From positions 1-44,453 of IMG/VR virus record IMGVR_UViG_3300008459_000096: DNA of 44,453 nt; one strand, written 5' to 3'. Shown here one piece after another: positions 1 through 44,453 of the stretch. The first letter of the stretch is position 1; each line of letters starts with the position of its first letter. The stretch is from a virus. Under the pieces are notes generated by a model. That model did no database searches. It was not told the DNA's origin and saw only the letters and a list, made by a program, of their open reading frames with translations. The translations under genes were made by a program, and so were the position numbers.

Positions 1-3000
1 TTATAATTTGTGTTATATTCTAATTTTGGTTTAATTGTGTATCCGGTATAATTGTCACAAAAAGTCGCCTCTGAAATTATTGATATTGAACTTCCCGTAC
101 CACCAGACAACGGAGAGGTTCCTTGGTAACCAATTAAAACAAACTCTTCTGTGTGACTTTTTCCATTTGGTTGGGGACATGGGTCGTGCTCAATTTTTGG
201 TTGTAATCCCAAAATTTTAAATTTAACCTCTTTATTTGCTGAATCAATAACATTAAAATCTATAACATCATTTTGGGAAACACCTGTTAATTTGTATACA
301 CAATCACTAACCTTTTCAATATGAACGTCAGCATTTTCATTTGTTCCACTTATACAATTTGCATAAAAATAAAATGACCAATCGGTCCCTTCTTGTACAC
401 CCGTCTTATAACCAATTAATTCAATAAATAAATCGGAAACTAAAGTACAACCAGTTGGGGTTTCACAATATACGGTACCGTCACCGTATACATGTGCACT
501 CATTAAATTACTATTCTTGTTAACACTATAATCTGTTTCAAATCTATAATCAAAATATTCAGAAACAGAACAATCATTTGGTCCTAATTTTACGGAAGAA
601 AATCTGACCTTTTCGACACCATTTACATCGGTAAATGTTTCCCATTTTATTAATGGAATTGTTTCAGAATAATATGTTTGTCCTGTTGTACCTGTAAATG
701 GAGAATATGGTTCATATCCTGCACTATTTCGAGTAATGGTGATGTCTGAAATTAATTCACTTAAAGCATCCAACCATAATTCTTTAATTTTATCAACATC
801 AGGTTCTAAATAATCTTTATAATCACAAATCAACGATAAGTTGATTGGGTCGTTACTTGTAACACCACTAGTACAACCAGTTAAAGGTTGTAAATCAAAT
901 AATTTAGCACTATTTGAAGTGTTGGTTGTTCCACTTAAAACAACGTACATATTTGAAGTTAATCCACTATAATCAGCCCCACCATATATCACTCCGTCTA
1001 TTTCAATTATCGGATAAAAAGTAACTCCCGTCAATCTTAATAAAGACCTAAAATTAATTTCTTCTCCTAATATGTTTTCTAAATCTTCTTCGATATATGT
1101 TTCAAAATCGGGATATAATTCTTCAATAAATTGAAGAGGTTGACAATCATAAACATATGGATATTTTGGTCTTCCGAATACATTGTTTTCAATTAAATTA
1201 CCACCTGTCCAAAGTGTGGACGCTGGTACCAATTGTTCAATTAATTGAACCCAATATGGTGAAATTTTATCAACAAATTCTGTTACAGTAATTTGGTGAT
1301 ATGGTGTAAAACCCGTGGTTTGTGAAAGATAATCACGATACACATCTTCCAATTGAATATAATTCTTTTTGTATCGAATTTTATTTGAATTCTTTACAAG
1401 ATTATGAATAAATGTATCTAAAAATTCAACAAACGTTTTTCCTGTTTGTGTTGGTAAATTGTTGTTTGTTCCAAAAGAAATTTCCAATTCTTTACTACGT
1501 CTAAAGACATCGTAATCAATGGCTCTAGCCGGTGAAATATATATCTCGATGTTTTTTCTATTTAGAATTAAATCTGAATTATCTTCTTTAAGTCTAGCTT
1601 TGGTATTATCTATGTCGGAAACCAAATCATATCCTGTATCTAAACCTGGTAATGTTCTAAAAACATTAAAATAGTCTTCACCGTAGGTGTATGGTTTATT
1701 TTTTGTGATAATTGTTTTTGTTCTACCAGTTAAAACGGAGTTTGTGGTATCCAATATTAAAGGTGAACGGTGTGATAACGTTATATCGTACCATCCCGCA
1801 CCTTTTTCAAAGAAAATATCTTCAGTTTCACTGTACGCTCTTCTTGGTAATCCATTAATTTCATTAACGGGATACCCATCTCTATCAAACGAAGTTGTTC
1901 CTGTGTAAGTTTTCTTTTCATATGTATAACCAGTAACATTTAAAACCGCAAAAGTGTATGTTTTATTTCCTTGAATCGCCTCATAAATGTCTTCTTCTAA
2001 ATCAAAACTCGCGGGTAATGATGTAACTTGATAGATATATTCATTAATTTTTATTAATGGTTCAGGTGCACCAAGAAATTTTAAAAAAAACTCTAAAGCC
2101 TTTCTTGTTCCTTTTGATTTGTATATCTCAATAAGATTAACTAAAAGTCTTCTATAAAACTCATATTCTGCTTCGACTAAATTTGTACCGGTAGAAATAC
2201 CCGCATACGTTGTGTTTATTCTCGTATAAAGAACATCTTCTAATTTTTTTTCATCAAATAAATTTGTGGTTGATAGTCCAAGGTTTTCAGATAAATTTTT
2301 TAATAATACATCAGGTAAATTATTAATCGAATCATAACTCACATTTCTCATGTAAGCAATATTATCAATATATTTTTTTACACTATCAAAACTCTGTCCA
2401 TATAATTGAAAGACGCTTTCCGCTCTTTTATCTTCCGTATCAAATTCAAATAACTGAGGAGAAGATAAAAATCGAACCATTAAATTTGATTTATAATCAT
2501 CAATCTCGTTTGCAATATCACTTAATCTTGTTACGTAAAGTTCATAATCTATACCAGTAATTTGAATGTTATACCCATCATTTGATAAAGGCCATGATGT
2601 TGTTACACTTACTAAAGAGGTTTTTGAATTATTTTGACTATCTCTAGGTACTCTAAAACTTGACGTATATATGGGATTTGTTTCTCTATTTAATAATGAT
2701 TGTTCTAAATCATCAAGACCTGAGAAAAATTCTTCTATGAGTCCATCATTTGGTCTGATTAGAACATTGTTTAAGTAAGTGGAACCCGTAAAAGGTTGTC
2801 CATAAACTTTAAATTGGATTAAATTATCTACATTTGGTTCTGTATATTCAAGAATTGGGTATGTGACATTGTCAACAACAATAACATATTTGGTATATGA
2901 TGAATAAAAATTCCTTAATTCATTTTCTGTTTCAGGTTTTATTACTGAATTTGGTTCAATAAGTACCAAATCAAATGGGTTGAAGAATTTACTTCTTTCA

Positions 3001-3458
3001 GTATAAAATATTGTTGTGTGAGCACTGTCATCGTATGTTGAACCCGACACACTATATGGTGAACTACTTATTGGACTATCAGCAACAATATTGATAGCAC
3101 CAGGAAATTTATTAATAATTCTTGTTAGAGAAACTAAAATACGGCTAGATAAGGAACCAAATAATGATTTATCCGCATATTTTTTATTCGATTTAAAACT
3201 AACCTCATTGGTTTTTTTTGTTTTTGTTCTTGTTGTGGTTTGAATACCATCAACTTGTTTTATCGAATCTAAAGTTAAAAATTCTGAAAATGGTGTTGTT
3301 GAAAAACTCTTTGAATCTCTTTGGGGTATTACTTTATCCAAAGAGAAAACCGTGTTGGTTAAGGAAGATGTTCCATCCGTTATTTGTCTACCAACTAAAA
3401 AATCATTAAATGTTTCCGCACCGCTCGCAGCTTGACTTGGTACTTTTCTTTTTGCCAT
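1..3458 (-). CDS. Large tail/baseplate structural protein, 3' end cut by window edge
   Basis: An open minus-strand frame of 1152 codons runs from ATG at 3458 to the left edge with no stop, so the C-terminus is missing. The start overlaps the stop of the upstream gene as TAATG, which decides the start. The protein begins MAKRKVPSQAASGAETFNDF. Around residues 447-470 it carries KSKGTRKALEFFLKFLGAP, a 'KGT..A...LL' pattern reminiscent of P2 gpI-type baseplate proteins; this is a weak family hint, not an assignment. Tyr- and Thr-rich beta-type sequence dominates the rest. It is last in a coupled run of tail genes that follows gp25 and gp6, so a role in the baseplate wedge periphery or fibre attachment is inferred. 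Exact function unknown. Confidence 0.85.
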   Translation of the reverse strand, partial: MAKRKVPSQAASGAETFNDFLVGRQITDGTSSLTNTVFSLDKVIPQRDSKSFSTTPFSEFLTLDSIKQVDGIQTTTRTKTKKTNEVSFKSNKKYADKSLFGSLSSRILVSLTRIINKFPGAINIVADSPISSSPYSVSGSTYDDSAHTTIFYTERSKFFNPFDLVLIEPNSVIKPETENELRNFYSSYTKYVIVVDNVTYPILEYTEPNVDNLIQFKVYGQPFTGSTYLNNVLIRPNDGLIEEFFSGLDDLEQSLLNRETNPIYTSSFRVPRDSQNNSKTSLVSVTTSWPLSNDGYNIQITGIDYELYVTRLSDIANEIDDYKSNLMVRFLSSPQLFEFDTEDKRAESVFQLYGQSFDSVKKYIDNIAYMRNVSYDSINNLPDVLLKNLSENLGLSTTNLFDEKKLEDVLYTRINTTYAGISTGTNLVEAEYEFYRRLLVNLIEIYKSKGTRKALEFFLKFLGAPEPLIKINEYIYQVTSLPASFDLEEDIYEAIQGNKTYTFAVLNVTGYTYEKKTYTGTTSFDRDGYPVNEINGLPRRAYSETEDIFFEKGAGWYDITLSHRSPLILDTTNSVLTGRTKTIITKNKPYTYGEDYFNVFRTLPGLDTGYDLVSDIDNTKARLKEDNSDLILNRKNIEIYISPARAIDYDVFRRSKELEISFGTNNNLPTQTGKTFVEFLDTFIHNLVKNSNKIRYKKNYIQLEDVYRDYLSQTTGFTPYHQITVTEFVDKISPYWVQLIEQLVPASTLWTGGNLIENNVFGRPKYPYVYDCQPLQFIEELYPDFETYIEEDLENILGEEINFRSLLRLTGVTFYPIIEIDGVIYGGADYSGLTSNMYVVLSGTTNTSNSAKLFDLQPLTGCTSGVTSNDPINLSLICDYKDYLEPDVDKIKELWLDALSELISDITITRNSAGYEPYSPFTGTTGQTYYSETIPLIKWETFTDVNGVEKVRFSSVKLGPNDCSVSEYFDYRFETDYSVNKNSNLMSAHVYGDGTVYCETPTGCTLVSDLFIELIGYKTGVQEGTDWSFYFYANCISGTNENADVHIEKVSDCVYKLTGVSQNDVIDFNVIDSANKEVKFKILGLQPKIEHDPCPQPNGKSHTEEFVLIGYQGTSPLSGGTGSSISIISEATFCDNYTGYTIKPKLEYNTNY

Positions 3459-4378
3459 TATGTTTCTGTAATAGTATCAAAGTTTAGTGTTTCGTCAATG
3501 TCAGTTCTCTCTTCACGAACCTCATATAATGTTTCATTAAATTCATCTTTAACTTCGTAAAGATTATATTGTTTATATATGTTGTTGTTATTGTCATAAA
3601 TGGTGTAAATACCTTGTGAAACCGCCTTACTTTGATTACCATACAATGCATATGCTAAAGTTGATGCGTCATGCTCAACCATTTCTATCTCTATTGTTGT
3701 GGGATTTAAATATGTGTTTGTTAAAATTATTTTTTGAGATGGTACACCAATAAACGGAACCGTATTTGGTTTATTTGTTGGTGCTGAAGATGGTGTAACA
3801 GTTAAGAACATCAAATTTGTTACTTGTTCACTGTACTGATATCTTATTGCTTTTTGAGAAGTACTTGTCAAATTTGAAACAATTGGTGTGCAATAAAAAG
3901 ACGAAGTAACGATTCTATAAAAATTAGGTATTTTTTTATTATCTGATGAATTAATATATTCAATTCTATACCCTACCAATCCTTGAGGTGTAAATTTATT
4001 TCTATCATCTGAAGGAACATTTGATAAATCAATAATTAAACCCCTTACTGAAGGTAAGGATGCCAAAATTCCACAATCGGTAATCGTTGTTCTAATTTGT
4101 TTTGGTCTTATATGAAGTGTATAGATACCTAAATCAGAAAAATCATCAGATGTAAGTTTTAAATTATATAAACCGCCCAATATTTCAACATTTGGGGCGG
4201 ACGTATCATCTGTTGTATCAGAATTATGATAAACAGGTGTTAAGACATCAACAGAATTTAATTTTTTAAATGTCACATCAGAAGTTGCGTTCCTATCTAA
4301 AACGTAATGAAAGTAGATTTCAACATCTTCTGGTGAAATGTCTGATGGTCGTATTATACCGTAAGAACCCGTTGCCAT
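3458..4378 (-). CDS. Hypothetical tail/baseplate-associated protein (306 aa)
   Basis: I do not recognise the family. The 306-aa product begins MATGSYGIIRPSDISPED. It is mostly short hydrophobic stretches between polar turns, as in beta-rich virion proteins. It has no signal peptide, membrane segment or catalytic motif that I can see. Its stop overlaps the next gene's start (TAATG at 3460-3456), implying translational coupling. A 25-nt gap separates it from the gene before it, and that gap holds a TATTTATA box ending 11 nt before the ATG, so it may also have its own transcript. Being among baseplate genes suggests a virion component. Confidence 0.8.
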   Translation of the reverse strand: MATGSYGIIRPSDISPEDVEIYFHYVLDRNATSDVTFKKLNSVDVLTPVYHNSDTTDDTSAPNVEILGGLYNLKLTSDDFSDLGIYTLHIRPKQIRTTITDCGILASLPSVRGLIIDLSNVPSDDRNKFTPQGLVGYRIEYINSSDNKKIPNFYRIVTSSFYCTPIVSNLTSTSQKAIRYQYSEQVTNLMFLTVTPSSAPTNKPNTVPFIGVPSQKIILTNTYLNPTTIEIEMVEHDASTLAYALYGNQSKAVSQGIYTIYDNNNNIYKQYNLYEVKDEFNETLYEVREERTDIDETLNFDTITET

Positions 4379-4389
4379 TTGTTTTTATT

Positions 4390-4397
4390 TATAAATA
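4390..4397 (-). promoter_or_regulatory. TATTTATA late-type box
   Basis: An exact TATTTATA on the coding strand, 11 nt before the ATG at 4378. Here it is part of the perfect palindrome TATTTATAAATA. It belongs to the recurrent set described in the findings; the promoter role is inferred. Confidence 0.5.
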
Positions 4398-4403
4398 TGA
4401 AAA

Positions 4404-5576
4404 TTATTGTTTTCTGATATTAAAATATCCATTACCATAATAAGATAATTCTCCGGTATTTTCAATTTCAGATAATCTAAATGTTTTTTCAAGAACACCC
4501 TGTTTACCTCTTTCAACAAATATGTCCGAATATATTACAGGTTCATCAATAAACCCTAAGAAATGTTCATTTCTTGTTATAACACAATTAATTACTTCTT
4601 CTTTTGTAAATCCAGATGTTGCACCTGTAATTGTTGTTACACCATCTTCAAAATCTCTATAGTATAAATCATCAATAGTATATGCACTATAAACTAAATT
4701 ATTTGTGATTCCCGTAGTTACCCCTGTATATGTGTTAGCACCATAAAGTTTCTTTTCGTTAATTCTACTCCTACCAATAGAAGCGTAATAAAATACAGTA
4801 TTACCTGTGTATGTTCCATCACAATCACTGTCATAATCATTAAGATAATTTTGTGTTTGACCGGTAACATTAGAATATGGAATCGTAAAACCTGAAAAAG
4901 TACCCAAAGGATTTGGTATGGTTATGTTTGAAGGTATTTGAATTATTTTTTTTGTTTCAAATTGTGTCCATGGTGTATTTACCGAAATTGAAATCGTGGT
5001 TGTACCCGTGGAAGAATATGTTTTATTTGCGGTTATACCTGTTGCAGTTAAAATTGATGTTGTCCCATCTCCCCAATCAACCGTGAAATTTATATCATAT
5101 ATTTCAGATACTTTTGATGTGTCAATGGTGTTATAAACATAAACAGTATTACCTGTTTGTGTATATGAAAAATTACATATCTGTTCAACTTGTTCAATTT
5201 GCCCATCAAACCCAACCATCACACCCATTTCATCCACTGAACTTTCTAAAAAGACGGGAATATCGTGGTTATCGTATGCCTCTGATTTACTTATATTTTC
5301 CCATTCATATAATTTTAAACTTAAATCACAATCGGTGTCACCATATGACGTTCCATCTAAAGTTGTTCCCGACCAAATGTAATATCCTGAAGAAACAGTA
5401 CCACCAGTAACATTAAAAATAATATAACCATCTAAAGAGTCTATTATATTTGTGCTAGTTAATTCAAGTAAACCACCTAAACTATTGTACCAATATGGTT
5501 TATCAACCGCATACAACTTTAAGTTGGGAATTGATTTCCTACGTATTTCGTATTTTAAAGGTGGTTTAATATCCAT
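4404..5576 (-). CDS. PKD-like domain structural protein
   Basis: The 390-aa product carries a PKD/Ig-like segment at about residues 135-205. It has the hallmark VDWGDGTT (residues 166-173) followed by TYSSTGTTTISISV, the typical 'Y...G.Y.v.l.v' end of that fold. PKD domains are beta-sandwich modules for protein or glycan contacts and occur in phage fibres and baseplates. The rest is Gly/Thr/Tyr-rich with repeated 'TG' pairs, as in neighbouring tail proteins. The ATG at 5576 overlaps the preceding gene's stop (TAATG), which supports this start and coupled translation. A virion-surface or adhesion-related role is inferred from domain and position; the precise role is unknown. Confidence 0.82.
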   Translation of the reverse strand: MDIKPPLKYEIRRKSIPNLKLYAVDKPYWYNSLGGLLELTSTNIIDSLDGYIIFNVTGGTVSSGYYIWSGTTLDGTSYGDTDCDLSLKLYEWENISKSEAYDNHDIPVFLESSVDEMGVMVGFDGQIEQVEQICNFSYTQTGNTVYVYNTIDTSKVSEIYDINFTVDWGDGTTSILTATGITANKTYSSTGTTTISISVNTPWTQFETKKIIQIPSNITIPNPLGTFSGFTIPYSNVTGQTQNYLNDYDSDCDGTYTGNTVFYYASIGRSRINEKKLYGANTYTGVTTGITNNLVYSAYTIDDLYYRDFEDGVTTITGATSGFTKEEVINCVITRNEHFLGFIDEPVIYSDIFVERGKQGVLEKTFRLSEIENTGELSYYGNGYFNIRKQ

Positions 5577-6400
5577 TATTGTCTTCTTTCATAAAAATTT
5601 ATTGGAGCACTAAGTTGACCTTTTCGTGAACCCAATGAACCATTATATTGATAAACAATATATGAATAATCGGTTCTATCTATAATTACTTTATAATAAA
5701 CATCTTCTTCTTCAATAATTTCTTGACCAATAGACTTTGATTTATTAACAAAATCAATAATTGTTCCATCTTTTGCGTTATAAAATTTTGCGGTCATATA
5801 AAAAGTATTTCCTGTGATGTTTGTTCCACTAAAAGGTGAATCATCTAAAAACCAAAAGAAATACATATTTTCGGTATTTCTATAATTTGAACCCGTAAAA
5901 ACCGGAAGAAAAACAAAATCATTCAACGGTAACGTTGAACCAGATGGTGTTCCTGTAAAATAAACTTTTTCACCCAATGGTAATATTAAATTTTTTGAAA
6001 AGACCAATCGTCTATTTGTTTGATTTGGTGAATCATCGTTGGTTGTTTTGTAAAACTCTAAACGAAAAAAACTTTCAGTTGATTGTCTTAACATTTTTGC
6101 ATTTTCTCTCAATGTTATACCAACTGACTCATAATTCTGATTATATACACTTGAGGTGTTTAGAAAATAAAAATTGTACCAAATATCAACTTGTGTAAAT
6201 GTGGTTCCACTGGTAGATGTTACTGAATACGGTGAATGTATATATCTTGTTGTTTCATAGTTTTCAGCCGGATTTATTATGTCATATAAAATTTCTTGTT
6301 CCATTTGTTGTGCACTATCCGTCCACCCCAAATCTGACTTAAATGTTTGATTTGACGATAACAATATTTTTTGGTCGGTATCTTTTACTATAAATTTCAT
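5576..6400 (-). CDS. Hypothetical tail structural protein (274 aa)
   Basis: The frame is open from a GTG at 6406, but I place the start at the ATG at 6400. That ATG overlaps the upstream stop as TAATG, exactly as at four other junctions in the window, and gives a product starting MKFIVKDTDQKILLSSNQTF. I do not recognise the family. The product is beta-rich (for example the NLILPLGEKVYFTGTPSGST region) with no catalytic motif. It is coupled to its neighbours on both sides inside the tail cluster, so it is probably a virion or assembly protein. Confidence 0.8.
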   Translation of the reverse strand: MKFIVKDTDQKILLSSNQTFKSDLGWTDSAQQMEQEILYDIINPAENYETTRYIHSPYSVTSTSGTTFTQVDIWYNFYFLNTSSVYNQNYESVGITLRENAKMLRQSTESFFRLEFYKTTNDDSPNQTNRRLVFSKNLILPLGEKVYFTGTPSGSTLPLNDFVFLPVFTGSNYRNTENMYFFWFLDDSPFSGTNITGNTFYMTAKFYNAKDGTIIDFVNKSKSIGQEIIEEEDVYYKVIIDRTDYSYIVYQYNGSLGSRKGQLSAPINFYERRQ

Positions 6401-8160
6401 TAACACTTAAAACTTTCTATATTTTTAATTAAATCTTGTTTGTTTCTGTATATGTTCTCATTTCTTAAATAGAAATCAATATCACTTTTTACATAATGAA
6501 TACCATTAATAAATGAAAAATTTGTACCTAAACCGTCCGAGTCAATAAACCCATGGTCATATAAATCTCTCCATTTCCACAACCCATCGTTTTGAAAATA
6601 TTTTGCATTTTGTGGTAACCCGTATATTTGATTAGTTGTTGATGTTTCGATATATGGTGAAAGTTGTCTTAATTTAACCCTATGATGGGGTTGATAAAAC
6701 AAACCAAATTTGTTCGTTGCAGACGCACCAGAAAAGGTGACAGTTGACCCTGTTTGACCATAATCAAAAACAAAAAGAGGGTTCGAGAATCTATGGTATG
6801 CTTCACTAATAATTCTTTCCTTTAGTTCAGAAACATTATATTCAACAAAGGCACCATGTAATATAGTGTTAATAGGAACATCAGTACCACCGGTAAAATT
6901 GTATGTTACCGAATTTATTGTTTTAGTGAATGCGGTTGTTGGAATTGAAGTTTCAATAGTTGTTGAGCCGTCAAAATGTTGGTCAACCCATGTGTCATGG
7001 AAATTAAATTTCCATCCAACTTTTGGTGGATAATCAAAATATCCATTTCTATTTGATAATAATGTTGTTACATAAATTTCAGTAGGTAAATATTTTAAAT
7101 TATTTGTTAAACCTGTTAAAATGAATGGTTCTTTAAAATCGTAAATTAAAGACTCCATCATATTTCTTTCTACCAAATAATCACTAATACCTTCACTATT
7201 TTCTAATAATAATTTTTTTTCATTTTCCCAAATAGATGATTCAAATCCGGCTTTATCCAAAATATAATCACCTCTTTCTGTAAGTGTTTTATGTTTATGA
7301 ACATAATATGTGGAGGTTGTACCCGTTAAATTATCTCTATCAATACATCTTTTACCAAACACAACAGTCGATAATGTTGTACCTGAAGGTAATTCTGATT
7401 TTGAAATATCTAAAACAAATTTTTCAGACCTAAAAATAGAATCACCAACGGAAATAACAGAGAATGTTCTCCCACTTGCACTAACTGAATTGTTTAATGT
7501 TCCTCCACTAATTGTTATGTATTCACCCGCCAATATTCCATGCTCAACGGGACTTGTTAATTTATATGTTCTACCATTATCTTCAACTCTAAACGGTATC
7601 CCGTCTCCTGAAACAAAATTAAACACCGTGTTACCACTTAAAGTATATTTCATCGGGTAACTTGTGTCGTGGTCATAAACATACGATAAATGAATATTCC
7701 AATTGTGGTACGGAGCCATTATACTCGATATTGAAACGTGACTTGACTCACCACTATAAGATATTGATGGGGTATATGTAGTTATCGAAGAAAGTGTTTG
7801 TACTGAATTAGATTGTCTTAACACATCTTTTCTAAGAAAAGCAAATTCGTTGTATGGTATGAATCCATCAAAATTATTATCTCCACCATCACCAACCAAA
7901 TACAAATTCTTTAAAAGTGGCTCGTAGTCAGTGTCACCACTATACAAATTTCTGAAAACCATTTTTAGTTTTCCGTGTATTTTGTAAGAACTACTTTCGT
8001 TTCTTTCTTTATTAAATAATTCAACATTATTTAATATGACGTTTCTATCCCCTTCTCTTAAAAGGTTTTGTGTTTCATCCAATCCAATTCTAATATTTTG
8101 GTCAACATTTGTTGAACCAAAAAATTTTTTAGATGGTAATATTATTTTTTTCTTATCCAT
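6400..8160 (-). CDS. Hypothetical tail/baseplate structural protein (586 aa)
   Basis: A 586-aa protein beginning MDKKKIILPSKKFFGSTNVD. No family is recognised with confidence. The N-terminal 130 residues are charged and look partly helical (GLDETQNLLREGDRNVI). The rest is Ser/Thr/Gly/Tyr-rich and beta-like, as in phage fibre or baseplate decoration proteins. Start and stop are each fused to a neighbour by TAATG overlaps at 8160 and 6400, so its synthesis is probably coupled to the 1534-aa protein before it and the 274-aa protein after it. A role in the same sub-assembly is inferred. Confidence 0.82.
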   Translation of the reverse strand: MDKKKIILPSKKFFGSTNVDQNIRIGLDETQNLLREGDRNVILNNVELFNKERNESSSYKIHGKLKMVFRNLYSGDTDYEPLLKNLYLVGDGGDNNFDGFIPYNEFAFLRKDVLRQSNSVQTLSSITTYTPSISYSGESSHVSISSIMAPYHNWNIHLSYVYDHDTSYPMKYTLSGNTVFNFVSGDGIPFRVEDNGRTYKLTSPVEHGILAGEYITISGGTLNNSVSASGRTFSVISVGDSIFRSEKFVLDISKSELPSGTTLSTVVFGKRCIDRDNLTGTTSTYYVHKHKTLTERGDYILDKAGFESSIWENEKKLLLENSEGISDYLVERNMMESLIYDFKEPFILTGLTNNLKYLPTEIYVTTLLSNRNGYFDYPPKVGWKFNFHDTWVDQHFDGSTTIETSIPTTAFTKTINSVTYNFTGGTDVPINTILHGAFVEYNVSELKERIISEAYHRFSNPLFVFDYGQTGSTVTFSGASATNKFGLFYQPHHRVKLRQLSPYIETSTTNQIYGLPQNAKYFQNDGLWKWRDLYDHGFIDSDGLGTNFSFINGIHYVKSDIDFYLRNENIYRNKQDLIKNIESFKC

Positions 8161-11100
8161 TATTCAGATGTTGGAAACGCTCCTTTAGGTCCAAATAGTT
8201 GAACAAACTTATCTACCGCAGTTTTGCCTGGTCTAATTCCAAAATAAAATAAAAATGGTGTGGATAATATTTGTAAATTACCCGTATAATTTTTTAATGT
8301 TGGTTTTAATATGTAATCAATATTGGTGTTCCACGATTGAGAATCCCATACACCAATACTACCTTTTCTAACCCATAAAGTACCTGCTAATGGAGTTTGA
8401 GTTGTTCCCGAAGTAATATGTAACACAGTGAACCCTTCTTCTTGATTATCGTATTGTAAATGAACATCAGTTGTGTCCTCAACATCAAATGAACCATCGT
8501 TTACATCTGCACCCGTTATATTAAAGGTATTACCTGAATAATCTTTTGTCATTGGAAACAAAACATAATTATATGTTGTGTCGCCCGTAAACGTATAACT
8601 AAATGTCATTCCCTGTAGTCTATGTGTCCTTATGGTATCGTAATCCCACGATTGATTATAACCTTCCCCAAAACCTTGTCCTTGTTTGTCCCAATAAAAA
8701 AACGGAACAATCTGTGATGATTCAGTCAACCTACCAGGTTCATTTAAACAAACCCTCACTCTATAACCATCATCATCCAAAACAAAATTTATTGGTATAG
8801 GTCCATTTAATGTTCCGGCTTGTGACCTAAATAATTGGGAATATGTGTCGGGGTCTAAAATTAATGGACTATATTGTCCGTAATATCTATTTTGTAAATC
8901 AAATTCCTCAACACCAACTTCGCTATTTATTGATATTAATTGTAAAACGTCTCCATTTAATATTTCTTTTGTTGTATTAAATGGGAGATACGAACTAAAT
9001 CCATTATTTTGAAAAAAATCTCTATATTCAAATGTGTTATTGGTATCTAATCTATAGTTAATATAAAGCCCGAAAATTTCCTTAAAGTTTTGAAAAGATG
9101 TTGGCCCAATACTTCGAACAACCGAACAATTAGGGTCTAAAGATGGGTCGACACATATTTCTTTTATAAATTCATCTCTTGGTCCCAAATCCATAATTGT
9201 TGTTGGGTGTCTTAATGTACTGAATGTTGTTCCGTTACTTACTGTAGATTGAAAAGACGAACCATCCCACTTAGTTGACCTATAGTAAAATCTTTTAACA
9301 GGTTCACCAGTGGACTTTTCACTTACTTTATAATATAATAAATCGTCGCAATAATTTGTTCCTCTAACGTTCAAATCTAATGTTTCCTCATTATCCCATC
9401 TAACCCTTGCTTTAAAAGCAAACAGATAAAGAGAACCACCTAACCAATTTTCAATAAATGAATAATTTACAACACCTTCACAAAAAACTTTATTGATTAG
9501 TTTTCTTCTGGCATATTCTCTAATTAATTTAAAATTATATAACCAATTATTTGGAGATGCTGCTGGTATTATTGTATATGTCCCTTTTCTAAATTCAGAA
9601 AAACCACTTCTAGTACTACACGTCGAACAAGGATTACTATTCGTATTATATGATATTTGTCCAACAGGTAACAGACTTGTACACGATGTTCCGTTTTGAA
9701 CCGTGACTAAAGCCGTATTGTTATAATCATCATTAATATTTGAGGCACAATACGTTTGTTTAACAAGTGTTTCATCGTATATTGTATTCTGCGTATCGCA
9801 ACCTAAAGACAAATCACCGGTAGCACCAGATAAAGATTGTTGAGGTAGTTTAAGAGAAGAATCATATATTTCATAAGTGAATCCTGTCCATTGAAAATCA
9901 CTTAAAGAAGAATTACCAACACTATCACCACTTATTGAACTATAACAACAAGAATTGGTTACTGACGATGGTCCAGAACAACCTATAGAATAATTCATAC
10001 AACTTGATGTTGAAATATAAGATGTTAAATTACCATAAGACTCAATATCAGATATATCAACACGCAACACATACCACTTATTGTTTACCGGTGTTGGTAT
10101 ATCATAAACGCCATAGGAACATTCACCTATTGTTGCGTCACCAATAGATATTCTTACATTAGATAATGCAGTGTAACCGGAGGGTATTGAATAATAAAAG
10201 GCAACCATATAGGATAATCCTCTGGTTATTGTTCCCGCACTTTTTGTTACTGCATTTGTCCAATCAATTGAAAATGTCATAGTGCTAGGGTCGTCTAATA
10301 TTGTTTCGATATATCCGCTACATGTTTTTATACTAGAGTGATAATATAAAACGTAATTATATACTGTTGAGCAAATACCATCAGTAAACGTAATACTTGA
10401 TGAAGTATTTTGCGAAGAAGTTGGGTCGGTACAATCACACGTTCCGTTTGGGGTTTGTCCAGATGCACAAGCCGGTTGAGAAAAAGGTGTTACATATAAG
10501 TCACTAATGGACCATCGACCTTCAAAACAACTATTTGTTGGACACGGAGATGGATAATCATATTGTGGGGGTATTCCATTATTACCTAATCGATACACTA
10601 ACCAACCAAAATTATTATTATCATATCCCTTATAACCAACTTGAGTTGCTGGTGAACCACAAGAAAATTGGTCAATTGTTAGTTCGGAATATGTATTTAC
10701 CTCTAAAGTATTTAATCTATTAAGTTCATACGCATTTGCACTTCCATGTGGTAAATAACTTTTTAAAACAATAAAATACGTTTTACCGCTAATTGGTAAA
10801 TTACTTGCAGTATATATAGTATCCAATGATTCACCAGTCGAATTACCGTTACAAGTTATTCCCGTAAAATTATAAGTGGGTAACGTTGAACCACTTGAAG
10901 ACATAATGAACTCGTCAATTGTATTATCGGGGTCACATATTGGTGAATATGGAGAACCATTAATATTTAAAGTATCTCTAACCGCAACTCCTTCCCCGAC
11001 TTTACAATATAGTTCATCAGGTCTTTCAGTTGGAATAAGTATTTGTTCACTTGAAAAATCTTCACAAGTTTCACACTCAGGATAAACAACAATTGATAAA

Positions 11101-12764
11101 TTAACAGTACCAAATCGTTGTAATGGTTCAATAACTAATGAATCAAAAACTTCAAAAGGTCTCCAATCAATAAGGGTTACACCAAAAGCCCTAATATATA
11201 TTCTAATACTATAAAGAAATTGAAACGGAACTATTAATACTTGTATTGCACCAATAAATGCTCCGTATATTATTCTTTCAAATATACTAATTACAGTTGC
11301 TAACAATATTGGAAAACTAAATCGTCTCCATCCATAATTAATTGGTGGTGTTACTATACTTGATTCACAGTCTTCTTCCTCTTTTGGTGATATGTCTTTT
11401 ATACCAATATAGTTGTCTTTACCACCTTTAAAATGACTCCCCATATACGAACTTACCGTATATACTTTATTATATGTAAACCTGAAAAAATAATCTTCAG
11501 GATAATATCTACCGTATGTTTGATTAAAAATCACAGAGTTTGTTGTAGAACCAGTTGGATAATCGTTCCAATCTAAAGAAAACGCATAGGAACCATCAAC
11601 GTCAGAATTATATTCTCGTATATTTGGTAACAAATAACTACCTGTAAATCTAACTCTACCTAATGTATTGTTCTTACCTGAAATTCTAAATCTATAACAC
11701 GCTGATGTTGGTATACCTTTATTTGGGTCATTTGTGATTTCTGTTTCACCAAATTCGTTTGTGTACTGATATTCCATGTTCATGGGTAATGGAATCACAA
11801 ACGAACCGTCTTCGTCTACATCTTCTTCTATTTGATACGTCTCTAATATTGGTCTACCCAATGAATCTTTTGAAGAAGTAAATCTTATCATTTCAATCTC
11901 CGCGGCAAAAGTTGTTAAATCACACTTTCTACCCATAGCACTTCTTGGTCGACAATTTTTGTTTAAGGTGTTTTTACCTTGGTCTGAATATATTGAACCC
12001 AATAAATATGCTTTGGGTTCTACTTTTACCCCTTGACTTGATAAATCAAAATCTGTTCTTGTTATTCCAATTTCACATAAATCCTCATTTCCCCAAAAAG
12101 GAAAAACTTCAATTGTTTGATTAAAAGATACTATTTGAGGTAATGAATCTAAATCATCAGATGATTTATATGAATATGTATTTTTAAAACTATCAACACC
12201 TCTACCTTGTCTTATAAAATCATCGGGTCTTAATGAAAAACACCCAATATCAGATAAATCAACATCAACATGTATGATTTGTGTACCAACAGGCACACCC
12301 CATATCATAAAATCACCAGCATCATTTGTTTTTACGGTATACTTATAATATTTTTCATAAACTTCTAAAATCTCTTCTCTTGTTAAAATATCTAATTGGT
12401 CAGGAAAAGTACCGGTTGGTTCGTGTCCACCGTGTTGTTTTCTACTTGGAAGTAAGTTGTATCGATAACCGTTTTCATTTCTATCGGTTACAGATGTATA
12501 TGGGTATAATGAGGATATTACCGGGTCGTTCACATCATCATCTGAAATGGGTATAAAAATAGAAACTCTAGCATTTGGTACACCAAAACCATTGTTTACG
12601 AATATTCTACCACATACAACCCCATAATCAGAACACATGGAAGTATACGCTTCTGTCTGTGTAAATTTTAAAGACAATATCTCTAAAAGGTCGAAATCAT
12701 TTTTTAATTCAACGACAACCTTTTGGTCTCTCCCAATGTTTGTAGAAATTCTATGTTTTTGCAT
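8160..12764 (-). CDS. 1534-aa baseplate/fibre-type protein: carboxypeptidase-regulatory-like domains, hydrophobic centre, Cys-rich middle
   Basis: Residues 47-170 look like a CNA_B/carboxypeptidase-regulatory-like beta-sandwich (VVCGRIFVNNGFGVPNARVS, then TNDAGDFMIWGVPVGT). A second similar unit spans about 250-335 (AYLLGSIYSD, then DEDGSFVIPLP). Residues 482-530 are a long hydrophobic stretch (FPILLATVISIFERIIYGAF onward), unusual inside a virion protein. From about 563 to 1110 there are more than 25 cysteines, including CETC, CDC and CC pairs. Position right after gp6 points to a large baseplate or fibre component (inference). A TATTTATA box ends 5 nt before the ATG; the stop overlaps the next ATG. 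Function otherwise unknown; the domain calls are by eye. Confidence 0.82.
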   Translation of the reverse strand: MQKHRISTNIGRDQKVVVELKNDFDLLEILSLKFTQTEAYTSMCSDYGVVCGRIFVNNGFGVPNARVSIFIPISDDDVNDPVISSLYPYTSVTDRNENGYRYNLLPSRKQHGGHEPTGTFPDQLDILTREEILEVYEKYYKYTVKTNDAGDFMIWGVPVGTQIIHVDVDLSDIGCFSLRPDDFIRQGRGVDSFKNTYSYKSSDDLDSLPQIVSFNQTIEVFPFWGNEDLCEIGITRTDFDLSSQGVKVEPKAYLLGSIYSDQGKNTLNKNCRPRSAMGRKCDLTTFAAEIEMIRFTSSKDSLGRPILETYQIEEDVDEDGSFVIPLPMNMEYQYTNEFGETEITNDPNKGIPTSACYRFRISGKNNTLGRVRFTGSYLLPNIREYNSDVDGSYAFSLDWNDYPTGSTTNSVIFNQTYGRYYPEDYFFRFTYNKVYTVSSYMGSHFKGGKDNYIGIKDISPKEEEDCESSIVTPPINYGWRRFSFPILLATVISIFERIIYGAFIGAIQVLIVPFQFLYSIRIYIRAFGVTLIDWRPFEVFDSLVIEPLQRFGTVNLSIVVYPECETCEDFSSEQILIPTERPDELYCKVGEGVAVRDTLNINGSPYSPICDPDNTIDEFIMSSSGSTLPTYNFTGITCNGNSTGESLDTIYTASNLPISGKTYFIVLKSYLPHGSANAYELNRLNTLEVNTYSELTIDQFSCGSPATQVGYKGYDNNNFGWLVYRLGNNGIPPQYDYPSPCPTNSCFEGRWSISDLYVTPFSQPACASGQTPNGTCDCTDPTSSQNTSSSITFTDGICSTVYNYVLYYHSSIKTCSGYIETILDDPSTMTFSIDWTNAVTKSAGTITRGLSYMVAFYYSIPSGYTALSNVRISIGDATIGECSYGVYDIPTPVNNKWYVLRVDISDIESYGNLTSYISTSSCMNYSIGCSGPSSVTNSCCYSSISGDSVGNSSLSDFQWTGFTYEIYDSSLKLPQQSLSGATGDLSLGCDTQNTIYDETLVKQTYCASNINDDYNNTALVTVQNGTSCTSLLPVGQISYNTNSNPCSTCSTRSGFSEFRKGTYTIIPAASPNNWLYNFKLIREYARRKLINKVFCEGVVNYSFIENWLGGSLYLFAFKARVRWDNEETLDLNVRGTNYCDDLLYYKVSEKSTGEPVKRFYYRSTKWDGSSFQSTVSNGTTFSTLRHPTTIMDLGPRDEFIKEICVDPSLDPNCSVVRSIGPTSFQNFKEIFGLYINYRLDTNNTFEYRDFFQNNGFSSYLPFNTTKEILNGDVLQLISINSEVGVEEFDLQNRYYGQYSPLILDPDTYSQLFRSQAGTLNGPIPINFVLDDDGYRVRVCLNEPGRLTESSQIVPFFYWDKQGQGFGEGYNQSWDYDTIRTHRLQGMTFSYTFTGDTTYNYVLFPMTKDYSGNTFNITGADVNDGSFDVEDTTDVHLQYDNQEEGFTVLHITSGTTQTPLAGTLWVRKGSIGVWDSQSWNTNIDYILKPTLKNYTGNLQILSTPFLFYFGIRPGKTAVDKFVQLFGPKGAFPTSE

Positions 12765-12769
12765 TTCTA

Positions 12770-12777
12770 TATAAATA
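12770..12777 (-). promoter_or_regulatory. TATTTATA late-type box
   Basis: An exact TATTTATA 5 nt before the ATG at 12764. It sits in a small dyad TTCTAT-TTAT-ATAGAA. If it is a -10 element, the transcript would be leaderless. Confidence 0.5.
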
Positions 12778-12813
12778 GAAAATAAACAATTTTCTAATTA
12801 AAATAAATCCAAT

Positions 12814-14646
12814 TTAAAACGTAGTTGTTCCTAATGTTTTAACTCTGACTTTAATATCTTTTTCGGGAAATCTAATTTGATATATTTGATTGGATTTCAT
12901 GTAAATTGTCATGTCTGATTGTGCAATTTCTTTTGTGGATTCATTAACATAAGATTGTGCAACTTCTGATGATGAATATTCTCCACCTATGTTATTAAAA
13001 ACTCTAATATCAACAGCATTTACTACACCCGTAACATCACCAATCATTCTAGATAAATCACCAACTAAAAGAGGGTCACCCATTTTTCTTTTATCTATTG
13101 AGAAATATTCAACAACATCTTGAATCACCGTTCTAACTATTTCTGTTTGATTACCGTTTTTATCTATTACAATATCTAACTCCAATGAAAAATCAACAAC
13201 TTCTCCACTTTCGATTTCTAAAAAATCATTTACCATTCTATATTCTGACAAATAATTTATAATATTATTTTTTAAGGTTGTTGAAACGGTATCAATTAAA
13301 TTACCATTTTCATCATATGATAGTAATTTGATTTTTATTTTATTATCTTCTTCCATTACATTAACTTTTGCAGGTGCACCATATAATGCTGGCATTGTTT
13401 CAATCATTGATTTATAATCATTTAATGTAACCGCCCTGTTTTGTGCCGCAAAATTATAAGATATCATGTTTCTAATTTCTTCAATTGTCGGTTGGTCCGC
13501 ACCACCAATTGCTGGTGTTACGTTTGTTACCGTCAATGAATTTTGAACTTGAGTGTTTATATTTGAATTTGGTCCGTTAATAACAAAATCAATATCATCG
13601 GTACTTGTAATAATATTAATCCCTAAATTACTATCTCTACCACCCCCAATTCTATATTTTACAAATAAAGTCGTATTCGATTTAGGTAAAGCACCTAAAG
13701 ATGTGTTATTTAGATATACTCCCAAATTAACTTTTAAATTACCCGTATTATAATCATCCAAATTATCCATTGGATTTACATTACCCGAACCAAACGTTAT
13801 TGAGAAATAATTTTCGGGGGTGTATTCTGTTATAAATTTATTTGAAACCGATAGATATGTACCAGAAATAAAGTTATCCGAATCTGATGATGATGTTGGG
13901 TCAGGTATAAAAACTTTATCTTGCATTAAAGTTTTTACTTCGTACCACTTATTTGTCGAAGATAAAAATTCTGAATCAGTGGGGTTACTAGCAAAAGATG
14001 TACCTTCTTTGTGTATAATTGAAGAAACACCCAAAATGTTTTGTTCAGGTAAAAATATTTTTAAAAATGGTTTTTGGTCTAATTCAGTTATTACTCGTCT
14101 ATATATTCTTGTAACACCATTGATAACAGCTTCTCTTTTTACAATAGAATACGATATTAGTCTATTGTTTCCATCAAAATTTGGTATTTTTAACCTGTTT
14201 GGTTCTCCTCTACTATTAAATGGATTTGAAAAATCAATATCATCTACCGTTTCAAAAACTTGACCACCACCTGAAACTTGTGCACCTGTTTTGATTGTAC
14301 CCAAATATCTTGTATCTTCTTTGTCTCCTCTTACCGGTACTTGTATTGTAAAATCACACAAAGCAACAGATGGTCTATTTCCCGGTATTTTTAATCCATA
14401 AGTTTTAGCAATATGATACAAAGATTGTCTTTGTTGTGCAAAATCTAAAATTGTTTCTTGCCAAACCCTATCAATGTGAAAATGTAAATTGTCGGCAACC
14501 GCAGCATTCAAATCTAACAGTACTGAAAAAATAGATGCGTCGTTTGTATTTTTAATTAAATCGGGATAATATTCTCTAGTTAAATTAACTAATTCTTGTC
14601 TTAGACCGGCAAAATCTCTAACAGCGTATGATATTTTTTTACTCAT
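12814..14646 (-). CDS. 6: Baseplate wedge protein, gp6/Baseplate J-like
   Basis: The 610-aa product resembles T4 gp6 (about 660 aa) and the Baseplate_J family, which forms the ring of the contractile-tail baseplate. Supporting stretches are the N-terminal RDFAGLRQELVNLTREYYPD, the helical DASIFSVLLDLNAAVADNLH, and the central GGADQPTIEEIRNMISYNF followed by RAVTLNDYKSMIETMP, the conserved J-family pattern. The C-terminal IDKRKMGDPLLVGDLSRMI also fits. Its ATG lies 1 nt after the gp25 stop (TAATATG), so the two are coupled. In T4, gp6, gp25 and gp53 together build the wedge, and all three are in this window. Confidence 0.9.
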   Translation of the reverse strand: MSKKISYAVRDFAGLRQELVNLTREYYPDLIKNTNDASIFSVLLDLNAAVADNLHFHIDRVWQETILDFAQQRQSLYHIAKTYGLKIPGNRPSVALCDFTIQVPVRGDKEDTRYLGTIKTGAQVSGGGQVFETVDDIDFSNPFNSRGEPNRLKIPNFDGNNRLISYSIVKREAVINGVTRIYRRVITELDQKPFLKIFLPEQNILGVSSIIHKEGTSFASNPTDSEFLSSTNKWYEVKTLMQDKVFIPDPTSSSDSDNFISGTYLSVSNKFITEYTPENYFSITFGSGNVNPMDNLDDYNTGNLKVNLGVYLNNTSLGALPKSNTTLFVKYRIGGGRDSNLGINIITSTDDIDFVINGPNSNINTQVQNSLTVTNVTPAIGGADQPTIEEIRNMISYNFAAQNRAVTLNDYKSMIETMPALYGAPAKVNVMEEDNKIKIKLLSYDENGNLIDTVSTTLKNNIINYLSEYRMVNDFLEIESGEVVDFSLELDIVIDKNGNQTEIVRTVIQDVVEYFSIDKRKMGDPLLVGDLSRMIGDVTGVVNAVDIRVFNNIGGEYSSSEVAQSYVNESTKEIAQSDMTIYMKSNQIYQIRFPEKDIKVRVKTLGTTTF

Positions 14647-14647
14647 A

Positions 14648-15100
14648 TTAAATGTTTATAATTATAAAATCAGAAGAAACAAATGGTTCATTATTAATAT
14701 CATAATCTACCCTAACTTTAGCCGTGTATGGTTTAGTTGAATAGTCTGAAACTCTAAATAATCTCGAGTCTTCATCTTCTTGTGGACTAGCGGGTTCTTC
14801 TTCGTCTTGGTCTGCAGCAGTTACTCTTATGGATTTTATTTCTAAATTAGGAATGAATGTTCTTACCGATGTTCTTATTTCATCTTCTATTTGTCCCCAC
14901 GTAACCGCATCGTTTGGTTCAAAAATAAATTCAAATAACCTAGTACCAAAATCAGGTAAATAATATCTACTACCTTTTCTTGTTAACAAAAGGTGTATCA
15001 AATTTGCACGAATTTCTCTTTCAGGTGTTTCTGTCATTATTAAAAAATCACCTTTAAGACTTTGTCTAAATGGAAAATCTATACCATATGTTCCCGCCAT
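14648..15100 (-). CDS. 25: Baseplate wedge protein, gp25/GPW family
   Basis: The 150-aa product matches the GPW/gp25 family. It has the YGIDFPF start, then EREIRANLIHLLLTRKGSRY followed by LPDFGTRLFEFIFEP, and a conserved helix with IRTSVRTFIPN. T4 gp25 is 132 aa and sits at the wedge core. An acidic insert (DQDEEEPASPQEDEDS, about residues 107-122) explains the extra length. The ATG at 15100 fits the conserved N-terminus, and a TATTTATA box ends only 3 nt before it. The stop is 1 nt from the gp6 start. Confidence 0.93.
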   Translation of the reverse strand: MAGTYGIDFPFRQSLKGDFLIMTETPEREIRANLIHLLLTRKGSRYYLPDFGTRLFEFIFEPNDAVTWGQIEDEIRTSVRTFIPNLEIKSIRVTAADQDEEEPASPQEDEDSRLFRVSDYSTKPYTAKVRVDYDINNEPFVSSDFIIINI

Positions 15101-15103
15101 GTT

Positions 15104-15111
15104 TATAAATA
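15104..15111 (-). promoter_or_regulatory. TATTTATA late-type box
   Basis: An exact TATTTATA ending only 3 nt before the well-supported gp25 ATG, the shortest spacing in the set. If it is a promoter -10 box, transcription would start at or inside the start codon. Confidence 0.5.
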
Positions 15112-15133
15112 TAGTAAAACAATAAATCTAAGT

Positions 15134-15502
15134 TTACATTTTCATTAATATGTTCATTAGTGTTTTTATTTTATTCCTTTCTTCCATTATATCAACATTT
15201 TTGTGAATAAATTTTGAACCTAAATCTGTTTTTAATGAAGGTTTATAAACAGCATCGGGATGTAAACTTTTCATCTTTTTTATCAACATTGAACCAAAAC
15301 CTTCCCTTCTTCTATTCGGTCTAACTATAATATCACTAACTGTTATTTCATTATTGTAAACCGTGTATGCAACATAACCTATAATAGTTTCAGATTCAAA
15401 TCCAATTGGGTTTTCGTCATCATCTTCGTAAATACCCAGTTCGTAGTTATCTTGTCCATCATAATGGTCAACGTGTTCGTGGTTAAAAATAATCTTTTTC
15501 AT
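15134..15502 (-). CDS. Small GNAT-like N-acetyltransferase
   Basis: The 122-aa product has the central GNAT core: strands IGYVAYTVY and EITVSDIIV (residues 41-60), then the acetyl-CoA pyrophosphate loop RRREGFG (residues 64-70; pattern R-x-x-G-x-G), followed by the helix SMLIKKMKSL. GNAT enzymes move an acetyl group from acetyl-CoA to an amine; the substrate here is unknown. It is short for the family (usually 140 or more residues) and its C-terminus is divergent, so activity is uncertain. It is flanked upstream by the nrdA terminator and a TATTTATA box, which points to expression with gp25/gp6 rather than with nrdA. Confidence 0.7.
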   Translation of the reverse strand: MKKIIFNHEHVDHYDGQDNYELGIYEDDDENPIGFESETIIGYVAYTVYNNEITVSDIIVRPNRRREGFGSMLIKKMKSLHPDAVYKPSLKTDLGSKFIHKNVDIMEERNKIKTLMNILMKM

Positions 15503-15506
15503 ATAT

Positions 15507-15514
15507 TATAAATA
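15507..15514 (-). promoter_or_regulatory. TATTTATA late-type box
   Basis: An exact TATTTATA ending 4 nt before the ATG at 15502 and directly downstream of the nrdA terminator T-run. It sits in the palindrome TATATT-TAT-AATATA. It would restart transcription for the second structural block. Confidence 0.5.
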
Positions 15515-15546
15515 TAAAAAAATCCCATCGAGTATTCGATGGGATT
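15515..15546 (-). terminator. Rho-independent terminator after nrdA
   Basis: Read on the minus strand, an 11-bp perfect stem AATCCCATCGA/TCGATGGGATT (15546-15536 with 15531-15521), with a 4-nt loop, runs straight into TTTTTTT. It closes the replication/nucleotide transcript and separates it from the structural genes that follow. Confidence 0.88.
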
Positions 15547-15550
15547 GTAT

Positions 15551-15637
15551 ATCGTTTAGTTTTCACCCCCTGTATGACCAAACGATTAGATGTTCAAGGT
15601 CAACCTTGACTATTAAGGGAGTCACCCAAAATTGTTG
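15551..15637 (-). other. Structured 3' region of nrdA, candidate regulatory RNA
   Basis: Between the nrdA stop and the terminator the minus strand can form a TCAAGG/CCTTGA hairpin (15609-15594). It can also form a 10-bp stem ATCGTTTGGT/ACTAAACGAT with one G-U pair (15586-15577 with 15560-15551) and a 16-nt loop. The loop's GGGGGT (15570-15565) can pair with the upstream ACTCCC (15622-15617), a possible pseudoknot. No ORF is visible. It may be a 3' UTR stability element or a small RNA; it matches no known RNA family that I recognise. Confidence 0.4.
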
Positions 15638-18600
15638 TTATGAACCACATCCTTCACATTCAAATGGCGAATCATTTGGTTTAATTGATAAAACCATTTC
15701 CTCAACATAATTACTTGTTAAGTTTGATTCTTTAACATTACTTATTTGATTTTCAACATTTGGTTTAGAAGTTGTTACATCAATACCCAACCCTTTAATT
15801 GGGTCAACAGCCGCCTTAGTTCTAAGATAGTACATTCCGGTTTTTAAACCAAGTTTCCACCCGTATAAATGAGCAGCCATAACTTTTGTTTTATTTGCGT
15901 TATCAATAAATAAATTTAATGACTGAGATTGGTCGATATAAATTGACCTATTTGCCGCCATTGTTAGAATTCTTTTTTGTGACATTTCCCAAACTGTCTT
16001 ATAAATTTCTTTTACATCAACAGGTATCTCGGGTATGTTTTGAACCGAACCGTTTTCCATTATTAATTTTTTCTTTATTTCATCAGACCACAAACCTCTT
16101 TCCAACAATTCATTAACCAAATGTTTGTTGATTACAATGAACTCCCCACCTAGTGTTCTTCTTGAATAAAGATTGGATGTGAATGGTTCGAATGCCTCGT
16201 TATTACCTAAAATTTGAGCGGTAGATGCTGTTGGCATAGGTGCAACTAATAAAGAGTTTCTTATACCATATTTGACAACATCTTTTCTTAGCGATTTCCA
16301 ATCCCATCTTCCACTTGTGTCCTTGTCTGTTTTACCCCATAACTCGTATTGAAATTGACCCTTAGATAAGGGAGAACCATCAAATGAAGAGTATGCCCCA
16401 TTTTCAATAGCCAAGTCTGTAGATGATGTGAGAGCCGCGAAATAAATTGTTTCAAATATTTCTACTTGTAATTTGTCTGCATCCTCACTTTCAAAAGGTA
16501 ATTTTAACATACAAAATACATCTGCCAATCCTTGAACACCTAAACCAACTGGTCTATGTTTCATGTTTGAAAGTTTTGTTTCCTCAGTAGGATAAAAATT
16601 TAAATCAATAACGTTGTTTAAGTTTTTTACAACTTGATACACATATTCATATAGTAAATCGTGATTAAATTCTTTGTTGACTATGTATTTTGGTAAAGCA
16701 ATTGATGCTAAATTACAAACCGCTTGTTCTTCTGAAGAAGAAAATTCTAGAATTTCAGTGCAATTAAATGTTTTTAATCCTTGTGAAATAAAAATATGTT
16801 CATCATTATAAATTGTTGGACAATAAACATCTTCTTTACCCACATATTCTATGGATTTTACTTTATATCCCTTTTTCGTATTATCCCGAAATTCACGATT
16901 ATCAATGATTATGTTTTTTCTATCAAGAAACCCTATTTTTTCATTTATTTTTTGTGAGTCATTTTTATTACCAACAATTAATCTATAACAATCTTTTGTT
17001 TTGTATAGTGAATATCCACCTTTACCATTTGGTAATGACCGTTGACCTCCATTTCTTAACAATCTAATAGATGTTTGAAGACCTAAATTTTGAAAAATTA
17101 ATTGAAGCTCTTTTAAAAAATCAATATTTATGTCGGCATAACTTATTTGTGTTGGCTCCCCTTTTGATTTATTTTTATTAGCTGTTCCATCAGCAAATAA
17201 TAAACCCCGCAAATAAGACCATTGCGTTTCTTCATTTGAAGACCAAATCCATTCGGGTACATATCCCTTTTCAAAGAGTAATTCTTTTTTAAAAAATTCA
17301 CTAGATAATCTTTTTTTCTTTACTTTAGAAAATGAAACAACACAATCTATAAATTTACCACCTTTAGTTGAATATCTAGGTTTATACTCGTATTTTGAAT
17401 ATAATTTTTGAATTTTGTTTTCAATCTCTTCAACTAAATCAAAATCATTTTCCCATAAATCAAATAAAATTGATGATTTGTTTTGTGTACCATCTGATTG
17501 ATATAAACCCAATAAAAAGGCCTCATCTACCATTTCTTTTGAACCAAACAATCCTTTATTAGTTTGTACTGCTATTTTATCACCTATTTTTAAATCCTTA
17601 CATTCAATACGTGTTATATTATTTCTTGAGTCAATTACAGGTATTCCATGATATGGTGTTACTTTATGTTCCATACCATTTTCTAATGTTATTTTATAAA
17701 CATCTTCATTTTCACCTCGTTTAATCATTTTGGATGATTTGACAATTTCAGAACCATTAAAAAGTTCTAATTCCACATCCATTTCACACAATTCTTTGGC
17801 TGTTAAGTAACCCTTTGTTGTCACCACTCTTTGGTCACCTGTTATACACAAATTAGATGATTTTATTGTACCTAAATTCTTTTGGTTTGATTTGTAATTA
17901 GCAGCATCCTTATATAACATATAAGGAACACCTGTTTCAATTTGAGCAGTTAAAATAGCGTCCATTAATTTTCTGGCCTTTACAACTTTTCTAGCCCTAC
18001 CCTCCTTTTCGTATCTTTCATATAACTCAGTAAAATCTTGTGTAAATTTGTATGGGTCATCATATACGTCAGATAATCCAGGTGCCTCATCTGGTGAAAA
18101 TAATGACCATTCTAAATCTTGTTCTACTCTTTTCATAAATAAGTCAGGGACCCACATTGCTAAAAATAAATCTCTAGCCCTTAATTCTTCTTTTCCATGA
18201 TTTTTTCTTAATTCAATAAACTCAAATACATCTGAGTGCCATGGTTCAAGATAAACAGCGAATGAACCGCGGCGGCGACCCCCTTGGTTAATCCAACGAG
18301 CAACTTCATTGTATGTTTTCATCATTGGTAACAAACCATCTGATTCTCCACCAGTACCTTTGATATATGCACCTTTACCTCTTACATCATGAACATGTAA
18401 ACCAATACCACCGGCCCATTTAGATATCTTCGCGACATCTTTTATTGTGTCAAATAAACCATCAATATCATCACCTTTATTACCAATCAAGAAACAGGAC
18501 GACATTTGTGGTCTGTGTGTTCCTGCGTTAAATAAAGTAGGTGTTGCGTGTGTATAATAATGTTGTGATAAATCATCATAAATTCTTAAAGCGGTCTCTA

Positions 18601-19147
18601 TGTCATTATTACAAATACCAACAGCAACTCTCATGTACATGTATTGTGGTCTTTCAACAATACGATTACCAATCTTTAATAGATATGAACGTTCTAATGT
18701 TTTAAACCCAAAATAATCAAAATCAAAATCTCTTTCTTGAATAATCGCACCATCTAAAACATCCTTATATTGTTGAACAAAATTATAGGTTTCATTTGAA
18801 ATTAATGAAGATTCCTTATTTGTTTTCGGTTCAACAAATAAATGCAATTCCTTGATTGAATGTGAGAATTTTTTTGGTGTGGTTTTATGTAAATTAGATA
18901 CCGCCAATCTACCAGCTAATTTTGCGTAATCTGAGTGAGAGGTGACAAGAGATGCCGCAGTTTCCGCTGCTAAAACATCTAACTCTGTTGTTGATATACC
19001 GTCATAAATACCTTGTGTCACTTTAAGGGTTATCAATGTCGGGTCAACATATTCAAGATTTAAATCATCGCAAAAATTTTGAATTCTTCTTGTAATTTTG
19101 TCATATCTCATTTCTTCCAATGAGCCATCTCTTTTTTTAACTTTCAT
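15638..19147 (-). CDS. nrdA: Ribonucleoside-diphosphate reductase class Ia large subunit, intein-containing precursor
   Basis: A 1169-aa precursor; removing the 362-aa intein leaves an 807-aa NrdA that reduces NDPs to dNDPs for phage DNA synthesis. Residues 1-90 form an ATP-cone. Active-site parts, by alignment with E. coli from memory: C218 (SSCFL, = C225), N432-L433 then C796-T797-E798 (NLC-E, = N437, C439, E441, thiyl radical site), C811 (AVCNL, = C462), Y1106-Y1107 (radical transfer pair) and the C-terminal shuttle pair C1164/C1167 (CEGC). The intein splits the radical motif, so the enzyme should be inactive until splicing. It lies 11 nt after nrdB; a terminator follows. Confidence 0.97.
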   Translation of the reverse strand: MKVKKRDGSLEEMRYDKITRRIQNFCDDLNLEYVDPTLITLKVTQGIYDGISTTELDVLAAETAASLVTSHSDYAKLAGRLAVSNLHKTTPKKFSHSIKELHLFVEPKTNKESSLISNETYNFVQQYKDVLDGAIIQERDFDFDYFGFKTLERSYLLKIGNRIVERPQYMYMRVAVGICNNDIETALRIYDDLSQHYYTHATPTLFNAGTHRPQMSSCFLIGNKGDDIDGLFDTIKDVAKISKWAGGIGLHVHDVRGKGAYIKGTGGESDGLLPMMKTYNEVARWINQGGRRRGSFAVYLEPWHSDVFEFIELRKNHGKEELRARDLFLAMWVPDLFMKRVEQDLEWSLFSPDEAPGLSDVYDDPYKFTQDFTELYERYEKEGRARKVVKARKLMDAILTAQIETGVPYMLYKDAANYKSNQKNLGTIKSSNLCITGDQRVVTTKGYLTAKELCEMDVELELFNGSEIVKSSKMIKRGENEDVYKITLENGMEHKVTPYHGIPVIDSRNNITRIECKDLKIGDKIAVQTNKGLFGSKEMVDEAFLLGLYQSDGTQNKSSILFDLWENDFDLVEEIENKIQKLYSKYEYKPRYSTKGGKFIDCVVSFSKVKKKRLSSEFFKKELLFEKGYVPEWIWSSNEETQWSYLRGLLFADGTANKNKSKGEPTQISYADINIDFLKELQLIFQNLGLQTSIRLLRNGGQRSLPNGKGGYSLYKTKDCYRLIVGNKNDSQKINEKIGFLDRKNIIIDNREFRDNTKKGYKVKSIEYVGKEDVYCPTIYNDEHIFISQGLKTFNCTEILEFSSSEEQAVCNLASIALPKYIVNKEFNHDLLYEYVYQVVKNLNNVIDLNFYPTEETKLSNMKHRPVGLGVQGLADVFCMLKLPFESEDADKLQVEIFETIYFAALTSSTDLAIENGAYSSFDGSPLSKGQFQYELWGKTDKDTSGRWDWKSLRKDVVKYGIRNSLLVAPMPTASTAQILGNNEAFEPFTSNLYSRRTLGGEFIVINKHLVNELLERGLWSDEIKKKLIMENGSVQNIPEIPVDVKEIYKTVWEMSQKRILTMAANRSIYIDQSQSLNLFIDNANKTKVMAAHLYGWKLGLKTGMYYLRTKAAVDPIKGLGIDVTTSKPNVENQISNVKESNLTSNYVEEMVLSIKPNDSPFECEGCGS
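16763..17848 (-). mobile_element. LAGLIDADG homing-endonuclease intein in NrdA
   Basis: Precursor residues 434-795 (362 aa). Block A starts at C434 (CITGDQRVVTTKGYLTAKEL). Block B holds VTPYH (TxxH, residues 496-500). Two LAGLIDADG-type motifs are visible: FLLGLYQSDG (544-553) and YLRGLLFADG (645-654). The C-terminal region reads DEHIFISQGLKTFN, with N795 followed by extein C796. The usual penultimate histidine is replaced by Phe794. The host cysteine after the junction is the catalytic radical cysteine, a highly conserved and so hard-to-mutate target. Inteins excise from the protein; the nuclease spreads the DNA to intein-less alleles. In-frame with both exteins and apparently intact. Confidence 0.95.
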
Positions 19148-19158
19148 ATCTTTAAATT

Positions 19159-20136
19159 TTAAAAATCAACATCATCAAATGAACCACTCATATCCTCAAT
19201 AGATGTAACAGTATTCACACCCGCTTTTTGGTATTCAGCAACTCTTTTTTCAAAGAAATTAGTTTTACCTTGAAGTGCGATATTTTGCATAAAATCAAAA
19301 GGGTTCTCAACATTATATACTTTAGAACAATTTAAAGAAACTAATAGTCTATCTGTAACAAATTCCAAATATTGAGACATTAGGTCAGAATTCATCCCAA
19401 TTAATCTAACAGGTAATGCCTCAAGAATAAATTCTTTTTCTACTTCTAAAGCACCACATATGATTTCTTTTATTTTCTTTTCAGACAATTTATTTTGAAT
19501 ATGTTGATTGTATAGATGACAAGCAAAGTCACAGTGCATACCTTCGTCTCTTGAGATTAATTCATTTGAGAAAGTTAGACCGGGCATTAATCCACGTTTT
19601 TTCAACCAAAAAATTGAACAAAATGAACCCGAAAAGAAGATACCTTCAACAGCGGCAAAAGCAATTAATCTTTCAACAAACGAATCGGAGTTAATCCACT
19701 TTATTGCCCATTCCGCTTTCTTTTTAATTGCCGGAATAGTTTCAATCGCATTGAATAATTTATTTTGTTCCTGTTTGTCTTTAATATAAGTGTCAATTAA
19801 CAACGAATAGGTTTCACTATGAATATTTTCCATCATAATTTGAAAACCATAAAACATTTTCGCTTCAGTGTATTGAACTTCATTAACAAAATTCATCGCT
19901 AAATTTTCATTAACAATACCATCAGATGCAGCAAAAAACGCCAAAACATGTTTTACGAAATGTTGTTCATCTTCGTTTAATTTATTTTCCCAATCATAGA
20001 TATCATCCTTTAAATCTATTTCTTCCGCGGTCCAAAAACAAGCCTGTTGTTGTTTATAAAGCCTCCAAATGTCATGATATTCAATTGGAAAAAGGACAAA
20101 GCGACCCGGATTTTCTTGTAAAATCTTTTCTTTCAT
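19159..20136 (-). CDS. nrdB: Ribonucleoside-diphosphate reductase class Ia small subunit
   Basis: The 325-aa R2 protein that holds the di-iron/tyrosyl radical cofactor for NrdA. All ligands are visible: D72 (ASDG), E103 and H106 (ENIH), E164 (VEGIFFS), E198 and H201 (DEGMH). The radical tyrosine Y110 follows H106 in E-x-x-H-x-x-x-Y, as in E. coli E115/H118/Y122. The C-terminus ends DDVDF, a short acidic-aromatic tail of the kind that docks R2 on R1. It sits between the helicase gene and nrdA with gaps of 16 and 11 nt, clearly one operon. The leader is A/T-rich with no Shine-Dalgarno. Confidence 0.97.
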
Positions 20137-20152
20137 AATTATAATTTTTTTT

Positions 20153-21529
20153 TTAATTTGTGTTCAACATTTGATTTCTACGGATAAAAGCTTCTTTTGC
20201 TCTCGTAGCGTTGTCTTTTTGTTTCTCCTCTTTGTGTCCGAGAAGAGTTGTTTGAGATTCGGTATCAATAATCAAATATTCATTATCAAATTTACAGTTT
20301 TGCCATATAATACCGTCCTTACCTATTCTTGATTTAAGAAGGGTCATAGTTGCCATTTTGTGGTCTTTTTGTTCAATAGTTTTACCTATCGATAGAATCA
20401 CGTGAGCAATTTGAGCTTTTTTAATTGAACCACCCATTTGGTCACTATTAACCACTTCTGATGAAATAGATTCCCTATTACCTTGAGTAGCGGTCCATAT
20501 TACTAAATTAAATTCATTTGTCATAGATTCTAAACTTCTCATTACGGAACCCTCACCTTTCCATTCATCCCCATATTGTGATTTTTCTGGTGATATACAA
20601 TCAACGTAATCAATTATCAATAAGTCTATTTTTTTTCCTTCAGATAATCTTTTTCTAATTCTTGTTTTTATTTCAGAAATGGTAACAGAATCACTTGGTA
20701 ATTTTAACAAATCAAGACTCCCCTTACTGTTTGTACTTTTTTCTAAAACAGCATTTTTTACTAATTCTTTATTATCTGGTTGTTCATCTGGTGAAACACC
20801 CGACCATATGGTATAATGTTTACGTTTAATAACATCTGTACTATCCTCAAAAAATACTTGAAGCACATTGAAACCGTAGTTATATGCCGTGTTAGCAAAT
20901 AAAGTTAATAATGTCGATTTCCCTGTACCTGTTGGTGCTAATACTACACCTAATTCACCTATACCTAAACCACCTTTAAGTACACTGTCTAAACCACTGA
21001 TACCAGTTGGTATGGGGCACCTATTATCCTTTTCTAACGCTTGGTCAATGTTTTGAAAAACATCGACGGTCTCATCGGGCGGTAGACCAACTCTAAGTGC
21101 TTTCTGTATTATCCCCTCAATTTTATGATATTCTTGAAATGCCCCGTTTTCAATAATAGTATTGACATGTTTAATCTCTTTTTTGAGATTTTGTTGTTTA
21201 CAAAAATTTAACGCCTCTTCTTGGACCATAGGGTCCTCTTTGGTGTTATCCATTAAATCTTGTATTGTATCAAGATGGACTCTAGCAGATTCTTGAGAAC
21301 CATACTCCATCACAATTGTCTGTGATAAACTCTGATAATCAGGAATTTTATTATATTTTTGATAATACTCTTTAATGTGTTGGGTAATGTATTTAAATGA
21401 TTGATTGTCAAAGTATTTGCTTTCAATTACATCAATAATTTGTTCTCCATATTTTTTGTTTTCGATAATTGCTTTTAAAAGTGTTTGTTGAAATGATGCT
21501 CCTAGAAATCCAAAATTTTTTTCTGACAT
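20153..21529 (-). CDS. 41: Replicative DNA helicase, DnaB/gp41 type
   Basis: The 458-aa product (T4 gp41 is 475 aa) is a RecA-fold hexameric 5'-3' helicase that opens the fork. The N-terminal helical domain spans about 1-150. The ATPase core has Walker [10 protein letters not shown] (198-206), Walker B LLIIDYVD (303-310), sensor-type TATQGNRE (346-353) and the arginine-finger region KSRIGKDG (399-406). It shares the operon with the ssDNA-binding protein, UvsX, RNase H and RNR, so the phage keeps replication and precursor supply together. No primase gene is in this window. Confidence 0.95.
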
Positions 21530-21542
21530 GTTTTTTTATTTT

Positions 21543-21986
21543 TTATAATTCATAATTTAAATACGTTGTTTCCAAATCTTTAGAAGACAATACGTTTGTT
21601 AGTTCTGATAAATATCTTTTAAGATATGGACGAATATCTACAGTATACCTTACCTTCGGGTGATAATAGTTAGCCGGAAACATACTTCTGATAAATACTT
21701 CATCACCTAACTTAATTTCCAAAACAAAGTACTCTTGAGTACTGTCTAATTTAGTTTCGGAGTCATCCGAATCGTAAAAAAATTCCATGTTATCGTATAG
21801 ATAATCCATAGTTTTTATTTTTAAATCTTCACCAATTTCATCGCAAATATTTTTTACAATGTAGTATAAATCCATAGAATGGCGAATCTGTGGATTGTAC
21901 TCTCTTACGTTGAAAAACCTTTGACATACGATATTGTTTTCAAGTGTAAGTAGAAATTCGAATTTTAATAGTTCTTGATTATTCAT
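21543..21986 (-). CDS. Hypothetical protein in replication operon (147 aa)
   Basis: A 147-aa product, family not recognised. It is acidic and Tyr/Phe-rich (QRFFNVREYNPQIRHSM, DYLYDNMEFFYDSDDSE, PANYYHPKVRYTVDIRPYL), with no obvious catalytic motif or membrane segment. The ATG at 21986 overlaps the rnh reading frame by 8 nt, and the helicase gene starts 13 nt after its stop, so it is co-expressed with replication genes. A small accessory factor for recombination or replication is possible but only inferred from position. Confidence 0.8.
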   Translation of the reverse strand: MNNQELLKFEFLLTLENNIVCQRFFNVREYNPQIRHSMDLYYIVKNICDEIGEDLKIKTMDYLYDNMEFFYDSDDSETKLDSTQEYFVLEIKLGDEVFIRSMFPANYYHPKVRYTVDIRPYLKRYLSELTNVLSSKDLETTYLNYEL

Positions 21987-23001
21987 TTGTTTTGATTTTA
22001 ATTGTTTTTTTATTTTTTTCTTTTCTTGTTAATCTTAAAAATGGGTTTAAAAATTTTATCCATGCATCATCCGATTTTGGTAGTAGTAAAAATAATCCAT
22101 CCTCAATCATCATCTTCATTGTGTTTTTATATGAACGACCCTCTGAATCCATATAATCATCCACTAATAAAGATATTGATTCTTTAGCGTCTTCGGTTAA
22201 AAATGGGGAATCAAGACTAACTATTTTTTCATTAACTTGAAAAAACTCCTCTCCCAAAACACCGTATTTAGTAACACCAGTTATAAAATTAGTTATTGAC
22301 TTGTTATGTTTATCATTTTCAAACAAATCATTAAATTTATTTCTTATGTATTCTAATGTTAATTGCCTTTCTTTTAATTCAGGAACAGCATTTACCAATT
22401 TTGTGATTCCTAAACTTTTTATTCCCGCGATATTATCGGATTTATCACCACATATCATTTTAACAAATTTAACATTTTCAATCAAAATTTCTTCTTGTTC
22501 GTATGTAAACATATCATTTTGTTGATAAAATTTACTATACGATGGATTATATATCCTTGTTTTTTCAGAAACTAATTGAGTAAGGTCACCATCCCCTGAA
22601 AAAATAATCTTATTTTCATTTGGTGAATTTTGAACATAATACGCAATCGAGTCATCACTTTCACAATATTCATATTCACCTTGTCTAACATATAGGTCTT
22701 CTAAATATTGTTTTATCCTATTTCTTTCTCTTGTGTATGAATTTAATTCTTCTTCTGTCCTAATTCTAACCCTTCTATTTTGTTTATATTGGTGATAAAA
22801 ACCTCTTCTAGTTTGTGAACCGTTTTCTCCATCCCAAAAAACAACTACTTTATCTAAATGATGTTTATCAATAAAGATACGAATAGTATTGATGAAATGA
22901 TATATCCCACCAATATGTTCCCCTTTATGAAAATGATTTTTTAGTGCAAAAAACCCGATTGTTAGTAAATTATCGCCATCTACTAAAAGTACATTAGACA
23001 T
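21979..23001 (-). CDS. rnh: RNase H / 5'-3' flap exonuclease (T4 Rnh, FEN-like)
   Basis: The 340-aa product (T4 RNase H is about 305 aa) matches FEN-type 5' nucleases that remove RNA primers from lagging strands. Metal-binding acidic residues appear in order: D8 and D10 (LLVDGDN), D57 (VFWDGENG), E114/D116/D117 (CESDDSI), D137 and D139 (SGDGDL), D186 and D189 (GDKSDNI). The last pair opens the helix-3-turn-helix DNA-binding region with GIKSLGI. The basic tail RKEKNKKTIKIK may bind DNA or gp32. It overlaps the next gene by 8 nt in the replication operon. Confidence 0.93.
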   Translation of the reverse strand: MSNVLLVDGDNLLTIGFFALKNHFHKGEHIGGIYHFINTIRIFIDKHHLDKVVVFWDGENGSQTRRGFYHQYKQNRRVRIRTEEELNSYTRERNRIKQYLEDLYVRQGEYEYCESDDSIAYYVQNSPNENKIIFSGDGDLTQLVSEKTRIYNPSYSKFYQQNDMFTYEQEEILIENVKFVKMICGDKSDNIAGIKSLGITKLVNAVPELKERQLTLEYIRNKFNDLFENDKHNKSITNFITGVTKYGVLGEEFFQVNEKIVSLDSPFLTEDAKESISLLVDDYMDSEGRSYKNTMKMMIEDGLFLLLPKSDDAWIKFLNPFLRLTRKEKNKKTIKIKTNE

Positions 23002-23027
23002 TTATCATTGTTCTAATTGTTAAACAA

Positions 23028-24029
23028 TCAAGATTCATCTGAATCTTCTTCAAAAATAACTGAGTCTTTTAACTCAAAATCACCACCACCTATTTTTTCT
23101 TTCCAAAAGTTAGAGTATTCTTTTTTATAAGTTTCTAACGATTCTTTTGTATCAGGAATGTATCCATTATGAACGACAATCACTTTCCCATCTTTATATC
23201 CCAAACCATTGACGTGATTTTTTATTATTGATATTTTTGTTCTAATGGCGTATGTGATTTTTCTACCATCTTTTACCGCATCAATATGATTGATTCCCGA
23301 TTTTTTCTGATTACCAAACAAGAAAACTAACGCAGATGCCAACCAAAGAGCCTCCCCACCTTTTGCTTTAATTTCTGGTTGACCAAAAGGATTATCAGGT
23401 AATTCAACCCATGGTTGATTAACCACAACCATTGTCAAATAATATGAATTTTCTGCGGAAGGATAATCTTCTTTTTTTGATTTGGTAATTCTCGCATGTA
23501 TTCCCATTCCAATTTTATCTGACAATACACTGGCGTTATGTTGTTTTCCTCCTTTACCTTCAAAGGTCATTTTACATGGAATTGAACCTATCGAGTCCCA
23601 ACAAAGTAATATATTTCTTGGGATGTCACCATTTTCATGAGCGTCTATAATCTCATTAACAAAATCGGTTGCTTGTTCAATATACTCAAAAGAATCGTTA
23701 AAGATGAAATCTCCTGACCATTCACCGTTTTCATCTTTTTTTGCTTCAAGACCCAATTCAACTGCGTGTTCCCATTTCCATTTTCTTTCAGTGATAATGA
23801 AGACAACTAAATCACCTCTCCTTTGAGCGTCAACCGCAGACAATATCATTGCGGTTGTCTTTGATGAATTAGTGTGGCCCAAAAACATGTTTATATTACC
23901 CATAACGGGACCCGGTAAACCACATGCACCATTAAAGGTTTCACCACAATAATAAAATTTCTCTTCTTTGTATTTTGTTTTAGAAGAAAATTTTGAAATA
24001 TAATCGAATTCTTTTTTCTTAATTGGCAT
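23028..24029 (-). CDS. uvsX: UvsX/RecA-like recombinase
   Basis: The 333-aa strand-exchange ATPase (T4 UvsX is about 390 aa) drives recombination-dependent replication and repair. The Walker A is GHTNSSKTT (51-59), with Ser where the classic motif has Gly before Lys; T4 UvsX is likewise non-canonical there. Walker B is NILLCWDSIGSI with D145. Other RecA-type parts are VVVNQPWVE (DNA-loop region) and the acidic C-terminus IFEEDSDES. It lies directly after the gp32 terminator and 26 nt before rnh. Shorter than the T4 homologue, mainly at the C-terminus. Confidence 0.93.
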   Translation of the reverse strand: MPIKKKEFDYISKFSSKTKYKEEKFYYCGETFNGACGLPGPVMGNINMFLGHTNSSKTTAMILSAVDAQRRGDLVVFIITERKWKWEHAVELGLEAKKDENGEWSGDFIFNDSFEYIEQATDFVNEIIDAHENGDIPRNILLCWDSIGSIPCKMTFEGKGGKQHNASVLSDKIGMGIHARITKSKKEDYPSAENSYYLTMVVVNQPWVELPDNPFGQPEIKAKGGEALWLASALVFLFGNQKKSGINHIDAVKDGRKITYAIRTKISIIKNHVNGLGYKDGKVIVVHNGYIPDTKESLETYKKEYSNFWKEKIGGGDFELKDSVIFEEDSDES

Positions 24030-24049
24030 TGTATATTTTATAATTTTTT

Positions 24050-24100
24050 GTTTAAAAAAATAAGAGCATGGACACAGTGTCTATGATAGTGTCCATGCTC
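24050..24100 (-). terminator. Rho-independent terminator after gp32-like SSB gene
   Basis: On the minus strand a 12-bp perfect stem GAGCATGGACAC/GTGTCCATGCTC (24100-24089 with 24075-24064), with a 13-nt loop, is followed by TTATTTTTTT. It probably lets the SSB gene be expressed as a separate abundant message, with read-through supplying uvsX and the genes after it. Confidence 0.88.
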
Positions 24101-24108
24101 AATCTTAA

Positions 24109-24966
24109 TTAGAATGGTAGTTCGTCGTCTTCAGTAAAACCTTCTTGTGGGTCAACATAATCAGGTTCTTGTGTTTGTGGTTGTTCTGTTTTATTAGAGC
24201 CCCCGATTTTTTCTTCACCTGAAGATGTGGACACCCACTTACCTGTAACGCTGTCCCATTTTGGATTTTGGTCAGTTGCAACCATTTCCAAATACTCTTC
24301 TGGTTTTTTCGAATAAACATCAGACCAAATTAATGGGTCGTTAATCCAAGAATCCGCAACTGATTTATCTTCATGCAATGGACTTGGGTCCTCGGGGATA
24401 ATCTGAGTAATTGTGGTATAATCCCTACCATTACCTGCTTTTGAAAGGTTCAAATTCAAAATCAAATCTCGTCCTTTTAATGGGTCGGTAATATCACCTT
24501 TGTTCCTAAATAAAGGAATCAATTTATCATAAACACCTTCACTTTTTGTGTTATACTTAAAACGCCAAAATTTTACACCATCCTGTTCATTATCTCTATC
24601 AATCAATTTAACGATAAAGAATTTGCGAGAACGATATTGACGAGCAAGTACTTTATCGGATTCAACTCCTGATGTCATTAAACCTTCACGAACTTCATCC
24701 AATGGAGAACGTTTTCCCTCTTGTTTTGGGTCATAAAGTTTAACCCAATCTCCATTTACTTGGATTTCATGAAAAAAGACCTCTACAAAAGGTGAGCCAT
24801 CTTTTGCGGGAAGAATCCTAATTCTTTTTTCTTGACTACGAATACCTTTAGGTAAAACGGTAGTGAAGTATTTTTTCATCCTGTCTTCTTGAGACATTCC
24901 AACGGTGCCACTTGTGGCTTGTTTGTTTTTTTCGTACTGTGCTAGTACTGCTTCTAATGTTGACAT
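24109..24966 (-). CDS. 32: Single-stranded DNA-binding protein, gp32-like
   Basis: The 285-aa protein has the gp32 layout. The N-terminal basic region MKKYFTTVLPKGIRSQEKRI leads into an OB-type core with RIRILPAKDGSPFVEVFFHE (48-67) and FWRFKYNTKS (133-142). A Pro/Gln-rich linker leads to an acidic tip FTEDDELPF, which in SSBs recruits partners. T4 gp32 (301 aa) binds zinc through one His and three Cys; this protein has no cysteine at all, so the zinc site is absent. It has a promoter upstream and a terminator downstream, and heads the replication block. Confidence 0.9.
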   Translation of the reverse strand: MSTLEAVLAQYEKNKQATSGTVGMSQEDRMKKYFTTVLPKGIRSQEKRIRILPAKDGSPFVEVFFHEIQVNGDWVKLYDPKQEGKRSPLDEVREGLMTSGVESDKVLARQYRSRKFFIVKLIDRDNEQDGVKFWRFKYNTKSEGVYDKLIPLFRNKGDITDPLKGRDLILNLNLSKAGNGRDYTTITQIIPEDPSPLHEDKSVADSWINDPLIWSDVYSKKPEEYLEMVATDQNPKWDSVTGKWVSTSSGEEKIGGSNKTEQPQTQEPDYVDPQEGFTEDDELPF

Positions 24967-24992
24967 AATTTTTTGTTTTTAATTGTATCTAA

Positions 24993-25020
24993 AATATACG
25001 TAATAAAAATCAAATTTCAA
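24993..25020 (-). promoter_or_regulatory. Candidate promoter for the gp32-like gene
   Basis: The minus strand reads TTGAAA (25020-25015), 16 nt, TATATT (24998-24993), and can equally be read as TTG-N19-TATATTTT, close to the Bacteroidota primary-sigma pattern. It leaves a leader of about 20 nt before the ATG at 24966. It has no TATTTATA box, unlike the structural genes. Confidence 0.45.
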
Positions 25021-25044
25021 AACGTTATCAATTTTTTTTTGTAT

Positions 25045-25121
25045 TGGTAGGGGAAGCGGGACTCGAACCCACAACCTCGTGCTCCCAAAGCACGTAATCT
25101 AACCAATTGATATATTCCCCT
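25045..25121 (-). tRNA. tRNA-Pro(UGG)
   Basis: A full cloverleaf is visible: acceptor AGGGGAA/TTCCCCT, anticodon stem CGTGC/GCACG with loop TTTGGGA (anticodon TGG), and T-arm GTGGG-TTCGAGT-CCCGC. The body is 25121-25048, and the genomic CCA (25047-25045) is encoded. The 51-nt spacer to tRNA-Asp holds only a weak CACCC/GGGTG hairpin. Confidence 0.95.
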
Positions 25122-25172
25122 GTTTTTCCCCACCCTGAGATTTGGGGTGAGGAGGAACAAAAGTCCCAAACG

Positions 25173-25246
25173 CGGTTCGTATGGGAATCGAACCCATGAC
25201 CTTCGCAGTGACAGTGCGATATTGTAACCAACTCTACTAACGAACC
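25173..25246 (-). tRNA. tRNA-Asp(GUC)
   Basis: Acceptor GGTTCGT/ACGAACC, anticodon stem TCGCA/TGCGA with loop CTGTCAC (anticodon GTC), T-arm ATGGG-TTCGATT-CCCAT, and discriminator G as usual for tRNA-Asp. The D-stem has one mismatch. No CCA is encoded (CGT follows), unlike the neighbouring tRNA-Pro. It starts 4 nt after the Dps-like gene's stop, so it is probably processed from the same transcript. Confidence 0.93.
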
Positions 25247-25250
25247 TAAC

Positions 25251-25625
25251 TTATTCTAAAGTTAAAAGATACAATAATTTATTTAAATTTCCAAGTATTT
25301 CGTCTCTTATATTTAATAAATCTGTATCCGCGGTTCTATCTAAGTCTTCGGAGAATTGTATTAAACCCTCTGTACATGTTTTTATCATATCAGACGGGTT
25401 CATTTCTGATAAATTAATTAACTTAATTGTTTTTGTTTCTTCATCTAAAATAAATCTACCATATTTACCCATCGCTATTTCAACAAAATCATCAATTAAA
25501 TCCGATAATGCATCATATGTTTTACCAAATGCTTCATGTCTAGCAACACCTTTGGTTTGCCAATGATTTATTTTTAATTGTAATTGTAATCCAATTAAAA
25601 GGTTTACTTTAGAACTTAAATTCAT
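25251..25625 (-). CDS. Dps/ferritin-like protein (DUF5856 type)
   Basis: The 124-aa helical protein has the Dps-type signature INHWQTKGVARHEAFGKTYD, followed by LSDLIDDFVEI. Candidate ferroxidase ligands are H21, H30, D45 and E49. The H30-D45 and D45-E49 spacings match those of Dps (15 and 4), while the H-H spacing is three shorter. Dps proteins store iron and protect DNA. Phages of this type often carry a small related protein of unknown role, annotated as DUF5856 (from memory). It overlaps the previous gene by 17 nt and is followed at once by tRNA-Asp. Confidence 0.68.
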   Translation of the reverse strand: MNLSSKVNLLIGLQLQLKINHWQTKGVARHEAFGKTYDALSDLIDDFVEIAMGKYGRFILDEETKTIKLINLSEMNPSDMIKTCTEGLIQFSEDLDRTADTDLLNIRDEILGNLNKLLYLLTLE

Positions 25626-26241
25626 CTTCTTCTTGTTCTGGATTAAAACTATTTCTTATTGTATCTAAGGAATAATCATCAATATCTTGTTTAGTTAAAA
25701 CATATTCGTTTTTACCAGACTGTTGCATTTCTGTTTGTTTTTGAGCAAAAAATTGTTGGGGATTTAAATTAAATGGATACGAATCTAATGACCTTAACTG
25801 CAATTTTTCTTGTGGGGTTTTTTCTTTCATAGTTTCAACTTTATTACCCAATTCATCTATCTTGCTAATAACAGAGTCCATTTGAGATAATTTTTGTTCC
25901 AAATCATTTAACTTGGTGAAAACACTATCCATTTTATTCACTACTTCCATGTTTTCTGTGTTTTTATCATCTAAATCTTTTTTAATTGATTTAGTCATAT
26001 TAACCAAGTCAGTTATATCTATTTCTTCTGTCTCAGGTTCAACAGGAGCATCGGATGGTAGTGGTGTCACACCAGGGTCGGATGGTGGTAAACCGGCAGT
26101 ATCTGCTGGTGGTGATGCTGTGGGGTCCATGGCGGTATCAGCTGGTGGTAATTCCGCTTGTTCCATTAAACGATTAGTGTAATTGTTAATTGCTCTGTGT
26201 CGAGCAATTTCTTCCATTAATTTTTTTTCTAAATTTTTCAT
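25609..26241 (-). CDS. Coiled-coil protein with Pro-rich linker (210 aa)
   Basis: Family not recognised. Residues 1-30 are helical (KKLMEEIARHRAINNYTNRL). Residues 31-70 form a Pro/Ala/Asp-rich linker with PPADTA twice. About residues 72-145 form a long heptad-like coiled coil (NMTKSIKKDLDDKNTENMEV, then KLNDLEQKLSQMDSVISKID). The C-terminus is acidic (EQEEDEFKF). It starts 1 nt after the 66-aa gene's stop and overlaps the Dps-like gene by 17 nt. The architecture fits a virion assembly or scaffold-type accessory protein, but there is no direct evidence of role. Confidence 0.8.
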   Translation of the reverse strand: MKNLEKKLMEEIARHRAINNYTNRLMEQAELPPADTAMDPTASPPADTAGLPPSDPGVTPLPSDAPVEPETEEIDITDLVNMTKSIKKDLDDKNTENMEVVNKMDSVFTKLNDLEQKLSQMDSVISKIDELGNKVETMKEKTPQEKLQLRSLDSYPFNLNPQQFFAQKQTEMQQSGKNEYVLTKQDIDDYSLDTIRNSFNPEQEEDEFKF

Positions 26242-26242
26242 A

Positions 26243-26443
26243 TTAATCTTGTAAAAGTTGTCTACCGTCTTCAGTTATGTATTTTTTATTTATTCTTTCA
26301 ACAATACCATCTTTAGACCTTATTACATAACACTCACCTGTTTGTAAATCACATTCCTCTGTCTCGGTGTTGTTTAATTTTTTGGTTGTCTTTGTTTTAC
26401 TCATAAAATTATCTAAAGACTTATTAAAATTTTCACTGTTCAT
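26243..26443 (-). CDS. Small conserved-looking protein (66 aa)
   Basis: A 66-residue product beginning MNSENFNKSLDNFMSKTKTT and ending KYITEDGRQLLQD. It has a Cys pair within ECDLQTGEC. It is supported as real by a TATTTATA box 13 nt before the ATG, by the 1-nt junction to the next gene (TAATATG), and by codon use like its neighbours. Function unknown. Confidence 0.75.
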   Translation of the reverse strand: MNSENFNKSLDNFMSKTKTTKKLNNTETEECDLQTGECYVIRSKDGIVERINKKYITEDGRQLLQD

Positions 26444-26456
26444 ATTTCTTTTTTTA

Positions 26457-26464
26457 TATAAATA
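26457..26464 (-). promoter_or_regulatory. TATTTATA late-type box
   Basis: An exact TATTTATA 13 nt before the ATG at 26443, followed by the A-rich leader TAAAAAAAGAAAT. It would serve the 66-aa, 210-aa and Dps-like genes and the tRNAs. Confidence 0.5.
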
Positions 26465-26487
26465 TTCAAAAAAAAGAAAATATCCAA

Positions 26488-29400
26488 TTATTCCATATTA
26501 AAATAAACAACGTCACCATCAAATAATTTAAGTTCACTCATTAATTTCTTTGATAACGCGATTCCATAAGTACTACTTATTGGTCCTATTGCAACGGGCC
26601 CTTCCGCAACAATTGTTCCTAAAGACGAATCCAATTGATAATTTGGGTTAACGACAACCGTTTTATTATTTTTTGGATTTTTAAAAGTTGTTTTCGCGGT
26701 TCTAATTAAATCTGCGGTGATTTGTCTTGATAGTTGAAAATTAACCATAAAATACTTGTAATTGGTATTTTGAATGTCTGAGAATTTAATACCATTTGCA
26801 ATATTCATACTTGTTGTATCATTAATCGTATTCCCCGTTCCACCCATTTGTACAACCAATCCTCTTAACCAAATTTGGTTATTATTTTTTACCTTTTGAA
26901 TAGTTCTTTGTTCATTAAATCCATTAAATGGTACACCAAACTTATTAATACCAACATCTTCTAACTTATTAAGTATTTGTTCTCCTTGAATAATTTTACC
27001 TCCCCTATCTGTAATGTAATTTATTTTCTGGTATAGAACTGTTTCTTGTGTATCGGTTTTATTAGATTCTCGTTGTTTTACTATTCTAGCTGCTTTAGAT
27101 TGTATCTTATCAAACAATATTCTATAACTAGCAATAAAAGAGTCCTTTGGGTCGGGTAAAGATGAATATGGTAGTCTTGTACCAGAAAATGTTGTAGATA
27201 TATTATTTGATTTTATTGTGTGTGTCACTTCGGTTATCCAATATGAACCTCTAAACATGGGTACGTTTTTCAAATAAAAAAACATTGTTGGTTGTATCAT
27301 GACATTACCCATGGAAGTTACGTCACACTTGTAAGATGCTTGTTTATAGTAATCAAATAACGAAACATCAACATTATATACACCTGCACCTGAAGCTGAC
27401 CTAGTTAAATTCTCCAAAACAAGAAACGATTCGGATGTGTTTTTTAAACTTGTTTGGTCAAGTGTAAGTCCTTTAAATATTCCTTGATTTTGGTCTCCAA
27501 AACTAACTTCAAAAGCAACAACCCGATTAGATTTTGATAGGTCATTTCTTGAAAAGTTTTCTAAAGACGTTATCAACAAAGGATTATTATTTTGACTTCC
27601 AACATAAAAACCATCGTCTGTAAACTTGTATGGTTTACTATTTGACATATCCAATCTTTTTGAATTGTTCCCAACTAATTGAATAATAATTTTTGGTGTC
27701 GATTCTTGGTAATCAACTTCTAAAAATGTTCCGAACAAATCTGATGCAACTTTTTTTGAAGGTCTTATTTTATTTTTGATATTGACATTGTTTCCATAAA
27801 AATTTATGTATGCCGGTAATGCCCTCATATCCAATCCCGTTCCTTGGATTAACATGGATATTGCTCCGTACAAAGATTGTTTTAAATTTTTTGGTTGTAG
27901 AAGGTCTTTAAATCTATCGATATTAAGATACAATTTATCTCCAATGTCTCGATTTGCTTTATCTAAAAATAAAAATTCTTCTAACAATAATCTTTGCCCG
28001 ATTGAATTACCCGATGTCCATTTGTCATTAAATGATTTGAACGTGTTATATAATTCTAATTTTGTATTATCACTATTATAACCTCTAAACATATCAATTC
28101 TAGATGCTGGGTTTTTTGATTTTTTACTATCTAAATTTGGAAAGTTAACCAAAAGTTGAGTTAAAAAATATCTAAATCTAATATCGGAACCTTCAGCAAT
28201 TATATTTCCACCGGTATTTTTAATAATGACCTCATTTTTAAGATAGTTTAAAAAAGAAGACCTGCTAGCCGCACCTCCATTTTTTCTATATCCACCATAA
28301 ATTTGAGCAAATGGTCTATGTCTTTTTATATTGTCTTCAGTTAATTTGATATTGTTAACACTAAAAAACTCTAAATAGTATCCGTCAATATCTTCTCCAA
28401 TGTATAATTTTATAAAATTTTGATTTGTTGAGTTAATGTCAGAAGAACTAAATGGTTGTGTTAAATATGTTGTATCGGGATTTGATTTTGTCATTCCATA
28501 CAATATAAAAGGGTCGATTTCTTTTGGGTTTGATAAACTAAACTGTATTAGATTATTACTACCTAAAATACTATTGGTTATACTTTCTGCCGCCTCTTTT
28601 TGTTTTCGTTTCAAATTATCAATTAGTAAATCAATGTCGGATAATAATATTGGGTCTTGTGGTAAATTGGTTTTATCAATAACACTTAATCTTGTTAATA
28701 CATCTTGGAATTTTTGAAAATTCAAATTATTGAATGGTTTATAAGGCAATTCATCGTTCATTTTTTGACTAGCAAAATCCAAAAAATAACTTTCGAAATA
28801 TTCGAGAATTGTTGGACTAAATGTACCAATTAAATCAATTGCTTTTTTATAATTTGTAGATATAGAATAAGTGTTTCCTGTTGTTCTAAAATATTCATAA
28901 GGTGTTGGAAAAGTTTGACCAGTAAATGAATTAGTTATGGTATCATCTAAAAACCATAAGGTTCTAAAACCAATTTGTTGTACGAAATCAAATGAATTAT
29001 CAGTATAAACAAATATTTTTGCACTAGAATAATCACCAATAGATGGTAAAAGAGTGTATGTCTTTTCGTCCGTTTTATACTTTGTATTGTCAACTATTAC
29101 ATCCCAATAGTTCATTTGCGTTTTTGTCCTGACTCTATGTATTATACTATTATTCAAAGTATTTGCAGAATAGGAAGAATTACCCAATGAATTGTTGTAA
29201 TGAGTATAATCATTAACAATTTGACTATATATTGATTGATAAAAGGGGCTCAGTCCTACACTTGTGTAACCAGTGTACGATACATTAAGAGTTGAACCGG
29301 TTGTTGTTGATACTTTGGGGGTTATTGTAAAAGTATATCCTGAATTATTATCAAAGAATGTTTGACCTGACAATGGTTTAGTGACATAACTTGAATTTAT

Positions 29401-32280
29401 TGCACCTTCTAAAATGTCATATCCGTCAATAAGATGTGTTTTGTATCTGTGGTAAATGGACCCCCATTTTAACAATAAATGATATGGAATGAAATGTGTA
29501 GAACCAATTTCTCTAAATAAGGAAGATGTTAGTATTGATGTGTTTCCAAATGTGATTTGGTCATCTAAATCAATAAAAGGTAAAGAATTAAGTAAAAGAT
29601 ACGCCGAACCCGCATATTTACCGTTTACTGTAGATTTATTGAAATCATAGTAAAGTTGATTATGGAAGTATGGTGTATTTAAAATCGAAACCGTGTTTCC
29701 TGTTACACTAACAGTATTTGAAAAGAAATTAGTTAAATTATTTCCTCCTGATTTTACCCATGAGTTTGGATTAATTGGTGACGATATAAAACCATTAGAA
29801 GATTCATGTTTTAATATTCCGTTAAATTTAAAATTATCATCACTAAAGGTTGTTTTGTTTATGTATCCCAAATATGTATTTGAATTAAATGGGTATATGT
29901 TTTTTCTATATGATTCTGGTCGATAATTTAACAAATAGTTATTTATTTTATCACTATCTAATCCACCGTCTTTTATTGTAACGTTTAAATTATAACTTTC
30001 AAACTTGAAAGGTTCCTCTAATGTTTCAACCAAATAATTGGTTGTAGGTAACGTGTCTTTGTATTTTGAAAATTTATCATAAGGTGATGAGATAAACAAA
30101 TAACCACTGTACTCGGTTTGTGTTTTAGGGTTATTATTTTCGTCTAATTCGATTTTACCGTTTTCGTCTTTTTTTGTTTGTTGATATTCGACCCTAATGA
30201 AATCATCTACTGACCTTATTCTTTTAGCAATTTCTATCAAATCACCATCTTCTTCTATTGACTTTTTAATATTATTAAACTCTTCATTTGCCAACTCAGT
30301 TAACATTTCATTAGTAAAAGAATCAAACATCGTTAAAAATCTGGCTCTTTCATAGATTTCATATAAAAATGATGCGTAATCTTTATCAATATAAGGCACT
30401 CTACTTATAATAAAATCGGTCGTTGATATTGGTGAGACACTGTTTAAATCTGCATTAGAATCAAACACATAGTTAACATCGTTTCTTGTTGGTTCATTTT
30501 GTACATTTGTTTCAACTCTATTTGTATTAATTTTAATATACTCCTCCACAAAATCAACTTCGGGCCATTTAGTACTATCATACGATTCTAACTTGTGAAT
30601 AAGTTGTTCATCGCCAGGATATGCAATCACATTTATTTTTCCACCCTGTTGTGGTTTTGAAACTTCGGGCCACGGATAAATACTCTCACCTTTGGATTCT
30701 TTTGAAAGATTTTTGACCGAATTTTTTCTACTTAAAGAAGCGGTGAATGCTTTGTTGTGTACATCTTTCATTAGTCGGATATAAACTTCAGCATTTGCCA
30801 ATAAAACAGCGAACATATTTCTAATTGTTGGTTCAAATCCAAATCCTTCTTTTCCTTTGATTATTTCATTCATTCTAAACTCAACATCATCTTCCAATTT
30901 TTTTCTTTGTTCTTCGAATGATTTTCTTATCTGAAAGATATCGTTAAAAATACCATCAATATTAATTACCACTTTTTTGTCAGTTAGTATTTTATAATAT
31001 GTTGACGCACTTTTCGATTTTTTTATTGATATTTTTTTAAAATCACCAGTAGTATTGTTAGAAAGTGTTTGAGTAAACAATCTATTTTTTTCGATGGTTT
31101 CATTAAAATTTTTTATTAACAATTCTAACGTTCCATTTTTATCACCAACTACGGTGTCCAATTTTGTTTTATCTTTTAATGAAGTATAATACCAAAATTC
31201 ATCCTCACTTATCTTTTCAGATTCATTGGATAAATTCTTTTTTGCCCACGCTTTAAAAGAATTTTCGTAATTATTTATTGTTTCATCCAATTCTTTAACT
31301 CCTTGAAAAACACCCATATCAACACCACTAAAAATTTGTTGTTCTAAAATCTTATCCAAACTTTCCGCTATGTAACCCATTTCTGTTAATGTTCTTACAG
31401 GAAATCCTTTTGGTATTAATCCCTTTTGTTCGTACTGTCTGTAAACAGATTTTAATATTTGATAACCTCTTGAGGAGTGAGATACTGTTTTTTCATACAA
31501 TCCTGTTTTTTCATTAAAACTTGTATTTTTGTTTTCTTCAACTAAAAACATGTAAGGACATGTTATTATTTGAGATAATGTAATGTCGTTCATCCAAGCA
31601 TATGTTGAACCCACGAAAATGGTTGATATTTCAAAATTTCCATTAGATTCATTGAATCTTGATGAAAACTTTGTCATGTGTAATCTATATCTTATTGCCT
31701 TTCCATAGTAACCTTTTACAGTTAGATAAAATATTGGCCATGGTAAATGAAAAAACGCTCTATATGGTGAATTTTCACTTGATTCAAATAAAGTTTTACC
31801 TCTAACATCTATAAAACTTATATTAACAGTTGGAACAAAATTCGCTCCTTTAATTGAAATACTGATGGAATCAATACCAAAACTTTGACCACTAGTATCT
31901 TTAAATTGATTTTCACCAAACGTCACATCATAACCATTTTTATAGTTCGATTCTTGACCTTGTATTGGTTTTGGAACAAATGCATCTGTCCAAGTTGCGT
32001 CAAAATTACCGTCTCCGGTTGCATTTTTTAAAAAATTTAAATTACCACCAGCAATTTGTGTCAATGTGTTTCCCTTATCGTTATCAGATATTAATACTGT
32101 TCTAGGTACTAAATCGGCTTCCAAGTTTACGTACATAACCAAGTTCTCTTGTTTATGTCCTCTTGGTTGTATTTCTCCATTAGAATCTACAACACTATTT
32201 GGGTCAACATAAACAAGATTATTTTGGTCAACTTTTACTAAAATATTTTCACTATTCGTGTAGTCTCTATTGTTCGCCAT
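26488..32280 (-). CDS. Giant baseplate hub-like protein (1930 aa)
   Basis: N-terminal residues about 130-250 hold beta-rich sequence (FHLPWPIFYLTVKGYYGKAI, then RYRLHMTKFSSRFNESNGNF). Near the C-terminus (about 1657-1705) is a pattern seen in phage hub/late-control-D proteins: GNVMIQPTMFFYLKNVPM, then FRGSYWITEVTHTIKSNNIS, TTFSGTRLP, meaning 'found the tube end'-type beta domains. The final 50 residues (IVAEGPVAIGPISSTYGIAL) form a small separate domain. T4 gp27 is only 391 aa, so this is a greatly extended hub or a fusion with other central baseplate parts. It overlaps the gp53-like gene by 14 nt. The hub call is inference from weak motifs and position after the tape measure. Confidence 0.72.
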   Translation of the reverse strand: MANNRDYTNSENILVKVDQNNLVYVDPNSVVDSNGEIQPRGHKQENLVMYVNLEADLVPRTVLISDNDKGNTLTQIAGGNLNFLKNATGDGNFDATWTDAFVPKPIQGQESNYKNGYDVTFGENQFKDTSGQSFGIDSISISIKGANFVPTVNISFIDVRGKTLFESSENSPYRAFFHLPWPIFYLTVKGYYGKAIRYRLHMTKFSSRFNESNGNFEISTIFVGSTYAWMNDITLSQIITCPYMFLVEENKNTSFNEKTGLYEKTVSHSSRGYQILKSVYRQYEQKGLIPKGFPVRTLTEMGYIAESLDKILEQQIFSGVDMGVFQGVKELDETINNYENSFKAWAKKNLSNESEKISEDEFWYYTSLKDKTKLDTVVGDKNGTLELLIKNFNETIEKNRLFTQTLSNNTTGDFKKISIKKSKSASTYYKILTDKKVVINIDGIFNDIFQIRKSFEEQRKKLEDDVEFRMNEIIKGKEGFGFEPTIRNMFAVLLANAEVYIRLMKDVHNKAFTASLSRKNSVKNLSKESKGESIYPWPEVSKPQQGGKINVIAYPGDEQLIHKLESYDSTKWPEVDFVEEYIKINTNRVETNVQNEPTRNDVNYVFDSNADLNSVSPISTTDFIISRVPYIDKDYASFLYEIYERARFLTMFDSFTNEMLTELANEEFNNIKKSIEEDGDLIEIAKRIRSVDDFIRVEYQQTKKDENGKIELDENNNPKTQTEYSGYLFISSPYDKFSKYKDTLPTTNYLVETLEEPFKFESYNLNVTIKDGGLDSDKINNYLLNYRPESYRKNIYPFNSNTYLGYINKTTFSDDNFKFNGILKHESSNGFISSPINPNSWVKSGGNNLTNFFSNTVSVTGNTVSILNTPYFHNQLYYDFNKSTVNGKYAGSAYLLLNSLPFIDLDDQITFGNTSILTSSLFREIGSTHFIPYHLLLKWGSIYHRYKTHLIDGYDILEGAINSSYVTKPLSGQTFFDNNSGYTFTITPKVSTTTGSTLNVSYTGYTSVGLSPFYQSIYSQIVNDYTHYNNSLGNSSYSANTLNNSIIHRVRTKTQMNYWDVIVDNTKYKTDEKTYTLLPSIGDYSSAKIFVYTDNSFDFVQQIGFRTLWFLDDTITNSFTGQTFPTPYEYFRTTGNTYSISTNYKKAIDLIGTFSPTILEYFESYFLDFASQKMNDELPYKPFNNLNFQKFQDVLTRLSVIDKTNLPQDPILLSDIDLLIDNLKRKQKEAAESITNSILGSNNLIQFSLSNPKEIDPFILYGMTKSNPDTTYLTQPFSSSDINSTNQNFIKLYIGEDIDGYYLEFFSVNNIKLTEDNIKRHRPFAQIYGGYRKNGGAASRSSFLNYLKNEVIIKNTGGNIIAEGSDIRFRYFLTQLLVNFPNLDSKKSKNPASRIDMFRGYNSDNTKLELYNTFKSFNDKWTSGNSIGQRLLLEEFLFLDKANRDIGDKLYLNIDRFKDLLQPKNLKQSLYGAISMLIQGTGLDMRALPAYINFYGNNVNIKNKIRPSKKVASDLFGTFLEVDYQESTPKIIIQLVGNNSKRLDMSNSKPYKFTDDGFYVGSQNNNPLLITSLENFSRNDLSKSNRVVAFEVSFGDQNQGIFKGLTLDQTSLKNTSESFLVLENLTRSASGAGVYNVDVSLFDYYKQASYKCDVTSMGNVMIQPTMFFYLKNVPMFRGSYWITEVTHTIKSNNISTTFSGTRLPYSSLPDPKDSFIASYRILFDKIQSKAARIVKQRESNKTDTQETVLYQKINYITDRGGKIIQGEQILNKLEDVGINKFGVPFNGFNEQRTIQKVKNNNQIWLRGLVVQMGGTGNTINDTTSMNIANGIKFSDIQNTNYKYFMVNFQLSRQITADLIRTAKTTFKNPKNNKTVVVNPNYQLDSSLGTIVAEGPVAIGPISSTYGIALSKKLMSELKLFDGDVVYFNME

Positions 32281-32593
32281 AATACAAGTTATATAATTCT
32301 ACATTTCTTTTGTAGTCTTGTAAAGAAATAACTAATGGAAAAGGAATACGTAAAACAAAATTATCAGGTATCTCAAACTCCAATCCACCAACAGTTGGAT
32401 TGGCTTGGAGAATTAACCAACCAAAGACGGGTGAACCATAATGCTCCAAAGATAATCTATCTAATCTGTCTCTGCCTTTTTTAAAGAACATATACTTGTC
32501 TGTTGTTTTTATTGGTATTTCAATACCGGGAACAACTCTAAAAGAACCATCTTCTATAAAAAACTGATATCTATCAAAATACTGCCTACTCAT
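32267..32593 (-). CDS. 53: Baseplate wedge protein, gp53-like (LysM-type)
   Basis: A 108-aa protein with a LysM-like core at about residues 32-66: DKYMFFKKGRDRLDRLSLEH, then YGSPVFGWLILQANP. This resembles T4 gp53 and P2 gpX-type baseplate proteins. T4 gp53 clips neighbouring wedges together around the hub. The EIPDNFVLRIPFP segment after the core matches the usual 'G..L.IP' end of such domains. Its start is fused to the stop of the 1615-aa gene (TAATG at 32593), and its end overlaps the hub-like gene by 14 nt, so the three are produced together. Confidence 0.75.
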   Translation of the reverse strand: MSRQYFDRYQFFIEDGSFRVVPGIEIPIKTTDKYMFFKKGRDRLDRLSLEHYGSPVFGWLILQANPTVGGLEFEIPDNFVLRIPFPLVISLQDYKRNVELYNLYYGEQ

Positions 32594-35500
32594 TATTTTT
32601 TTCTATAAAAATTTAATTTATTTGTCACTTCATTTGATTCTGAAAATATTTTAGTTGATTCATTTATAATTGTTCCATTTGTTTCATCCGATATGGTTAT
32701 AACATCAAAGTTTATTTCTTTACCATTTTTTCTGTCTTTAAATTTTGTAAATTTAAAATCCTTTTTATTCGGTACATTAATAAAATTTTGTAATCTTGTT
32801 TTTAACTTGTTCTTTACTGTTTCAGGATAAAGAGATGTATCAGTAAAAAGATTCATGAATGATTCTATTTTATCAAATAATAATTGACTGATAATAAAAT
32901 CAAAATCAGAAGATTGTATTGTTGGATTTAAAAAAGTAATGTTTGTCGATAAATCAACAGTTAATTTTGAATGATTTTCTTCAATATACGTTATACATGA
33001 CTCATATTCCTTATATAATAAATCTGAAGTAAATCCCGAAAACTGAAGGCTTTTTACTGTATCATTGTCGATAGTAGAATCTTTTGCATTTTTTATAACA
33101 AAGTTTAATTTATCTAATGTTTTTATTAAATCGTTTCTCGATTCTTCTAATTCTTTTAATATTTCACCATCAGAAATCTTATCTACTTTTTCCTGAATTA
33201 CCTTTTTAATAAATGGTTTTATTATTTTTTCATTTGTATCTATTAACAAAGAGCCCGTGATTACTTTATCAAAAGTAAACAAATTTGATAAATATGTTGT
33301 TGATGAATTATCAATAAAATTATTTAACGCCAGTTCCAAACCTTCAGAATAAACAGATAATTCTTTTCTTTTTTCATGTAAACCAAATAATTCCAATACT
33401 TTACCAGGTGTTGGCGACGTTGAAGTATAAACATCATATTGGTATATTGGTCTATAATCATTTTTTAATAACATTGTTGTTATGTCTTTCCCGTATTTTG
33501 TATATATTTGATTGTATATTGAAACATATTTTTCAAAATAATTTTTTGTTAAATCAAAAAGGTTTGTTACTAATTCTGTGTAACTCATTTCTTCAACGTT
33601 CGTTGTATTTCCAACAGGCACACCCATGTAATTATTTTGGGTAATATTTTTATTGTTTTTTATTAAATCTGCACTTGGTGTAATATTGTAGTATGATTGG
33701 TTTAGTTTATCTAAAAAGTCTTTTGTAAATTCTTCAGGTGTCATTCCACCAATTGTTTCATTTGTTGAAATTGACCTTTCATCGTACATTTCGGTATTCG
33801 CAAAGAAATTAGACGACAACGCGTTTTGAAGTCTTTCAACGGGTTTAGATAACCCATGACCACCAATGAATGAAACTTGTAACGTAACACTTGCAACCAT
33901 CGGTTGAATACCAATACCTTCGGGATTTAAATCCCAAAGTATTTGGCCACCATCATCGTAATTAATTTGAACATCTCTTATTACTACTTTTGAGTGATAA
34001 AAATCACCGATTCTAATTACACAAATTGGTGGTGGACCAAAAGATGTGTTTCTTGCGTTTAAATCTGAATCTTCAGATATACCTTTTATCGGTATTGTGT
34101 CACCAGGTCTAACACACTGTAATAAAAATGTTAACCTACTATTTAAACCTTCAGGTGTCATCGAGTGAAAAGCAGGGTGGAAATATTTTAATTTGTCTTT
34201 AAGGGACTTAAAAGATATGGGGTCGGTTTCTTCTAATTTTTTAAAATAAAAACATTCTGAAAGAGTTTTTGCAATGACTCTTTTTATTGGGTCAATTGGT
34301 GGTTTTTTGGATGGTTGTGAAATTGGTATTTTACCATTTGGTTCTACTGTCGTAACTGGATTAGTTGGATTATTTTTTGGTTGAGACGCCGGTTGTTCGG
34401 TTCTTGAACGATTTTCATATTTCAATTCGAATGTCGTTTGTCTACAATAAAATGATATTGGTGAATATGTACCAAGTTCCCTAACTTTTATAAAATCTTT
34501 ACCTATACAGTTTGTTTCGGGTTGTCCACCAGTAAAATTTTCACCGTAATTAACTGATTCAACAATAATTTTACCATCATAATCATATCCAAAGTCTTTG
34601 ATTTTATATTCTTTTATTATCTCAATTGGTTTTCCTCTTTCGATAATTAATTTATCATTATCCCCAAGATTTTTATTTGTTGGTGTTAAATCGCTTATCC
34701 ATATCATATTTGGTTTTTTTCCTCCATTCGATATAGTATCAAATATATCTTGTAAAACACTATGACTTCTCCTAATCGCCAATCTTTCGTTATAGTCAGA
34801 GGAAGCCGAAGAAGATGCTGAAGATGAAATTTTAATACGAATGTCTTCTGCTGTTTTACCAGATAGTTTTGATTTTAATTCATTAAGAGAAGATTGGTAA
34901 TCGGAATATCCCGAAGTCGCTTTATCGAAATAGTCTCCGATTTTTGTTTTTTGCTCATCGATTAAAGATTGAGTAATTGTTACATTTTCATTACCAAAAA
35001 TATAACTTTTTTCTTTTTTAACTTGAACATCGTTTTGTGAAAATCCTGTTAATTGTTTGATAAGAGTATCTAACTGATTAATATATGTTGTTTTTCTTGT
35101 TGGTATATAAGAATTATATAATTCTGAATAATTTCGTGATGTTTCTAATGATTTACTATTTGGGTCAGGTCTATCATTATCAAATTTTAAATTGAAAGTT
35201 TTTTGAGTTGGTGGACCAGATTCATCTTTAACAGTAGGTGTTACCGGTGTTTCTACAACCGGCGGTTCTGTTGTTACTTTATATTGTTGAATAAATTCGG
35301 GGTCTTTTCCTTTGTCTAAAAAATTTTGTAATAGTTTTATATCGTTAGAATCTAATTGTGTGTATCTTCTAACTAAATCATAAAAATCTAATTCTTCACA
35401 ACCAGCAAAAAACGCATTAATGTAGTTTTCAGCTTCATCATCGCTCATTCCTTTAAAGTGTTCTCTGACCAACAAATTTAAAATACTTGGGTGGTCAACA

Positions 35501-37440
35501 ATGACTTTAAAACTTATTGTCCCCGTTCTACTTGTGTCTTGATATGTGTAAATTGGTTCAGGTCTACCTAAAAAGGTATTGTCTTGCCATCTAGCCGCAT
35601 TATTCTCATTTACTTTCAAATCATAAGGAGGAAACCACATAACCCTACCTCCATTGTTACCTCTTTCACAATATGGTAAATCGTTATATGTGAACCCCAT
35701 TGTGTTTGAAGTTTTCCATGCCAAGTTTTCAATTGAAAACATATATTTTTTAGCATAAAACCCATCACCAGGTGGTCCTTGAAATATATTTGTTGAATTT
35801 TTTGCCCCAAATGAATTATTTCCCGTTGAGTCATAATTACCACTAGACATTGGTGCAATATTAATATTCCATGGTCTACTGTCACCACCCATAACACTAT
35901 CATCAAACTTTCTAAGGTTTGCCGTTTTTTTCATTGTGTCGGTGTAATTCATGTAAGACCTATCTTTTGTCCAAACTCGACAATATTCTGCACCCGTTTC
36001 TTGATTAAATTTATCGACAAATTTTATTGCCGAACCTCTAGATAACATTGAGTCCCCTTCTTTGAAAATTCTACTTGTTTGGTCAATAACATTACCAACG
36101 TGTGTTCTCGATGCAATACCGTCTTTAGGCATTGAATTCAAAATTTCTTGTGTTAAACCAAGAATAGAATCTTCTCTAAAATCGTAGTTCGTTGACTTTG
36201 AATCGTTATATCCATTAGCCTCTTGTGATTGAAATTCATTATTATATAACCCAATTTTATTTTGAGAGTTTTTACTTATCCATGTTAATTTACCACTAAT
36301 TTGACCACCCTGAGTTATATTTCTTTGTTTTTCAAATAAATTTGCTTGAACAGGGTCAAACATTAAACTTAAATAGTAACTACTTTTTACAACTCTGTCA
36401 TTAAAATCTGACATTGTATATTTAACGTCCTCACCTCTATCATCACCAATATACGCAACCCCTTTTGGTGCTTCTAAACCTAATAAATTTCTTACACCGG
36501 CACCAACCCTATCAGTAAAATTAAATAATTTTGATGATTGTTGTGAACGGGCAGTAGTTGTATAATTTGGGGCGTATTTTGAATATGACAGTTGGTCATA
36601 TAGTGTTTGTCTTTGTCCTTCCCCCATGTATTCAACAAATAAATCGGAAGGTTTCCTCCCCAATTTTGGTCTTCTTTCTATCCCAATTAAACTTCCTAAA
36701 ACACCCGTAACATCTTGTAAAATGGCACCGGTCTCTGTTCTTGGTGTTGGTCTATTTTCAATTGGATTTCTTGGGTTTGTTAAATAATCACCAGGTATTT
36801 CACTAAATGGAAATTCAAGTCCGGCAACTGTTTGAAGGAAATCAACACCCTTACCTATTAAAGTTTTATCAACAGTAATTTTATAGTTTTTTTGAACTAA
36901 AGGTTCTCTACCTGTAACGAGATTTATCGCAGTAGCAGTGTTACCTTCCAACGCATCGATTAATCTAACCCTACCTAAAGTTGCGGATGTTAAGTTTTGT
37001 TGTATTCTTGCGAAAACGGGGCCTAATTTATTTTCTCGAATATTTTGAGTCGCGAATTTCATTAATCTTGAATCGTTTTCAAAATTTTGACCACCCATTA
37101 TTCCAATTAAATTGGGGGATTGTGTCATCGTAAACGAATCAAGATAACCGTCAGATATATCTCCATTATTAATCCAAGCCAACATTGGTAGCGTTGTATC
37201 GGTATATTCTTCTATTGTATTATCAGGTGCTCTGTATAAATTTTGACCAAAAGTATTTGCAAAAAATACCGACCAATTTGTTTTTACATCACCGGGGTCA
37301 ACATTTGCAAAATTATTTAAATTTTGAACAACATAATTGGTATCCGTAAAGGTTTGTGGTCCGTTCGGTCTATTTAAAGTTTTTGAAATTAAATAATCTC
37401 TAAAAACCTTGGTGTTATTAAAATCTAAGTATGTTGGCAT
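32593..37440 (-). CDS. Large baseplate protein with OmpA-like region (1615 aa)
   Basis: The N-terminal half (1-720) is of no recognised family. Residues about 745-970 resemble an OmpA/MotB peptidoglycan-binding fold: strand TFNLKFDNDRPDP, helix YINQLDTLIKQLTG, then DIRIKISSSASSSASSD followed by YNERLAIRRSHSVLQDI (the 'YN..LS.RRA..V' helix), and strand IIVESVNYGENF. The usual 'GHTD' before the helix is replaced by a Ser/Ala run, so wall binding is doubtful. A Pro-rich linker (about 724-745) precedes it. It lies between tape measure and gp53, which suggests a central baseplate component. A TATTTATA box ends 6 nt before the ATG. Confidence 0.78.
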   Translation of the reverse strand: MPTYLDFNNTKVFRDYLISKTLNRPNGPQTFTDTNYVVQNLNNFANVDPGDVKTNWSVFFANTFGQNLYRAPDNTIEEYTDTTLPMLAWINNGDISDGYLDSFTMTQSPNLIGIMGGQNFENDSRLMKFATQNIRENKLGPVFARIQQNLTSATLGRVRLIDALEGNTATAINLVTGREPLVQKNYKITVDKTLIGKGVDFLQTVAGLEFPFSEIPGDYLTNPRNPIENRPTPRTETGAILQDVTGVLGSLIGIERRPKLGRKPSDLFVEYMGEGQRQTLYDQLSYSKYAPNYTTTARSQQSSKLFNFTDRVGAGVRNLLGLEAPKGVAYIGDDRGEDVKYTMSDFNDRVVKSSYYLSLMFDPVQANLFEKQRNITQGGQISGKLTWISKNSQNKIGLYNNEFQSQEANGYNDSKSTNYDFREDSILGLTQEILNSMPKDGIASRTHVGNVIDQTSRIFKEGDSMLSRGSAIKFVDKFNQETGAEYCRVWTKDRSYMNYTDTMKKTANLRKFDDSVMGGDSRPWNINIAPMSSGNYDSTGNNSFGAKNSTNIFQGPPGDGFYAKKYMFSIENLAWKTSNTMGFTYNDLPYCERGNNGGRVMWFPPYDLKVNENNAARWQDNTFLGRPEPIYTYQDTSRTGTISFKVIVDHPSILNLLVREHFKGMSDDEAENYINAFFAGCEELDFYDLVRRYTQLDSNDIKLLQNFLDKGKDPEFIQQYKVTTEPPVVETPVTPTVKDESGPPTQKTFNLKFDNDRPDPNSKSLETSRNYSELYNSYIPTRKTTYINQLDTLIKQLTGFSQNDVQVKKEKSYIFGNENVTITQSLIDEQKTKIGDYFDKATSGYSDYQSSLNELKSKLSGKTAEDIRIKISSSASSSASSDYNERLAIRRSHSVLQDIFDTISNGGKKPNMIWISDLTPTNKNLGDNDKLIIERGKPIEIIKEYKIKDFGYDYDGKIIVESVNYGENFTGGQPETNCIGKDFIKVRELGTYSPISFYCRQTTFELKYENRSRTEQPASQPKNNPTNPVTTVEPNGKIPISQPSKKPPIDPIKRVIAKTLSECFYFKKLEETDPISFKSLKDKLKYFHPAFHSMTPEGLNSRLTFLLQCVRPGDTIPIKGISEDSDLNARNTSFGPPPICVIRIGDFYHSKVVIRDVQINYDDGGQILWDLNPEGIGIQPMVASVTLQVSFIGGHGLSKPVERLQNALSSNFFANTEMYDERSISTNETIGGMTPEEFTKDFLDKLNQSYYNITPSADLIKNNKNITQNNYMGVPVGNTTNVEEMSYTELVTNLFDLTKNYFEKYVSIYNQIYTKYGKDITTMLLKNDYRPIYQYDVYTSTSPTPGKVLELFGLHEKRKELSVYSEGLELALNNFIDNSSTTYLSNLFTFDKVITGSLLIDTNEKIIKPFIKKVIQEKVDKISDGEILKELEESRNDLIKTLDKLNFVIKNAKDSTIDNDTVKSLQFSGFTSDLLYKEYESCITYIEENHSKLTVDLSTNITFLNPTIQSSDFDFIISQLLFDKIESFMNLFTDTSLYPETVKNKLKTRLQNFINVPNKKDFKFTKFKDRKNGKEINFDVITISDETNGTIINESTKIFSESNEVTNKLNFYRKK

Positions 37441-37446
37441 CTATTA

Positions 37447-37454
37447 TATAAATA
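37447..37454 (-). promoter_or_regulatory. TATTTATA late-type box
   Basis: An exact TATTTATA 6 nt before the ATG at 37440, inside the dyad TCTATT-TATAT-AATAGA. The spacing implies a leaderless or nearly leaderless message if it is a promoter. Confidence 0.5.
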
Positions 37455-37471
37455 GATATTTTTTGATTTTT

Positions 37472-39400
37472 TTAACTAAATGTTCCAATATATTCTCTAT
37501 AATCTGATGTCATTGCCATTTGATTCATAATTTCGTTTCTTATTGCATCCGCATTGACATTACTATTAATTGAAATTTCTAATTTTTTATTTTCACTAAC
37601 AACATTACCGCCTCTGTTTTTGGTTTCATCTATTGCGTAAATCGTGTCGTTTATACTTGGAATAATAATATCTTTTTGATTTGGTCTAATAATGGCATCT
37701 TCCACTTTTTTTGTAACAAAATCATATCCCGTACCCTTAATCTCTCCCTTTTTACCCGTTAAAAGTTGACCTATCTCATTTTGACCACTTTTTGTTTGAT
37801 TTAAATATTCATTAGTATTTTTTAAATATTCATCCACTTTTGAAAGACCTCCTCGAACACCACTAGCAAAATCAACTTTCATCATTGTAACTATTTCTGA
37901 AACATTAAGACCTATTTTTTGCATTTCAGTATATTGTTCTAACGCAATATCTTTGGCACTCATTTTTTCGAATACTTCTTGATTATTCAATAAAACTTGT
38001 ACTTGTTCGCTATTTAATTCATCCAAAGCAACTCTTGTTTGGTTACTAAATTCTCCAAATAATTCCTTTGGAACGTCGATAACCATTTTACCACCCTCCA
38101 TTCTCGCTAAGTTCGTAATAAACTCTTGTTGTTTTTCGTCAAGATTAAATCCTCCTGCCAATAAATCTGCAGACGCTGATGTTCTTTCAGCCGCTTTTAT
38201 CGCGGTGGTTGATAATTCGTCCATACTCATGCCTAATTCACCAGCTAATGCCCTTGCTTTTCTTAAATTAACACCAGTGATTTCAAATTTACCCAATTCT
38301 GAATTATATGTTGCTAAAGAACCTGCAACACCAATCATTGCTTCTTGTAATCCACCAGCATCGTTTGTTGCCATATACATCAACTTTAAAGGGTCGTTAA
38401 AGTCTCCGATAGCCCCACCTATTGCCTGTAAATTCGCGGATAATCCAATTGCTTGGTCAGGGTCAAATAGTTTTTCGGCTAAAGTAAACACACTTTGCAT
38501 ACTCATTTTAAATTCAATAGATTTTTGAACCATTCTTGTTAATCCATCAAATCCATTTTTAAAACCGTATTGGTTTAAATTTTTCATGTTTGTTTCGATT
38601 TCTGAAACAACTTTTCTTGCATTTAAACCTAAACTAATTGAGCTTGTACCAGCTTGATTTATTTTGTCTAAGGCATCTGCCGCACCAAAACCCGTTTTTT
38701 CGTATGTTCCAATCATCTTCCCAAGAGTATCTAAATCACCAACAAATGCTCTTGATGTTACAGCCATGTCTCCAATTACTTCTCTATTATATAAAGTAAA
38801 TTTACCCTGTTCTTCTATCATTGCCGTAATCGTATCCTTAACATCCTCAAATCCATAACCCATAGATATCATTTGAGGTAAAGTTTCCACAATTTCGGTT
38901 CTTAACCCTCTAGACAGTTTTCCTGAAATACCAATTTTTGAATTTATCTGATTGTGTAAATTCACTTCTTGTTCTAGTATTTCCGCACCCTTTGATGTCA
39001 CCTCAGTTAACATGGATTTAAAAAAATTTGAACCCACATTTTTTAAATTCTCACCAAAATTACCTTTTCCAAAAAGACCACCGTCACCAAATGTTCCACT
39101 TATTAATGATTGTACACCGTCAATAATATTAGACGCTTGAATCATTTCTGAACTTTGTACTTTATACGATTGGACACTTTGGTTTAAATTTTGTATTTTT
39201 TTTAAAGGTTCAATATCAACAGAACCCGATGATGATTGAGACGGTGTGTTTACTCTATTTTGTGATGACATATATTCATTCCAAGCTTGTAGAAATGCGG
39301 TTGACTCGCCCGGGTCAATTGCCCCACACGCACTTATATATATTTGAAGATTACCTCCGCTTTGATTGGCTAATCTTCTAAAATCCCCAAGATTCCTCAT
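37472..39400 (-). CDS. Tail tape measure protein
   Basis: A 642-aa, largely helical protein with Gly/Ala-rich amphipathic stretches (GLSANLQAIGGAIGDFND, KARALAGELGMSMDELSTTA) typical of tape measure proteins. These set tail length and are ejected with the DNA. At about 1.5 A per residue it would span roughly 95 nm, close to T4, whose gp29 is 590 aa (inference from length only). The gene lies after the tube gene and the chaperone-like gene with its overlapping frame, the standard place for a tape measure. A TATTTATA box lies 13 nt before the ATG. Confidence 0.82.
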   Translation of the reverse strand: MRNLGDFRRLANQSGGNLQIYISACGAIDPGESTAFLQAWNEYMSSQNRVNTPSQSSSGSVDIEPLKKIQNLNQSVQSYKVQSSEMIQASNIIDGVQSLISGTFGDGGLFGKGNFGENLKNVGSNFFKSMLTEVTSKGAEILEQEVNLHNQINSKIGISGKLSRGLRTEIVETLPQMISMGYGFEDVKDTITAMIEEQGKFTLYNREVIGDMAVTSRAFVGDLDTLGKMIGTYEKTGFGAADALDKINQAGTSSISLGLNARKVVSEIETNMKNLNQYGFKNGFDGLTRMVQKSIEFKMSMQSVFTLAEKLFDPDQAIGLSANLQAIGGAIGDFNDPLKLMYMATNDAGGLQEAMIGVAGSLATYNSELGKFEITGVNLRKARALAGELGMSMDELSTTAIKAAERTSASADLLAGGFNLDEKQQEFITNLARMEGGKMVIDVPKELFGEFSNQTRVALDELNSEQVQVLLNNQEVFEKMSAKDIALEQYTEMQKIGLNVSEIVTMMKVDFASGVRGGLSKVDEYLKNTNEYLNQTKSGQNEIGQLLTGKKGEIKGTGYDFVTKKVEDAIIRPNQKDIIIPSINDTIYAIDETKNRGGNVVSENKKLEISINSNVNADAIRNEIMNQMAMTSDYREYIGTFS

Positions 39401-39413
39401 AAAATTGTTTACA

Positions 39414-39421
39414 TATAAATA
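39414..39421 (-). promoter_or_regulatory. TATTTATA late-type box
   Basis: An exact TATTTATA 13 nt before the tape measure ATG at 39400, immediately after the stop of the +1-frame extension (39428). Confidence 0.5.
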
Positions 39422-39427
39422 TCAATT

Positions 39428-39574
39428 TTATTTATTTTCCAATTCTTGGATATAGTTAACATAATATCGTCTAATCGATATTGGCATTGAAAGAATATCC
39501 CCGTAGGAGAATCCTCTTCTTATTAGATATAAGATTTCGTCTAATTGAGACTTTCTATAGTCCGTAGAAAGGGC
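39428..39574 (-). CDS. +1-frame extension ORF of the chaperone-like gene (frameshift product)
   Basis: This short frame encodes ALSTDYRKSQLDEILYLIRR then GFSYGDILSMPISIRRYYVN then YIQELENK and stop. The 'GFSYGDILSMP...RRYY' style resembles small tail-assembly proteins. The frame is open only from 39628 (after TAA TGA) and has no ATG or GTG upstream of its conserved part, so independent initiation is unlikely. A +1 slip from the 249-aa gene at TTT_CGC would join it as a 291-aa protein. The reading was checked codon by codon. Frameshifted chaperone pairs just before the tape measure are known in many tailed phages. Confidence 0.68.
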   Translation of the reverse strand, partial: ALSTDYRKSQLDEILYLIRRGFSYGDILSMPISIRRYYVNYIQELENK

Positions 39575-40304
39575 GAAAAAATTCGACCCCAAATCCAATA
39601 ACAATTTGGATATTCTCTCCTGATGGGGTCATTACTTCTTTTTTTAGGTCAATTGCGGGTCTATTCTCTCTAACATATTTTCTAAAGTCTTGAGAATCTT
39701 TAATTGGTAGATTTTCAATGAAATTTCTAATGTTCATTGGGTCTTTATTACCAGCCACCGATTTAATCATAAATTCAAGTTGTTTTGTGACAATTGGTGG
39801 TACACCAACTCCATTCCAACTTTTTTCAATTTGTTCGATTTCTTTTTCTTGTTTTTTTGTTAAAAATTTAAAAGTGATATCAATTTTTGAAACGTTGGTG
39901 GTATATTTAAATTCACCGTTTTCATTTGGTTCGAGATTAAAATCTTTAAACGACAACTCACTTAAATCAAAAGTAACATCGAATTCTTTACCTGTTTTTC
40001 CGTCAGTTATTTTATAACTGTATTCAGAACCAAAAGCGGTGTTTCTTAAAAATATTAAAACCGCCATTCTATCCTCATCCACTAAATCATCTAATTCAAT
40101 ATCTTTATCGATTATTTTTCTTTTTAACAACTCATCAATAACAGTATTGTTTTGGATTAAGTTTGATGAAGATAATATATTTTCATCTGCAGCGGTTAAA
40201 TATGCAACTCTTACTGATTTTTTTTTATTTTTATAAAAAATACCTCTTGAAGGTAATTCAACAACATCATAAGCAATGTTGGGGTCAATTTTAAATTCTT
40301 CCAT
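39555..40304 (-). CDS. Tail/baseplate assembly chaperone-like protein (T4 gp26 type)
   Basis: The 249-aa product starts with VELPSRGIFYKNKKKSVRVA followed by YLTAADENILSSSNLIQNNT. 'LPS.G.FY...V....LTA.EE..L' is the pattern I associate with T4-type baseplate hub/assembly proteins (Pfam T4_baseplate; named from memory). The region KDIELDDLVDEDRMAVLIFL is also typical. It has no catalytic motif. Position just upstream of the tape measure, plus the overlapping +1 frame, points to a G-like tail assembly chaperone. Its start is 1 nt from the previous stop. The zero-frame product ends FFRPFYGL; shifted product described separately. Confidence 0.75.
   Translation of the reverse strand: MEEFKIDPNIAYDVVELPSRGIFYKNKKKSVRVAYLTAADENILSSSNLIQNNTVIDELLKRKIIDKDIELDDLVDEDRMAVLIFLRNTAFGSEYSYKITDGKTGKEFDVTFDLSELSFKDFNLEPNENGEFKYTTNVSKIDITFKFLTKKQEKEIEQIEKSWNGVGVPPIVTKQLEFMIKSVAGNKDPMNIRNFIENLPIKDSQDFRKYVRENRPAIDLKKEVMTPSGENIQIVIGFGVEFFRPFYGL
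39573..39581 (-). other. Candidate +1 programmed frameshift site TTT_TTT_CGC
   Basis: The zero-frame codons 242-244 are TTT TTT CGC. The second Phe-tRNA could slip from TTT to TTC, a cognate and usually better match for anticodon GAA, and the next codon becomes GCC. The A-site CGC should be rare in this A+T-rich genome and could cause the pause. A -2 slip would give the same frame. Confidence 0.5.
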
Positions 40305-40305
40305 T

Positions 40306-40695
40306 TTATTTATTTTCTTCGTTTGATTTAAATGTTAATAGTGTCGATTCTTTATCCATAATGAATTTAAATTTATTTGTTTGTAATTCACTATTTGAAT
40401 AAGATTGTTCTTTTTCAAAATTTGAACCTTTTATTTTAAATTCTAATGAACTTATTATTTCACCAATAGGTGAAAGATAATCTATTTTAACACCAGTAAT
40501 ATCAAAAAAATCTTTTGGGTTAAAAATATAGTTTACTGTCTCATAAAATTCGGTGGTAAAAATTAAATCATCACCTTCGTTATAAATTTTATATTTCCTA
40601 AAAAGAAATTGAGGAACATATACACCAATTACGTTGATTATATATCTATTTTCAATTAGTGGTTCGATTGGTTCAAATTTAAATATGTCATTCAT
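40306..40695 (-). CDS. Hypothetical tail protein (129 aa)
   Basis: The 129-aa product begins MNDIFKFEPIEPLIENRYII. Family not recognised. The segment NRYIINVIGVYVPQFLFRKY loosely recalls the start of tube-type proteins ('RF.V.F....P.....'), and the rest is beta-rich, so a small tube-fold paralogue is possible but weakly supported. It lies 1 nt before the chaperone-like gene and after the tube gene's terminator, with a variant box (TATTTTATA at 40729-40721) 25 nt before its ATG. Confidence 0.75.
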   Translation of the reverse strand: MNDIFKFEPIEPLIENRYIINVIGVYVPQFLFRKYKIYNEGDDLIFTTEFYETVNYIFNPKDFFDITGVKIDYLSPIGEIISSLEFKIKGSNFEKEQSYSNSELQTNKFKFIMDKESTLLTFKSNEENK

Positions 40696-40720
40696 AAATT
40701 TATCTTTTAACTATAACTAT

Positions 40721-40729
40721 TATAAAATA
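40721..40729 (-). promoter_or_regulatory. Variant late-type box TATTTTATA
   Basis: It differs from TATTTATA by one extra T. It lies 25 nt before the ATG at 40695 and just downstream of the tube gene terminator, where a new start would be needed. Confidence 0.3.
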
Positions 40730-40737
40730 CAAAACTA

Positions 40738-40775
40738 TATAAAAAAGTAAAGGTCTTCCTTTTGAGAAGACCCTT
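40738..40775 (-). terminator. Rho-independent terminator after tail tube gene
   Basis: The minus strand forms AAGGGTCTTC/GAAGACCTTT (40775-40766 with 40758-40749), 10 bp with one G-U pair and a 7-nt loop, followed by ACTTTTTTATATAG. It isolates the abundant tube message. Confidence 0.8.
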
Positions 40776-40802
40776 TCTATTGATAAAATTATTTTTTTTA
40801 AA

Positions 40803-41291
40803 TTAGTACACCAAAATACATCTATCTGGTCGTAAAGAGCAAGTAATTGTTGCAATTTCATCTCTTGAATAATCCAATTCATTGAAGTTTAAATCGGTGA
40901 TGAATGTACCTTGCATAATCCATTTCTCAACAACTACACCCGTCGGGTCTAACATTTCTAGTTCAATATCTTTCTTATAACCAGCAGCATAACCCATTCT
41001 ACCTGTAACAGATTCTGCATGCAATCTAAACCATTCCATTAAAGCCTGTGCTGCCGATGGACCAATTGGGTCTCTAAAAGTTACTCTCATTTCAGCCCAT
41101 TCAAATCTACCAGCAACATACGTTGAAGTATTTAAAAATGGTATTGCTACCGAGTTTATTTTTGCCGAAGGTCTAGCTGCGGATGATACATACCATTCAT
41201 TAATTCCCAATGAAGATGGGAACCTCAAAATGAATCTATTTTGACGTTTCGGTTCGTATGGAACCGGCATTTTCATTAATAAATCTGCCAT
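40803..41291 (-). CDS. 19: Tail tube protein, gp19-like
   Basis: The 162-aa product matches T4 gp19 (163 aa), the subunit of the inner tail tube. Signature stretches are KRQNRFILRFPSSLGINEWY (15-34), SAARPSAKINSVAIPFLNTS and WAEMRVTFRDPIGPSAAQAL, followed by the C-terminal NELDYSRDEIATITCSLRPD (a 'D.s...i.t.t..lr.D' end typical of the tube fold). It has its own TATTTATA box 29 nt before the ATG and a terminator after the stop, fitting a high-copy virion protein. Confidence 0.95.
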   Translation of the reverse strand: MADLLMKMPVPYEPKRQNRFILRFPSSLGINEWYVSSAARPSAKINSVAIPFLNTSTYVAGRFEWAEMRVTFRDPIGPSAAQALMEWFRLHAESVTGRMGYAAGYKKDIELEMLDPTGVVVEKWIMQGTFITDLNFNELDYSRDEIATITCSLRPDRCILVY

Positions 41292-41320
41292 TTTTTTTCT
41301 TTATTTTTATTATTCTTTAT

Positions 41321-41328
41321 TATAAATA
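41321..41328 (-). promoter_or_regulatory. TATTTATA late-type box
   Basis: An exact TATTTATA 29 nt before the tail tube ATG at 41291, the longest spacing in the set. The leader after it is purine-rich (AAAGAATAATAAAAATAAAG). Confidence 0.55.
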
Positions 41329-41396
41329 CTCTGTTTATTAAAATTTTTTTTTATAATTACTTGGTTTTTTCTTTTTTTTTATTTATCTTTTATTAG

Positions 41397-41510
41397 CCCA
41401 GTATATACTAGTATTTATTATTTCTAGTTTTTATTATCTAGTTTTTATTATTTCTAGTTTATTTAACATTTATTATCTACTAGTTTTATATACTGGTGTA
41501 ATATACTGGG
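41397..41510. repeat. AT-rich direct and inverted repeats between sheath and tube genes
   Basis: An imperfect 16-bp stem is possible between 41398-41413 (CCAGTATATACTAGTA) and 41478-41496 (with a 3-nt bulge). CCCAGTATAT at 41397-41406 can instead pair with ATATACTGGG at 41501-41510. Between the arms the element TTTATTAT(TT)CTAG recurs four times (41416-41427, 41430-41441, 41444-41457, 41470-41483). This is the longest gene-free stretch of the window (226 nt). No ORF is seen. Confidence 0.75.
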
Positions 41511-41517
41511 TAATTTT

Positions 41518-44373
41518 TTAAATATTTTCAAAAGAAGCGCCTGTAGGTGTAATTATGAATTCCACATCAATAAACTCCAATGAACGAGTTGGTTTAATAT
41601 AGATTTTACCTCTCAAAGTATTTGCATCTATATCCTCCGGGTCATTCGATACTGTTACTCTGAATTCATAGACACCTCTTTCTCTTTTTATTGATTCCAA
41701 TATTGGATTAACTAATCTTAAGAACTCATTACGAACTTGTTCATCATTTTGTTCAAATAAAAGTCTAACCGCAACTGCTGATATTAATTTTCTTGCTCTC
41801 AATAAAAGTCGTCTTACGTTTATTCTATCCAAAGCAGATTCTCTAACTTGTAAAGTTTTGTTACCCCAAATTATGGTACCTGTATCAGCAAAAGTCGCAA
41901 TTGGGTTGATTCTATTCTTATACAAATCGTCTCTTTCATCCAATGTTAATTTTTTGTATGCTTTGATTGAATTAACCAAACCTCTTGAATAACCAGCAAC
42001 CGCGAACCATGGGAATGAAACATTATCAGTTAACGCAATGTTCCTCAATACTTCACCTGTTGGTGGTAAAAACAATTGTGTTGCATTATCCACATCTCTC
42101 ACTTGAATCCACGGCCAATATGTTGCTGAATAGTTACTATCAATCGATACTAAATCTAATGAATCGATAATCTCATCACTCGTTGTTTGATTTGGACTTG
42201 ATATTACATACAAAGAATCTGCCCTATCTTCCTCAACCATTTCAATCGAGTAGGCTGTCAATGAACTATGGTCATAAAAGTTAATACCCGGCGTTGCAAA
42301 TATATTAATGTCAACTGCTTCAGGGTTTGCGAAGGTATCGATACCTTGTATATATGAGTAATAATCAGAATTACCTGAAATAGTACTAAACACACCTCCA
42401 TTTGAAGTATTACCACTTACATATGTTGGTTTACCAAAGATATAACTATCACCATATGTTCTTACATTTCTGTAAATGTCCCAACCATCAAATCCACCAC
42501 ATACAGCCAATGTAAACTTTCTATAGTTAATATTTGTTAATTTATTGTTTGTTGCATCTGTTTGACCTTCTAAATCGTATGATGTTGTTAAATACGTCGT
42601 ACCTGTCAAAGTTGAAGCGTTTGTTGATAAGTGAAACCCTTCAGTTGATGAAGTTGCATTTATTCCTTTAAATTTAAATAAATCTCTATCAAATGTATTT
42701 TGACTAACTTGATTACCTAAACCAAAATATGTTCTTCTTAGTTTATCACCTGAAGATAGAATTGGTGTACCATCCGCTTCATATCCCATAATATCACCAG
42801 CATCGTAGAATTCCGTTTTATACATAACAGACCCCAAAGTTTTTGTATCAAATGTACTGTTTGAAACAAAACCTTTAAAACCCGCAGGATATGCGTCCGA
42901 TGGTGCACTATTACTCATCGATAACATAATATATCTTGAACGTAATTCATATTCTCCATCGGAGGTACCAATCTTTCTTGCAACATATCCAGGTAAATCT
43001 GGGTTCATTGAACATCTTGAAAATTTTTCAAGTACAACAATATTATCATCAGTATCGTTAAAGTCCCTAACAATTAAATCGAATTCACCTGTTTCAATAT
43101 TAATGTTTATTATCGATATTTTTACTTCAAAATTAGCACTGTCCCCATCCGAAATGGTGATGATGTCAAACAAATCAACAACTTCACCACCACGAACTTC
43201 TGAAACAATTGTCGGAGAAACAGGTGTGTCCCATTTTGTTCTAAAAGAATTTCCTTCACTTTCATAGATTTCTGTTAAACTTAAACCTCTGATATAACCT
43301 TGTTTGTAAGCCTCTAAAAGATAATTGGGGTATGATTCAAAAACATAAATCGGAACATCACCTTTTAATCTATCGTAAACATCGGTCCCAAATACTTTAG
43401 TTACATATTTTGAAGAAGTACTATCCATACTACATGTAAAAGATTTTGCCCCACTTGTTGCACCTGTTACGTTTACGGTGAATTCAGATAAAGGATTTGA
43501 TGTCAAACCAGTCCCACTAATGTTAAAACTGGAATCCGTAGTTACTTCGAGATTTAATGTTTGTCCAACATATGAACCTCTCGGTCTAAAAGATAAAATT
43601 ATCTTTCCATCGTAGTCACTATTCAAAGTTGCGTTATAGGTATATCTTGTTACATCAAACCTTGAAGTACCACTATTGTAAACAAATAAATAAGAATATA
43701 CCTCAGTGCTTCCTGTATTAACTAAAACATTATACCACTCTTTGTTATTGTTATTATTTGCGTTATCTAAACCTGTTAATGGAGAAACTTCTTCTAAAGA
43801 AGAGGTTAATGATGTTGTACCCGAAGATGGTACATTTCCCATAACAAACCATTGACCGTGATTTGACGAAGTATTACCGCTAAAATTAGATACAATATAA
43901 TCAGTAATATAATTACCGTCTACTGAAATTTTATCGGACAATTCCGAATATATCGTACTACCCGTAATTGTACTCGTGGTTGCTGACATGGTTAAACCAC
44001 TTGTTGTTCCACTTAAAGTTCCTAAAGTAACTCCACCAATAGTTTGTACTCCAAAACTTTTACTTGGCATATATCCCGTTAAACCTAATATCCTTGTAAC
44101 AAATAATTGGTTTGATTCTTCTAAGTATGATTTGGCAAAATATGGTAATTCAAATTTTGGGTTACCATTTCCATCTTTAAGTGGAGACGTTGTTCCAAAA
44201 TATGATTTAAATTCATCAAAATCTGTTATTAAAATTGGTTCAAACGCGGGACCTTTTAAGGTCTCACCTACTAAACCAAGTGTACTTACACCCACGCTTT
44301 GAGCTACAAAAGTTAAATCTTTTTCTGATGTGTATACACCAGGAGATACAAAAACTCTATTTGAATTTGCCAT
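41518..44373 (-). CDS. 18: Tail sheath protein, gp18-like, enlarged
   Basis: A 951-aa contractile sheath subunit. N-terminal FVSPGVYTSEKDLTFVAQSV, then GVSTLGLVGETLKGPAFEPI, is the classic sheath start. The C-terminal third is also canonical: ATYWPWIQVRD, FLPPTGEVLRNIALTDNVSF, INPIATFADTGTIIWGNKTL, ALDRINVRRLLLRARKLIS and the final strand RSLEFIDVEFIITPTG. T4 gp18 has 659 residues; the extra length is a Ser/Thr/Gly/Asn-rich region of about residues 100-400, probably surface-exposed domains. It starts the first structural block; a 7/8 variant of the late box lies about 39 nt before the ATG. Confidence 0.95.
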   Translation of the reverse strand: MANSNRVFVSPGVYTSEKDLTFVAQSVGVSTLGLVGETLKGPAFEPILITDFDEFKSYFGTTSPLKDGNGNPKFELPYFAKSYLEESNQLFVTRILGLTGYMPSKSFGVQTIGGVTLGTLSGTTSGLTMSATTSTITGSTIYSELSDKISVDGNYITDYIVSNFSGNTSSNHGQWFVMGNVPSSGTTSLTSSLEEVSPLTGLDNANNNNNKEWYNVLVNTGSTEVYSYLFVYNSGTSRFDVTRYTYNATLNSDYDGKIILSFRPRGSYVGQTLNLEVTTDSSFNISGTGLTSNPLSEFTVNVTGATSGAKSFTCSMDSTSSKYVTKVFGTDVYDRLKGDVPIYVFESYPNYLLEAYKQGYIRGLSLTEIYESEGNSFRTKWDTPVSPTIVSEVRGGEVVDLFDIITISDGDSANFEVKISIININIETGEFDLIVRDFNDTDDNIVVLEKFSRCSMNPDLPGYVARKIGTSDGEYELRSRYIMLSMSNSAPSDAYPAGFKGFVSNSTFDTKTLGSVMYKTEFYDAGDIMGYEADGTPILSSGDKLRRTYFGLGNQVSQNTFDRDLFKFKGINATSSTEGFHLSTNASTLTGTTYLTTSYDLEGQTDATNNKLTNINYRKFTLAVCGGFDGWDIYRNVRTYGDSYIFGKPTYVSGNTSNGGVFSTISGNSDYYSYIQGIDTFANPEAVDINIFATPGINFYDHSSLTAYSIEMVEEDRADSLYVISSPNQTTSDEIIDSLDLVSIDSNYSATYWPWIQVRDVDNATQLFLPPTGEVLRNIALTDNVSFPWFAVAGYSRGLVNSIKAYKKLTLDERDDLYKNRINPIATFADTGTIIWGNKTLQVRESALDRINVRRLLLRARKLISAVAVRLLFEQNDEQVRNEFLRLVNPILESIKRERGVYEFRVTVSNDPEDIDANTLRGKIYIKPTRSLEFIDVEFIITPTGASFENI

Positions 44374-44412
44374 TTTTATATTGTTTGGTTATATTATTTT
44401 ATTTCTTTTTAT

Positions 44413-44420
44413 AATAAATA
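44413..44420 (-). promoter_or_regulatory. Variant late-type box TATTTATT before sheath gene
   Basis: It matches TATTTATA at 7 of 8 positions, 39 nt before the ATG at 44373. The rest of the 80-nt upstream segment is plain AT-rich leader up to the window edge. Confidence 0.3.
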
Positions 44421-44453
44421 TTATCACATTTACCAAAGATTCCCTTTATTTTA

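Follow-up and report, generated by a model that had tools for sequence, protein, structure and literature searches.

Late promoters of bacteriophage T4, which work with gp55, gp33 and gp45, carry an 8-bp TATA-like -10 box and have no -35 element (PMC2988020, PMC7892883). Adherence to the T4 late promoter signal is described as tight, and its box spans -13 to -6 (derived), thus ending 5 nt before +1 (PMC2988020). The late boxes of phages KVP40, 44RR and S-PM2 are highly similar to that of T4 and that of Aeh1 is changed at -13/-12, all being variants of one box serving late genes (PMC2988020). The flavobacterial sigma-A -7 element, TAnnTTTG, is also a single dominant box near the start site (PMC6847099, PMC9723704), and in F. 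johnsoniae the -7 box ends 4-5 nt before the start site. This background was drawn from portions of PMC2988020, PMC7892883, PMC6847099, PMC9723704, PMC7366714, PMC5312081 and PMC3037559.

Here we describe a recurrent box, TATTTATA, in a stretch of viral DNA of 44,453 nucleotides (the window, meaning the whole stretch analysed) and in its relatives. Like T4 late promoters, it is an 8-bp TATA-like box without a -35 element, stands before a virion gene module and is followed by AT-rich DNA, in a lineage encoding a gp55-like sigma. Going by its letters, it is the T4 late box except that the central AA has become TT, and it stands in coding orientation. A change at -10/-9, as in this lineage, is not named for KVP40, 44RR, S-PM2 or Aeh1 in the portions of PMC2988020 drawn on, and no earlier description of this box was found in titles or abstract openings of the open-licence literature, among the matches listed. 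In our judgement TATTTAT[A/T] is quite likely the late-promoter core of a T4-related myovirus lineage, read by a gp55-like sigma and giving near-leaderless mRNAs where it lies 3-6 nt before the start.

Occurrence and conservation of the box

The earlier note on this DNA had reported exact TATTTATA on the coding strand before eight starts at gaps of 3-29 nt, and all eight boxes and gaps were reproduced. All lie on the minus (coding) strand. The box at 4390-4397 stands 11 nt before gene 4378 and is kept in 3/4 distinct orthologue upstreams at 10-11 nt; the sole plus-strand copy in the window (4386-4393) is an overlap with it within TATTTATAAATA. Three boxes are predicted to give leaderless mRNAs: 12770-12777, 5 nt before gene 12764 (1534 aa; 5/5 distinct orthologue upstreams, gaps 5-7), 15104-15111, 3 nt before gene 15100, which encodes a gp25-like baseplate wedge (5/5, gaps 3,3,3,3,4), and 15507-15514, 4 nt before gene 15502 (2/2, gap 4). 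On the same strand, the last of these is preceded by an intrinsic-terminator-like hairpin (15521-15546) and then a T-run. The box at 26457-26464 lies 13 nt before gene 26443 (5/5, gaps 9-14). At 37447-37454 the gap to gene 37440 (1615 aa) is 6 nt, with a predicted leader of 1-2 nt; 20/21 distinct orthologue upstreams carry the box at gaps from 6 (n=5) to 17, so the short gap is not universal. The weakest case is 39414-39421, 13 nt before gene 39400 (642 aa), where 1/3 distinct orthologue upstreams, taken by N-terminal match, has the box and the wider family shows gap 3 in four members. The eighth box (41321-41328) precedes the tail tube gene 41291 by 29 nt.

Variants had also been claimed before genes 44373 and 40695. 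The first was borne out: TATTTATT at 44413-44420 (minus strand) lies 39 nt before the tail sheath gene 44373. The second is better read as TAGTTATA at 40712-40719 (minus strand, gap 16), for which the evidence is weaker than for the other boxes; before starts in relatives, this variant is 8.6-fold over expectation (11/65 copies). Absence of the box before the gp32, uvsX, exonuclease (rnh), helicase and nrdB genes of the window was confirmed.

What is unusual about TATTTATA in the window is its strand and position, not its raw count. Counting the 8-mer against shuffles by strand and distance, as had been proposed, gave enrichment by position and strand but no excess of the raw total: 9 copies, as compared to a mean of 10.6 in dinucleotide shuffles, 69 of 100 of which reached 9. 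The relatives hold the backwards-read word about as often; raw 8-mer counting was therefore dropped as uninformative, positional tests alone being informative. At gaps of 0-29 nt before the 27 window starts, 0.10 copies were expected from the dinucleotide background and 8 were seen (Poisson P = 1.8e-13), in keeping with the earlier estimate of well under one chance match; at gaps of 0-22 nt, 7 were seen against 0.07 expected (P = 2.3e-12). Enrichment upstream of starts, the absence of which had been named beforehand as refuting the proposal, was found in nine records: when all 8-mers were ranked over the 50 nt preceding ORFs, TATTTATA came first or second in the window, contigs G001 and G004-G008, the Flavobacterium phage immuto and a 50 kb part of Mel-JY01. 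The same unbiased test put TATAAATA, the T4 late box, first in a late part of T4 (49 kb) and yielded AATAAATA in S-PM2; TATAAATA had rank index 653 among 8-mers upstream of ORFs in the window. In the first 50 kb of Rhodothermus phage RM378, the top upstream 8-mer was TATTTAAA (10 of its 12 copies), with a gap of 6 from TATTTAA in 5 of the 12 genes listed. RM378 thus has the TATTTA core in common with this lineage, but the last box positions differ and it gave no phrog_234 match.

Genes were called by script as ATG-only ORFs of at least 70 aa. When seven records were pooled, leaving out the window (which overlaps G004) and Mel-JY01, the box occurred in 90/670 upstream regions, with 182 copies overall, a 25-fold excess over expectation, and TATTTATT was 12-fold over expectation before starts; the seven records are related, and P values at the gene level therefore treat the data as more independent than they are. 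The window and Mel-JY01 are likewise absent from the pooled counts behind the spacing classes, the transcription-unit comparison, the -35 alignment, the base profile of leadered sites and the hairpin comparison. Duplicate contexts were merged for the gene-call-free check, the distinct orthologue upstreams, the -35 alignment and the base profile of leadered sites.

The box is conserved in position and strand across the lineage, which is large (at least 598 tail sheath relatives among the 600 stretches listed) and includes a contig, G004, with which the window shares 97.2% identity across 33.3 kb. Exact boxes were present in 62/65 tail tube orthologue upstreams at gaps of 29-48 nt (34/35 once identical ones were removed) and in 49/74 tail sheath upstreams at 30-39 nt, the counts out of 65 and 74 not being deduplicated. 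All 25 tail sheath rows examined had TATTTATA or TATTTATT. Orthologues were dropped from these counts when the alignment fell short of the N-terminus, no ATG lay within 6 codons or less than 30 nt of upstream sequence was present.

Spacing and predicted leaderless mRNAs

Across 164 box-start pairs in nine records, the window, G004 (which overlaps it) and Mel-JY01 included, gaps spanned 1-60 nt; 20 pairs had 3 nt, 18 had 4 nt, one had 1 nt and none had 0 or 2 nt. In a gene-call-free check of 160 loci with deduplicated contexts, ATG followed 45 of 392 copies of TATTTATA at offset 3 and 42 at offset 4; for 391 copies of TATAAATA these counts were 0 and 4. Among 45 distinct sequences at the gene after gp55, 44 showed an offset of 3 (25), 4 (18) or 5 (1). 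The spacing class was kept in 22/27 families with at least two boxes (10 all short, 12 all long), and 5/27 mixed short and long gaps; mixed gaps were seen for terminase (3 and 3, but 17 in immuto), portal (3 and 16) and the gene-37440 family (6, 6, 14, 14 and 17). At the family level, the median gap was 3 to <7 in 23/76 box-bearing families of the seven pooled records. Mel-JY01 had no gap below 12 among its 9 pairs. Eleven T4 sites measured here had gaps of 14-28, whereas many gaps in this lineage are 3-6 nt.

Because many boxes sit 3-6 nt before the AUG, the late mRNAs of short-gap genes are probably leaderless, as predicted from geometry. The earlier inference that very short gaps imply leaderless late mRNAs is thereby favoured rather than proved, and for boxes 3-6 nt from the start only; those of the tail tube and tail sheath genes (about 20-48 nt) would give leadered mRNAs. 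Gap-3 genes leave 3 nt, as compared to 5 nt in T4 and 4-5 nt in F. johnsoniae, and the enzyme must therefore start 1-2 nt closer.

The same geometry can be turned around: the box may be a late promoter at which short-gap genes are not leaderless, initiation occurring elsewhere or the nearest AUG being unused. With T4 or flavobacterial spacing, transcription of a gap-3 gene would start on the U or G of its AUG, and few mRNAs of the likely hosts are leaderless (5.5% in F. psychrophilum; 3.7% of 5' UTRs below 10 nt in B. thetaiotaomicron). Host transcripts in Flavobacteria are mostly leadered, and the -7 element there differs in sequence from the box (PMC6847099, PMC9723704). Yet the N-termini of the short-gap families examined are alike from the nearest AUG onward, and 3 nt, the lower edge of the gap distribution, is also its mode. 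Moreover, initiation in F. johnsoniae is favoured by an A at -3, a base found in 11/36 genes with gaps of 3-4 and rarer there than in box-less genes (325/534; P = 7e-4, gene level). We regard this alternative as improbable. A pyrimidine preceded the AUG in 19/19 gap-3 genes at the gene level; as an argument this was dropped, the difference not being significant with one member per family (11/15 vs 27/52, P = 0.24).

A gp55-like sigma factor in the lineage

The earlier note had proposed looking for a gp55-like sigma gene elsewhere in the genome. None was found in the window itself, but one is encoded in the near-identical G004, with relatives in immuto (gene 153), Mel-JY01 and LR756508. The phrog_234 profile matched 6/14 relatives at E values of 1e-6 to 7e-5 and immuto at 0.008, and 3 more large records matched; 7/14 control genomes matched at E <=1 and none at 0.01. 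The match was absent from 8/14 relatives' records, these being fragments. The G004 protein itself matches remotely (phrog_234, E 0.0007; phrog_351, sigma factor, E 0.0006), and that of Mel-JY01 was missed by phrog_234 and found by tblastn. A tblastn search of G001 (155 kb, 22 boxes) and G005 revealed no such gene. When the predicted structure (pLDDT 66.7) was compared with 519 re-aligned chains, T4 gp55 (7d7c_F) came first at Z 10.5, tied with other sigma factors, the alignment covering 115 residues at an rmsd of 9.4; Foldseek gave no match at E <=0.001, with T4 gp55 35th (E 3.7).

We infer that the gp55-like protein probably reads the box. In LR756508, which has the protein, none of the starts in the 43 kb examined is preceded by TATTTATA. 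In a remote alignment of the gp55 pocket, Y97 is kept, while N13 and T99 are kept in S-PM2 and HTVC008M and changed in immuto, the window clade, Mel-JY01 and LR756508 (N13 to T, G, T and D; T99 to Q, G, S and S, respectively). H95 varies in both groups and was dropped as a specificity marker, S-PM2 and HTVC008M also being without H there.

At 232 aa, the gp55-like protein is longer than T4 gp55 (185 aa) and has an extra C-terminal helical part. Folded alone (pLDDT 80.9), this part had a best Foldseek match of E 1.9, and among 481 re-aligned chains SigA region 4 (6onu_F, Z 5.1) and sigma-54 chains stood at the level of unrelated proteins; we therefore claim no identity for it. T4 uses gp45, whereas no gp45 was recognised in this lineage by a weak test: PF02916, which finds the T4 clamp but misses the annotated gp45 of S-PM2, had no match in eight records or in G015-G017, and T4 gp45 as query, a search without a positive control, gave none either.

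Some relatives encode a second, RpoD-like sigma (270 aa), which might read the box in place of the gp55-like protein. Its region 2 and region 4 domains score above Pfam cut-offs in G001 and G007, and G001 is a record with boxes in which no gp55-like gene was found. Against this, immuto shows no Sigma70_r2 match at E <=1 although it carries the boxes together with a gp55-like gene, and the promoters are without a -35 element. We consider such a role for the RpoD-like protein decidedly unlikely and retain the gp55-like protein as the probable reader.

Promoter-like context of the box

The box heads transcription units: it precedes 88/272 genes lying at least 25 nt from their same-strand upstream neighbour, as compared to 6/254 with 10 nt or less (P = 8e-22). 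In immuto, where late regions were set by the analyst from annotation, it was found at 19/55 genes in late regions and 13/137 elsewhere (P = 7e-5), the latter being 13 boxes outside late regions. No separate box precedes the major capsid gene in immuto, G007 or G008. Alignment of 137 sites revealed no -35 element (at most 0.15 bits per position, 2-50 nt upstream of the box). At leadered sites (gap of at least 13, n=70), A made up 79, 76 and 69% at +4 to +6 past the box and 44% at +7; only leadered sites were used, because the +4 peak over all sites is partly circular, gap-3 genes putting the A of AUG there. Host-type TAHHTTTG before box-less genes was not sense-biased (5 vs 12 of 159 in immuto, 6 vs 5 of 93 in G007, 10 vs 7 of 128 in G001).

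The earlier note had also allowed for a role in RNA processing or translation, with the box as an element of the leader rather than a promoter. The very short gaps would suit such an element, as would host ribosomes that do without Shine-Dalgarno sequences and respond to upstream bases. It is disfavoured because spacings range widely (1-60 nt overall, yet one class in most families) and operon-internal genes are nearly without the box (the 6/254 above); in addition, some boxes follow terminator-like hairpins (14/77, as compared to 11/157 box-less gaps, P = 0.013). We hold this reading to be very unlikely.

TATTTATA is, as had been pointed out, the exact reverse complement of TATAAATA. The letters agree, but the significance given to this does not stand, since the flanks TAT..ATA are palindromic and the relation is therefore coincidental. 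A functional TATAAATA read from the other strand, in the direction leading away from the gene, would account for the match, and coding-sense TATAAATA was mildly enriched in G006 (5/21, P = 2e-5), partly via overlaps like TATTTATAAATA; with the spacing to the downstream start conserved and coding-sense TATAAATA ranking far below TATTTATA in the other relatives, this is highly improbable. AT-rich chance, with which the unremarkable raw counts and the equally common backwards-read word would agree, is refuted by the positional tests in nine records and the boxes before nearly all tail tube genes, and we give it almost no weight.

Proposed model and its meaning

The suggestion of a divergent T4-type late signal is thus favoured, short of proof, by the upstream rank of TATTTATA, the lack of a -35 element and the retention of the box before orthologues. 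In the model that we prefer, TATTTAT[A/T] would be the -10-like core of a late promoter without a -35 element, read by a gp55-like late sigma on host RNA polymerase, and the base profile of leadered sites suggests initiation at an A about 4-6 nt past the box. Where 3-6 nt separate box and start, as at the gp25-like wedge gene, the gene after gp55 and, in the window's own clade, terminase, mRNAs would begin at the AUG or a few nucleotides from it; boxes at 20-48 nt would give A-rich leaders, as for tail tube and tail sheath. The spacing class is kept by most gene families, not by all. Whether box spacing sets the amount of each protein made is speculation. A bolder version, which we consider doubtful, is that the lineage re-lettered its late promoter together with the late sigma, became clamp-free by way of the sigma's extra C-terminal domain and uses the box-AUG distance as a largely inherited virion dosage code.

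A textbook T4 signal is thus apparently used with a swapped centre and a diverged gp55 by a lineage of at least hundreds of records. How a minimal sigma recognises its box could be studied with the natural pair formed by the swapped box and the diverged gp55. From the recurrent spacing of 3-4 nt one would predict that the late mRNAs of these phages are leaderless, in hosts without Shine-Dalgarno sequences. The box is also a ready late-gene finder for the abundant uncultured phages of this lineage.

Distribution of the box before genes

The window is a single 44.5 kb phage record, where all 27 genes accepted as real lie on the minus strand. PHROG matches revealed structural genes (tail sheath, tail tube, baseplate hub, baseplate wedge) together with a block of replication genes for ribonucleotide reductase subunits, a DnaB-type helicase, an exonuclease, and UvsX-like and single-strand binding proteins. 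The eight copies of the box, TATTTATA, lay where the earlier note had placed them, upstream of structural or unknown genes, and the replication genes indeed had no TATTTATA upstream. The NrdA-like gene (15638-19147) showed family matches over about residues 1-440 and again over 706-1113, with a large apparent insertion of ~260 residues in between, perhaps an intein.

The genome-wide count against shuffles proposed earlier gave a divided answer: total TATTTATA was not raised in the window (9 copies versus 10.6 in shuffles), but all 8 coding-strand copies were followed by a start codon at a gap (counted from the box end) of 0-29 nt, against an expected 0.10 (P 1.8e-13). When each 8-mer was ranked, blind to motif, by its excess within 50 nt upstream of ORFs, TATTTATA came first in the window, its near-identical relative G004, G006, G008 and the Flavobacterium phage isolate immuto, and second, after the overlapping ATATTTAT, in G001, G005, G007 and Mel-JY01. 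The identical script returned TATAAATA as the top 8-mer in 49 kb of T4's late region. Excess before starts in seven pooled records was 25-fold for TATTTATA, 12-fold for TATTTATT and 8.6-fold for TAGTTATA.

In several relatives TAGTTAT[A/T], not TATTTATA, precedes the baseplate hub gene family or its preceding gene (window 40712-40719, and orthologues); it is possibly a weaker late box. In Rhodothermus phage RM378 (1-50000), the top upstream 8-mer was TATTTAAA, with 10 of 12 copies before genes and a box-to-AUG distance of 6 nt (after TATTTAA) in 5 of the 12 genes listed. This may be the form that the core takes in a thermophile.

Searching with the tail sheath gene yielded at least 598 relatives among the 600 viral-contig stretches listed, and 80 were kept. 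The exact box was present upstream of the sheath gene in 49/74 relatives (30-39 nt away) and of the tail tube gene in 62/65 usable relatives (29-48 nt). It was rare before the gene starting at 40304 (3/55), and was found neither before gene 40695 (0/5) nor before two genes overlapping their upstream neighbour, 32593 (0/19) and 32280 (0/18). In immuto it precedes the terminase, portal, sheath, tube and hub genes. The box is a real late signal across the whole lineage. From immuto we infer a bacteroidete host for the window, with Mel-JY01, recorded from Microcystis, as a warning. Ribosomal protein bS21, encoded in 6 of 13 records (G007, G008, G015, G016, G017, Mel-JY01), is possibly linked to translation start in hosts without Shine-Dalgarno sequences.

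Anatomy of the probable promoter

Boxes mark the starts of transcription units: where the same-strand neighbour is 25 nt or more away, 88 of 272 genes have one, and where it is no more than 10 nt away, 6 of 254 do. Terminator-like hairpins, sometimes directly ahead of the box (e.g. window 15521-15546), occurred in 14/77 gaps with a box and 11/157 without. Among 137 aligned sites, the base adjoining the box upstream carried 0.45 bits, and further conservation within 50 nt upstream was absent (at most 0.15 bits). This anatomy is that described for T4 late promoters in the excerpted text of PMC2988020, namely one 8-bp box, no -35 element and AT-rich DNA downstream.

A gp55-like protein and an RpoD-like sigma factor

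The gp55-like sigma gene that the earlier note had suggested seeking elsewhere has a counterpart in G004, which aligns with the window over 33.3 kb at 97.2% identity and encodes a gp55-like protein of 232 aa, the candidate factor for reading the box. The protein also occurs in other relatives (114 in viral contigs, of which 80 were kept), in immuto (gene 153, 'hypothetical protein'), in Mel-JY01 and in LR756508. No phrog_234 match was obtained in 8 of 14 relatives' records, including G001 (155 kb, 22 boxes). The family match was weak (E 0.0007), the predicted structure moderate (pLDDT 66.7), and Foldseek alone gave no significant match. On re-aligning 519 chains to the model, T4 gp55 came first, level with other sigma factors, at Z 10.5, a value that helical models can reach by chance.

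Pockets of T4 gp55 at Y97, N13/H95 and T99 receive the bases at -12, -9 and -8 (PMC7892883, excerpt). The change from AA in T4 to TT in this lineage sits at -10 and -9. A remote alignment shows Y97 retained in this group, with other residues in place of N13 and T99, a pattern that is no more than suggestive.

Some relatives encode an RpoD-like sigma (270 aa, Sigma70_r2 and r4), 65% identical between G001 (64593-65402, minus strand) and G007 (126495-127304, plus strand); Sigma70_r2 had no match in immuto. In immuto (MW353175; L114, L115), TATATTTAG was found in sense upstream of 14 of 159 box-less genes, and once in antisense. It resembles the host TAHHTTTG and is a candidate early promoter.

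Spacing and predicted leaderless mRNAs

Among 164 box-start pairs from nine records (window and G004 overlap), gaps of 3 and 4 nt were frequent (n=20 and 18), 1 nt occurred once, and 0 or 2 nt never. T4 gaps, in contrast, are 14 to 28 (11 sites); those of Mel-JY01 are 12 to 42 (9 pairs). Independently of gene calls, ATG followed TATTTATA at offset 3 in 45 and offset 4 in 42 of 392 distinct contexts, versus 0 and 4 of 391 for TATAAATA. Of 27 families with at least two boxes, 10 had all gaps at most 8, 12 all at least 9, and 5 were mixed (gp25-like 3, 3, 3, 3, 4; sheath 37-40; terminase 3, 3, 17, mixed). For the box behind gp55, the nearest downstream ATG lay at 3-5 nt in 44 of 45 distinct sequences.

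At 70 leadered sites (gap 13 or more), A peaks at +4 to +6 past the box (79, 76 and 69%; 44% at +7), the same positions at which the start codon's A falls when the gap is 3 to 5. Since the F. johnsoniae host box stops 4-5 nt short of the start site (excerpt of PMC6847099), gap-4 and gap-5 genes match host spacing, and for gap-3 genes the distance would have to be 1 nt shorter. Only a minor share of the mRNAs in such hosts, 5.5%, is leaderless (excerpt of PMC9723704). Overall, the most plausible reading of the box is a novel form of the T4 late promoter, with leaderless mRNAs predicted for a subset of box-bearing genes.
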